The position numbers and the translations under genes are program-made. The notes below the pieces were generated by a model. It did no database searches, had not been told where the DNA came from, and saw only the letters and a list, made by a program, of their open reading frames with translations. Shown here one piece after another: positions 1-64,000 of a stretch of 64,000 bases of DNA (its first letter is position 1; the number at the start of each line of letters is the position of its first letter). The DNA comes from Tetracentron sinense (taxonomy: Eukaryota; Streptophyta; Magnoliopsida; Trochodendrales; Trochodendraceae): positions 7,526,047 through 7,590,046 of the forward strand of contig CM026570.1 of assembly GCA_015143295.1 (NCBI GenBank). The letters are read 5' to 3'.

Positions 1-205
1 ATTAAAGTGATTTATGTCTATAGTCGGATACGGATATTTACCGAATCGGATATGGCATTATCCGAATTCGGTTCCTTTATAAACAGATATGCAAGATTGT
101 ATCCGAATTCGGTAAACCCGATATCTATTCGGATAATTATTAAATTAAACGAATTTGAATTTGAATCGGATTCGGATATTATCCGCATCCGTTTACAGCC
201 CTACA
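1..205. repeat. hAT-like foldback element, left-truncated by window (word TCCGAATTCGG)
   Basis: The stretch is built from forward and inverted copies of a short word around TCCGAATTCGG and CGGATAT, giving a self-complementary sequence. It ends near 205 with CCGTTTACAGCCCTA, whose reverse complement (TAGGGCTGTAAACGG) looks like a hAT-type terminal repeat. The left end is outside the window. The 67-codon open frame across it is a by-product of the repeat. Confidence 0.55.
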
Positions 206-2185
206 TGTGAAGAAATAAGCCGGTATGCCACAGAAGCAAGAGGTTACCTTTGAGGAGATTTATCTTTGATCGACCAAGCCGAAAGCCCTTTCTTGTAGGG
301 GATCCTATTAGGGTAGGGAAGCTCCCTCCTAGAGGCCTTACTTGAATTTATATCGAGAGTGGGGCTTGGGTTTATAGGTACCTCCCTCCCCTTTTCTTAG
401 CTTGACTCATTCACGGAGACTTTATTTACCTAACCAAAAGAACCTTGAGTCCAAAGACGCGGAAAATTATAATTACCATTTTCTAGCCAAAACATCAAGG
501 ATATTTAAAAAATATTTATTATTGCTTGTAGTTTCATACTAGGTCAGAGGCAGTGCAAGGTGAGAATGCATGAAATGCAAAAGAAAATAAAGGTAATTTT
601 ATCAAGCTAGCTCTTTAGTACTAAAGGTGCCTATGAACTCTGAGACCACAAAGCGGGAGAAGCATCCCAACTAGAAGATCTATGCAACTAGAATAATGTA
701 CTCACAAGCATCATCATCCTTCAAACTTCAGAGCCAAGGAGAGATTGAACCATGGTTACCAAAATGAGAAGTAAAGTGGAAGCGAGAAGTGAGATTCAAA
801 AAATCCTTAGGAAACGAGAAGCAAGCTATGAGATATGGGGCGCTTTACTCCCATTATATTAGTATCGGCAGCCATACTCTAGATTTTGCCTTAAATGAGA
901 TTAGTGTAGAGATCTAGATGCCTTAGACTATAGTAAATTTTGAAAAAAAAAATCAATTTCAATCTTTTGTTCTTAGTAGGCTAAAATAATATAAATAGTA
1001 ATCTAGATATTAAAACCCGTAGAAATAATTAATCAAATGATATTCACGTGGCTGTAGAGGCATAATATATTCTATCAATCTTTTACCGAGAAGGTTCCAA
1101 TACAACGATACTTTTCAAAGTCTACATCCTAGGCTATAGACTCAGGCCTATTCCATCATGTCCCACATACATAATGCTCTTTGACCACTAAAAGAAACGT
1201 GATGGAGGCGAGCTTCCCACTCTCTACATAGCTTCCATCCAACTATGGGATGAACCCAATTCTAAAGGTACTACCTAAGACAGTTAAGAATTAGCTCCGA
1301 ATCTTGCAATAATAGTAGTGGGCTTCCTAGTGCCCATGATTCATGATAGATAGAGAGTTTCAAACACAAGGATCATAGAATTTCAAGTTTTTCCAGTTAG
1401 AAACTTTCATATCAGCTAAAACTTGCTTGAAGAGGATGTACCACATGGTTTTGCAGTCCCAAGTCCCAACAACCTGTAAGTGTTAATAGAGAAAAAAAAT
1501 TGCATCCTATCCAAATCGCCAATGATGCATCCTAGCCTTCAGCATAATTTTTTCTTTGAGACCGTATTTGTTCTCGAGAAAATTGGGATTGCAGAAAATA
1601 ACAATACTGAGGGACCCTATTTCCACAAGGAAGATTTTCCAAGCATCCACGGGTCACATTAGCATAGTATAGACATTCTTTTATACGTAACCGACGATTT
1701 TATATATTAATAGAACACCCCCGGAAGTCCATCCCTAATAGGACTTGCAATATTCATCTATGAGTAATTGATAAATTTTGGACAAGCTTTACCATGGAAT
1801 ATTATCCAAGTTCCAACCACATTCAATGAATCCATAAATAAGAATGTATTTATGACAGCTTCCTGATTGTCCCGGTAACACTATGAACATCAAATACACG
1901 AAATCAAAGCATAACAAAAGGTGAGTGCCAAGTAAATCTACCTTTCTCATAGAAGAGATTTGTATCGACAATGTCTAACAACAATGTTAACATGATATCA
2001 TTTGGTTACCTGAGGAACATGATTCCGTAGAGACAGAGAAAGAAAGAGAGAAACCCAAATATTGTGCCAGCACTCTAAGAAGCAATATAGGGGATTCATA
2101 TGAGATGAATAAAACAAATTGCAAGATATCTTATTATATTCATTTTTTCGTTTAACTGTATAACACTTCAAGGAACTTACCATAC
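206..2185. other. Probable AP5M intron, no feature recognised
   Basis: This lies directly downstream (minus strand) of the last visible AP5M exon, so it is most likely intron. I looked for the next conserved exon of the family (beginning around AFMVAHA) on the minus strand and did not find it. No transposon ends, RNA genes or other exons were recognised. Confidence 0.4.
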
Positions 2186-4198
2186 CCTGTGATGCATGGA
2201 AGATCAAGCAAGAGGGAAGATAAACTTTCGTCCACTCCAACAGCATTTCCACAGTCAAGTCTTTTACACATCCTTGCATATGTTTTTGAATGCTTGGGTT
2301 CAACTAGAGGTAATACAATAATGTAATAATGGCCTTTTATATGCAAAACAAAGGGCCATAAAATTTTCTCGCCTTCCTCTTCATTATTAATACGAAGGCT
2401 TATTATATGACGTGTAATTGGATCATCAACCCAAGAATCTGATCCTTCAGCTGACTGAGTGACACGGATGCCAAACCCACGAGCAGATCCCTCTCTGCAT
2501 AAGTGCATACAGAAAACCAGTAATCATCAAAATGTACGAAAACATTACCTCTAAAATGCATAAAATAACGTATTTTAAAGGACTCTGTTATCAATAAAAG
2601 GACAAGAAGCATTGAATTATAGTAAAAAAAATACATGACATCAACCATCAATCCAAAGTTTTGCTATATAGTTATGAAATGACATAAAAGAGCATTACGT
2701 AATATATGTGACCTTCAAGTAGAGGTGCCCATTTAAAATATCAATATTAAATACTAAACTAACTGCAACTGCTGACTAAATGTTAAATCAGAAATAAATA
2801 AAAAACAACATATATGCATTTACAACTAGTTACCTAAAGCATACGATCAGTAATTCAGGACGTCATGACATAATTATAATAAGTTACCTAGTAACATATG
2901 CTAAATCACTGGGTAAAATCACAAAACATGATAACAGTACGGAAAGATATATTACAGCGTTTATCCACTAACTTGTTTTTGTTGGATAGGAAAGCTCGGG
3001 ATTTGAGAAAACCCAGGCTAATAACAACAACAAAAATATGTGCGAACACACACAAGCTTGGGATTTGGAAAACCCCAGACCGACAACCACAAATAATGAG
3101 ATATACAATGTACAAAACACACACAAAATCCCTAGAATCTTCCTCGGCAATAAAGGAGATGCAGATACAAAAATATTGAGTTAGCCATATGCATACAAAA
3201 ACAGGATGCAAGAGAACAGCTTTCCTATTAGCTGCATGTCATCAATGAAAAACCTCTCAATAGTCAAAATGTTAGACAGCTCCAACATAGGATAAACAAT
3301 ATCTTGCTTCCCACTGACAAAAACAATATTAACCTTGATGGTGACCAAAATTACTGGTCCCACTCTAATACAAATGTTCAGACGGTTCATGTTGCTTAGT
3401 AAGCTCAATTCCTCTGAGAACCAGCTTCATTTCACCTAAATTGGCGGGCTCTCGGAAGCATGCAATTACTATCAAGGGGAAACCCAAATTGCTAAAATGT
3501 AAGGTTGTACCTAATAATGCAAATTGCAAACCGTAGAATACGTCTTTTAGACCAAGAAAGAGCTTATAGATCTTAAAAAGCAGACCAAACTCAGCAGAAA
3601 AATCACTAATCACTATTATAATAAAACTCCTTCAACTAACCTCTTCTTCCTCTCCACAAATGCAGTAGCTAACTCTGAATCAGATGGAAGTACAGGAAAG
3701 ACAGCGTACTCAAGATTCTCCTCGCTAGAGCTCTCATTATCTCTCTTGAAAGCTAATCGCCACTGCTTCTCAACTACCGGAAACCTCCTGCAAGGGAACA
3801 TTAATTAAAAGACCAAACTTTTACAATAAATGGCTGCTATTAAGCAACAACAATCCAAATCAGAACAAAATTTTTGAAAACCGATTTAAAAAAAAAAAAA
3901 AAGCAGAACAAAAATCCAAATAAAAACCCTCTGCATTTCTGAAAATGAACAGAGACAATTCTACATTCATATCGCACAATGAAAATCTATACAAATCCCT
4001 CAACAATCAGTAACGTAGATTTTAATACCAAGAGAGAAAGCAACGTCAGAAACCTAATTCGCATTGAAAAAACCCTAGATCCAGAACGGAGACGAAAAAA
4101 TGAGATCTAAATTTTCAGGAACAGAGAATTTACCTGGAGAAGACGACGGTATCTTGATTGTTGAGGATCCAGAGAGCTCTTATGCTGCAGCCGGACAT
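2186..4198 (-). CDS. AP5M: AP-5 complex subunit mu, 5' part (three exons), runs off left edge
   Basis: This is the medium subunit of adaptor complex AP-5, the late-endosomal adaptor. Exons on the minus strand are 4198-4134, 3787-3641 and 2494-2186 (65, 147 and 309 nt), joined in consistent phase by GT-AG introns and giving 173 residues. Exon 1 begins MSGCSIRALWILNNQDTVVF and continues into RRFPVVEKQWR, the characteristic plant AP5M amino end. Exon 3 holds DSWVDDPITRHIISL and VLPLVEPKHSKTY. The exon 2 to exon 3 junction (ERKKR to EGSARGFG) matches the family alignment. Exon 3 ends in phase 2 at CATCACAGG followed by GTATGG. The family is roughly 600 or more residues, so the mu-homology domain lies beyond the left edge. 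The start is chosen because it is the only ATG giving the conserved N terminus. Identification is strong; completeness cannot be judged. Confidence 0.9.
2995..3090. repeat. Two diverged direct repeats inside AP5M intron 2
   Basis: Two copies of about 50 bp, beginning near CGGGATTTGAGAAAACCCAG and TTGGGATTTGGAAAACCCCAG, follow each other in the 1146-bp second intron of the AP5M gene. Both are followed by AC-rich sequence. It looks like a local duplication with no coding role. Confidence 0.5.
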
Positions 4199-4443
4199 GG
4201 CTTTTCCGACAATTTTGTTGTAGGATTTGGACAAATGAGAAGATGAAGAACATGGATTGAAGCTCTCGAAGTATTATTAAATACTCGCATGCGCTGTTTG
4301 AGTGGACACGGATGTCATCTGAAGTTTTGAAAAAGGATTGTTAGTGGGCCTAATCTGGGTCATTGCCCAAGCCAAGCCCATATAGATATCCTGGGTTTTG
4401 CCTGAGTGAAGTCCTGTATACACAAGAGAACTTTGAATGTTGG

Positions 4444-4643
4444 GAACGAGATGGGATCACAGCCAATTGCAATTGAACTCAAGAGAGTTCAATTGCTTAT
4501 GTGTTATATGTGGATTGGAGGAGAAAAAAAATAAGTAGGAAATTCAAATTTAAAAAAAAAATCTCCTCCAATCTACATGTAACACAAAAAATTTAACTCT
4601 CTCGAGTTCAAATGCAATTGGCTGTGATCCTATATCTCGTTGG
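4444..4643. mobile_element. Foldback MITE (about 200 bp)
   Basis: The two halves are inverted copies. The left half has AACGAGATGGGATCACAGCC, then CAATTGCAATTGAACTC. The right half reads as its complement and ends in GGCTGTGATCC and ATCTCGT. The centre is an A-rich loop. A related element lies at 56212-56362. It sits about 250 bp upstream of the AP5M start. Confidence 0.75.
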
Positions 4644-4803
4644 GGACTTCTTTGCTGAATTAGGGATAAGGAGTGATAGCCCTAGAAGCAAGTTTGAAAT
4701 TTTTTCCTCACTCTCATTGGAGCAACACGTGCCATTGCAACCCGCCATATATTAAGTTTTATTCAAAGAGAAAATAATAAGTTTAAACCCGCTATAAAGA
4801 TAG

Positions 4804-5022
4804 GCCTCGGATTTTTTCTAGCGGACGCCCAAGGTTGGCGCTCGGGCATCCACATATCATTGGACATGTGGCGATAAAATGGGGACAGAAGTCACAGGAG
4901 GAGAAGTCAAAATCATGGGGAGAAAATGAAATGACTTCTCCCCCATTTTATCGCCATATGTCCAGTGATGTGTGGAGGCCCGTGCGCCCACCTTTGGCGT
5001 CCGCCAAAGAAAATCCGAAGCC
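4804..5022. mobile_element. Mutator-type MITE with 10-bp target duplication
   Basis: A 219-bp near-palindrome begins GCCTCGGATTTT and ends AAAATCCGAAGCC. It carries the inner inverted pair GGCGATAAAATGGGG and CCCCCATTTTATCGCC. It is flanked by identical ATAAAGATAG at 4794-4803 and 5023-5032. Target duplications of 9-10 bp are the Mutator mark. Related copies are at 25575-25745 and 25865-26084. Confidence 0.85.
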
Positions 5023-5164
5023 ATAAAGATAGCATGAAATGTAGCAACATATGTCCCTACCTCAATGATAGGGTGGAAGTATGTAATTTGTTTTTTCTAA
5101 GTATGCCTATTCCAATTTTGGATTGCACATCCAATGAAGGGGCACAAGGTGTAAAATAAGAATT

Positions 5165-5365
5165 AGTCTAGGGATACTCCAAAAGTATACTCCCATATAT
5201 ATACTCTCAAATCTTAACCGTTTGTCTCAATCATTAAACGGTTAGAATTTGTTTTGATGTGACATTAGAAAAGACAAAATAAGTCAACTCAAATCCTAAA
5301 CCCCTAGTGGTTTGTTATAAGAGGTTAAGATTTGAGAATATACATGGGGGTACCCATAGACCAAC
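5165..5365. mobile_element. Foldback MITE
   Basis: The left end (AGTCTAGGGATACTCC, then CTCTCAAATCTTAACCG) is complementary to the right end (GGTTAAGATTTGAGAATATA, then GGGTACCCATAGACC). The element is about 200 bp. No clear target duplication was found. Confidence 0.7.
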
Positions 5366-5799
5366 TCTTAAAATAAAATAAAATAATTTTGTTTTTGTTG
5401 GCCCTATAGGACGCATCCTAGGCAGTTCGAGTCAGACCAACCTATCGAGATGGTACTGGACCACTGTTAAAGGTGTGCGAGCCTAATATATCAATCACCG
5501 CATGTGTTCTCCGAGACTTGAGTTCGGGTCTGGTCCCTGGATAGTGCATGTCACAAACCTGTAATTCCCTTGACGGCACACAAGGAATCAGTTAGATCCT
5601 ACTCGCCTCTGTAACCGTCCATGCTTGTCTATAAACATAATTCTTGCAGTGCTGTTTATGCACCCAAAATGTTAGATCTAGACCCATTTGTTATACTGTC
5701 CAAACAAACACATGTTGCTAGAATGTATTGAAAGGATTGTTCTTGCTTGTGGTGTGAATTAGAGAGAGCAGCTCCCTCTGGTAAACAATTACGTTATAT

Positions 5800-6012
5800 A
5801 TAAATCCTAAGGATTATCCATAAATAAAATGCAATGCAGTCGGGTTATATATAAATCCTCAGGATTATAAATAAATTACAACGCAGTCTGGGCATAGGTT
5901 TATTGTCTGCAACAGACCTTTCCAACTCTGATATATCCTCGGGATTATAAATAAATTACAATGCAGTCTGGGCCCAGGTCTATTGTCTGCAACGGACCTT
6001 TCCAACTCTGAT
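5800..6012. repeat. Tandem repeat, about 85-bp unit, 2 copies plus a degenerate third
   Basis: The unit contains AGGATTATAAATAAATTACA, then GCAGTCTGGGC, TATTGTCTGCAAC and GACCTTTCCAACTCTGATA. Two near-identical copies follow each other at about 5850-6012, with a partial, more diverged copy just before them. It lies about 260 bp or more beyond the stop codon of the Tim44-like gene, possibly in or near its 3' region. Confidence 0.7.
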
Positions 6013-6272
6013 AACATGAATCATGCCAAAGGTGAAAAATGTCATCCTGCAACTAATAAAATGAAGAGCAAATGTTTTAACTACTAGCAAAATTTATTCC
6101 TTGGGAGTATTCGGGTCACAAAATGAATTGTTTGAAATTACTTGAATTGAAAACTTGGAAAGAACTTGATAAGATTACAGCTCCACAGATTTATTAAGCT
6201 CACGAATCTGGGAAATCGCATTGTTTGTCATTAGCCATGGCAGATAACAGTCTAGGGTCAGGGCTAGCCAAC

Positions 6273-9200
6273 CTACAACGAAATCCGCCCACAAAGACGC
6301 CAGTATGCTTTGGGGTGAAAGAGAGATTTCTCAAATACCCAGATATCACGTACAAGAACCTAGACAAACATGGGAATCATAAACAAATACTTGTGTGGGT
6401 TAAAGAAAAATACATTGATACATCTAGAAAGAAAGCAACTGCATCTATTGAATAATAATGTTTATTGATAGAACATAAGATATATATGTGCAAGTACACA
6501 TGGTAGGCATGGAAGGGGGCATGGATTAGGTGTCATGTATAGGCCGTTCAACATGACAACTCACTATGAGAATAAACAGTTGCAAGTTTAGTCCTTTGAA
6601 TAAAGAAAGATATTAGGTCATCCACACGACGTGCTTAGTGAACAATGTACAGGCAGAGTAAAAGGCCACCACTCTCCCCAAGGAATCTCCTCAGCCAAAA
6701 CATGACCATATCAGATTATTCCAACCCTCAGTTTGTCCGAGTCCTGAGTGAAGAGAATCATCCTTTATGGGTCGTTTTAACAGAACAAAAAAAAAGCACT
6801 TCCGAGTTGAAGTAATAACTGGCATCTTGTACCCTATCATCGAAAGATGTGTTCATAGGCTAGCATGTTGGAAGTCAAAACTTCTCTCCAATGGAAGAAA
6901 ACTGACACTCATCAAAAGCACCTTGGTAGCCTTCCAACATACTTTTTGCCTACCTTCACCATTCCAAGATTCAATAATGGTTACCAGATACAAAGGAATT
7001 TCTTATGGAATGGTGAAGGAGACAAATCCAAATATCACCTCTATCATGGAACCAAGTATGCCAGTCTTTAAAGGCAGGTGGATTGAATTTGAAACCCCTA
7101 TATGTAGTCAATAAGACTCTGATATGAAAAATGGTGTGGATATTTGGGGAAGACAGCTTATGGCAAAAGGTAATAACTGCTCAGTTTGGTGTGTCCTCTT
7201 GCTGGGACCCTAGAGAGGTTAGGGTACCGCATGTGTTGGGCCTTTGGAAAGGGATTATGGCGGTTGCTCACCTCTTGATCCGTCACATTAGGTTTAAAGT
7301 CAGGAATGGCATGGAGGTCAGATTCTGGAAGGACCTATGGTGTGGTCCAGATAGGTTGAAAGATAGTTTTGGAAATCTATTCCTTCTGGCAGCCGACAAA
7401 GAGGCTTCGGTGTCTCAGTGTTTTGATGCGTAATAATGTTGTATTTTGGTGTCCTGATCTTAGGCAAGATTTGAATAATTGAGAACTTGAGGATGTCACC
7501 CAATTGCTTCAGCTCCTAAATTCCTCACCCATTCGTACTCATGTCAGGGACTAGAATTTGGTCTAGAGGTCTAAATGGTCTCTTTTCAACGAGATCAATG
7601 CTACTGACCCTACTCTCAGCACCCTTGCCACCATTTCCTCATAGGACTGTTTGGAATTCTCTCATACCTTCAAAGGTATCCTTTTCCTTTGAACTGTGGT
7701 TCTAGACAAGGTTATCACGTGTGATAATTTGAAAATAGAATGGCCAATTGTTTTTTTGTGTGCCTTTGTGCGGAAGAATCTGTGGACCATCTGCTCTTAC
7801 ACTACCATGTTGCGTTTGGTATTTGGAGACATTTACTATCATGTCTAGGGATATTTTGGGTTTTCCCTTCATCCTTATAGAACTTTTTATATTGTTGGTC
7901 TAAGGTGTGCTTGGATGGTGTGCGGAGAGTGATCTAGACTGCTCTACCAGGAGTCATCACACGGACGATTTGGAAAGAGAGGAATAAGAGAGTATTTGAA
8001 GACTCTCACTCTCCCTCTTCCCCTTCTCGCCTGTGTTCTAGCATCAGTTATCTAATCCTTCTTTGGTGCTCGACCCCTCAAGTGGCTGACAATGAAGGAA
8101 GATCTGGTGTGAGATTGTAATCTCGGCCTTTTTGGGATCTGTACCTTCGATGTCTTGTGGCTGTTTCTGCTTTATTTTAGGCATTTTTATTTAATGTAAT
8201 CTTTTGCTGGTTTGCTACTCGGTAAACTTTGACTTTTGTTATCTATTGTATTCTTGCTTCTTATATATACAATATGATTGTCTATCGATAAAAAAAAATG
8301 GCATGCATAAAGACATTGACAATGACATGAGATGAGATGAAATCCATCATGTATACCATTCGGTGGGCTACTGATGTCACAGCCATAAACAGAGTGCAGA
8401 AACCTACTATTGATAGTTCCTGCTTAGATCTCCAAGGCCAAAAAACTAAACTTAGCAGTCATTTAGCTTCCAAAGGTAAGAAAGGTAGATGATCTGAGGA
8501 AAGAGATGGAAAGGTTAGTAGGTTTGGAGCAACCAGTCATCGAATGGCCTAGGATATCTCCCAGGCAAAACATTTCAAATAGTGTGCCCAAACACCATTG
8601 ACGTGCAGAGTTATGTGGCTGAAAAAATGTACTTACAGCCCAACAGATGATTATCTGAAATTTATTTGCATATAATTGCCATGTAGTCACGAGACTCGTG
8701 ACTGAAGCCTTTTTCTAGCTTATAATTTGGGCCTATTTCAAGGAAGCAAAAAATGCCTACATTTCTTCCTAGTAAAGCGAAGGACAAAACATGTTTCAAT
8801 TTCTCTTTAAAACATAAAAGTAAATATATATATATATATATTTGAGGCTTGAGCAGCGATACTGTAAAACACTGCAGTTTAACAAATCATACCTCCTTTG
8901 CTTTATTTCCAGCAACAACAGTACCTTTTGAATCATATGCCTCAAACTTCTGCAAGAACATGAGGCATACAGTTTTCAATGAAGTTCTCAACAGATGGAA
9001 TTTAACAACAAAAGAAAGCAAAACACTCATAAAAAATTAAACCATCGGGCCTGTAGACCAAAGAAATCAGGATACTCCACAAGAAGCTATGGCATCTAAA
9101 TTCTTTAAAAATTATTTAAAAAATTAGTGGAAGGTGCCAAGGAATGTTTCCTTCCCATTTGGAACAAAAATGATTTGCATTAGCACCTAAGGTATTAGGG

Positions 9201-11475
9201 AACCGGTCACACCAGACATTGAGTGCAATAAAAATAGACATAGGATGCCCTTACTAAGGCTTCCCTGATTCATAAAGAAACCATCAGCATATTATTAATC
9301 GAGACTTTACTATGTAAGAACACCTTACTTCTTTGATATTGCATGGCATATTCAAATCTACCCAACTCTACTAAAACAAAACACTCACAAAGCCATAATA
9401 AAAGTCTTAAAAATCAATACATCCAAAAATAAGTAGCAATGAGTGCATTACCGATCAAAAAAAAAAAATTATCAATGAGTGCATTATGCAATTATTCATG
9501 TGCATATATAAGGTTAGAAAAAAGTAGCAAGGAGTGCAGTCTTCTACCGTTCATGTGCATATAAGATCAGACATAAAGCAGGCAAAAGATCACCAACTAC
9601 ATTCAAAAATCCCATGTAGGTCCATGTCAAAGTAGCATAAGTCTTATGCTGGATCCATACGCAGGAGGATCAATATTCACCTATTCAGCATATTAAACAG
9701 AAAATAGGGAAAAAATCACAGGCAAGCAAATGCAAGTGAAGAACTAAAAACTGAGTACAGATAAATCTTTTCGCATCAAGCACATAGAAATCTAACGAAC
9801 AAATCAAGGAAAAACTTAACTGGTAAAATTTCAAACACGCATGGGATCACTAGATATAATACTGATTGCACCATAGTTTAACATTGGCGAAATAAAAACC
9901 TAGACAGAATACTGAATGCACCATAGTTTTTGCACACGCATGCATCAGATGATCTTGGCATATCAATTTAGACTTTTAGAGGTTGGGTTCACAACAGACC
10001 AGTAAAATATGAAAAGAACACCTTGTTTATACTCATATTTGAATCCTGTTACATGTTATATTTCTCCCAGGATATGATCGTCGACAGAAATGATCTAGCA
10101 CGTGAGTAAAGTCACAATTGAAACCTAGCACTAAGTTAGTTTACCATTCTTTTCTAAATCTGTATTTCATATGCCCCACTCAGAATACTAATCAAATTGT
10201 ATTACGATAAATAAACTACGCAGCCACAACTGTAACATCAGATATGGATCATGGACAAAACATTTTTTATGGTAACTGAAATTTAGGGATAGAAACAAGA
10301 ATAGAAAGTTCAAGTGCAGTATTTATACCTGTTTATTCAGGAACTCAAGTGTGAGCTGTATGAATACTTTACTGAGGTCATTTCTATCAACACCAATCTG
10401 GAAAACAGAGCAGACATCTTGGATATTGAGAAGAAATGGTAGGAATAGCTGTCTCAATGTCGACAGTCATTTACCAAGTTCAGTATCATACAGCCTAAGC
10501 TCTTCATTGTTTTTCCTTGTAATACATCCTATGTTTCCATTTGAACAAAAAGATTCCAATAGCAGGATGAACATGGGAGGATGGAAAGAAAAGCACATGC
10601 ATGTGCTGTATTTATCAGCAGGAACCCACTATTTGAGAGGTTCTACATAGGAGGTCTCATTCTGACAGGAATGCCTTATTTTATAAGTGCAAAGCTTTGA
10701 TTTTAAAGGACTTATTCAACAGTCACTTGGTACCGGAACAGAATTTGCCTTATGAAACTGATTGGGCTGCTAGAGAATCGGGAGGTTCATAGAAATTGGG
10801 TGGCATGACTGACCGTATTAGAGAGTTGCCTAGAGATTTTCTTCGTTGTTCTTTCTCATACTCTGAAGATGCCAATGATTGGCTTAGTCCTTGGCCAATG
10901 TATATGGTAAGTTGGTGACTCTATAAATATACTGTCTCACTTGACATCATCGGATAATTTTAAGCATCTGATCTATATCTTATTCTTTTGGATGGTCAGA
11001 AACAATCTGGAGAACTTGTACAGATGGGACAATGATGTTTATAAAACTGTGTCAAATTTGGACCACGAACTTGTTGGTGGTGTTCATCAAATGGTGGGTC
11101 ACCTAACTGCTCCACCCATTTCCCACTACACGCATGTGCCTAACTGTGTACCAAGGGCGGGCAGCTCCAGGGAGACAGTTTTCTTTCCTCCCACCCTGAT
11201 GTTAGTATTTCTCTTTTGTGGGATATTTGAAGTAATACTATCATACATTCGCGTAATGTAAATCATATAAAAACTGATACTTGCCAGTCGAGCTCGCAAA
11301 GTTCGTATTTTAACAACTGGCTCAATCAATTCCCAATAGACACTACTCCACCTAGATTCTCTTTGCTTAATTTCATTTTTGAGGGCCTGCCAGTATTGAA
11401 CCAAAAAAGGATAAACCAAATATTAGAAAATACTACAAGGATACAACACTTGCTGAAAGATGGAAGCAGCAAAAC

Positions 11476-11514
<39 letters not shown>

Positions 11515-14500
11515 TTCCAAAAGGGGACGGTAGACAGCAAGTAAAAGAGCAGAAGCATACAGAGTACATGTGCTCTGTAACTGCTTTCCTTAATGATGTC
11601 TTGTCACCAAGTGCCATTAGAGTGTTTATCTGTAAGGATATTAAGAAAAGTTGTAATAGAGAATCAGAATAAACAAAAAAACTAATGTACTTTTGCACGA
11701 ACTTATTAAATAAGACCTAATCACCAAAAAATTAAAGATTTCCAACGAAACGTTAACAAAGATCTAAAGCAATAAGGTATTTTACTAACTATCACATACT
11801 TCTGAGGCATAAAGCTCAAAAGAAAGATACACCAAATTGTTACATGAATCTGATCTGAACTCTCTTTAATTACCATGATCGTAGGGATAATACCAATTAA
11901 CAGTTTGTTAGTAATCAATTAATGATGCAAAAAACACTTTTAAACTACCATGATGATATGATTTTAAAAAATGCATTATGGTGTGGGGGAATCCCTCCAT
12001 GTTTTGTAAAGATGAGAGAAATATAAGTTTTACCGTGAAGAGAGGAGATTCAATGTAACATCAAGAAGTGAAGGATGAAAATTTTATCTTCAAAGATGGT
12101 TGCAAGGATATTAAAGTTGAGAAAGTGGATTTATTTATGCTTCACTGGTTAAGTGACACACACGACCACTCCAAAGGAATTAGAAATTTAGAACCATTGA
12201 CAGTGCTGTGCATTATGTTGGCAATTTGGCATCATTCAAGAAGAATGTCAAATACACACATAGTTTTCTTCTTAGGATTTATTATATATATATATATATA
12301 TATACACTAGTTGTTTGTGCACGTGCAAGCTGATTGATTAAGCGGGTATTTTCAATATCAAATTATTGTTACGGGACATGTTGAGAATATAAAAAATTAT
12401 GAGGGTATTTTCAGTATCAAACAAAATCATGAGGGGTATTTTTTGGTATCACATTCTTGTTACGAGATGTGTTGTGAATAAAAAAATCATGGGGGAGTAT
12501 TTTGGAATCAAATTCTTGTTACAGGACGTGTTGGGAATAAAAAAAAATCATGAGGGGTATTTTCGATATCAAATTGGGAATAATAAAATCATGAGGGGTA
12601 TTTTGGGTATCAAATTCTTGGGAATAAAAAAATCATGATGAGTGTTTTTGCCTTTTGGGTATCAAATTCCTGTTACAGAACATGTATGTTAGGAACAGTG
12701 TTACAAATCTCGTTCTCGGGTTTTCATCCGGAACTTTTCTCGGGAGATTTTCAAATTTGAATTTTTTTCGGGTATTTCTCGCCTAAATCTCGGGAATGAT
12801 TAAAAGAATATATTGAAATTACAGAAAATAGTAATAAATATCACCAAGTTATAAATGTATAAAACCAACAACATTGTGTATTTCTCATGATATTTTTAAA
12901 ATCTCGCGATATATAAGGGATAAAAAGAGAATATTATATTTCTCGCAAGATTTTTTAAATATTGCAATAAAAACGGAGTTTTAAACTTTAGATGTTTTTC
13001 TCGGGAGATATTGGGTCTTTCTTGGGAGATTTGTAACAGTAGTTGGGAATAAAAAAATCATGCAAATCATGCAGAATATTTTCGGTATCAAATTCTTGCT
13101 AAGGACATGTTGAGAATAATAAAAAAATCATGAGGGGTAGTTTTGGTATAAATATCTTGTTAGGGGACGAGTTTGGAATAAAAACAATCATGAGGGGTAT
13201 TTTCGGAATTCAACTCTTGGTTGAACATTTTTGTCCTTTTGTGACAGTGCTCTTTTATATAAAGTAAATATATATAGATAGATAGATATATATTATATAT
13301 ATTTATAAGCATGAATCATCAGATTCATTTTAGTTTACCAAGAAAAGTGGGAATCCAACAGCTTCTAACATGTCATCTGACGATTCCTGCTGATATTTAC
13401 ATGTCAGCATGCATATTATGATGTAGTTGGGTGCCATACCAAAATACTTCAAAGATTTTGCATTTAAGCCGGATAACATAAGAGATGCGCTAATGACAAA
13501 GATGAAAGCAATGTAACTTAGACTCAGTCTATGGCAAAGCAAAGATGATCTGCACACTTATCACCATATATTAGGATCCATAATATAATATTGGAGCACC
13601 TCCTTGTACAATTGTAAGGCCTCTTTATAGAACTGCTGTTTTGAGTATCCAGATTTCCTTAACTTGGAAATTGCATATGCACTCTTGAGCTGCAAACAAA
13701 CAAACCAAAAATGTGTAAAAAACAATGGCCAACCAAGTCTGTTTACCTACTAACCTGGGGACTAAAGAACATAAGCATTTTATCTGCATTGTGATTTACA
13801 TATGCTATATAGAATGCCCCGGTAACTCATGATCTGTTATCTAGTTTACTTGAGAAACTTATAAGTGGTTGATATGCAATTTTAAAACAAAACACTTAAC
13901 TAAAATGACTGAATGACATATAGTTAGTTGTTCCCAGTTCCTAAGGTTGTTAAATCGTAATCGAATCGTAAAATCGTTTTAAGACCGATTCGATTCAAAT
14001 CAGGATTCAAATCGTAAATCGTAAGATTCAATCTATTTTTGAAAAAATTGTTTAAAAAGTACAAAAAACTACTAAATAAATCAGAAAAATAAAATAATCT
14101 ATTATCCAAAAGATTTCATTCATATCTATTGATAAAAGAAAGTAATGAACCTTTCATTGCATACACTACAAAAAGCGCGAATGAACTCCATAAAATGAAA
14201 AAAAAACTAATATTATTAAAGATAAATCAACAAAAATAAACTCCTATAATCATGTTGTACGAGATCAAGTATCAAAAGATTAATACAAATGAAAAGATTA
14301 ATAAAATAAACTATCAAGGGAAACTATCAAGTTTTCCCAAAATCTAACTCCATAATCATTCTTCTTCCTCCTTTCTTCCCTTTTTTTTTCTCTTTTTTTT
14401 TTTCCCCATTTCACAGCATGTCAGCAACAAAGAGAAAACTCAAATAGGGGTTTTGGCATGTCCGTAACAGAAGTTTTCTTGTTTCTTCTCTCTTCTTAAA

Positions 14501-17500
14501 AGTCATAAAAGTACCTTCAAAAAATCAAAAGAAAAAAATATTTTTTAAGTATTGGTCTGTAAAAGGGTTTCATGCTCGAATCGCCTAAATCGCAAGAATC
14601 GTACGATTTGAATCGCAAATCGTAATTAGAATCGCAAATCAAATGGGATTTACCCAATTAAGATTTTCACCTCCAATTTGAATCGTTTTGCTTGAGATTC
14701 GAATCAAATCGTAAGATTTGAATCGCAAATCGTAAAGATTTAACAACCATGAAATTTAAAAAATCAGGTTTACTACACACTAACAGTTATATAGAGAGCA
14801 CATAAGAAGCAAGAGATTCATCTAAGCAATAGAGGAAAGTGTATGAGGCTATAAGCACCAGCATTTGGAAATTAACGCTGATTAAAAAATTCCCTCAACC
14901 GATCAAAGTCATACCTCTAAAATGACGTCATTCTTTGTTCTTCTCCAACCATTTCTTGTGAACCATCTGATTCAGAAATTATCATAAGTCGATATAAAGT
15001 GACAATTTCTACACTCTAATCCCAAGAAGTATGGGGAAATATACCATTCACAAAGAAGAATGCCTCTTGGTTGTGCAACTCAAGAATAACTAATAACAAA
15101 TAAAAAGAAGAGCTAAAGAGATCACTATACAAGGGAAAAGCACATTAAGTATGCAGGCAACATAAGAAGCAAAGAAGTCCTTCAGCATTTTTCATGAAAA
15201 TGGTCTAAAGAATAAGCAATCCTTAGATTTGTCCTTTTCTTCTCCTTTCTAGGTAAGGAACAGCAAAGAACCTTGGCTCATCCAGCACAATAAATAACTG
15301 TACTTTTAACTCATCTAAGTGCCTCTAAGATGCAACATATAATTAAACGAGCAAATATCAAAGAAGTTTTATTTGCTTCACTCAAGTTAAAGGTTTTGGA
15401 TATCATGTTTGAAATGAAATATTGCAATGGACTTAGATTTACATGATTTCCCTATTTATTACTTAACCTCTAAACTTCTTTAGAACCATAAAATTTTCTG
15501 AATTTCATCGTCTAAATTGAATGCACATAGACCACCTATAAACCAAAGCTAGACATAGTAATACTAAACAGAACTTTACCTCATAATCAAAGAACTATTT
15601 TTTGTTCTTTTTTAACTTAAGAATGCGAATGAAAATGTTGATGTACTAACAAAATAGGATAGATAAACACACACAAACACATGGGCGGAGCCAAGGGCCT
15701 AGGCAGGGGCAGAGCCAGGATTTTCTAGTAGGGTAGTCACCCATGGTTGATTGAAAATAGTAGTAATTGTTGATGGATTGTGTGGAGAAAGATTAGGTGA
15801 GTACAAACTATTATGAGTCTAGCGGGATGGGGTTCAAGAGCATTACCCCGGAAAAAAAAATTGACAACTTTTTTCTCGAGTTGTTTCATCCATACATTTT
15901 GCACATAATCTTATGAGTATTGTTTCTCCTTACTTACAAGGCAATTGTCCCCTTGCCTCATAGCTATTCAAAAGTTCAGGAGACAATTGCCCTCTTGCCC
16001 CACAGTTATGTCATATTAAATAATGTAGTATTTATTTTTTGGGGGGACAACTACCCCCTTGTCCTATGATTATGCCCAATTAAATACTTAAACAACTTAA
16101 TATAAAAAAATTCTGAGTCCAAATCCTGTCGAATTACGATTGAATTCATACAATTCAATCACATTTACATAGCCCCCCTTTAACTCTGGTTAAGAACTTT
16201 TAACCCTTGGGGTTAATTTTTTTCTAAAAAAGAAAGGTTAGATAGTTGAAACCTAAGGGTTAGTAAATCTTAACCATAATTAATGCGGGGTCAAAAGGGA
16301 TACGTGTGGGCCGAGTTCAATCAAATATGATCCCAACTCAAAAAATATGTTTTCCCCCACAGTTTGGGCCTTGGGGAGCACCTGCCCCCATTCCCATGTT
16401 ATACCCTAAAAAATATATATATAGTTTTTCAAAAGTTGAGTGGGAGCACGTGCCCCCACCTGACTCCACCCCTGGGCATGTACCCCTCTGAACTTTAGAA
16501 AAACACATTAAAAAATTTATATAAGGAATATCATAGGCATGGAGTAATGCCCCTTTGGACTTTTGAAAAAATAAGGCATAGGCATGGGGCAGTGCCACAT
16601 GGGACTTTTGAAAAATAAGGCATAGTCATGGGGCATGGGATAGTGGCATAGTTACCAAACCCCTGTATTATACCCATATACTTTTAGAGGGGTCGCCATT
16701 TAAAACAGCGTACTTTTGTAGTGTTACGTATAATATGCGTTTTATACACGAATTTTGTATTAAACGCGTTCAATACGCGTATTTTTGTCGTACTTTTACC
16801 ATGTTAGACACATTCCGTATTAAATGATTGTTATTAGTTAATATCATGATTTTTATTTATTTATAATTATTAATTATTTTTTAATTTTCTCATACTTTTG
16901 TCGTATAACACCCGTACTTCCCAAATAAATCTTTTGTCGTATTATACCCGTATCCGTACTTGGTAACTACGGGTAGCTGACCCTTGAACTTTTGAAAACA
17001 AAAAGATATTTTATACCATGTTGTTTAATCATTTAATGGGGCATAATTTTGGGACAAGGGGCCAGGGGGCAGTTGTCCCCCTGAACTTTTGAAAAAAATT
17101 AGGGCATAGCCATTGGGCAAGGGGGGCCAGAACTTTTGAAAACAAAATATATTTTTTATATTATGTTATTTAATTATTTAACAGGGGATAACCATAGGAC
17201 AAGGAGATAGCTGCCCCCGTAAACAAGGAGAAACAATACCCATAGGATATGTAGTATGGAAGAAATAGCCCATGAACTTAGTTGTCAAATCCCCCTAGAC
17301 CCAAAATATTTCGTACCCGCCTAATCATTCTCCACAAATTCATGAACAACTACTAATATTTTCAATCAACCATTGTGTCCCCCCCCTCCCAACAATAAAA
17401 TCCTAGATCCTCCCCTGCACACACACAAGCATATATATACTAATTATAAAAATCCAAAAAGAATTAAATTAATATATCTCATATGCAGATTATACAAATC

Positions 17501-20500
17501 GGGATTAATAAATTTCTTACACAGACATGTTTATATTTTATACTTTATACATACATATATGTGTGAGTAATGTATGTACGACTGCTTGTATGTATGTATA
17601 TAGAGTAATATCTCTCTCTTTCTTATTATTATTATTAGTAGTAGTAGTAGTAGTATTGTTATTGTTACTGTTATAATTGTTATTATATATATTGCACTTA
17701 GAACATTAAAACTAACTATTTGATATGTCCTCTCAAGAATCAATAATAGATTTGATGCTTCAACACTTCAGTGAAATTTTTTTAAATAGCAGTGAAAAAG
17801 TGCAGTGGATACAATATCATATTTCAGCAATTTGCATTATTGATAACTGCATTTCTTTTACATGCTGTGTTAAAGTGATTCTGAGGATAAAGAGGTCTTT
17901 AGGTATAAACTGCTGTATCTATGATGCTTGTCTCAGACCATAGATCTAAGGACCAACATGGTTCCAGTTAACAATTTTCTTTTTATAAAAAGTTATGTGT
18001 TAGAATAGAGGATGTTGTTCTCATATTTACTGAAGCCCAAAGCAATTTCCAGCATGTAAGAATGCAGGTAAGGTAAGAGTTCAGAACACAAAGGAGCAGA
18101 GAAAAAAGGACAAGGCCAAAACTGGATCCTTGGTTGATGACGCAGTTACTTTGTGATGACATAGGCATTTATGACTTTTCAGTAGTTTCTTTTCCATCAG
18201 TCATAAATAATTCAAAAGAGTTTAAATAGGTTATGAATGGACAAGGGGTAGTCGATTTTGTAAGTGAGAATATCTTTAAATAGTTAGACAAGGGCCCTGG
18301 GACATCTTTAAATACAAGGGCCCTGAGACAGGGCCTTATCTTTGTTTTGGCTGTTTGGCTCATTTCCATTATTAATTCAGGATGGCCATCAGGCGGGATT
18401 CAGGAAAGGTCACCCATCAGGCATCAGCGGGCTGTAGTGCTCTGAAGTCTGATCATGTCGTTACAAAAGATCGCAAGCTTCTTTCCCAAAAAAATATATC
18501 ATTTTCTGGGACTTCCAGATCGGCGAACGACCTTGCCACCTTGGCCAAGGAGGGGGTTGGAAGGGACAGTCTATGGTTTGATCACTCCCCTCCTCGAGGC
18601 TTTTTTTCTTCTTTTGCTTCCTTTTCCTTCCCTTTGCAGCTTTTTAGATTACAGCCTTCCTTGTTAAGGAAGATCTTTTTTGCTTTCGTTGTACTCCTTT
18701 TTGATAGGTTGTAATATATCTCCCTCATCTTTACTATTATAATGCGAGAGGCATGCGTAGATGATTTTTCCAAAATTCCCAAATTACCCTTATATGAAAA
18801 CAAAATATTGTTTTAATGTTTTACTTTAATTCCCAAACTACCCTTGCCTTTGATTTAATGTTTTACTTTAATTCCTAAACTACCCCTTGCCATCTATCTA
18901 TTTAGAATCACAGCCTAATTGACCTCAGGGAGACTTCAATCACAACCGTGGGTTAACACGTGCCCCTATTAATTCCTATTAACTGTGGTTAACTCCTTCC
19001 CCTCGCTCTCACGTGCATTGCACATGCCACTAGCGAGTTCAATCGGGTGTCATTAACTCCTTCCCCTCGCTCTCACGTGCATCGCACGTGCCACCCGCTA
19101 GTTACTGATTAAAAAGAGAACTTTAAATTACATAGAAAGGATTACCTTATGCTATGTTTGGTTTTTTTTTTTTTTGATCGGTAAAAGCGATATTATAATA
19201 GAAGGAAGATTCACAAAATATGAATCCCCAAGGGACAATACAACTACTACATGAAAGTGAAACAACTAAAACAATAGAACCTCTCCCCTACCCCAACTAC
19301 GAAATAAGCTCATCAAACCCTAGCTCCACCAAATCACATTTAGTGGAGACCCAGTCACGCAACAACGCACGCGAGCGAGAGCATACTCTGTCCAGAGGCG
19401 TAACAGAGTTCTCAAAAACCCGCCGGTTCCGCTCTTTCCACAAAGACCATGATACCACCCCTGGGAGAAATAACCATACAAGATCCACCGGACTATCGAG
19501 CGAAACGGCTCTAATACAATTCTTAGCTGTGTTTTGTCCAATTTTCTTTTCTTTTCCATGTTTTTATTTATTTTCTCGACAACCAAACATAGGATTAAGG
19601 TTTTAACTTTTACATATGAAGTTCTCAATGGGATAACAACATAAGAAGGTATTTTTTCTTGAATAAAATAGAAGGTTCAATATCAATATATGAAGTCTTC
19701 AGTGATTTCAAGTCTAAATAGTGCAAATTCCCTCAAGGCTACCTAGTTCGGAGCCTTGAGGCTGAGGCAACTGTTGGCATTATCTCTATTAAGGTGGGAC
19801 AAGGGGTACTTGCTTTTACAAGCCGATAGAACAGAAGCAGGAGCAAAGGAGGATGTTCTTGCTCTACTAAAAAGGGTTATTGCTTGGGTTCCACTGTCAG
19901 CAATGTGAATCAAGGTGAATCAACTAAGCTCTATCACATGGCCATAGGGAGATGTTGTCCCCCATCTGCACATCCAACAAGAAAATCATTTAACTGCTCC
20001 ATGCAACATTGACAAAACCAAAACGGCAGACTTATTCTAGAACACACACGATAAATTAGGAAAGAATTGGTCAATTGTAACTCCCATTGTGATTTTGGGA
20101 TTTTATTTAGATCTCAAATACCTTTTTTTAATGAGAATTCCTCCGAATTGATCAGCAGAAGAAAAAGAAAGAATTCCTTCAACAAGTTGCAGAGCATTTA
20201 CAATGGATCTACTAGCTGGACTAAGTTCGACATAAAAAGTTTCATACTTTGCATGTTATTCTTGTGTTTAATAATATTATTTAATAGAATAACTTCAACA
20301 TTAGCCCTAAAAAACAGCATTCAGATTAAAATTATAAGTGTACATTGAATCTTCATTGTGGTAATGATATTTTTTTAATCGATAATCATGCAGAATATAT
20401 TTAATGAAAGAGAAAGTGACAGGACCATGAAAGCAATAAAAACTAGAGTTTACAAGCATATAAACTCAGAGCCAATAAAAGCAAAACTCATTCATGACCT

Positions 20501-23294
20501 CCCACTCTCCTAGCCAAACTAGTGGGGCAGCCCATACTGATGCGGGGCGAAAAAATTAAAACAACACCTCCCTAAGATCCTCCCCTGCGTAACGTAATGA
20601 TATTGACTTCACATAAATCAATAAATGTTAAGATCTAGTAAGAACTAGTAAAAATTGACATAAATTGATCAAGATCAGTTGCTTTTTAGGCTTATTTATC
20701 TTACTCTAGTCTGGTCAAATGTCAACTTACTGTTGAAATACAACGGAGAACCACTTAATCTAACCAACCTTTTCCAAAATGAGATGGGTTCACGAGGTGC
20801 ATATGGCTCATAAACGATTCCAGGACTTAACATGGACACATTCAAAGCCCCCTACAAACATGAAATCATAAGAAGTATCATCATTGTTGGATCACTTGAA
20901 CCAAAATAAAGATAATAAGCACATGATTAATTTATTGAGGGTGCAAACAATGCACATTAGTAAAATCAAGTACACCAAAAGATGTAAATTATGCTCTGCA
21001 AGCATGGTGCATTACTTATATTAAAAGGCCCAACCTATTAAAATGATTTGCTTTGTAGTTGCACCAATTGAACTTCCGCTATAAATTACTACACCCAACT
21101 CCAACTACAACAGACACTTCTATCATGAATACATATTTTCATGAAGCGCAAAACATATTAAACATCAGGTTTGTGAAGCCAGGTCAATAAAGAACTATGA
21201 ACCATGTTTTTCTAGCTTATAAATTTTTGAGTTGCTACAATATTAAAGTGTGAGACATACAGACATATGAAAGCCCCTAGGATTTAGATGCTCTTATGGA
21301 ACTCCAAAATCAACTTTCATGGAATAAGTTTTTTTTTTCTTACTAAGAAAATTTTGATATGGGAGTCCGGAGTCCTCTTCGCTCCAAAGGAAGTAATTGC
21401 TGAAAAAATATAAGTTACAATCCATAATCTGACTTCTTAATTGCATATTGAACACGCTTATGACTAGCAAATAAGCGTACATCCTTCATCCTTGACCACA
21501 CCATCAGAGCCAAATAGATATGCCATTGTTCCAGTTTAGTTTTTGGGACTATACAAATGTTATATTGACCCAAATGCAAGCAGGGATGGTACTAAATAAA
21601 GTTTTTGGATGAAAGAATCCAATTATGCGAATGTTGTTCCATGGGAACTCCCAAGAACAATGTTCGTGAAATCAAACTCAAGAATGTCAAGAACAATGCA
21701 CATATGGCAATTGGATGCCCATTGATATTTCAGCACAGACTAGCGCCAAATGCCCACTTGGTAAGAAGAGAAGAGAAATGGTTCACGTGATATCTAGGAA
21801 CTTGTTGCTCTTCCTGCAAGGAGTTCCCATTGAAACTACCAATTATCGGATGCAAGTGAATATATACCTTGAAGTATAAGATAAATGGATTGATCTAGGA
21901 AATGTAGAGAATATTCTCAAACTTATGGCTTGGACTATCAAGAGTTTTGAATCTTTTGTGAAGTTGAACTGTTGAAGACTGTACTAATGATTCACTCAAT
22001 TGTGACTAAAAAAACTTCATAACAACCTCAATGAACTTGACAAATGCTTCTCTTGACTTTAAAATGAGGAGGTAGACGTATCTAAACCGCCAATTTGCCA
22101 TTGTCCCAGATTCAAGGGAAGCATGGCAAGGTATTATGGCTTTCATGCGCTATAGATTGGTAGAAGTGATTTAGAACTTTATATGTTCTTTGTTCAGGAG
22201 GGTCAATTAAGTGTTACCACAGTTTGGGTATCACAAGTGAAGTTTTTTATCATATGGTATTTGTGAGAAGTAAGACCAGTATTTCAATCATCATCCATTA
22301 GGATGATGATGATATAATAATGATTAGTGACCGCAATCCTTTATGTGGCTTCAGTGCTCCAAGTTATCAAAGCACCACATGCGCAACGTAAGTTACTCTG
22401 ATAATCATGAAATTCATCGAGTCATTCCTAATAGCTTTATCAAACATATCCAAGGATGGAAGGTTGAAACTTTCATTTTTTCCTGAATTGTTCGGAAACT
22501 AGCTCCTTCGCTATTTGTGGGGTTCGAGAAAAGAAGGGAACAACTGTATTTTCGATAATAATTATGGTGCTACAGATTTGGTGGAGAGGAGAATTAAACC
22601 CTTACTAATGTCCTTGGTCCTCGAAGATATTAAAGGGCTCAAACATTTCAATTATCTATCTGATTAGCATGTCATAGTCCATGGCAATCCACAGTTGTAC
22701 GATTCTGTATGGCCTCTAGTATTTTAACAGTCTCAACCCTTTTTTTTTAGCAATTATGGATTTTTCACTTTTCAACCCCCTTTCGTTTTTTTTATAATCG
22801 ATCAAACCCTTCGTTTTAAAAATTCTTCATCCCTACCTACCAAGAAAAAATCATGAACTTATCTTAAACGCAAAAGTGTGCAAAGAGTCCCCAATGCAAG
22901 AAGTCCAATGCAAAAAAGGGGTTCTAATATAGGCTTGTAAGGGGTGACCTGTGGATTATGAATAGCCACCCCTTTTTTTTGCAGTACAGTAGAACTGTAG
23001 AGGTGTCCGCCATAGTTCTAAAACTCGGTAACTCGACTCGAAACTCGGCCGAGTCAACTTGACTTGACCAGGTTTCAAGCTAACTCACATTAAAAACTCA
23101 GAAATGCCACTTAAAAGCGAATTTCTTGGTCGACTCGCCCGAGTTAAGTAACATTTTTTAAAAAAAAAAATCTTATCAATGTGTGAAACAGAAGGGGAAG
23201 GGGTTTTAGGACACAACAGTCTCGCTCCCAAACCCCCACCCTCTCGTTCCTCTCGGCAATCGACAACTGGCAACCTTTTTCCGGTAATCAGAGG

Positions 23295-23364
<70 letters not shown>

Positions 23365-25169
23365 CAGATACAACACACAACGTGTTGCATGTAGGAACTT
23401 TAGTCTTCTCTCGATATATAATTATGTGTATAATGTATAAAATAATTATTCATTAGTGAGTTATATATTTCATTTTAGGCATATTTTATCATTAATTTTG
23501 AATTTATTCCATATATAGTATTAGAAAAATATATATTTATTCGAGTTTTAGAGGTCAAAACTCGGTCGAGTCAAGGCCGAGTTTTCGAGTCAACTCTACT
23601 CGCCAACGTTTCGAGTCGAGTCGGGTTTCGGGTTTTAAAACACCCTCCGAGCGATAGGAATTCCCTAAACGAGTTGTCACCTAGGCGATGCCTTGATTAC
23701 CAAAATTCCTTTTAGTTATCAGATTTTTAACTAAGTAGTGAAGTAATGAAAACAAATAGACATGAAAAGACAAAATAGTTTAGTGGATTAGTGCAAACGA
23801 AAAGGGTAAAAGGACAGATATCGAACAAGAGAGAGAGAGGGGGAGAAAAATGCAAAAACCATCACCAAAATTCCATGAAATCCTATAATTTCTTCTTTTC
23901 ATTTTAATTTGTTTGACATTTTTTGAGAACCATTTGAATCAAGTCTTAATATGATTATATCCCCCCCCCCCCCCCCCCCCCTCCTCCAATATTAAGTGAA
24001 ATCTATTTTATTTTTCCTTAATTCCTCATTTGTAAATAACTTCTAACTGTTTATGTCACTCGTTCATTAGAACTAGACTTCACCACCCAGGCGCCACTTG
24101 AAGACCACATCTTAATAAGCACCTACGTAGACCCTGATGCAGTCGCTACAGATCCTGACTAGGCGACAATTTGACTACAATGTATTTGTTGTCGACTTTA
24201 TATCAATTTCAAACCTTCTAGGCTCTTATATTTTTATGGGGGGGGGGGGTTTACAAAAGTTGATGAACTAGAGGGGAAGGATATGTACCATTTGTCGTGC
24301 TTGAGGAGGTGCTTTCACTTGTGTACTTAACGACCTTCTGTCCTTCAAGGAGATTGATAACTCTGCAGTCTAAAACAAAAATGAAAAAGGCATTGATGAG
24401 TAAAATAGAAAAACACTTGAGCATTATAGGCAGTCTTAGAGAGATTGGAAAAAGGAGGGGGAGGAACATTAGGCACAAAAACTAATAAATTGACATGCTT
24501 CTAGCCTCAAAAGCAATTCTCAATGGCAAATGAAGAGATAAATGAACAAAATAAACAGCATCCCATATGAGCAAGTAGAAATTACCCGGATGCAGCTTAT
24601 ATGAGCCATATGGCTCATGTAAGCCACGTCGCACTTACATGTAAACAAAGCTGTTACAGGAACAGATATATTGGTGAATTTTATTTTGAGCTCTGGGTAG
24701 TTACCATTGTAGATCGAATCAGCTTTGTGTTTCTATGGATCGAAGGATAACTGCTGTGGCCCTTGCATGACCAGGTAGAAATGCTCCAGTAACTAACTCT
24801 AGGAACTGATCATATAAACAGATAAATCAATCGATCAAATCTACAAAACCCTTGTGTCGTAATCCATCATTCAAATCGGACCAATTAGATTCAAAAAAAC
24901 TATTAAAATATTTCCAAAACCAACAACAACAAAGTGATGGAAAACCAGATTAGATTGCCTCTCAAAAGTAATTCACCTTTCACGTCAAAGTTCGAGTAGC
25001 CTCTTGAGCTTCCAATCCTACATATTCATATAATATCAACAGATTTAAGAAATTAAACCGCAAAAAGTTCTACATGCAGATATGAAATATTTGATTACCA
25101 ATATGAAAATTCTCGAATTTCGACTGATCGATAGAGATTTCGAATCGTCTGTAATCGTCCGAAAGCCAT
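6273..25169 (-). CDS. Mitochondrial Tim44-like / mL45-like protein, 11 exons, 261 aa
   Basis: Exons on the minus strand: 25169-25099, 25017-24977, 24650-24586, 20851-20769, 14966-14915, 13689-13600, 11629-11561, 11386-11285, 10397-10329, 8949-8893 and 6359-6273 (stop TAG 6275-6273). They total 786 nt with every junction in phase. The protein starts [14 protein letters not shown], an Arg-rich, acid-poor presequence of mitochondrial type. It then has [90 protein letters not shown] and [11 protein letters not shown]. This is the plant 'Tim44-related' family, whose C-terminal fold is shared with ribosomal mL45 and yeast Mba1. A role at the inner membrane or mitoribosome is inferred from that kinship. 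The intron after exon 8 starts with GC (GCAAGT) rather than GT. Exon 3 is the least certain: splice sites and phase fit, but its residues are not conserved ones I know. The last intron holds an antisense LINE; other introns hold MITEs and a Helitron. Confidence 0.9.
6740..8297 (+). mobile_element. Degenerate LINE (L1-type) 3' part in the last intron of the Tim44-like gene
   Basis: Frameshifted pieces of a non-LTR reverse transcriptase read on the plus strand. They include [20 protein letters not shown], then (another frame) [20 protein letters not shown], then [20 protein letters not shown] and [16 protein letters not shown]. The zf-RVT region with its Cys/His-type motif lies near 7730-7830. 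The copy ends in a short A-run at 8290-8297, the expected LINE tail. It is antisense to the host gene, 5'-truncated and broken by stops, so inactive. Confidence 0.85.
8824..8842. repeat. (TA)n microsatellite
   Basis: Pure TA tract in intron 10 of the Tim44-like gene, just beyond the exon ending at 8893. Confidence 0.9.
11480..11511. repeat. (AT)n microsatellite
   Basis: Sixteen AT units in the 174-bp intron between exons 7 and 8 of the Tim44-like gene. They create spurious TYR-ILE open frames on both strands. Confidence 0.95.
12340..13245. repeat. Degenerate minisatellite, about 60-bp unit, interrupted by a hAT-like element
   Basis: About ten diverged copies of a unit carry GGAATAAAAAAATCATGAGG, GGTATTTTCGGTATCAAATT and CTTGTTACGGGACGTGTTG in order. 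The array is split at 12696-13041 by a foldback element; copies resume immediately after it. It lies in intron 6 of the Tim44-like gene. The 79-codon open frame at 12399-12638 is only the repeat read through. Confidence 0.8.
12696..13041. mobile_element. hAT-like foldback element (word TCTCGGGAGAT), 8-bp duplication
   Basis: The ends are CAGTGTTACAAATCTCG and GGGAGATTTGTAACAGTA, in inverted orientation. The interior repeats a word around CTCGGGAGATTT and TCTCGCGA on both strands. Flanks are GTTAGGAA (12688-12695) and GTTGGGAA (13042-13049), an 8-bp duplication with one change, typical of hAT elements. It sits inside the minisatellite in intron 6. Confidence 0.7.
13942..14751. mobile_element. 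hAT-like foldback element (word GATTTGAATCGTAA)
   Basis: The left end TAAGGTTGTTAAATCG matches the reverse complement of the right end GATTTAACAACCATG. Both flanking halves, about 120 and 190 bp, consist of forward and inverted copies of AATCGTAA, GATTCGATT and TTTGAATCGCAAATCG. The centre is AT-rich unique DNA. It lies in intron 5 of the Tim44-like gene, between exons at 14915 and 13689. No preserved target duplication was found. Confidence 0.65.
15680..17370. mobile_element. Cluster of old TE remnants in intron 4
   Basis: The stretch starts with GGGCGGAGCCAAGG and GGCAGAGCCAGG, a sequence typical of the ends of dispersed plant elements. It then holds repeated AACTTTTGAAAA and 'GGGGCA...GTGCCCC' segments, each followed by 'GGGCATAG'. 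Embedded in it are a foldback MITE (about 16148-16325, with the CTTAACC/GGTTAAG word) and the hAT-like element at 16647-16971. No reverse transcriptase or transposase frame was recognised. Confidence 0.5.
16647..16971. mobile_element. hAT-like foldback element (word TTTTGTCGTA)
   Basis: The ends CATAGTTACCAA and TTGGTAACTACG are inverted repeats. The interior reiterates TTTTGTCGTA, GTATTATACCCGTA and TACGCGTA in both orientations around an AT-rich core. Flanking octamers GATAGTGG and GGTAGCTG agree at five of eight positions, so any duplication has decayed. It lies in intron 4 of the Tim44-like gene. Confidence 0.65.
17600..17660. repeat. Trinucleotide microsatellite (ATT/AGT)n
   Basis: ATT repeats followed by AGT repeats, in intron 4 of the Tim44-like gene. 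There is no coding role. Confidence 0.85.
18728..19101 (+). mobile_element. Non-autonomous Helitron with duplicated 3' end
   Basis: The element starts TCTTTACTATTATAATGCG after a host A. It ends CCACCCGCTAG before a host T, the A/T insertion and CTRR terminus of Helitrons. Eleven bases before the end is a perfect 7-bp stem hairpin, CACGTGC-ATC-GCACGTG (19074-19090). The 3' terminal unit (TTAACTCCTTCCCCTCGC plus hairpin plus CTAG) is present twice in a row; the inner copy ends near 19034 with a degraded hairpin. It is 374 bp, with no coding content, in intron 4 of the Tim44-like gene. Confidence 0.8.
19150..19592 (-). mobile_element. LINE 3' fragment nested in a MITE
   Basis: The minus strand encodes a LINE C-terminal piece: [34 protein letters not shown] and [20 protein letters not shown]. 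It ends in an A-tail seen as a T-run at about 19162-19175. Outside it lie the arms of a MITE: CTATGTTTGGTT at 19152 and AACCAAACATAGG near 19582, with the long right arm from about 19520. A related MITE without the LINE is at 57214-57364. The LINE therefore appears to have inserted into the MITE. Confidence 0.7.
19620..20760. other. Intron 4 of the Tim44-like gene, no feature recognised
   Basis: AT-rich sequence with no transposon ends I can name. The 93-codon frame at 20067-20348 has no recognisable motif and no coding support. Confidence 0.4.
20870..23000. other. Intron 3 of the Tim44-like gene, unidentified sequence
   Basis: No intact frame, RNA gene or transposon terminus was recognised. 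The part at about 22060-22720 on the plus strand has short frame-shifted peptide-like pieces that suggest an old retroelement, but I could not match them to a domain. Confidence 0.3.
23011..23645. mobile_element. hAT-like foldback element (word AACTCGGCCGAGT) with internal (TC)n
   Basis: The left end CATAGTTCTAAAACTCGG faces the right end CGGGTTTTAAAACACCC. Both sides are rich in ACTCGG, CGAGTC and AACTCGGCCGAGT in both orientations. Flanking octamers agree poorly, so target duplication is not demonstrated. It lies in intron 3 of the Tim44-like gene and contains the long TC microsatellite. Confidence 0.6.
23297..23362. repeat. (TC)n microsatellite, about 33 units
   Basis: A perfect dinucleotide tract of about 65 bp, likely polymorphic between individuals. 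It is embedded in the foldback element of intron 3. Confidence 0.95.
23961..23982. repeat. Poly(C) tract
   Basis: More than 20 consecutive C within intron 3; a poly(G) run follows at about 24238-24250. Such runs can also be assembly or sequencing weak points. Confidence 0.9.
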
Positions 25170-25574
25170 CTGTGATCTCGTATACTGCTAAAAATCCGCT
25201 GTAAACCTAAAAAGATTTCATGAAACTTGTGGTCTAAAATTTCTCTTCGATCGTCTCTTGCCCTATGAAAATCGATTGAATTGTATAATTAGGGTTTCTG
25301 ATAACTACTATGATGCATTTGTACCTTCAAAATCCTTTCATGTAGAGCACAGCATATACAGCTTCTCGGAGTGAGGGGAGAAGGGTTTCTTTCCGTCGAA
25401 GGGTTTAAGAAGGAAGTATTTCATACTACGTCGACGTATTAGGACTGCTACATCTCTTGATGATTTAGTTTCAAGTCACTGGATTGATTGACCTTGATGA
25501 CATCTGGGATTATTTTAGTGGTGGTAAACTGGGTGGTTTTAGTTGGGTCGGGCTTTATCCGGTCGGGGGAACAT

Positions 25575-25745
25575 GGATTGTCTCCGGCAGATGCCAGAAA
25601 AATGGTCTAGGCATCACACATCATCCGACATGTGGCAATAAAAAGGGAAAAGTCATTTATTTTTCACTCATGTTTTTGACTTCTCCCTACTTGATATATC
25701 TCTCCCTTTTATCATATGTCGGATGATGTGTGGAATCCCATGTCA
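25575..25745. mobile_element. Diverged copy of the 4804 MITE family
   Basis: The left arm has GGATTGTCTCCGGCAGATGCC, in part, then CATCCGACATGTGGCAATAA. The right arm has TTATCATATGTCGGATGATG. The middle keeps GACTTCTCCC. It is more eroded than the copies at 4804 and 25865. It lies upstream of the Tim44-like gene. Confidence 0.6.
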
Positions 25746-25864
25746 TCTAGTAGATGCATATTTATTGAGTCGTACGCCCATACCATTCACCCAACCCATT
25801 TATTTTCGTTTCCTTCTATTTTATATTTTATTGGTTATGAGCAATAGTTATATAAAAAAAAAAA

Positions 25865-26084
25865 GGCAAAGGATTGTCTCCAGCGATGCCATAAAGAAAT
25901 TTTATGGCAATTCATTTATCAGCAGACGTGTGGCAAAAAAAAGTGGGAGAGATATCAAGTGGGGAGAAGTCAAAACCATTGGGAGAAAATGAAATGACTT
26001 CTCCCCTTTTTATCGCCACTTGTTTGCTAATCAATGGATTGCCATAAAATTTATTTATGGCAGTGCCAAAGACAATCATTTGCC
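25865..26084. mobile_element. MITE of the 4804 family, 220 bp
   Basis: The ends are GGCAAAGGATTGTCTCC and the complementary GACAATCATTTGCC. Inner inverted segments are AAATTTTATGGCAAT and ATTGCCATAAAATTT. It shares GGGAGAAAATGAAATGACTT and CTCCCC with the copy at 4804-5022. No target duplication is visible because the left flank is a long A-run. Confidence 0.75.
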
Positions 26085-26844
26085 AAAATTGGTAGTAAAA
26101 TAGGCAATAACATATAAATGTTTATTGAGAAGTAACTTGCAAAAAACAAAGCACACATTACCTAAACAGAGAAGTAAACACTCACAAATGGAAGAGTAAA
26201 TGTCAGTCTCACCCAAGGAGCACACTCAACACCTTAATATCATGACAAATTGAGCACCAATTGAAGATCAATGAGTGAATCCTTTAGCGCAACCAGGGGA
26301 TGGAAGAGAAAGAGTTCTTGAATACTTGCGAATTCCTCTCCTTCTAAATAACCAGTGAGATAGCCCCGGGGCAAGATCTGCACAATTATATCTCGATCAC
26401 TATTAGACCACAACCTCATCCAACACGATAAAATGTCCTAAAAGGAATAAGGGAAGACCCAATCCTCACCCAAATAGGATAAGAAATGAACTTGGATCTC
26501 AAAAGCAATTGGAATGATTCACAAATTTGTTTATGCTTGGAGGCATATATAACAACAATCTGTCAACCTTCACTATCTCATTTTCAAACTGTTTTAAATG
26601 AGAATCTTATTAAGAGTCACAATGGAACATCAGAACATACTTAAAATGAAAACGAAGGAACTAGTACAATATCAAAAGATTCTAGAAGTGATCTATTGAA
26701 AAACACTAATTGTGACCTCTAGAATTTGAGCTTGAATGTTTACACGACTAAACTCGAGCCATAAGATTTGTCTCGGCTCAATGTGGACGGTGAAGCTCTT
26801 ATTCCTTCTCTATACCATAATTCTATGTGACCTCTAGAATTTGC

Positions 26845-27500
26845 CCATTGGTTTTAACTTTTACTACATGTGGTTAAGATTCATTAACCCTTGGGGTTTA
26901 ACAATAAAATCTTAATTTTTTAGGGAAAAAAATTAACTCTAATTAAGGGTTCGTTTGGTTCGGATTATTATTAGCACTTATTTGGTACATAATCGCTTAT
27001 GTCCGAATTATGTCTTATAATAGCGTTTGGTTTGACTCGTCATAAGTGCTTATGTAATAACTGATTATGGAAATAACCGGTGATTTCATAATCTCGTCAG
27101 AAGGTGATTATTGTGGAGCGTAACCGCTTATATAACCTTTAATATTATGTGAAAATTATTATAAGCATTCAAATTTGCACTTAGTAAGGTCCAACATGAT
27201 TCATTAAACTTAAAAGAAAGCTTTTTTAATTTTTATTTATTTTTTCTAAAAATGACTAAAATACCATTTTTTTTAAATGACTAGATAATCGCTTATCAAC
27301 AGAGTGTCAGCCAAATAAGATTACAGTTATCAACACTTATTAGCATCAGCGCTTACTGACATCAGCGTTTATAATTGCAATAATCCGAATCAAACGGGCC
27401 CTAGATTTTTTTAACTCTTATAGTTAATTTTTTTTACAAAAAAACTAAAGTTATATTGTTGAACCCCACGGGTTGGAGAAACTTAAACATATTTAATAAG
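26845..27500. mobile_element. Foldback MITE split by a Harbinger/hAT-type MITE
   Basis: Outer arms at about 26845-26946 and 27404-27500 carry the family words GTGGTTAAGATTCATTAACC and GAACCCCACGGGTTGGAG. The inserted element, 26947-27403, has inverted ends GGGTTCGTTTGGTTCGGATT and AATCCGAATCAAACGGGCCC. Inside it are TTATGTCCGAATTATG and AGCACTTAT-type words. The two halves of the outer element resume on either side, so this is a nested insertion. Confidence 0.7.
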
Positions 27501-27665
27501 TGTTGAAAGAAACGTGTTGGCTGGTAGATGCGATTGAACTCTCAATGGTTGCAATGATGTAAAAATATTGGCAAATAAAAAATGAATATTTAATAGAAAT
27601 AGAGAAGGAATAAGGAGTAGGGTTGGAGTTGCAACGAGAAAAAAGTGGCTTTCTATTTTAGTAAA

Positions 27666-27863
27666 GGACTTTGCTACCGAGACCCTCTTAGGGTCGAGAC
27701 CACCGAGACCATGCTCTATGAGCACAAAATTTTAGGTGGGGCCTATTTCACATGGTGGACTCCACCTGAAATCTCAACATGGTGGACTCCGCCTGAAATC
27801 TCATTCTCTTAAGCACGGTCTCGGTGGTCTCGACCATAAGACAGTCTCAGAAGCTTTTTCCTT
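27666..27863. mobile_element. Mutator-type MITE, 198 bp, perfect 9-bp target duplication
   Basis: The element begins GGACTTTGCTACCGAGACC and ends GAGACTG-like sequence read as AGTCTCAGAAGCTTTTTCC, a mismatched inverted repeat. Inner arms GGTCGAGACCACCGAGACC and GGTCTCGGTGGTCTCGACC are almost perfect complements. Identical TTTAGTAAA flanks it at 27657-27665 and 27864-27872. Confidence 0.85.
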
Positions 27864-28107
27864 TAGTAAACTCTCTATTTTATGGTAAAAATCGGGAAAT
27901 TTTAGAAACAGGACTGGAGATGCTCTAACTTCTAAGAGCATTCCTGACAGCCAAAAGGTTATTCTAGTGAGCCAAATGGCTAAAAAGTACTAAAAACTCT
28001 CTCCGACAGCCTCACCAAAACTCAACAAAATAAAGATTTGGGTTTAGTGAGTGTACAATATTCACCAAACTTGGTGAGTGCTGGACACTTACCAAAGCTA
28101 AAATTTA

Positions 28108-29365
28108 GGGGTTTTTCCCAGATTGCCCCTTTAGTATGGGGTTCTTCCCCAAATAACCAAGTTTTAAAAACTCTTCTCTAAATGCCCCCACACACATGTG
28201 CATCTATTCGCACATGTGAATTTTTCCCATTTTATCCAAATCATTTGAAGAAAAGACTTTAGGTATCCCTACCTCATTTCCGATGAGTTCTTCGTTCCCA
28301 CTGAATTTCCGACGAGAGAATTTCGTTCCCACCCCATTTCCGGCGAGATATCTTTGTTCCAAGAGCGTTATTTTGATGTTCTTTTCGTGAAAAAACGTCA
28401 TTAACCGAAGAACAACCCTCATTTTCGGGTTTCTTGTATTTTTAAAAAAATGAATTCAAAAAAATCATTGCATGTATGATTAATTAACGGAAAAACGTTT
28501 ATAATCATTGTATTTATGGTTCAAAACCTTAAATTTCATGTTATATATGTGTTTTTTTCCATTTTCTATGACTTACAATCATGTTTCAAAGCTTGAAGAC
28601 GACGGTCGATGTATTTTGCATGGGGTCAACGCATAAAATGCACCAGGTCGATGCATTGTATCAACCTAGTGCATTTTGTATGCGATCGATGTATAAAATG
28701 CACGAGGTTTGTGTCAACCTAGTGCATTTTGTACGCGGTCGATGCATAAAATGCACAGAGGTTAATGCATAAAATGCACGAGGTTGATGCATAAAATGCA
28801 CGAGGTCGATGCATTGTATCAACCTAGTGCATTTTGTACGCGGTTATGCATTTTGTACGGGGTTGATGCATAAAATACACGAGGTCGATGCACTGTATCG
28901 ACCCTGCGCGCAAAAAACTTCGGGAAACTTAGATTTTTGCGATTTTTTCATATTTTCTTCTTCTTTTTTATAATTCTTCTTTCAAAATCAGTATAGATGG
29001 TAATGGAGAGGTATTTGGAAGATGAGGGGAGTGGGTGAGCTTCATTCATCTCATCCACGTACGTATTTTCTTCTTGAAACGAAGAACTCTCGCCGGAAAT
29101 GGAGTGGGAACGAAGAACTTTTGTCGGAAAAGGGGTGGGAACGAAGAACACTCGCCGGAAATGGGGTGAGAACAAAGATCTCTCATCCACGAACCTAAAT
29201 CCATCTTCTTGTTCTTTTTCTTTCAAAATCAGTGGAGGTATTTAAGACTTTTCATAAATACTGAATTATGTAAAATGGATGATAAGGGCATTTAGAAAAG
29301 AGTTTTCAAAACCTAGTTATTTGGGAAAAAACCCCATACTAAAGGGGCAATATGGGAAAAACCCC
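28108..29365. mobile_element. MULE-type element, about 80-bp terminal repeats, perfect 9-bp duplication
   Basis: The 1258-bp element starts GGGGTTTTTCCCAGATTGCC and ends GGCAATATGGGAAAAACCCC. The inverted similarity runs about 80 bp, up to AAATGCCCC and GGGCATTT. TAAAATTTA is repeated exactly at 28099-28107 and 29366-29374. A second inverted pair lies inside (about 28250-28360 and 29075-29190, with CATTTCCGGCGAG and CTCGCCGGAAATG), so most of the element folds back. The centre is a reiterated array. No transposase frame is present, so it is non-autonomous. Confidence 0.85.
28606..28910. repeat. Array of the palindromic word TGCATAAAATGCAC and its complement
   Basis: About ten copies of GATGCATAAAATGCACGAGG alternate with CCTAGTGCATTTTGTACGCG and TGCATTGTATCAA. 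It forms the centre of the MULE-type element. The 63-codon frame at 28581-28772 is this array read through. Confidence 0.8.
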
Positions 29366-30287
29366 TAAAATTTATCTTTTCCTCCTATTTGTGGGCCCAC
29401 ACAAATAACAAAATAAAGGTTTCTCTCTCCATTCCCTTATTGTGGTCCCACACAAATAATAAAATAATGTTTCACTTTCTATTCTTTTTTTGTTTTCCGA
29501 CATAAATAATAAAATATTATTTTTCTTTTCTTTTTTTTTGTTAAAATGGTGAAGCTGTTGAAAGTGTTTTAAAAAAGTGGCTAAGAGCATTCCTAGCAGC
29601 CTCATCAAATTCGCCTCACCAAAATAGCCAAAACTCACAAAAAGTGAGTTTGGTAAGCCACTTTTTTAAAACACCCCCAGCAGCCTTATCAAAATAGCTA
29701 AAATTATCATTATTTTATTATTTGTGTCACATCCACACAAAAAAAGGAAGAGAGAAAATTATATTTTATTTGTGTGGGCCCATAAACAAGGAGGGAAAGA
29801 GAGAATTTTTTGGTTTGGTGAGTGTACAGTGACTCATCAACATTGGTGAGTACTATACACTCACCAAACTGAAATATGCAAATTGGTGAGGCTGCTGGAG
29901 AGAGTATTTCATACTTTTTAGCCTATTAGCTCACCAAAATAGCTAAAAAACTATTTTGATGAGGCTGCTAGGATTAATCTAACCAAAATAATTTTTTGTG
30001 AGTTTTTGACTATTTTGAAGAGTAAAATTTGGTGAGGCTATTAGGAATGCTGAGAGGGATGATTCTTAGTAAATTTCGTCCGTCGAAGTAAGGTATCTCC
30101 TCAATACGTAAGCGCATCTCACGCAGTGCGTATCCTAGAAGGCATATCCGCCTTAGAGTACATTCTCTCTATCCCGACATTTTTCAGCTCCTGATTATCA
30201 TTTACCGGTACCATTCGTCTGTAACTCACAATCCGCTCCAAAAGAAAACCCTAATAATAGATCTCTCTGAATATAATCCCTTATTCC

Positions 30288-31712
30288 ATGGATTTCTTCA
30301 AATCGGTATTCTCAGACGATCCAGAGCCCTCAAATATCGAGAAAACCGACAGATCGGCATCCGCATCCCCCAAAGAATCATATGAAGAAGAAGATCCAGA
30401 TCGGGAAGCTTCATTCGATGAAAACGATTCAAACCCTAGCTCTAACCCTAATCCTTCAGGAGGTAGTGCCTGGAGCTTCGGAGGTCTGATCAAAACATTC
30501 GCATCCAAATCTGAATCGGTTATCCAGACGTATCGTCGCGATCTAGAGGAATTCGGTTCTGGATTGAAGAAAGAGACTGCTGCGATTCGTGAAGCCGCTA
30601 GTCGTGCTGTTAAAGAACTTCCTGTGTCGATCGAGGTCGGAGCATCAGTGGCGCAGGAATCTCTCGAGTCGGTCGGGCAAGCAATTGATGATATTGGAAG
30701 CTCGGTTTGGAAAGGAACGTCTGAGATCATCTCTCACGGTAAGGATGTACTTCTTGCTCCAGATCTCGAAAGTGATTCTTCAGATAGCCAGCATTTCAGC
30801 AATCAGAGTATGAATTCAAAGCGGTACAGTAGATTTGATGCGCAGGTTCATGCAATTCAAACTGATTTGAATACCTACTGCGATGAACCAGAAGATTTGG
30901 TCGAATTTAATAATTGGAAATCAGGGCTTGTGTTGGATGAGAAGGCTGAAGAGATTGAGAATCTGTTTGAGGAGAACGGGGTTATAGAAGGAATTTATAC
31001 AAAGCTGGTTCCGAATACTGTTGATCATGAGATTTTCTGGAGTCGATATTTTTATAAGGTTCACAAGCTTAAGCAAGCGGAGGATGCCAGAGCTAATCTC
31101 GTAAAGAGAGCGATTTCAGGGGAGGAGGAGGAAGATTTGAGTTGGGATGTTGACGATGATGAAGAGGTTAATGTGTCAGAGTTGAAGGATAATTCGGCGG
31201 AAAATAAGGGTCTAGAGGAGAAAGATCCTTCAGAATTTGTCTCGGACAAGAAATATGATGAAAAATTACCAGTTGGGAATTCTGAGGTTGTGGTTGAGAT
31301 GGGAGAGAAGAGTTCCAGTAGAGAAATCGACGAGGGTGTTGTTTCTGAATCCATTAGTGACAATGGATCTGATGAGAAAGTGATATTGGAAGGAAAGGAG
31401 GAAGTGCCTGAATTGAAAAGTGACGAGTCTGTAGCAAAAACTGATGACAATATGTTTCTGGAAGGGAAGACTGATCCTAGTGAATCTTGTAAAGATAGTG
31501 ACTTTTCAGTTGTCTCAAGCCAACCATCATTGCCAGAGGAAGAAGACCTTGGGTGGGATGAGATTGAAGATCTTGGAAGCAACGATGAGAAGAAAGTGAC
31601 TCTTGGTGGGAGCCCAAATAGAGGTGATCTGCGAAGGCGGTTGAGTGCTGCAGAAGAAGAGGAAGATCTGAGTTGGGATATTGAAGATGATGATGAGCCT
31701 GTTAAGCATTGA
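30288..31712 (+). CDS. BSD-domain protein, intronless, 474 aa
   Basis: A complete single-exon frame from ATG (MDFFKSVF) to TGA. The BSD domain is at about residues 203-258, with EFNNWKSGLVLDEKAEEIEN and the diagnostic FWSRYFYKVHKL. Residues 60-160 (GGLIKTFASKSESVIQTYRR, then VKELPVSIEVGA) match the conserved N-terminal part of plant DOS2-like BSD proteins. The C-terminal third is acidic, with three copies of a Trp-centred motif: EEEDLSWDVDDDEE (near residue 285), EEEDLGWDEIEDL (near 422) and EEEEDLSWDIEDDDE (near 462). The molecular function of plant members is poorly known; the BSD fold also occurs in TFIIH p62 and synapse-associated proteins. No membrane segment or signal peptide is seen. 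Long antisense frames beneath it are shadows. Confidence 0.93.
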   Translation: MDFFKSVFSDDPEPSNIEKTDRSASASPKESYEEEDPDREASFDENDSNPSSNPNPSGGSAWSFGGLIKTFASKSESVIQTYRRDLEEFGSGLKKETAAIREAASRAVKELPVSIEVGASVAQESLESVGQAIDDIGSSVWKGTSEIISHGKDVLLAPDLESDSSDSQHFSNQSMNSKRYSRFDAQVHAIQTDLNTYCDEPEDLVEFNNWKSGLVLDEKAEEIENLFEENGVIEGIYTKLVPNTVDHEIFWSRYFYKVHKLKQAEDARANLVKRAISGEEEEDLSWDVDDDEEVNVSELKDNSAENKGLEEKDPSEFVSDKKYDEKLPVGNSEVVVEMGEKSSSREIDEGVVSESISDNGSDEKVILEGKEEVPELKSDESVAKTDDNMFLEGKTDPSESCKDSDFSVVSSQPSLPEEEDLGWDEIEDLGSNDEKKVTLGGSPNRGDLRRRLSAAEEEEDLSWDIEDDDEPVKH

Positions 31713-32559
31713 TCAAAACTTGATCTCAAGATAATAAAGGTTTAGACTTCATTGGATCCTTCTCTGTCTCTCTCTGTCTCTCTCATGGGTTTCTCTTTGC
31801 AAGTGTTTATTGGCAATTTCTGGTGATGATTATTTGGTCCCTTTAGTTGATATATAATGTAAATATCTGTTTGTATATCTTAAGCAATCGTACCCATGAT
31901 ATAATTCATTCTCATGTACTTCATCTGATTTGAATACCTCATGTAGTCTAAGATTTCCTTATGATAGTACTTGCTGATAATTGCTGTTGCATGTGATTGT
32001 TTGTTGATATCTGCTCATTAGGCTGTGTTTTAGGATACTGAATTGGATGTTTTTGACAACTTTTTACATGATTTTTAGTTTTTGGGATGAAGTTCATGTA
32101 AAATTCTACGATCAGGTTCTTTCATCCATTTGTTTGCACTTTTTGTGCGTTAGCATTGTTATGGGTTATGCTTACATTTGCCCAATATTACTTTCTCATT
32201 GGAGAATTATTTGTCGACAAAGGATAGATATTCTTCTTATGCATTTACACTAGAGCTGATCTGTTTTTTTCGTAAAATAAAGAATGCTTATGATGGAAGA
32301 TTTCAATGCAAATCGTAATTCGTTTTGAAGTGTTTTGTTTTCTCTTACAAGTAATTTGTTCTCAGTGTTAGTCACCAACTGATTCCACCTGCAGTGGCGA
32401 ACTATTATCATTGATACTCATTCATCAGGCATTTTGACTGTGTATAATATTGCCTTTGATTCCAACAGAAGTTTTTTTTTCTTCAATAAAGTGTTTGTAA
32501 ATTCAACTTATATAGTACATTATCATTATTATTATTTGATAGGTACCATTTAAAGAATA

Positions 32560-34190
32560 TGAGAAAAAAACGAGGGATAGAAAAGGTGACCTGGACTAAA
32601 GATGCCCTGAGGCAATATAGCTAGAATTCTAACAATACTGTCCTAATTCTTAACATCCCCGATGCCGAATTGTCAGCTGTGAGCTGACTCCTTTGTCGAT
32701 TTGAGATCCAAGAGAACGAGACAGGAGACATCCCTTTATGACACCAAATTTGGTGAATTTCTCTGATGGCATAAGCATATCTCCAAGGACTGCGAAAGAC
32801 GCCCACTGCCCAACTTGTGGCGTTCCTTGAATCACCTTCTACAATTTAGGAAGATCCAATGCCACAACTCCAAAAGGTTAGTTATTATAGAGAATGGGGA
32901 TTGGAACACTCCAAGGCCACAATGTGCGTCGTTGAGACGGGTTTGGGAAGTAACAGATGCTATCTCAATCCTCCATGGGCAACATTCGGATCGTATCGTT
33001 TGGACGGAGACCGCGAAAGGTGGGTTTTCTCTCAAGTCGACATGGAGCAAGCTCTATGCTGAAAATCTTAGAGTTGCTTGGGTGAATCTGATCTTAGAGT
33101 TGCTTGGGTGAATCTGATCTGCCTTCCGTGATGCCTTATTAATTCAAGACCACCTTCTTAGGAGGAGCCTTATCCGTACGACTTCTTGTGTGTTCTATTG
33201 GCGGCACATTGAGAACATAGAGCATATTTTCTTTCGATGTCAGTACTCGCTGTAGGTCTGACTTGCTATTCTTGGACGTTGTGGATCCTCTAGGTGGCGA
33301 GCTAAATCGTGGAGGTCGGAGGTTGCTTGGCTCTTGGCCCACTTTAGGGGGCCCGACATCAAACAACAAATCAAGAGAGTCTCTCTATGTGCGTCCATCT
33401 ATCATTTGTGGTGTGAGCGAAATTGCCGTATTCTCCAAAACTCTTTCCTTCCGCCCCAGAGTATCACGACTATGATTATAAATGACACGCAAATGCGATT
33501 TCGGGGAGTGAACTCCCCTGTCCTGGACACAGCAGCCTCCAGGTCCTTTTTTAGTGCATGGGCTATTGATGTGGGCTTTGTTAACCTGCCGACTGTATGG
33601 TGCAAGTGGATGGCCCCTCCAGCTGGTTTTTGGTGCCTTAACTCTGATGGGTTGGTCCGAAGTACGGTGGCGGGCTTAGGGTGTGTTCTTTGCAACCAAC
33701 TCAGGGAAGCTTTGATTGGCGCCGCTTGTGGTACTCTTCCGGCCCCTATTGTGGTCGTGGAGCTTATGACCATTAAGAGGGGGCTGGTTGAGGCTCAGTC
33801 TCGGGAATTAGAAAACTTGTTATCCAATATGACTCCAAGGGTGCCGTTGTTTGCATTAAGGGCCTGGTTGAATGGCCTTGGGCTGCATACCATTGCCTTC
33901 TTGAGATCACTTCTCTGATGCAGAGTTTTGAAAGCGTTAATGTTGATCATGTCTTTAGAGAAACTAACGAGTTTGCAAATTTTTTATCCACCTTTTGTAA
34001 TTGTATAGAGGAGGTTTGTCTAACCCCATTGGAGTTCCCTAGCGTGCTTTCTCGCTTTGTTGAGGAGGACGATAGGGGTTGTAATTATGCTCGCTTGTGG
34101 ATCTTTCCTTTTTATATAATTTTCCTTTTTCCGAATTTTTTTTTAGGAAGATCCATAAAACTGGAAAGGGTGTGACGGTGCCCTTGTCTC
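32560..34190 (+). mobile_element. Degenerate LINE 3' part with RNase H domain
   Basis: Frame-shifted coding pieces on the plus strand: SDRIVWTETAKGGFSLKSTW (zf-RVT lead), a Cys/His-type segment near 33190-33240, then the RNase H region. The latter has GFWCLNSDG (first Asp near 33650), VVELMTIKRGLVEA (catalytic Glu region near 33760), and after a frameshift ESVNVDHVFRETNEFANFL (last conserved block, 33925-33985). Broken by stops, so inactive. It follows the BSD gene by about 850 bp. Confidence 0.8.
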
Positions 34191-34329
34191 AAGAGAACCT
34201 TGGCTTGATCCGAAGTCCGAAGTCTAAACTCACTTCACCCATGGGGCCTCAAATACCTGAGCATAATATTGGCTTTGCTATATCTAATTGTCCTTGCTGA
34301 TACCTGCTGGAGCCTGGATTACCCAAAGA

Positions 34330-36060
34330 GCTACCATCAAAATTCTGCTTGAAGGAACCACTTGGGGTAGGATTCCAAGCATCCATGTTATAATGAGGTG
34401 TAGACATGGCAGTTAAAATTTCAATATTGATTATGTCATTGCTTTTCCCTCCTATGAGTGAAGGAAAATTGACGACCTGTCATTGCCCGAGCTTTGATTT
34501 TGTCTATAATAGAGATATCTTAGTGCTTTACCATCGAATATCCTATTATTTTTCTCCTCCCAGATCAACCAAACAATAGAGTGCAGGGAAATTCTTCACA
34601 GGAATTTTCACTTGGTAGTTAAAAGTCAGCTCTTCACTGAAACTTGTGATGTCATTGGGAAACACCTATGAGTGATTTGCAAGAGCAAGGAAATGATTCA
34701 AATGCCAGTATGCGACAAGCAACATTGTAATGGATGAACACGTGGCTCTTAGACTCCATCCTAGGTGCACGTAAACAAATATGAGGAGATAGATGGTTGT
34801 TTTTCCGTCTTCTCTGCAGCATGTTGCAAGTGTTAATCTTGTTATGGGTAAGCGTCCTGGGCCCTTTGCAAACATTTTGACTTTGGAGGCACAATGGTTC
34901 CAATTTGACTTCTGAGGAGAGATGGTTATCTTCTCTCTGTTGCCAACTATTTTATTGGAAAAATAATTTGTTATAAACTAACATTGGAATTAGGATACTA
35001 TTTTCTTGAACACGTTCATATTGATAAATACAAACATCTTTTAAGAAAACAAATAGGTCTGAGAGCTTTTCTACTTCCACAGATAAGGGGTCTACAAAGT
35101 ACAAAGTTAAGCCAGAAGGAGAGAGATTTACCAAGTCCAAGATGGAACAATTTTGAGATTGCCAAGGTTAAAGAGATGAAGAACAAAACATGGAGAGATT
35201 CACTCCACCATGCTTCTTCTCAAAGTTTAATCTCATTACCCATACCAAAACATCCATTATAGTAAAGGAGAATAAAAGACAATGAGGTTAACACGTTCTA
35301 AATGTCGCGTGTGTATATATATATACTTAAGGGGAGAATCTCTATTACCATCTTCCCATGAGGGCCAAATTTCTCTCTTTGAGCCAGCCGATGTGCAAAT
35401 CCCCTTCAATCTCAGGTGTTGTTGCCACCTCCCAACTTACCAAATGATCCTTCTTGGTACATCGGTTACCTCATAAAAAGTTCCTTTGCATTTTCAAGCT
35501 TCTTTCTAACTCTATGCGGCATCTTGAATAGGGATATATAGTAAACTGCCATGTTTTTTAAGGTAGACTTTGTTCTATTTTATTTTAATAAGACTAATGC
35601 ATATATAAGAGGAAGGAAAAAGTACGGCGAACGTCGTCACCGATGAGTGAATAGGAAAAGCAAAAAAACATACATCAAAATAAATAAAAATAGATAATCT
35701 ACCATACAAAAAAGGATCATGGAATCCACGCCCCATAAAATCGCTCCTAGCTAAACTCCAATCCCTCATCTCGTCATTATAGGATGTATCAGCGAAATCC
35801 TTCAGTTCCTCTCTTTCCAAACCTCCAACAGATGACACTGGACATAAACTACAGAATTGCATGAATATCCATTGGATCTCACAGGAAACAACTGGAGAAT
35901 ATATCTTAAGAGAGAATGTACTACCAATAAACAAGATAGAAAGTGGCCCCATATCTTGCTAACCAGAGGATAGTGACATAACAAATGACTTGCAGACTCC
36001 TCATCGGCCATGCATAAGTAATACCTATTTGCCAGTCTCAACCTCTAAACTTCAAGTGAC
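34330..36060 (-). mobile_element. Minus-strand LINE fragments (two zf-RVT regions)
   Basis: Minus-strand peptides INTCNMLQRRRKNNHLSPHI and CLRAPRMESKSHVFIHYNVA at about 34690-34860 are zf-RVT. A second fragment at about 35740-36041 has LANRYYLCMADEESASHLLC, HYPLVSKIWGHFL and VWKERN. These are two separate or rearranged LINE 3' ends. The stretch between them (about 34930-35560) shows nothing recognisable. Confidence 0.65.
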
Positions 36061-36449
36061 CACGAGTGAGAATTTTATCTAGGTATGTTGTCTAGAGGAA
36101 AAAAGTGATCTTGGACGAAATGCTCGGATTCCCCACTAGTTTGTTACGAAAGGGAATGCCCGTTCTGGAGTTCAGAGCTCTATGGAAAGATCTAACCACG
36201 AAGAAGCCCTTACTATATCTAGACCACTATTGCCTATCCTTTAATTCCGGGTTGGGAAGGGTTCACTGCGAGATACACCCTACGAGACTGATATAATCCC
36301 CCATCACATAATAATCATTTAGATCCCTCCTCATTAGGGGACTTCAAGATGATATCTCATTACAGACCTCAAGGTATGATGTTGTTGAGCATTTTTGTTT
36401 AAAAGCTATTGAAAATATGTTGCCAAATTGGTTCCTAAGACTGGTGGAC

Positions 36450-37290
36450 AAAGTTGAGACGTGATTTGAATGATTGAGAAATAGATGACATGGGTTGTTT
36501 GTTTGAGAGTCTTAGCACTTTAGACCAGTGTTCTCAAGGCAATGATCATAGGATTTGGTCTTGAGGCAACAATGGCCAATTTTCAATGATATCATTGCTA
36601 TAGTCTTACAACTTGGTCCGTTTAATCCCATTTCCTCATAAGTGTGTGTGGAAATTGGATATTTCCTCCAAGGTATCCTTCTTCCTATGGAATGCTTCTT
36701 TGAAGTTTGAACAAGATTCTCACTTGTAACCACTTGAAAAAGAGAGGATGGAGAATGTCTAACCATTGTTTTTTGTGTCTGCATGTGGAAGAGACAGTGA
36801 ACCACTTACTTTTGCATTGTCTTATTGTGTTTGAGATTTTGAGGTATATCCTTTCTCGTGTAGGTGTGGATTGAGTCTTTTCTTCTTCATTTTTTTAACT
36901 TATTATTTTGTTGGTCTATGGTCGGTGTGGATAGTGCTCGGGGGCATTTTGGTCATTTCTTCATGGAGCCATATCATGTTTGATCTGAAAAGAGAGGAAC
37001 AATTGAGTGGTTGAGGACTCGCTCTCCCCTCCCTCCGGTGTTTGTTCACTCATAAAACTGCTAATTTTGGAGTGGTACTCAGTTCGGGGAGCAGGAGTGG
37101 ATTTGGGTGAGCTGTTAAGATCAGTCTGTTTTTAGCTAGTAGTGGGGGGGAGGGGGGGCTGTTAGTAAAAGGGATTTCTGTTTGTTCTTTGTATCGTTTT
37201 CAAAGTTTACTTGCTTGTAAACTCCTTATTGCTTGTAACTTTGTATCTGAGTTCCTTTTTTCATATAATGTTTTGCTTACCGATTAAAAA
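36450..37290 (+). mobile_element. Plus-strand LINE 3' fragment
   Basis: The zf-RVT region at about 36740-36840 reads SNHCFLCLHVEETVNHLLLH and then CLIVFEIL. It is followed by a long GT-rich 3' UTR resembling that of the LINE at 6740-8297 (both run through CTTGCTTGTAA-type and TTTTGCTTACCGATTAAAAA-type sequence), ending in an A-run near 37290. It is degenerate. Confidence 0.65.
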
Positions 37291-37299
37291 ATGGCTGGT

Positions 37300-38560
37300 G
37301 GATCCACACCAGCAGTCCTCCCAAAAGAGGACATCTTCACCTGACTGCAATGCAAAAGATATGTGCTCACTGAACTTTCTTTTCCCCCTTATTATCGCTT
37401 TCCATGGACTTTTCCCATGAGGGGATTGAAGGTTTCAAATGCAACTTAATGAGAGTTACTCTGCTTTTCAATGATTCTTCCAAACAGTTGCATTTGTAAA
37501 TTTGAGCGAGTATACCGCTCTAATACGATTATGGTTCCGAATTCCTTGTTCATTAAGTAGTAGTAAAATGATTATATTTTATGTTGCATTTGTAAGTTTC
37601 ACCCACCTCACTCAACTGCACGCAATCGGCTTTCAAACAAGTGTCCATTCTCTTACAGTCTTCATAATCATTTTTGCATCAAGGTAAATGGTTATACATC
37701 TTACAACAGGGGTACGAGGCATTTAAAATTTGACGATTTAAAAAAAAAATTACGGTGCATTATGCTCTGCCATCATAACAAATTTCCTCTTTATCATTCC
37801 TCCAAACTCAAGGCTTTGTTTTCAACAATGGGCTAGTATTTCTTCCTTTTCTATCACACCTGTCAGTTCTAGCTGTCCCCGGTTCTCATTTATTTCATTA
37901 TCTCTTTATGTTATTCTTGTCTCTGTTTCTATTCCATGCTCTATGAGTTTCTTGCATGTCTTTCATTCTTTTACCACTCGTTGGCAGTGGTAGAAGGATG
38001 CAGTTTCAAGTTTTGAACCTTCTCCCCTTACTGCTAAATAGCTTAATGGCAATCGGGAATTTTCTTTGTTTTAATCCGACATGTTTCAATTTCACTGAAA
38101 TGGAATTATTTGAACGGGGTGACATTAGGCACCTGGTGGAGATGTGTTACTGTCACTTTCTTACGTGGAAAAGTATATTTCCTTGCTGCTAGAATGACAG
38201 CAGGCTAGGTTTCCTTTGCTACCATGTGTGATTTATATAATATTTAACTTCCAGGAAGAGAGGATTTCATACATTATGCAGAATGTGACATGAGATTCCA
38301 GAGTCCATTTGTAAATAGGCACATATCAACTGGAGGAGAGACTATATTTGATTCTTTTTAGTTCATGGTGTTTGTATTTTAAGTGGGTGTAAGTTTGGAA
38401 AGGAAACTATGGGAGTAAATGCTGTTCTTTTTCAGAAGGGCTGGAAGAATAGCAGGTCTCTTATGCTATGACATAAAATGCTTGTACAAAGTTTAGCTGG
38501 TAGATCCTTTTTCTTTATAAGCAGAGGAGCTATTATTGACAAGAAAGGAAAGGAAATTAG
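37300..38560. other. Intergenic, nothing recognised
   Basis: AT-rich DNA between LINE debris and a MITE. Small open frames here show no motif. Confidence 0.4.
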
Positions 38561-38574
38561 GATGCACTGATTGG

Positions 38575-38925
38575 CATAGTTACCAAGTCGGGGTTCGCGA
38601 ATAATTTGTCTAGGAAAAAGTTCAGAAAAAATCGTCAAAATCCGGAAAATTTGGAAATAAATCGGGAAAATGTCGGGTAAGAAATGAAAAGAATACAAAA
38701 TAAGATTACTAATTATGAAAGGTTTAAACAAATATATTTCATATATTCGATATATGTTCAGGACTTTTTCAAAAAATCTTAGAATAATTCGTGTTTAATT
38801 CGCGACTTTTTAAGAAGTTACTATTTTCCCAAAACTTGTGAATACTTCGTGAATTAATTGTTCGACGAAAAAGTTGGGTATTATTTGAGATTTTTTGACA
38901 AAATTCGGAGTACTTGGTAACTATG
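38575..38925. mobile_element. hAT-like foldback element, perfect 8-bp duplication
   Basis: The ends CATAGTTACCAAGT and ACTTGGTAACTATG are exact 14-bp inverted repeats. CTGATTGG is repeated exactly at 38567-38574 and 38926-38933. The interior reiterates words such as AAATCGGGAAAATGTCGG and AATTCGCGA. This 351-bp element is the best-preserved member of the family and fixes its class as hAT-like (8-bp duplication). Confidence 0.85.
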
Positions 38926-38939
38926 CTGATTGGTTATCT

Positions 38940-40310
38940 GTATTGTATGATTATGGAAATATCTATATGTCATATTAGGTTGATCATGTGCCATGTGGTA
39001 GACAGTCAAGTAGTTTTCTTTTGGAAAATTTGATCTCAGTATGATCCGATTTTAGTTTTGGGTATTTAGATCAAAACCCTGGTACCTCATTTTATTGTTC
39101 TTGCATGGTTAGGGACTCAGAATTGCTAGAAACCTTGTCATCCACATTGCTCTGTTAACCTAGTGGTTTAAGTAGATGCGGCCAATTGCTTGCTAGTAAA
39201 CTTTTTCATTAGATTTTCTACTTCTTGCGAGTCATTTTTTTGGCTTCTCTTGTCATTAGATAAGCATGATCAATGTATGATTTAGCCAGCTGAGAGTTTC
39301 TTTCATGCACTTGTTGAGGTTGAGGCCACCTTCAAGGTTGTTGGCAAATGGATCTGTGAAATTGTTAGGCTCCAAAAATATCAAAAACTTCGGATATTGG
39401 ACCAAAAAGAACTGTATTTCTGATATTGCAGGCAAGTAGCATAATGAGGATATCCTTCCATCGCAACTTGGGATGGTAGCAGGCAAATTACATAATTGGG
39501 ATCACCTACATCCCAACTGGAGATGGTGGCTGAAGATCCGGGCACCGAACAGGAGACTTTGAAACTGCTAAAGTCAATACCAAACAGGGAAAACATCACC
39601 ATCATACTTTTGAGGGTTGAACATTACCCATCCTAGTATCCTACTACCCCTAATTATTTGTGCTGCAACCTTTGGAGAAGGTGGATGGTTGGATTGATAT
39701 CTGGGGGTTGATTATTATACCCATAAGTTCTTGCTTGGTATAGCTATTAGGTAGCAAGAATTGGTGCTGCCTTTTTTTAAAAAAAAATATCAGGAACAAC
39801 AAAATTGGGAATGGTCTGAGCACAGGTTTGAAATCCCCCTTTTTTAAAATGATGATTTACAGAGATGATTTAAGATTTTACTTGGCTGATCTGGATAAAA
39901 GATTTGATTGATTATGATATCTACGGTGTTCATGCAAGATGCTTCTCCATGTTTTAGCAGTTCTAGGAGGTGTGTCATGTGCGTGAGATCTTGTGCTTCT
40001 TGGCATTATCATCTGCTCCAGAAGTAGGTAAGCAGGAGGTTTCAGGATGATGTCATAAATATATTAGCACGATTAAACCTAGCGCCTTCTGGAATAGGGC
40101 TTTGATTTTGCATGCGTTTCTAGAACTTTGTTTGAATTTAGCTATTTACAAGTCAGAGTGCAATAGCCCTAAACTGCTGCTGCCCTGTCTAAGTTGGCAC
40201 CGAACAGTCAAAATTATAATACCAATATACGCACCTACATTCAATTTGTGGGGTTATTTTAGACTGGTACTAGAAAGGGACAGTGATCTCCTGAGCGGAC
40301 TAACAGGATT
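38940..40310. other. Intergenic, nothing recognised
   Basis: There is a short diverged direct repeat at about 39425-39510 (GGCAAGTAGCATAATGAGGA and GGCAAATTACATAATTGGGA). No domain or RNA gene was recognised. Confidence 0.4.
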
Positions 40311-40328
40311 TGTTAGGCTTGCATTGGT

Positions 40329-40655
40329 CACGGTCAATCACGATGAGTTCAATCCCACCCACAGGTCAACAACACCTGTCCCTTTAGCCCCTATTAACCG
40401 TGGTTAAAATTTATTAATACTTGAGATTCAACAATCTAACCTTAGTTTTTAGAAGAAAAATTTTAAACAAAAATTAACCCTAGGGTTAAAAATCCTTAAA
40501 ACCTATATTAATTTCTTAAAATATTTTTTTCCATAAAAACTAAGGTTAGATTATTGAATCCTGAGGGTAGTAAATCTTAACCATAGTTAATAGGGAAAAG
40601 AGACACATGCTGACTTGTGGTGTGATTGAACTCTCCCCGAGTTCAATCACTGTCA
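40329..40655. mobile_element. Foldback MITE of the GGTTAAGATT family
   Basis: The outer part GAGTTCAATC and its complement GATTGAACTC bracket inverted arms with CTATTAACCGTGGTTAAAAT and ATCTTAACCATAGTTAATAG. The centre is AT-rich. The same word family builds elements at 16148, 26845, 49470, 54551, 56880 and 57655. Confidence 0.75.
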
Positions 40656-41941
40656 ACTCCCACTTGTCAGAGGATGCTGACCAATCAATAGAAGGTCGGC
40701 TAACTCCTTCAGTCGACTTGGAGAACATTGACATATTTTCAAGTGATTAATTTTGGGAGAGGCTTGGAGATGGTGACTACTACAAGCATTTGCTAGAATG
40801 CACTTTCTTACAACTAGATGGGTTTTGGTAGGAGGATCACACTTTAACATGCTTTTCTCGGGGATTTGGAAAATGTTGCAATCCATGAGTTGTTTGGCTC
40901 TCCAGAGTCCTGATCCTTCCTTTTGAAAGGAAGCTATGTTAAATTCGTTTTCCTTTTGCTGTGATGAGATTTAGCCACAGATATTCTTGAATAATGGACA
41001 ATAAATTCGTCGCATTTAAATACATGTTTCATTCATCATTAAGAACGTTAAATTGAAAATGTCTAATGAATATTATAATAACAGAGCATATATCTAGTGT
41101 AAAAGTAAATTATTCAACTTTATGTATAGTGGCACCATACACTTTAAATAAGGATGACAGCATTATGCTGTTGCTTCATGGCCATTACAAAAACAGATTA
41201 TAAAAACATAGCAGAAATTGTTATATGCTAATATGCACAGAATGAGCAGGCCAAAGCAAATAGTCATGATTTGATAAATCTTATAGGACTCCTTTTCTAA
41301 TTGATGAACTACTCTGGAAAAAGTAATCAGATATATGAAAAACTGCTTCCAATATAGCAGAGACAAGGTAGTGGGAAATCAATGGATATGAAACATAAAG
41401 AGCAATTGCACCTGCCTTTTGAGAAAGTTCAATCTCATAAGCTTAATTTAATACAAAACTCCACCCTCTACAAGGATTAATTCACACTCTTTAAACTGAG
41501 TTTCAGCTCAAACTATTTCTAACCCACTACTATGATGGCCTTCAAGAAAAGGTACAGTAACACAAATCATCCCTAATCTTTCTAGAAAAGAAAAAAAAAA
41601 GCTACTACTTCTGTCTAACTGCAACAACTGAAGCTTTTTTTTTTTATGGTAAGAGAGAGTCTTTAGCCTGTAGGCATGAACTCCTCCCAAAATAGGAAGA
41701 GTAACATGGGTACTTCATTCCTCTCTTGATTTGTACACCTTTGGCCTTAACACTGCAAAACTTTAGATCCTCTTTTCATTCTTCCCCTCAAGGAGTTAAA
41801 GACCTGGATGCATCCCTACCCAAAAGACTCAAAACTAAAGGTTGCTGCTGCCTAAGATCATGGACGAATGTGTTCTGATTTCTCAAAGCTAGCCTACAAT
41901 GGAAAAAAAGGTGGAAAGATAGTCACACTGGGATGCCTGGA

Positions 41942-44900
41942 TCAGGTGGACTCCACTACTTGTGCTTCAATTGGAGAAGGTAATGCGAGAAGCCTACCCC
42001 TTTGTGCGCGTGGTGGAAGATGTTTTGCTGGTTTCTTGTGTCCCACAGTCCAGGGCAAGAACACCCCAGTACCGCCACGGGGGATCTTCCTGGGGCTCAT
42101 AACCATGGGTCGTACTGGGGCTAACATGACAAGTGGGGCACGGAGGACCCCCCATTTGGGGATCACTTCCATGGTCTCGGCTCCGTTTGGCATAGTGTAT
42201 GGGTTTGGCACTCCTGGTTGCCAGACTGTCATGGCCCTAGTTAGGGGAGGGAGGGTTGGTGACTGGATCTGGTTGGTATCAGGCCGAACCTTGAAGAATG
42301 TGATGCTGACCCTTTTGTTTGATGATGGGCACATGACGTGTCTTGCCATGTCAGCACTATTCCCACGCATGACTAGGAGAGACCTGCACAACAATGAGAA
42401 TTACGTCATAAACTATATTGGCAGTTGGAGTAAGTTGCACATGTAACAACCTATAATCTGGCTATGGTTAGAATCTAAAAGTGCAGGACCCATGGACTTG
42501 ATCTTCTTTCTTCACTCTGTTGCTTAGAACACCCAATGGTCCCAACATTCAGGTCACAAGATCAAACCTAGTTCTCCCTACAATAAATATACCCGTGAAA
42601 ATAGGAGGGGAAACTATAGACGCCTGAAACTTCCATTAATTTATAGCGACGGTCCATGCGAGGTTTCCGTGGGTGCCTCACAATTATGGCCTAAAAGGTG
42701 GCATTTGGTCACATTCAAATCAGAACCAGATGTGATATCTTTAATTGTATGGTACGGGATGGGTGGATCCCTCCCCCTTAGCTCATCTGAATGATGCTTT
42801 TAGTCAGTTGGGGTCACAGGTTTCACAACGGTTTACCTAACTGCCTTAAAAGATCTAGGAGAAGAAAAGGAACAGTAAAACTTAGGCCATACATGTAGTG
42901 TTTGGGAAGAAACTCAGACTTTATACTGAAGTTAGTGATGGTGAATTGATGGGTAACGTAGGCCACAGAGAATTTAGAACATCTCAGATCCTTCTAATCT
43001 TGGGAAGAACATCAATTAAGGAGTCTCTCACAAGGAGGGATTTTGAGAGAATTCCCAGGGATTGTTTCTAATTTTTTTAAAAAAGAGAATCCGTTAAGAG
43101 ATGAATGCAGAGAGGTGTAGGTAATGTTAGTGTTTAAAGGATGGGGGTTCATACATATTTTTCACATTAGCAGCAAGGAAAGATGCGATTTTGCTACTGG
43201 TTCTCTATTTTGCTTAGACATATATATTTTATGCTATGGGATCAAGTTGTCTGAATCCGGCATCTTGGGTTGAATCACTCGTCTATAATATGTACTCCAC
43301 TGAAGTTATAAATGAAAAGAAAACTATTAAAGAAGAATCCGAGTGCATACCCTTCCTTCAACGAAAGCATGAGTGGTCCTTTGAAGTTTCCATGGTGATC
43401 ACTTACAAGAGCCCGTCCAAAAGCCATCGTGGATTCAGAGAGAAGAAGAGTGGATATAGGTTGGTCCAAATGTGGCGGTTTCAGATAAGGTTGTGAGCAT
43501 TCTCCCTGAAGAATAAAAAGAAAATGAGATATCATCTCTTGCTCTTGGAAGACAATCAAAATGCGTAACAAGGATTAAAAGGAATAACACATCCTTTCCC
43601 CCTTATGTCCTCCAAAACAAGACATAAAAAAGTAGAGGTAAGAGAAAAAAAAAGGATACCTCATCAAAGAAGTTAATAATGCAACTGTTTGGTTTTCTGC
43701 TTTCTTGTATTAGATGCCACTGAACCAGGTGATCGATGACAGCTTGGAGAACTAGTGGAATCGGTTCGATATTACCTGTAAATACAAATATCCTGATTAC
43801 AAGGCTTTCTACATGCAATGGAACTAAAGAAATGGAGCACACAAATGGATAAATTTGGTTATGAACAAGCAAATTACAGTTCGTTGAAAGCAAAACAAAA
43901 TCAAATTAAAAAAACAGAGGTCATACTGTTTTGAGGTTTATTTGTTCCTTCCTCATTGATCTGTCCGAAGATTGGAACCCCAAGCTGGATTAGCTCTCTC
44001 TTATTCCCCTTCAATTGCTGGTTGAATAGAATAAACGTCTCACCTAAATTCAATCACATCAAATTTACTTAGATGTTAGAGAACAACAGAATCTACAATG
44101 GCTATCAGTTGACATATTGTTTCTATGAAAACACAATTCCATTCTAATGCAATTTCCTGCTAGCAAAGTCCTTTATCAAATAGCCAATAATTCATAAATT
44201 AGGTCATCGAAAGCTTCACTAAAAGGTCATCTCAATCGCAGTGTCAAAGAATTGAAGTGGGTTTAATTATTAAAGGATCGCGAAATCAATGGAACGAAAG
44301 CTGAATAGAGCCTCAAGAGGGGAGACCAACCTGAGAGGTCTCCATTCCGACCTGCAAGCCGGAGGTCATTTACAAAGTTGGTAAGCTTAGAGAGTTCTGA
44401 ATCAATGAAAATGTCCTCATAAAGCTTTAGACCTTTCACGACGTTAACCTGCCAAACACAATTAACAGTTAACTACCAACAACAAGCTACTATTCTCATT
44501 ATTATTATTTAACAGCATCAACCTCCATATTCTATCTCTTCAATAGAAAGATTTTGTTTTGAATCATGAAAGATAGAACTCGCCATATGCCCTTTCACTG
44601 GCTCCTTGGCTACGAAACCTTTAGTCATTTTGATATGAGCTCGTCGTGCCTCGCACTCTGCATGGTTCGAGCAAATTTGAATGTTTTCCAAAGGAAGCTG
44701 CTCTTCTTGACATCCTACCAATCAACAAAGTAGAATGGGTACATTATAGCAATAATTATAGAAAAAGAGAAACAAAAACTATTTCTGGAAGGAGGGATTG
44801 AACTCAAAATCAATGTTTTCTCTCTTCATATTCAGTTGGGCTCCTGCATTTTCAAAATTCTAAAGAAATATCCTGTTATTGTCCTGTTCCTTTACTGTCC

Positions 44901-46699
44901 ATGAGATAAGATCAATAAATGGTTGGACACTCAACTTCCTGGTGTTCTTCATCTTTGTTTACAATTCCCACAAGGTGGGGTTTCACTAAATTGACTCAGT
45001 GATTCAGCAATCTCTTTGACAACTATAATCCTAACTGCTCACATTTTTTGCAGGGTGTTTGGCTGCACAGATATGTGGATCATTTACAAGATTAGAACTT
45101 TCCCCTGAATTTTAAAAACCCACCTTTCCCATAATCAAACGTTACAAACTGAGCAAGTAGCAGTTGGTTAAACAGGTAGCGAGTTGAAAGAGTTGACCCG
45201 GCTAATCTTACTGAGTTGAAATAATAAATCAAAAGCAAAAGTGCAAAAAACTAGACCAAGGACCACGGATAGAAGAAACAAAAACCAGACCGTGACGATT
45301 ACGATCAGACGGCTGAGATAATATGCCGCATATAATAAATGAATTCACACATCTCGAGGAAATTTCTACTGTAAATGGTATTCGCAGCTCCCAAAAATAA
45401 CTGTACCCATCATCAAAGGAAGCTTGCCTTTCTAACCCTCGAAGTACTCAAACACCACTAAAACCTCGGGAAAATAGCAACGGCAAATTTTATTTTCTTT
45501 TTATTAAAATATTATTATTTTACTATTTTTTAAAAAATATTTCAGAAATTTAACAAAGAGAAAGAAGAAAAAACAGAGTTTTTATCGGCGATTTTTCCGA
45601 TGGTTTGAAGGTACTCATTGGGTGTACACCAATGAAAACGGTATCTGCAATCAAAATATCAGAATATCTAATTTGAAATGTTAAAAAACACTCTCAGGCG
45701 TCTTGATGGACGCGAATCCCTTGTTTGAAGAACATAAGTGAAAATTCCGGATTTCAAGATACATGATAGGCTAAAATGGAAGCAATCTCAGATGGTTAGG
45801 ATACGCCTCTGAAGAAGAAGAAAAAAGATTTCCAAGATCGAAATATGCTCAGCTGCTTGATTCCGTGTTTGAAAAAGCAAAGAACAGAGAAAAAAATGAA
45901 TTTTTTTCTAAAGAACAGAGAGAAAAAGAAATACGTTCAGAGAACAGAGTTTTGTAGTTCTGATCAAAACCGAACCTTCTCATTTAATCGATTTTGCGTT
46001 AAAAAAACTTGAAAAACATAAAAAAATTTGTAATTGTCACACCAACGGTAGTTTCAAAGACAATCCTGCTCAAATATTCAATTCCGAGTTCAGAAAATCA
46101 AAATGAAAAATCAAAGAAAGAAAATAAATTTCTGAATCGATCAGAATTCCAAAGATCGAAATCTACTCACCTGTTTTTTCAAAAACCTTACGATCTGATG
46201 AATCATCAACTCTCGGTAAATCTTCTTCCACCACTTCGTTACTACCATCACCATCACTTTCCTTCAATTCATCCACAGTTGCTTCTTTCTCATCATGAGC
46301 CTCATCTTTAGCATCCGTACTATCTTCCTCCTCCTTCAACAAAACCGTAACTTCTTCACTCTTCTTCATCTTCTTCCCTGCAACTCGCCGGAGCTCCACC
46401 GCTACATCCGCAATCGAATAGTATTTCTGCATATGAAGGATCGGGATCCAGTTCAATCGCCTCCGATGAATCGCTCCGAACACCGATTCGTACTCCGATC
46501 CATTGTCACCGATTCCATCCAACTGAGTCAGGTGATTACAGAGCGCGTCGATGATCGCATTCGCCGCAGCAAATTCTCCTCTGAACCAAGCGATAATGGC
46601 GTCTTTCGCAAACGTCTCCGGTATCGGAGATTGCATCGCTATTCCCGATCCCATCGGAGCTCGATCGGACGGTGGTGAAGGCACGGCCGCCGGCGGCAT
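41942..46699 (-). CDS. ALKBH10B-like: ALKBH10-type 2OG-Fe(II) RNA demethylase, 7 exons, 535 aa
   Basis: Exons on the minus strand: 46699-46171, 44714-44584, 44448-44331, 44043-43927, 43775-43660, 43505-43351 and 42383-41942 (stop TGA). They total 1608 nt, all in phase. The N-terminal part has ETFAKDAIIAWFRGEFAAAN and HRRRLNWIPILHMQKY, then an acidic linker. ENIQICSNHAECEARRAHIK follows. The catalytic core has VNVVKGLKLYEDIF, NKRELIQLGVPIFG, KPNSCIINFFDE, PPHLDQPISTL (Fe ligands H349 and D351) and RGNSADMARHVMCP (third ligand H404), with RVSITFF providing the 2-oxoglutarate Arg (R413). A Pro-rich tail closes the protein. In Arabidopsis this family removes m6A from mRNA and affects flowering; the same activity here is inferred. 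Intron 2 must use a GC donor (ATG then GCGAGT); reading on to the next GT brings a stop after the junction. Confidence 0.95.
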
Positions 46700-48230
46700 A
46701 ACAGAGTTTTGAGATTTTTTTCTTCTCTCTCTGCGTTCAAACCGTGGACAAATATCGTATCGTAACGGACCTTCTTTATCGGCCGATTAGTTTCCGATTT
46801 ATCGGTTTTTTGTTGAATGAGATAGAAGGGATGAAAGCGAGGGACTTTGTCTTTCAGGGCTTTGGTTGTTTTATAGGTGTTTGGATGTCCGTACGAGAGG
46901 GGACCGGTGGTGACGTGTCGAGAGCAAATTGTATGACATGGCAGAACAGCGTGGAGGTTTGTTGGCTTGGAAATACAGATGGAGGGGTGTTTGACGGAAA
47001 GACGAAGGATTAAATTACGTAAATGTCCTTGGATTGTCAAGTAGGTAGTTAGATTTTTATTAGATCTCTTGCACGTGGGGGGTTTTGAGTCTCTAACTGG
47101 CGGAGAGTTCAAGCAAAATCGACAAAACGTGTGATTAGACGGGGTTAATATATTGTGTTATAAAGTGGAAGTAATATCTATCATCCTCATTGTGCATCTT
47201 TCTCATTCTCAGCATATGGCCCACCATGACATTGAATAAATCAAGACCGTTCAATGAGATTGAGGAGATCATTGAACTTACTTTCTGATCTTCTAATAAA
47301 ACTACGGTCAGAAATATCAACGATTGCAAGAGAATGGCACCGACTGAACGGCCCCGATTAATGAGTCTGGATGGAGTATCATACTCAATACTCCTTGGTA
47401 GAACGACTCCTAGATTGTGTGGTACATGTCACATGCCAATGACAGCAGGGTTTTTGATGATAGTGCCTGAATAAAATATTGCCTTGCTTTCCACGTTGCT
47501 CACGAAGCAAGTAGGTTGTGGACCCCACTTACACCTTCTGATGTAAATGATTCAAGATCAGACGGTTGTTAACGCGTAATCATCATATCAATTAAATGTT
47601 AGGTACTGGGCATCTCGTAGGTAGGCCTAGGTCCATTTAGCTGGCTAAAATGGAAAAAGAAGGGGAGAGATTATGGAGTAAATAGAAGGGTACTGTCGTC
47701 ATTGTGGCATTGTCGTGTTGGCATACTGCTATGGATTACGTGGACGATACATAGGATGCCATGTGGGTGGTCCCCACAAGGGAGGCCTATAATCATCGCC
47801 AATGTTCGTTGGTGGCGGGGCCCACAAAGGGGCTCTATTGTTGGTTTGTAGACGAGGGAAGGTGTGTGGGGCCCAGTAGAGGACGTGGGGTAGTTGTTGC
47901 GCACTGCGCACATGCCCGACGATGCTCTTCCCACCACCAAAAAGAAACGCCAGGAACGACAGATGAGCCGGCTAATACCTTTATCTCTCTCTCTCAGCTC
48001 GGCTTTGGCTCCAAAACATGCCTTTTAAAGGCAAGCCTCCAACTAACACACAAGCAAAAGTGGGTTTAAAAGATCTTTGCTGTCTTATTCCCTGAATTTG
48101 CACAAAAGTAAAGATGTTTATTTAATTTTGCAAATTAGGAAAGAACCATAGATTTGTGTGCCTTAAGAGCCAACTAGGGTTCTTTAAAAAAAACAAGAGC
48201 CAGCTAAGGGATTTGATTATTGTTAGGGTC
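46700..48230. other. 5' flank of the ALKBH10-type gene, nothing further recognised
   Basis: The sequence contains the presumed 5' UTR and promoter of the minus-strand ALKBH10-type gene. A GC-richer stretch at about 47760-47950 creates overlapping frames on both strands, none with a recognisable domain. No other feature was seen. Confidence 0.4.
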
Positions 48231-48233
48231 TTA

Positions 48234-48817
48234 GGGAGCGTTTGGTTGCCATCTATAATTGCATTTTAAAGCGTTAAAGTAAAATGTAGTATGCTTGACA
48301 TTATTCCCCCTTCCCCCCTTTTGTGTGTTTGGGTATGAAAAAATGATCCTACACCCAATGGCAAACCCCAATTAGTTTGATTATTATTCTCTCCTAATTA
48401 CTAAGTGAGCATATCAACTGCGATACTCATTTCAAGAGATTTGATTCATGATCGCTTCCATGTGATGAATAAAATTATATCGTCCGAGTGACAAGGTAAG
48501 TATGAACTATCATTGTTATTGTACTTGGTAATAGGAATCTTCTTGGATATTCTCTTAGATTTTTAAAGGCAGAGCATCAACTACCATATTAGCTTCCCTT
48601 AGTGCAGATTTATTACAATCCTATTTAGTGCACTATCCTCAATGCAATCGCTCTGTAGTTGCGTTTGATGCTTAAAGCGCAAAAAACTCATCTATACCTT
48701 TTTTTAACCTATTTTTCGGCTTTAAGTGTCAGATTCTCTCTCAAACCTCCACTTAACAAGAGTTCATTTCTTAAAAAGTAATACAATTTCGACTCTTGCA
48801 TACAACCAAACACCCCC
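48234..48817. mobile_element. PIF/Harbinger-type MITE, TTA duplication
   Basis: The left end GGGAGCGTTTGGTTGCC pairs with the right end ATACAACCAAACACCCCC. TTA flanks both ends (48231-48233 and 48818-48820). It is 584 bp with no coding content. The ends and 3-bp duplication fit PIF/Harbinger-derived elements. Confidence 0.75.
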
Positions 48818-49220
48818 TTAATATTGAATGTTCCTTAAAACTTTCTTTATGACTTTGCAAATAGGAAGACATCTTTTACAAAGTGGAAAGATGACAAAGC
48901 CACCTTCTTGGAGAACTTCCTTGATTAACTTGCCTTTCTAGACATTTGACAAGATGACCCAATATAGAGAGAGCTCATGCCTTTTCTTGACCTAGTTGGT
49001 ATGGAGCAAGCCAAGCTTGACTCCAATTATGCCCCATCTTGCAAAAGCCTGATTCCCTTCTACTTTCCCTTTTTAGCCAAAAGTCAAGGTTGCACATGAA
49101 ACCATATTAAAAGCCTCACATACTATCTCAAAGTCTCACACCCAGCTTTAGCCCCCCACCTCCCAAAATAGATAAAAAAAATTAAATAATGATAAATAAT
49201 AATAATAATAATAATAATAA

Positions 49221-50161
49221 TCTATACTCTATACTACAGAAATAGGATGCCTAGGTGGCATCCTCTTTGGTCTCCATTTTAAGATTTGTGATGTCACATC
49301 ATTATATAGTGGGAGTCATAAATATCCTCTCTTAACTTCTCATTTTCTCTCCTCATTATTAACTTTCTCTCATGCCCCACCAGATTCTTCTACTCAACAA
49401 AGACCTCCTCTTTCTTCCCAAGTCCCAACTCCACTTAAGTGCGACTCATAAATACTCTCTCTTAATTATCCACTTTATACCTTTTTTTTAAATATTAAAA
49501 AGAGAATTAATATTTTTTCTAAAAACCAAGGATGGTTGGATGAATCCTAGGAGTGGGTGGATCTAAACCATAGTTAAGGGGTTTCAAAAGAGACATGTGG
49601 CGACCTCAGGGGTGATAACCGGATTTGTCAAATCTGGTTATCACTGTAGAGGATTTGGTCTCTTGATATTTTTGTTTTATGGTTTATATCAACTGAATTT
49701 CATAGAAGATGAGAAACCTTACAATTTTAGAATTATACTTTATCAATTTTGATTATTAAAAAAATCAAAATTTTCATTTAGTTTTTCCTTGTAGACTACT
49801 TTCCTAAATTTGCACTATTCTCTTACAAAGTTTATTTACTTTTTAATTAAATGATTTTGGGTGTGCTTGATGTTTTGATTTTAAGGTTTTTATACCAACT
49901 AAAGTTTCAGATTTTATATTTTAATTACAATTTTTTTCTAATTTTTTCTTATTTTCGCAATTGGTTGGAAGATTACATTGAATACATATAGAGTTCATGA
50001 TTCACCGGTTAATGTATTTTTTGTTTCATATTTCATTAGTTGTGACGATTTTCCTTCCTTATCTTGTACACGCATACGAGCACACATATCTTAAAATATA
50101 TGAACATGCATGTCTATCTCATTCTACTTTGTGCCCGTGCATTGCAAGGGGGTTTTGCTTG
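49221..50161 (+). mobile_element. Probable non-autonomous Helitron inserted in an (AAT)n tract
   Basis: The element begins TCTATACTCTATACTACAG directly after AATAATAATAA. It ends GGTTTTGCTTG directly before TAATAATAATAATAA, so both flanks are halves of one AAT microsatellite cut between A and T. A GC-rich stem (CCCGTGCAT-TGCAAGGG, imperfect) lies near the 3' end. The terminal CTTG is one base off the CTRR consensus. Inside is half of a GGTTAAGATT-type MITE at about 49480-49650. Confidence 0.6.
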
Positions 50162-50329
50162 TAATAATAATAATAATAAATCGCGCACCATGAAAATGTC
50201 AAATTGCTTCACACAAACATTTAAGAAAGCATTTACTAATTATAGATCTACTATGATAATCACAATTTCTATATGGAATATGCTTTGGTTTTCACATGCT
50301 CCCCCTTTTGTGAATTTGTACGGTTGAGA

Positions 50330-51950
50330 ATCATGGAACTATTCCTGCGAATATTTTCTGGACCGTTCAAAACTAGTTGATGATATTCGGAAGTTTTGCT
50401 TTTAGGAAAAAGCATCAGATATGCTTAAGAGGCCATGTGGGCCTGTATCATGTGTGAAGGACAATCCGCCTCTATTTATTCTACTAAATTCCGCTAATTG
50501 TAGATAATTATAAATTCATTTTTTAGAATTTTAATTATTATTTCTGTTAAATTTAGAAAGTTATAACTAACATTGCTGCCTTTTGTTTGAGAGGTAGAGT
50601 CCTAGTTGGAATTGGTTACTGACTGTAAAGGGGTGATGTAGACAAGTTTTGGAATTGTGGGTATGAATGGTTCTTCATTTATTTATTTGGATACAAGTTT
50701 CTATCAATGGAAGGTGATTGTACTGATTCAGGAGAGATCTTAGTTTAATTTCCCTTTTGACTCTTCTGGAACAAACTAGTAATGGATCCAAATGTCCCGC
50801 TGCCGCTATCTACACTGTCCATTCTACATCGATGAAATGTGATAATTCATCGATGTATGTCATACGAACGGGGGAGATCGATTTGGAAACTTGACAAAGA
50901 AAGGCTTAAGACTAAAACCAATCCATGATTAATGCAGCTTCCCCAGTGAAAAAATGGGATTCCTAGTTCAAGGAACCATTGACTTGAACAATTTTAAACG
51001 ATTAAGCATGATTAGTGACGAGCTTGGAATTAGGTAGCAACGACATACCCTAGTTCAAAAATCGAAATTGCGAAATTGGTTTGTTTGTTTAATCAATGTC
51101 GATACAATATGGCGGAAAGACGATTGCGTTCTGCTAAAAAAAAAGGGGTCACCCCAACAGGATAACAATACTATATCAGAGTTCAACTCTAATTATGTCA
51201 GCCAGAAGTATGACTATAAGAAGTTATATTTTATATATACAAGGACCTCCATGAAACAAATATTCCTAAATATGAGCTTTTTAACTGCTGCAGCTCTAAG
51301 ATATGGATACTAAGACAGGATTGAACTAGTATGCATCGCTCATTTTAGATAAAATTCGGCGCGGTCATCTCGAATTACCTGAAAAAAATTGTAATAATCA
51401 ATATCTGGCTTTTTGCTTTTTACATTGAGAGGTAATGGTGGTTGTTACGTTTTGAAGATCATTACAACTAACACTAATGGCGGTTTGTGAAGTTAATGGA
51501 GTCAGTGTTTGTGTCTTCATTCCATGAACTGGGGGTTTAGAACTAATGATCTTCACCTGCTTGCTGACCTACCTACCACTTACCTTGGATTATATATCTG
51601 CAGAGCCCATATTGGCTTTCTTTTGGGGCGTGACATACCAACTTGTCTATTTTTTGGGTCAAACTAACCATGTTTGGATGCAAGGATTGATTGACCCTTT
51701 CAGGTAAAGGTGATCTTTTTTTATCCTTGCTGCCAAACAGGATGCTAAAGGTCTTGTACAGGCCAGACAAGGACGGATCATCCAAGGGAGAGGGTGACCT
51801 GCGAATCTTCTCCATTGATAGATCCTAAAGCAAGGAGGACCTCTTTCTGGAGGCACCAACTTTTTGCCAAAGAACACACCATGTGCTTGCATGTCCCAGT
51901 GGTAGTTTGGTTTTGGGATTGAGTCTTGAGGGGTGCTATGGTTGTAAAAT
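50330..51950. other. Intergenic, nothing recognised
   Basis: Short overlapping frames at 51573-52050 (minus) are uninterrupted but without any domain I recognise. No repeats with clear ends were seen. Confidence 0.35.
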
Positions 51951-51959
51951 AAAACAAAT

Positions 51960-52520
51960 AAATTCCATTGATATTACTGGGTGTAGCTTGGGGGGTGAGA
52001 GAGGCTTTAGCCTCTCCCCCAACTTTTGAGCTAGCCCTACTCTCAATCAACCCATACTCTCACCATCTACCAACCACTTGTCCACTTCTTTGGCAAGAGA
52101 ATGCTTTAATCATTGCATATGTGGTTGGTGCCTTGGTGGAGGATAAGAGTAGGGTTTTACTGATAGTAGGACTAGCACTCATCAATTTAAGAAGGCATAG
52201 GCATGGTGCAGTTGCCCCCTGAACTTCAGGGAAAAAAATCTAAGATTTATAGTATATTACTTAATTTAAGAGAGCATAGTCATGGCAAGGGGAGCAACTG
52301 CTCCTTTAACTTTAAATTTTTTTTTTTTTTTTTTTTACAAATAAACAGACGAGACGACCCATGAACTAAACCCTCAAAAAGAAAAATTAGGAGCTACGCC
52401 CCTAACCCCACACCCCCTAGACCAAAAATATCTTCTAGCTACCAAAATCATTTTTCACAAACCCATCAATAATAACTACAACCATTATTATCTTAGCTCC
52501 GTCCTAACATCTACCATCTC
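51960..52520. mobile_element. Old TE remnant related to the 15.7-17.4 kb cluster
   Basis: The sequence carries GCTTTAGCCTCTCCCCCAAC, then AGAAGGCATAGGCATGG and TGCCCCCTGAACTTCAGG, matching in style the 'GGCATAGGCATGGGGCA' and 'CCCCTGAACTTTTG' words near 16.5-17.2 kb. A long T-run lies at 52318-52336. No coding domain. Confidence 0.4.
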
Positions 52521-52529
52521 CATGGTAGA

Positions 52530-53200
52530 ATCGAATGTTACTAACCTATAACATATATTAACATTACAGGAGAGTTGAGATTGTGGGCTGTGTGTGGTGT
52601 GCGTGAGTTTGTGTGATCATTTAGGTGGGGGCTAAGTCTAACTGTATGACTTGTACCCAAAAAGAAGTTTCTGCTAAAAAGCACACTGCCCTTGCCGTAA
52701 GGTGGCTGCACACAAGAAGTCAAAATGCAGCCATCAAAATCATGGGGAAAGGAATCCAGCTGCCAATCAACCATCCATATAAAGATACACCAAAATTTAG
52801 TTTGATTTTGACGCAGAGGATCTTGGAACGGCTGTAGCTGCAAAGAGCTTTGAGGAGGGACAGCAGGTTTGGTGCGCTTTGGTCCCTACCAACATTCTGG
52901 ACTTTTTAAAAAAGAAGATCGCTCAACTGATGGGCATTAGCTCCATGTTCAGGTGGGGTGCATGCTTGGGGTGAAGTAGCTCAACGGCTGTGAACTGTTT
53001 CTATGAACGTATAATAACCCGAACTCTAAAGGACCAATAATTTGTTGACACATGTACCGGGCCGGGTTAGGACCTCGATAGCTAAAGTGGGCAGGGTTTC
53101 AAGGTGATGAAACTCACATGGTTTCATGTGGGCACGAAGCCAAAAGAGAAATGATACCATACTCTAGAATTCCTTGCTCTCATGGTGAAGCAATATGTGT
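52530..53200. other. Intergenic, nothing recognised
   Basis: Two small open frames on opposite strands overlap here without any motif. Confidence 0.4.
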
Positions 53201-53205
53201 TGTTA

Positions 53206-53434
53206 GTTTAAATTAAGAGATTTAATCATGAACATCCGGTTGAGAGATAACTAGAGCAATCCAAAAATTACTTTATGACATGGGTAGTTTGGTAATTATA
53301 AATACTACATAAGTGTATTTTAGTTAACTAAAATTTTTCCTCTAATTCCCAAACTACCCCTCACAAGACATTTTTTGACTGCTCCGATATCTCTTCAACT
53401 AGAGTTTTTCATAGTTAATCTCTTAATTCATTAG
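53206..53434. mobile_element. Foldback MITE
   Basis: The left arm TTAAATTAAGAGATTTAATC, followed by GAGAGATAACTAGAGC, is complementary to the right arm GAGTTTTTCATAGTTAATCT and CTTAATTCATT. The centre is AT-rich, with CTAATTCCCAAACTACCCC. Confidence 0.65.
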
Positions 53435-53439
53435 AGTAG

Positions 53440-54540
53440 ATATGAGAGTAGGGTTAGCATTCCTAAGCTGAAATGGGTTGGGTTGGACCCATTGAGGAGG
53501 GGGCTTAGATGGAGAAGGCCCAAGTACCCTGGGACCTCAGTCACCCCACTCTTGAAGAGTGAGGAAAAAAATAGTAGGAAGGATTTTGAGTGGGGCCCAT
53601 ATTAAGCAATAACGATGAGACACCTGTCCCTTAACTCAAATATCTCACTATTTATTTTGTATTTTCTTACAGTACCTAGTTAAGGTGACAAATCTAGAGC
53701 CGATGTGGGCTAGGCACGTAAGAGCCAAGTGTCTTCCGCAGGGGCAGTTCTTCAGGTCCATGAGCTTTCTTTTCCCATAGGTTCATCCATTTTGGACACT
53801 TGGGTTGCTATTGGACATCACCTGAGATTGATGGATTGACACTAGCCTAATGGCACCTTTTTTTATTATTATTTTTTTATGATTGAATTTGGCACCTTCT
53901 CAATGAGTACTACTCTTATTATTGGGTACAAGACTAATTTTATGGGCCTTCTGATATTTTTCTTGGCCACTCACTTCAATCGTGGGTGCAAAATGACTGT
54001 AGTGGCTGACTCTTGGCTTATTGCAAGTTTGAAGGGGTTTTGACACTTTACGCTTTACACGTGTGCATCCTTTGGTGGACTTTACTCTTTAGTTCAAGGC
54101 AAAAGTTTAAACTTCATGGCCATAGAAGACCACATTACTTCCTTTGTGGATATGTAGAGATATTTTTATTTTTTGCTTTCGCTGTTTAAGAGTGTTAGTA
54201 TCTGTTCTAAAGGGTGGAGAAATTAATTGAACATGTGATGGTTATATACACACACCAAATGAGACAAGTATTGCTTTATTCCGTACATAATTTGATTTCA
54301 ACATACTCGTGTATTCAAGCGGCAATTGTAAGAGATGAATGTGGCTTCATGGAGATGATTCGCCATAAACCCGTCCATTGATCGGTTGTGGGGGCTATAT
54401 TTGTTGGCCCATTATGGGATTGTATATATCTTTTTTCTCTTGTTAGAGACAGTGACTAAGCATCATAGAGAGGCTATTATTCACCTCCTTGGATTTTGCT
54501 AGTCTCACTCTCCACCTACTACACTCTCCTTTTTGAGATA
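53440..54540. other. Intergenic, nothing recognised
   Basis: No coding frame above background, no transposon ends, no RNA gene recognised. Confidence 0.4.
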
Positions 54541-54550
54541 AAAAAGAAGG

Positions 54551-56031
54551 CGTTTTTGCATATCAGCTGATGTGTTCTAGCAGCTTTGCAAATACACTGT
54601 TATGGGTAACAGTTTTGCAAATTAACTCATGGTTTTGCAACTGTTAGACAAGCAACCTCAATCCTTAGTTTCCTTAAACATCTGCATGATATTATTAGAA
54701 AAATGACCATTATACCCTTATGATTTTTCATAATCTCATAAATCTTTAACTACCCTTGGGTTATGGTTAATAAGTTTTAACTCTTGTGATTAAGATTCAC
54801 ACTCTTACGGGATAAAACATCTAACCCTATTTTTTTTTTAAAAATTAACGTGTCATTTTTTAACTCCCTTTAAGATACACTAACCTTTAGAGTTAAAACA
54901 TCTAATCTTGGTTTTAAAAGAAAAAAATTAGCGTGTCCCCTTTGACTCCCCTTAACTGTGGTTAAGATTCATTAACCCTTAGGGTTAAAGCATCTAACCT
55001 TGATTTTTATAAAAAATAGAAAAAAAAAATGACATGTCACTTTTAACTGCCTTTAGATGTGGTTAAGATACATTAGATCCTTAGGGTTAAAACATCTAAC
55101 TTTGGTTTTTAGAAAAAAAATAAAATAACTTGTCCCTTTTTAACCTTCTTTAATTAAAGTTAAAGATCAACTAACTTAAAGCATCTAACCTTGGTTTTTA
55201 ACCTATCTTTCAACTCCTTTTAGCTATGGTGCTATGGTGAGGGTTTACTAACCCTTATAGAAGGGGACACGTTAATTATTATTTTTAAAATACCAAGAAT
55301 AGATGCTTTAACCCGAATGATTAGTTGATCTTAATCACAATTAAAGGGAGTTAAAATAGGACACCTTAAATTTTTAATTTTTTAAAATCAAGGTTAGATG
55401 CTTTAGTCTTAAGGGTTAGTGAACTTTAATCACGGTTAAAAGGAGTTAACAGACACGTTAATTTTTTTTTTCTTTCTAAGAACCAAAGTCAGATGTTTTA
55501 ACCCTAAGGGTGAGTGAATCTTAACCACAGTTAAAGGGAGTTATTAATTTTTTCTAATTTTTTTATAATAGTCAAGGTTAGATGTTTTAACCCTATGGGT
55601 TAATGAATCTTAACCGCAGTTAAATGAGTTCAAATGGGACATGTTAATTTTTTTTTTCTTTTAAAACCAAGGTTAGATGCTTTAACTGTAAGAGTTAGTG
55701 TATCTTAACCTAAGTTAAAGGGAGTTAAAATGGGACACATTTTTCTTTTTTAAGAACCAGGGTTAGATGCTTTATCCTGTAAGGGTGTGAATCTTAATCA
55801 CAAGGGTTAAAACTTATTAACCATAGTTCAAAGATAGTTAAAGATTTGTGAGATTATGAAATATCATAAAGGCATAATAGTCATTTTTATATCAATAACA
55901 TACAGATGTTTAAGGAAACTAAGGATTGAGGTTGGTTGCAAAAATCATGAGTTAATTTGCAAAACTGTTACTCATAACAGTGTATTTGCAAGGCTTATAG
56001 AACAAAGCAGTTGATGTGCAAAAAGCCCCCC
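54551..56031. mobile_element. Giant inverted repeat (about 1.48 kb), Mutator-like
   Basis: The two halves, each about 0.7 kb, are inverted copies of one another almost end to end. Outer parts TTTGCAAATACACTGTTATG and CATAACAGTGTATTTGCAA mirror exactly. AGTTTCCTTAAACATCTG mirrors CAGATGTTTAAGGAAACT. The inner parts are serial copies of TTAAGATTCATTAACCC-type units facing the opposite way in the right half. Flanks AAAAGAAGG and AAAAGAATG (56032-56040) could be a 9-bp target duplication with one change. Confidence 0.75.
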
Positions 56032-56211
56032 AAAAGAATGATTTTGTGCAAAGCCTACAAGAATTTGACACAAATCCTTATCTATTTTGGCTGAGAATGG
56101 GTGAGTGCAAGGGGCGACAAAAACTAGCATAGAACTCGCCAGGTTGGCTTACTAAGTCTAAGTCACTATCTTACGAAAACTGAGTCCGGCCTAGCCATGT
56201 TTTATAGAGAT

Positions 56212-56362
56212 AGGATCACAGCGAATTGCAATTGAATTCAAGAGAATTCAATTGCGACAGATGTTGATTGGAAAATTCAAATTTTGAATTTTTTCTCTTC
56301 CAATCAACATCTGTCTGTCACGTATGCAATTGGTTGGCAATTGGTTGTGATCATATCTCTGT
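56212..56362. mobile_element. Foldback MITE related to the 4444 element
   Basis: GATCACAGCGAATTGCAATT and CAATTGGTTGTGATC form the ends. Inner arms CAGATGTTGATTGGAA and TTCCAATCAACATCTG are perfect complements. It is about 150 bp. Confidence 0.8.
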
Positions 56363-56730
56363 TTTATATGAATAGTTCAAGTCATTCAAGTGTTTGAAAC
56401 GACTCTTAATTGCCAAAGTCGCTAGTTAACACACATTAATGTTCAACGAATGTGCTTCTTTTTCTTGCACGTGCAGAGAATTAGCCCACAATGTGAAGAA
56501 TGATATTTTCAAACTTGTAAAGTCATATATTAAGCTAAAAATATTAACATATTCATAGAATGAATGCAGGTAAGATGAAAATATCTTAGATGAATAAGTT
56601 AGGGCTAGAAAAGGCAATGATATATATATATAAACTCATTCGGATGACACTAATAAGTGATATAAGAGAGTCGATTAAGATGATTTAGACACATGTTCCA
56701 ACAAACGAATGACTAAACATAAATCTTAGG

Positions 56731-57425
56731 ATTTTGCTACCCCCGGGGGTGGGCCACCCCCAAATTTATGTTTTAGTTTGAAATAGAGGCCCCTCAATTT
56801 TTTTTTTAGTATACTTGGTCCCCCCAAATTTTGTCTTACCCCCCTAATTTTTTTGTCATATATAGTGAGCCCTCCAATAGAGTCCGGTTATGCCCTTTAG
56901 GTCGCCACATGTCCCTATTGACACCTTTTAACTATATTTAAAATTCACCCACTCTTAGGGTTCACCTACTTATCATTGGTTTTTAGAAAAAAAATATTAA
57001 ACTTTTTTTAACCTTAGGAGTTAATGAATTTTAACTTGGGTTTGAAAAAATATTTGATATATTTTTAAAAAAATTAAGGATTGGTGGGTGAATCTTAACC
57101 ACAGTTAAGGGGTATTAATAGAGACACGTGGCGACCGAAAGGACATCACCGGGAAATTTTTTTTATCTGGGGCTACGCCCCGAACCCCCAAGGTCCATAC
57201 CTTGAAATCTATTACCCTATGCTTGGTTGTCAAGAAAATAAGTAAAAACATGAAAAAGAAAAGAAAATTAGACAAAACACAACTAAAAATTGTATTAAAA
57301 ATCCAATTTTTCTTTTCTTTTCCATGTTTTTATCAATTTTCTTGGCAACCAAACATAGCATTATAGTGTTTTTTATACATGTATTTCGGGCCTCCCAATG
57401 AAAAATTTCTGGCTCTGCCCTTGCT
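56731..57425. mobile_element. TE remnant with embedded foldback MITE
   Basis: C-rich segments at 56740-56870 (CTACCCCCGGGGGTGGGCC, then 'GGCCCCCC...AAATTTTG') and GGCTCTGCCCTTGC at 57411 are typical ends of dispersed plant elements. A GGTTAAGATT-type MITE is embedded at about 56880-57150. Confidence 0.45.
57214..57364. mobile_element. MITE, about 150 bp, intact copy of the family at 19150
   Basis: The arms CTATGCTTGGTTGTCAAGAA and TTCTTGGCAACCAAACATAG, then AAAACATGAAAAAGAAAAG and CTTTTCTTTTCCATGTTTTT, are inverted copies. The middle ACAAAACACAACTAAAAATT also occurs in the 19.5 kb copy, which carries a LINE fragment. Confidence 0.75.
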
Positions 57426-57654
57426 AGTCACAAGAGTCTTCCACAAACGCAACTTGGTGGCTACAAATGTCACAAATTCTCTGTTTTTTTAATGTGTTAA
57501 AATATCAAACATGTCCACGAGATATGCCTTACCTTGCGTCTGTGGAAACTTTTTGTATAAATGCGACTGGGGATAGCATTCCTCTAAATCTTATTTTGAC
57601 CCGGGATAGGTAGTGATGATTTATGATTATGATGGTCAATAGCTGATGCAAACA

Positions 57655-58715
57655 AAATGCAGACATTGGATCACAGTCAATTGCGATGGAACTCAAGGAA
57701 AGTTCAATTACACACAGGTCAACATGTGTTCCTTTTAATCCCTATTAACTTTGGTTAAGATTAACCCTCCGGGGTGTAGCCCAATGGTCGGAAGATGAAC
57801 CGTAAGCTCTGAGGTCTCGAGATCAAGTCTGGGTATCGGTTGCCAAGGGGAGGGTATCTCATGATAGCACGCAGGAATTAGTCATAGCCTTGAGCTTCAG
57901 ACACCCTAGATAGCTAAAAAGTGCTAAATAACACCCCCAACAGCCTCACTAATTTGATGTTTTCGGTTTGGTGATTGTACAGTACTCACCAACTTTGGTG
58001 AGTCACTGTACACTCACCAAAGTTAAATATCTCTCTCCCTTTTTTTTTAATTGTGGAAGAGACATAAATAATAAAATAAGTAGAGTTTTGGCTATTTTGG
58101 TGAGGCTGATAGGAGCATTTTAAAAAAGTAGCTCACCAACATGATTTTTTGTGAGTTTTGGTTATTTTGGTAAGTAAAATTTGATGAGGCTGCTAGGAAT
58201 GCTCAAAATAGTTTTTTAGCTATTTTCATGAGCCAATTGGCTAAAAAGTGCAAAATATTGTCTCCAGCAACCTCATCAATTTGAAGATTTTTGTTTGGTC
58301 AGTGTACTGTACTTACCAATGTTGGTGAGTACTACACACTCACCAAATAATTAAATAATGTTTTCTCTCTCCCTGTCTATTTCGTTTTTTCACGCAAACT
58401 CCTTTTGAAAGAATAAAGAAATTTTTGAAAAGAAAATATTTAAAGGTAACAATGAAAGTGGATAGCCAAATCGGTGAGGCTGCTGGGAATGTTTTAAAAA
58501 AGTTGATAGCCAGAATGATTTTTTGTGAGTTTTAACTATTTTGGCGAGGCTGTTAGGAATGCTCTTAGGGTTTAAAAATCTAACTTTGGTTTTTAGGTTT
58601 TTTTAATAAAAATAACACAGAGTTAATTTTTTAAACCACAGTTAATGAAGGTTGAAAAGGGACACGTATTGACTCTGTGGGTGCAATTCGCCATTGACTG
58701 TGATCTGATCTCTAT
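57655..58715. mobile_element. Foldback MITE split by a SINE and two MITEs
   Basis: The left arm GGATCACAGTCAATTGCGAT, then AACTTTGGTTAAGATTAACC (57661-57765), and the right arm, from about 58560 with GCAATTCGCCATTGACTGTGA in part, belong together. Between them lie a tRNA-type SINE (57766-57908) and two or more GAGCATTCCTAGCAGCC-type MITE copies (57909-58570) with CACTCACCAAAG words. The layers give an insertion order. Confidence 0.65.
57766..57908 (+). mobile_element. tRNA-derived SINE
   Basis: GGGGTGTAGCCCAATGGTCGG carries an A box (TAGCCCAATGG), in part, and GAGATCAAGTCTGG about 35 bp downstream resembles a B box. It continues with GGTATCTCATGATAGCACGC and GAGCTTCAGACACCC, as in plant SINEs. 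No poly(A) tail is retained. Confidence 0.6.
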
Positions 58716-58798
58716 ACGAGAACACCTAGGTTTAAGTACTTCATAAAATTACAGAAATGCCATTAGCATAACTACAAGACCTCCTTCGTCCAACGCCA

Positions 58799-58812
58799 CT
58801 ATATATAATAAG
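58799..58812 (+). promoter_or_regulatory. Probable TATA box of the FRS gene
   Basis: CTATATATAATAAG is followed about 30-60 bp later by CT-rich sequence (CTTTCTTCTACGACCTCC) and a possible 5' UTR exon ending AAAAAAG before GTGATG near 58917. The start codon is about 1 kb downstream, behind an intron acceptor. This is inferred from position and sequence only. Confidence 0.45.
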
Positions 58813-59459
58813 TTAATAACCCTCTATTCTCGATGTCTATCATATTTCTTTCTTCTACGACCTCCAGGAAAAGGTAACATACTTCGTTAACCGCTACAAG
58901 AATTGCCGCCAAAAAAGGTGATGTTTCAGTTGCAATTTCATTTGAATATAATGCATATAGAAACTCTTCATTTTTAGATTACATCTATTTTATTCTCTGT
59001 ATCTGTCTATCTGGGCATTGAATCCTATCCTCCCTCCCGTAGGTTTTTTTTCAGAGCTGAATCGGGAAAACCCTAATCATGAAATTTTTTATTTTTTCCA
59101 GAATCTACTGTTTCTTGGTTTCCTCTTGTATGATTTCGATTGAATATCAGTCAGCAATGGTTGATTGAACCTTGTGATTTCTCTGAAGAACACCCCTCCA
59201 TCAGTCTGAAATCCTCATAGATTCTTTTTTACCCTCAATTTTTTTTTCCTGTAATTATTCTATTGCTATTGTGGCTTGAATTGGGTTTTCTTAGACTTAT
59301 ATTGTACTGAAAATGTTAATCCTTCCTTTTTTGCTCTCTCTATGAACTGAAAATGGGTTTCTTTTTATTCTATTAATCATGACATTTTTGCTTGTTTTAT
59401 GTACAATTAGCATTGTTCTGTGTTTTTTTTTTCTATTACTGTTTTTGCACATAGTGTGT

Positions 59460-59712
59460 GTGAGAGTTAATATTTGATTAAAAAAAAAGACAAACATTAG
59501 TCCCACATCGTTGGGGTCTAAGTGTGTTGGTGTACCCATAAAGCTCCACACCCCTCTCTTTTTGAGAGGGTGTGTGGGTGCACAGGCCTTGTGACTTGGG
59601 GTTGTGTGTGTGGGTTGGGCCTTGGGCCCCAGGTGTGTGCGAGTGTGTGCATGCTGTATGTGTTGTAGTGTATGTGTGAGTTAATATGTGATTAAAAAAA
59701 CAAAAATCATGA
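59460..59712. mobile_element. GT-rich insertion with AGTCCCACATCGTTGGGG in the FRS 5' intron
   Basis: The segment contains AGTCCCACATCGTTGGGG, a word common in short plant LTR-type (TRIM) elements, and CACACCCCTCTCTTTTTGAG. It is bracketed by near-identical GAGTTAATATTTGATTAAAA and GAGTTAATATGTGATTAAAA. Adjacent AATCATGACATTTTT also occurs on both sides (59378 and 59706). It may be a solo terminal repeat or a tandem duplication. Confidence 0.45.
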
Positions 59713-59816
59713 CATTTTTTTACTTGTTTTAATGCATAAATTGTGCTTTTTCCAGTTATTTCATTTATGGTTTGCAAATTATTCTTAATTGTGTGAACAG
59801 ATTATCAGAAACCCAT

Positions 59817-62252
59817 ATGAATGGTGAAGAGTGTGGGAAGGTCATGGTTGTAAAAACAAGCCCAGTAGGAGACATCAGTGTAAAAAATCATGTAAATGGA
59901 GATGACAAAAGAGAGTCAAAACTTGAACCATATGTGGGTTTGGAGTTTGATTCCGCCGATGATGCACGTGAATTCTATAGTGCATATGCAGTCCATTCTG
60001 GGTTCAGCATTCGGGTCGGTCAATTGTCTCGTTCAAAGACAGATGGGTCAATTACAGCTCGAAAGTTTGTGTGTTCAAAGGAGGGATTCCAGCTCCATTC
60101 AAGGGTAGGTTGTCGGGCATTCATAAAGGTACAAAGACAAGAATCGGGGAGGTGGGCTGTAGAATGTTTTCAAAAGGACCATAATCACATACTTGAGTCT
60201 TCAGGGAAAGTTAATCCACCTCGTTTACATGAGAAGACTCCAATGGCTTCGAGGTCACTAATTGATGTGTTCCATGAACAGGGAGCGGGGTTACCTGCGA
60301 CTGTTTCAGCACTGAAAGAAGTAAGTGTGCAAACATGCCCGTCTGGAGTTGTTTATGTCAAACACCGCACAAAAGGAGAAGATGGAGAGTCCAAACTTGA
60401 ACCATACGTGGGTCTGGAGTTCAATTCAATAAATGAAGCGTACAAATCTTACAAAGCATATGCAATTTATTCAGGGTTCAACAGTCGGATTGGTCAGTTG
60501 TATCGTTCGAGGGCTAATGGGTCTATTACATCCCGAAGATTCGTGTGCTCGAAAGAGGGGTTTCAGCACCATTCAAGGGTAGGTTGTCGGGCATTCATAA
60601 GAATACAAAAACAAGAATCGGGGAAATGGGTTGTGGACCGTTTTCAGAAAGTTCATAATCATGATCTTGACTCTTCAGTAGAAGGCCATTTACCCTGTTC
60701 ACATCAGAACTTATCTACTACTTTGATGGGATATGATGAGAAGGCCACTGATGTTGGATTAGAAAATGTGGGTTTCGTTGGAAAGGATGATAGCAACTAT
60801 ATCAAAGGAAGTCGAAGGAATAACATTGGAAATGATTGGTATCGTGTGCTTTTGGAGTATTTCCAATCCAAGCAAGCAGAAGATCCAGGATTCTTTTATT
60901 CTATAGAAGTGGTTGATGGTAGATGCATGAGTATTTTCTGGGCCGATGGTAGGTCTAGGTTTTCATGTAGTCAGTTTGGTGATGTGGTTGTTTTCGACAC
61001 CAGATATAGGACAAGTACATTTTTGGTTCCATTTGCTTCGTTTATTGGAGTTAACCACCACAAGCAACCCGTGCTGCTTGGTTGTGCGTTAATTGCAGAT
61101 GAATCTAAGGAGTCATTGACTTGGTTATTCGAAACATTGCTTAGGGCAATGTCAGGACGCCGCCCATTGTCAGTAATAGCTGATCAAGATGTGCCCATGA
61201 GACAAGCAATTGCACAAGTCTTCTCGGGGACCCGTTATCGTTTTTCTACTTGGCAAATTAAGGCAAAGGAACGGGAAAATCTGAGTTGTGTACATGCAGC
61301 GCACAAGGATTTCAAGTATGAATATGAAAATTGCATTCATCATAGTCAAACGCCTCATGAGTTTGAATCTGCATGGAAGGCACTCATCAACAAATACAAC
61401 TTGAAGGATAATGATTGGCTAAGAGAAATGTATGAAAAACGTGAATTCTGGGTTCCATTGTATTTGCGGGACACGTTCTTTGCCGGAATCACTGAGAGTG
61501 CTAATATGACATCATTTTTTGGTACGTTGGTGAATGCCCAAACGCCGCTTTGCGAGTTTGTTTTACGATATGAAAGAGCTCTTGAGCGACGTCGTGAGGA
61601 GGAAAGAAAAGAGGATTTTCTCACTCTGAACTCGAGGATGGTCTTAAATACAAAAGCACCAATACAAGAACAATGTGAAGGACTTTACACAAGGACTATG
61701 TTCAAAGTATTTCAAACAGAATTTTTAGAATGTGATAATTTCGCTGGAAAAAAGATTTACGAGGAGGGGATTATGAGTAGATATTTGGTGCACAGATACA
61801 TGAATGAGAATGAGAAGCATACTGTTACTTTGAATATCTCCAATCTCAATGTGAGCTGCAGTTGTCGAATGTTTGAGTTTGAAGGCATGCTATGTAGACA
61901 CGTGTTGAGAGTGTTCCAAAAGGTAAATATAATGGAGGTTCCATCGCGTTACATTTTACATCGGTGGACAAGGGATGCTGAGTATGGAATTGTTCGTGAT
62001 GTCGTGTCAGGAGGCAGTTCTAAAGATCACAGAGTCTTGATGGAATGGAGTTTAAGAGAAGAAGCCCGTAAATATATTGAATCAGGGGCAACATCTCTGG
62101 AAAGATACAGTCTTGCCTTCAAGATTCTGCAAGAGGGTAGAAGAACACTTGGTCCTGTAATGAAGATGATACCTGAAAGTAGTCAAAGCGAAAATACTAG
62201 ACCAGGCTTGAAGCAATCTCAGAAGAGGCACAGGACATTTAAAACGTCATGA
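59817..62252 (+). CDS. FRS: FAR1-related sequence (FRS7/FRS12-type), 811 aa
   Basis: A transposase-derived nuclear regulator of the FHY3/FAR1 family. Two FAR1 zinc-binding domains lie at about residues 36-125 (LEPYVGLEFDSADDAREFYS to DHNHIL) and 193-283 (LEPYVGLEFNSINEAYKSYK to HNHDLD). Each keeps FVCSKEGF, RVGCRAFI and a final HNH. The MULE transposase domain spans about 361-465, with VVVFDTRYRT, FIGVNHHKQPVLLGCALIAD, ESLTWLFETLL and VIADQDVPMRQA. A SWIM zinc finger (CSCRMFEFEGMLCRH) lies near 684-700. The C terminus is basic, with SQKRHRTFKTS. Double FAR1 domains point to the FRS7/FRS12 group, which in Arabidopsis represses flowering and growth genes. The frame is open from an ATG at 59772, but GTGTGAACAG at 59791-59800 looks like an intron acceptor, so the start is placed at 59817 (MNGEECGK). 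Transcription of this copy is assumed, not shown. Confidence 0.94.
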   Translation: MNGEECGKVMVVKTSPVGDISVKNHVNGDDKRESKLEPYVGLEFDSADDAREFYSAYAVHSGFSIRVGQLSRSKTDGSITARKFVCSKEGFQLHSRVGCRAFIKVQRQESGRWAVECFQKDHNHILESSGKVNPPRLHEKTPMASRSLIDVFHEQGAGLPATVSALKEVSVQTCPSGVVYVKHRTKGEDGESKLEPYVGLEFNSINEAYKSYKAYAIYSGFNSRIGQLYRSRANGSITSRRFVCSKEGFQHHSRVGCRAFIRIQKQESGKWVVDRFQKVHNHDLDSSVEGHLPCSHQNLSTTLMGYDEKATDVGLENVGFVGKDDSNYIKGSRRNNIGNDWYRVLLEYFQSKQAEDPGFFYSIEVVDGRCMSIFWADGRSRFSCSQFGDVVVFDTRYRTSTFLVPFASFIGVNHHKQPVLLGCALIADESKESLTWLFETLLRAMSGRRPLSVIADQDVPMRQAIAQVFSGTRYRFSTWQIKAKERENLSCVHAAHKDFKYEYENCIHHSQTPHEFESAWKALINKYNLKDNDWLREMYEKREFWVPLYLRDTFFAGITESANMTSFFGTLVNAQTPLCEFVLRYERALERRREEERKEDFLTLNSRMVLNTKAPIQEQCEGLYTRTMFKVFQTEFLECDNFAGKKIYEEGIMSRYLVHRYMNENEKHTVTLNISNLNVSCSCRMFEFEGMLCRHVLRVFQKVNIMEVPSRYILHRWTRDAEYGIVRDVVSGGSSKDHRVLMEWSLREEARKYIESGATSLERYSLAFKILQEGRRTLGPVMKMIPESSQSENTRPGLKQSQKRHRTFKTS

Positions 62253-62407
62253 CCTACATACCTATGCAAGAACAAAGGTCTTATTTCTTTTGTGTTTAGT
62301 TCTATAGCATAAACTGCATGCTATGATACATATCAAATGATTTAGATGAATACTATTGTTTAGTTAACACCCTTTTTTATGTCGTTGCAGGGACAATTAC
62401 ACCAATC

Positions 62408-62545
62408 GAATTTTTTTTTTTCCTTTTTATTTTGTTTCCGGGCAAGAAGGGTTAATGTTGAGAGGTTAGGGGTGTAACGACAGGTCTCAAACCCAGGTGT
62501 GTGGTGTCATTATACTCGAACTTTACCAAGTAAGCTAATTGGCAT
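62408..62545 (-). mobile_element. tRNA-derived SINE, minus strand
   Basis: Read on the minus strand: an A-box-like TTAGCTTACTTGGTAAAG, then about 30 bp later a B box GGTTTGAGACC close to consensus, and an A-rich tail seen as the T-run at 62410-62422. It lies about 160 bp after the FRS stop codon, possibly in its 3' UTR. Confidence 0.55.
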
Positions 62546-62559
62546 CTTCGACTATACCC

Positions 62560-64000
62560 ATACTAAATGCATATGGGTGTTACATAAGTTCTATAAGTAC
62601 TTATGTTTCTCAGTTATTTCTTTCAAAGGGCATGCCTGGCTAATCAGATTTCAAGAAGGTCATAGTCTTGGTTGGTGACTTTGAGATTTGCTCAAGCTCT
62701 AGTGTAGCCAAGGCCTAAGTGTGTAAATTAGACTGGTTCTCATCTCATGTACAGTTTCTAATCAATATATTTGCTACCTAATGGTTACTCAATTTTCTTC
62801 AGTTAAACAGGACTATATGGAGAATATGAAATGTTGGCTTGCCATCTATTTCAATTATTTAGGCGCTGCTTGGATGGGAACTAGATTTAAATAGTGCAAA
62901 CTGAGATGGCAAGAAGCCATGGGTGTCCGTAAATCAGCCCCGATCACCAAGTTTTGAGGTCTTATCTGCAGGCAGCATGAGTTAGAAGGTACAAAAGGGA
63001 CGTTGTCCAAACTCATGGACCACCGGAAGACAGTTAATGGCGAAACTGAGCAATCCACCCACAACCTTTTATGAAGATTGTGAAGTGGGTTAGTTTTTTT
63101 TTTTTCTTCTGTTTTAATTTTTTATTGTTTTATGGATCAGTTGGACTCCCAGCTCTTGGGTTGTCCTATGTGGTTTATTTTGTAACTGAAAGTATCTGTA
63201 TTTACCTTATGAACTAGGGATAGTGAATTTGGGTGATGCCTCATCCAAAGCATGGCCAATCGATGAAGTTTCGATCAAATGATTGGTTGGCTACATTTAT
63301 GGTATAGAAGGTTGGGTCATGGATGATGATGGATTGACTAGTGCTTTGTAGGCTCTCTGTTATGCAGTGGCATACATGCATACATGGACAGGGGTTTGGG
63401 CAACTGTTATTATGGGTCTGGTTAAGGAGATCCCTGGTTCTGGCCCCACGAATCTACCATAGATCAACAAGTAGCTTTGTATATAGATGCACAATAGTTT
63501 CTATATTTAGACCAGACCAGACCAGACCATACCATGGAGTCGAACAGGTAGAACCAGCCTCCTAGCTGTGTTGCAGTGTAGGGTCACCTGTAATTATCCA
63601 GAGAAACTAAGCGACAGCACACGCCTGGGTCATTTAGGAGGTTTGGAGAGAGTGAGAGAGAGGTCCTGGAATATTGATTTACAACTTGGGGCTTGCAAAG
63701 AGAGGGATTGGGGACAACTACAAAACAGCAAGCCCTGGTGTTTGAATTACAACATAGTTTCATGATTTCTTTCAAAATTAATGCTGGAGTAACTGAAGAG
63801 CGACTTCACCAACAGCGAATCTGAGCTCTAAAATAGACATATGCCTTTATGTATCCACAATTCTCATATGATATCCACAATTAATCAAAATTAATTAAAG
63901 ACAAAAATCTTCCCATTTTTTTTTTTTTGGTAATCAAAAATCTTCCCATATGATATCCACAATTCTCACAGTACTTTATGTAATCAAAGACAGACAAAAA
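62560..64000. other. Downstream of FRS, nothing firm
   Basis: It includes likely FRS 3' sequence and intergenic DNA. A GACCA pentamer is repeated four times near 63510. Open frames at 63341-63775 on both strands lack motifs. Confidence 0.35.

Follow-up and report, generated by a model that had tools for sequence, protein, structure and literature searches.

The window (the whole 64,000-nucleotide stretch of Tetracentron sinense DNA analysed here) holds six short elements, A to F, which an earlier note took for a single family of foldback elements that share one terminus and are each filled with a different CG-containing word. The question raised by this locus is whether these elements form one family at all, and how their words came to differ. 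The reading we favour from the sequence, with a probability of about 0.68, is that hAT MITEs with putative transposase-binding words are present here, and that A, C and F derive from one 349-bp element whose site letters changed in concert. The elements and their flanking duplications are as follows.

1..203, minus strand: B, with its right end TAGGGCTGTAAACGG at 203 and an interior of ATCCGA/TCCGAATTCGG words; the left end, at about 20, is degenerate
12688..12695, no strand: left duplication of A, GTTAGGAA
12696..13041, plus strand: A, a 346-bp hAT-type MITE; family ends CAGTGTTACAAATCTC / CACTGTTACAAATCTC; word TCTCGGGAGA
13042..13049, no strand: right duplication of A, GTTGGGAA (7/8)
13942..14751, plus strand: D, an 810-bp MITE; family ends CAAGGTTGTTAAATCG / CATGGTTGTTAAATCC; word AATCGTA at both ends, middle AT-rich
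16647..16971, minus strand: C, a 325-bp MITE; ends CATAGTTACCAA; words ACCCGTA / TACG
23011..23645, plus strand: E, a 635-bp MITE; family ends CATAGTTTTAAAACTCG / CAGTGTTTTAAAACCCG; word ACTCGG
38567..38574, no strand: left duplication of F, CTGATTGG
38575..38925, plus strand: F, a 351-bp MITE; ends CATAGTTACCAAGT; most sites are TTCG / ATCG; pairs occur at a spacing of 11 bp
38926..38933, no strand: right duplication of F, CTGATTGG (exact)

Five of the elements (A, C, D, E and F) lie where they had been placed and belong to high-copy families in their own genome. The first look at the genome gave 2214 candidates for A, 2222 for C, 1804 for D, 1644 for E and 3220 for F; the matches listed, each from the best 40 candidates, numbered at least 40 for A, C, D and F and at least 60 for E. 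Altogether 91 copies were read, including the window copies of A, C and F, and both ends were recognisable in 88 of them (not in L036, L054 and L080); the copies L025/L033 and L068/L069, with near-identical flanks, are not independent. Consensuses were made from copies chosen among the matches listed (8 for A, 29 for C, 29 for F, 10 for D and 12 for E), and that of each of A, C and F is 349 bp long. The other representatives were the window copy of B, two copies of G, one each of H and J, and one of the two of I. A possible second copy of B, in L015, starts with TAGGGCTGTAAAC, its far end not being seen by eye. A CT microsatellite lies inside the window copy of E.

The ends of hAT elements start with CA (or TA), and those of A, C, D, E and F follow the hAT-like pattern CANNGTT. 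The earlier note had given all six elements one terminus, which is true only of C and F, identical over the 12 bp of CATAGTTACCAA and the only pair to share a long identical end. The ends of A (CAGTGTTACAAATC), D (CA[AT]GGTTGTTAAATC) and E (CA[TG][AT]GTTTTAAAAC) have in common only CANNGTT and an A-rich stretch, the family patterns being CATAGTTACCAA, CA[GC]TGTTACAAATC, CA[AT]GGTTGTTAAATC and CA[TG][AT]GTTTTAAAAC, and the end of B (TAGGG) is unlike the other five. A single family with one terminus was thus rejected. So was the foldback label: foldback elements have long inverted terminal repeats that make up most of the element, whereas the terminal repeats here are short, about 12–17 bp by eye, and the internal words are dispersed.

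The hAT-type ends with 8-bp duplications, also proposed earlier, were borne out. An 8-bp duplication matching at 7 or more of 8 positions flanks 67 of the 88 bounded copies, and an exact one 43, compared with 6 and 2, respectively, of 1902 control pairings of non-self flanks. No excess was found in these 88 copies for duplication lengths of 5–7, 9 or 10 bp, and the mean match is 0.81–0.92 in the 8-bp register vs. 0.20–0.33 in the 9-bp register. VANDALs are MULEs, with duplications of about 9 bp, a length that the present copies do not show. Among the window copies, the duplication is exact for F, 7/8 for A and 5/8 for C, and inspection by eye showed none at D and E, other copies of which carry one at 7/8 or better in 8/10 (D) and 11/12 (E, bounded copies) cases. 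When the whole window was scanned for matching ends flanked by an exact 8-bp repeat, F was the one element of the six to appear, together with three hits unrelated to them. Open reading frames of at least 130 amino acids are absent from A, C, D, E and F (325–810 bp), A, C and F being too short for one, and two hAT-like patterns had no match among the reading frames of at least 110 amino acids in the fetched loci and the window. Their 8-bp duplications, short CA ends, non-coding interiors and high copy number place A, C, D, E and F in the hAT superfamily as non-autonomous MITEs.

The proposal that each family has its own repeated word held for A, B, D and E, less clearly for C, and not for F. 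For the top CG words of 6–8 letters, 0–3 of 300 dinucleotide shuffles (0–2 for B) reached the count seen in the consensuses of A, D and E or in the B copy of the window. The counts for C are borderline (35, 4 and 10 of 300 for the three lengths), and those for F, whose claimed word is not supported as an exact repeat, show no excess (69, 168 and 41 of 300). The commonest non-CG words of E also exceed most shuffles (7–14 of 300). Across nine representatives, the words are almost restricted to their own family. They start just inside the terminus, as is expected for transposase subterminal sites: of the 18 ends listed, 12 have their first CG at position 14 or 15, counted from 0. The words of E and D form dense repeats adjoining the tip, many sites lie 50–200 bp inside the elements, and the layout differs between the two ends of an element. 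D and G each have one end with a CG layout of 14/15, 20/21 and 32/33 as well, and its 6+11 spacing is also seen in B.

The interiors of the six elements had been said not to align, which is wrong for A, C and F. When C, whose orientation is reversed relative to the other two, is turned around, A has 17 CpGs of which 12 are no more than 2 bp away from a CpG of C and also from one of F, a number reached by none of 12,544 offset pairs. Between A and F, 15 of 17 CpGs coincide within 2 bp (0/326 rotations, 0/5000 gap shuffles), and 11 of 12 do so without the terminal 40 bp (0/326 rotations, 2/5000 gap shuffles). Away from the ends the scaffold shared with C is modest, with 9/12 CpGs for A and C (14/326 rotations) and 13/19 for F and C (13/326 rotations); for F and C at a tolerance of 1 bp it is not significant (9/24, 37/326 rotations), and the best raw offset between C and reversed F is +20 rather than 0 (14 vs. 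9 of 29). Global alignments with 17 bp removed at each end gave z scores of 3.6 for A–F, 3.5 for A with reversed C and 5.3 for C with reversed F, each reached by 0/200 shuffles, vs. 56, 109 and 22 of 200 in the opposite orientations (A–F, A–C and C–F, respectively). In global alignments the CpGs aligned in common numbered 10, 13 and 16 for the matching orientations vs. 7, 7 and 4 for the opposite ones. Two control pairs were mildly high (F with reversed E, 4/200; D with reversed E, 7/200). A free three-way MAFFT alignment contains long gaps, with CG in all three rows in just six columns, and local alignments do not single out A–F (z 2.6; C–F 5.5; E–G 7.0), the E–G likeness having been dropped as due to AT-rich stretches.

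One may ask whether such positions could have come about by convergence, on one transpososome geometry, of ordinary hAT MITE families that each carry subterminal repeats of their own. Distinct subterminal motifs are indeed bound by different hAT transposases, and the CG layout noted above in one end of D and G, with its 6+11 spacing in B, fits that explanation. However, the equal consensus length of A, C and F, the alignment of their interiors above shuffles and the coincidence of A and F past the terminal 40 bp all speak against convergence, which we consider unlikely. The likeness is better read as descent from a common 349-bp ancestor, from which A, reversed C and F would have kept the site positions.

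In each of the three comparisons CG coincides best of the 16 dinucleotides (CA is also strong between A and F, z 4.6), and in the copies CG decays fastest, with 0.57–0.68 retained vs. 0.84–0.91 for other dinucleotides, the changes from CG to CA/TG being consistent with methylation. Slippage or tandem duplication of the terminus could have built the words in each lineage with no selection on position, leaving the coincidences as by-products, as the 11-bp tandem stretches in C and the dense tip-adjacent words of D and E might indicate. Yet the most mutable dinucleotide holds the best-kept position, and the positions of A, F and reversed C coincide over 349 bp while site contexts vary within one family, which makes slippage very improbable. 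On the favoured reading, selection would have kept the positions. The earlier idea that the words multiplied separately in each lineage is not supported for A, C and F, where CpG positions match and the neighbouring letters differ in place; independent multiplication is disfavoured for these three and may still apply to B, D, E, G, H and I.

The letters preceding CG differ between the three families. Over all CpGs, the base immediately upstream (−1) is T in 21/24 sites of F and 12/17 of A, and A in 20/29 of C, and the base at −2 is C in 11/17 sites of A, 3/24 of F and 5/29 of C. At 14 matched sites, −1 is T in 13/13 (F) and 11/14 (A) and A in 9/11 (C), and −2 is C in 10/14 (A), 0/13 (F) and 1/11 (C). 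Fisher tests on the matched sites gave 4e-5 for F–C and 1.5e-4 for A–F, or 2e-5 and 6e-4, respectively, with the alternative choice in two CGCG pairs; counting both sides of the matched sites weakens the difference (chi-square p 0.014). Such a concerted change is what would be expected if the specificity of the transposase shifted and many sites followed.

On the favoured reading, the CG subterminal words would most likely be the sites of the DNA-binding finger of each family's hAT transposase, and their constant distances from the tip would reflect binding of the whole set by the transposase assembly. In A, C and F the letters preceding CG may have changed together, co-evolving with the protein, while the positions stayed. 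A more tentative extension, to which we give slightly less than an even chance, is that these families form a natural specificity-switch series, in which transpososome geometry fixes the scaffold, about a dozen or more dispersed sites each switch one or two letters, identical from site to site, as the recognition code of the transposase changes, and sister MITEs become separately addressable with nearly the same tips.

Parts of the published accounts of other systems allow comparison. Ac transposase of maize binds AAACGG subterminal hexamers, but some Ds1 elements are mobile without this hexamer and some elements that carry it are immobile, which counts against our best reading (PMC3260210). 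Ac/Ds resembles the present MITEs in its 8-bp duplications, short ends and several short CG-word copies near the tips, and some Ds classes have little in common with Ac beyond the ends and a few words; in the portion of that paper drawn on here, however, there is one word for one system, and sister families with the same positions and other letters are not described (PMC3260210). Herves transposase binds CGATTCAT and that of Tag1 AAACCC/TGACCC, so that each hAT transposase has its own short repeated subterminal motif, as these MITEs would, although both are single elements with other motifs (excerpts of PMC3143072). Domesticated-hAT CGG-binding proteins are similar in their varied specificity and in that hAT-derived domains often favour CGG or CGC, and the motifs of four hAT proteins score highly at places within subterminal regions; in the sections used, no plant protein is named and the evolution of whole site sets is outside the scope (PMC8097297).

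Another parallel is Hermes, whose BED finger binds AAGT, with AT-rich DNA adjoining (PMC10368747, in part). Its STR1 and STR2 lie within bp 11–27, a 1-bp shift severely impairs cleavage, and the ends are asymmetric. The present MITEs resemble it in putative finger sites that run inward from about bp 15, in exact phasing, in the AT-rich DNA beside the sites and in left/right asymmetry. Unlike these, Hermes is an autonomous insect element with the word AAGT/AAGC and 17 and 14 motif occurrences in its ends. Its authors doubt that, in cells, sites deeper within the ends are occupied by additional transposases, which, with many sites here 50–200 bp inside, counts against our best reading. Such deep sites would better suit an anti-silencing or chromatin protein, of the transposon or the host, that reads the words in place of a transposase, each protein demethylating its own family as in VANC and VANDAL of Arabidopsis. 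There, in the part of PMC5735166 considered, short motifs repeated in non-coding DNA have diverged between related transposon families and are matched to related proteins, and the CG in the present words, with its decay to CA/TG, fits methylation. VANC is an anti-silencing protein, and its targets are tandem arrays of motifs such as YAGTATTAY. The words here, on the other hand, start right inside the tip with the two ends laid out differently, as in Hermes, which leaves this explanation distinctly unlikely.

Among the papers listed by topic, no title or opening of an abstract describes sister families that agree in site positions and differ in their letters, and six end sequences that were looked for gave no match in the main text of the papers searched. 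A general puzzle is how a DNA-binding protein can alter its recognition code when a large number of scattered sites have to follow. If the favoured reading is true, sister families with kept positions and differing letters would offer three ready-made states with many copies each, and would predict the letters read by each transposase. They could also explain why related MITE families in one genome do not share a transposase despite near-identical tips.

The three families also have a spacing in common. CpG pairs 11 bp apart exceed those at neighbouring distances by ratios of 7.4 (A), 7.1 (C) and 6.6 (F) in the copies, vs. 1.4 in D, 1.5 in E, 1.45 in 197 kb of flanks and 0.58 in the rest of the window. 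Pooled, 38 such pairs were observed vs. 10.5 expected, a figure not used as independent evidence, given the scaffold common to A, C and F. Periodograms of CpG spacing were mostly not significant (P 0.093 for A, 0.181 for C and 0.043 for F); the spacing is pairwise at 11 bp, with no long regular array. Short 11-bp tandem stretches occur within C.

The genome holding the window comprises 1.16 Gb in 1479 contigs and is probably that of a plant, judging from this size and from a FAR1-type gene in the window; the following elements of the window each proved to belong to a many-copy family in it:

A, 12696–13041, copy of a many-copy family
C, 16647–16971, copy of a many-copy family
D, 13942–14751, copy of a many-copy family
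E, 23011–23645, copy of a many-copy family
F, 38575–38925, copy of a many-copy family

At least 40 genome matches were listed for each of A, C, D and F and at least 60 for E, each list being drawn from the best 40 of 1644 to 3220 first-look candidates. Both ends were recognisable in 88 of the 91 copies examined (8 A, 30 C, 30 F, 10 D and 13 E, with the window's own copies included for A, C and F). Among these 88 bounded copies, 43 are flanked by an exact 8-bp duplication and 67 by one with no more than one mismatch, compared with 2 and 6, respectively, of 1902 control pairings in which the left and right flanks came from different copies; duplication lengths of 5–7, 9 and 10 bp gave no signal in the same flanks. 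The 8-bp duplications, which the earlier note had read as a hAT mark, are thus borne out, and together with ends of the form CANNGTT, which we take to be linked to hAT elements, they constitute a hAT pattern for A, C, D, E and F. The elements are ordinary in kind, i.e., hAT MITEs with subterminal words. A CT microsatellite (23300–23360) lies within the window copy of E and contributes to its length above the 459-bp consensus, and degenerate repeats around 'aatcatgaggggtattttcggtatcaaattcttgttac' were seen by eye on either side of A (12400–13230).

The proposal of a single terminus for the six elements holds only in that the ends are related: C and F have the common end CATAGTTACCAA, whereas other ends are found in A (CAGTGTTACAAATC), D (CA[AT]GGTTGTTAAATC), E (CA[TG][AT]GTTTTAAAAC) and the sixth element, B (TAGGGCTGTAAACGG). 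Six end sequences searched for were absent from the texts of the papers covered. A scan of the loci fetched around copies for exact 8-bp repeats bordering matching ends gave 14 hits, two of which are copies of A and E and one a C copy; three further families, each with its own CG word, were taken from among the hits, and others look like chance. The further families are as follows:

G, L032:1877–3113 and L042:1926–2918, CATGGTTCAAAATATCGG-type ends, words GTATCGG/GATACG, exact 8-bp duplications, 993–1237 bp
H, L015:92–558, CAGTGTAGTCAAGGCG ends, word CGCCTAGGCGA (CGCCTAGGCG), exact 8-bp duplication
I, L045:267–868 and L048:247–938, CTAAGTAACCAAAGCGGG / CTTAGTAACCC ends, word GAGCGGGAGC

The expectation of many word classes with one terminus was accordingly upheld for the word classes, but the terminus is loose. 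In family I, the near-tandem run of GAGCGGGAGC is longer in L048 than in L045. A possible larger element (L026:1383–2904), with CATGGTTG ends and the 8-bp repeat GCCCTAAG, encloses a C-family copy.

Measured against dinucleotide shuffles, the top CG words stand out clearly in four elements (A, B, D and E) and marginally in C, with no excess in F. The exact words are almost restricted to their own family among the nine representatives compared. In 12 of the 18 ends listed, the first CG is reached at position 14 or 15 (counted from 0), showing that the word continues the terminus, a point that the earlier note had put forward for testing.

The unusual and testable feature lies in A, C and F, whose consensuses are identical in length (349 bp). 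In copies of these families, CpG pairs at exactly 11 bp outnumber those at neighbouring distances 6.6- to 7.4-fold; the corresponding ratios are 1.4 (D), 1.5 (E), 1.45 (flanks) and 0.58 (remainder of the window). A, F and reversed C are collinear, a point missed when their interiors were described as non-aligning. Between A and F, 15 of 17 CpGs coincide within 2 bp (equalled by 0/326 rotations and 0/5000 gap shuffles), and 11 of 12 do so without the terminal 40 bp (0/326 and 2/5000). A and reversed C agree at 13 of 17 CpGs (0/326 and 61/5000), more weakly without the terminal 40 bp (9/12; 14/326 and 175/5000). F and reversed C agree at 18 of 24 within 2 bp (0/326 and 14/5000) and at 13 of 19 once the ends are left out (13/326 and 102/5000), while at 1-bp tolerance their agreement (9/24; 37/326 rotations) is not significant. 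Unreversed C showed no agreement in CpG position with A or F. Twelve of 17 CpGs are common to all three families, three of them belonging to two CGCG pairs, and none of 12,544 offset pairs (5 to 60 bp) equalled this number (maximum 10); half-samples of copies gave 7 to 9 three-way sites out of 13 to 16.

Global alignment of A, C and F minus 17 bp per end scored above all 200 shuffles in the correct orientation only, with two control pairs reaching 4/200 and 7/200. Local alignment is less clear (z of 5.5 for C–F, 3.4 for A–C and 2.6 for A–F, yet 7.0 for E–G), and a free MAFFT alignment places CG in all three rows at only 6 columns. The likeness of A, C and F could reflect convergence on one geometry.

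Among the 16 dinucleotides, CG is the top positional coincidence in all three family comparisons (z 4.8, 3.0 and 3.3), although CA nearly equals it for A–F (z 4.6). This is so even though consensus CG is kept at just 0.57 to 0.68 in A, C and F copies, versus 0.84 to 0.91 for other dinucleotides; most losses yield CA or TG, the decay that methylation of CpG would produce. The letters next to CG differ by family. Over all CpGs, base −1 is T in F (21/24) and A (12/17) and adenine in C (20/29), and base −2 is C in A (11/17) and T in F (11/24) and C (19/29). At 14 sites matched between the families (14 in A, 13 in F and 11 in C), hand-picked from the three-way coincidence list, base −1 is T at 13/13 in F and 11/14 in A and adenine at 9/11 in C, and base −2 is C at 10/14 in A, 0/13 in F and 1/11 in C; one such site reads GTTTTTCTCGGG in A, GTATTATTCGGG in F and GTATTATACGAG in C. 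The A CpGs left out were those at 36 (no partner) and at 214 and 270 (CGCG partners of the retained 212 and 272), and swapping in the latter two left the picture unchanged (Fisher 2e-5 for F–C, 6e-4 for A–F). When both sides of each CG were counted, the difference was weaker at the matched sites (chi-square p 0.014); over all CpGs, p was 2.4e-5.

Short repeated words inside the tips are bound by hAT transposases, e.g., AAACGG in Ac (PMC3260210), CGATTCAT in Herves and the transposase-bound AAACCC/TGACCC in Tag1 (PMC3143072), and AAGT with adjoining AT-rich DNA in Hermes (PMC10368747). The Hermes study further describes first two sites within bp 11–27, both read by BED fingers, cleavage that is severely impaired by a 1-bp shift, and asymmetric left and right ends (PMC10368747). 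Here, at one of the two ends of each of the elements A, C, F, D and G, the CG positions include 14/15, 20/21 and 32/33, while the opposite ends differ, and B has the same spacing of 6 and 11 located 3 bp closer to the tip. This layout is consistent with a transposase assembly that keeps its fingers in set positions, and resembles the Hermes ends in its sites starting just inside the tip and in its asymmetry. We consider it probable (about 0.68) that the words are transposase binding sites whose positions were kept in A, C and F while their letters changed with binding specificity. The assembly would fix the site positions, and once finger recognition changed, every site would have to follow, giving a new letter set on the kept scaffold; that the binder is the transposase, that selection acted on the sites, and the order of events are what we infer. 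However, a passage from the Hermes authors regards extra transposases binding farther inside the ends as unlikely in cells (PMC10368747), suggesting that a different explanation may be required for the sites lying deep within the present elements, and our confidence was lowered for this reason. In a rival reading, the words would be bound by an anti-silencing protein of the VANC kind (PMC5735166). The titles and abstract openings listed in topical searches showed no paper on a series of sister families with kept positions and changed letters.

Elsewhere in the window, several long inverted repeats with arms of up to 187 nt (88% complementary) occupy 54553–56024, where a CpG-poor 1334-bp unit (54622–55955) has TTAACTCATGGTTT ends and TTTGCAAA at either side. 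An 839-aa open frame (59733–62252) contains FAR1, MULE and SWIM domains, a combination known from genes of the FAR1/FHY3 type, which derive from MULE transposases.
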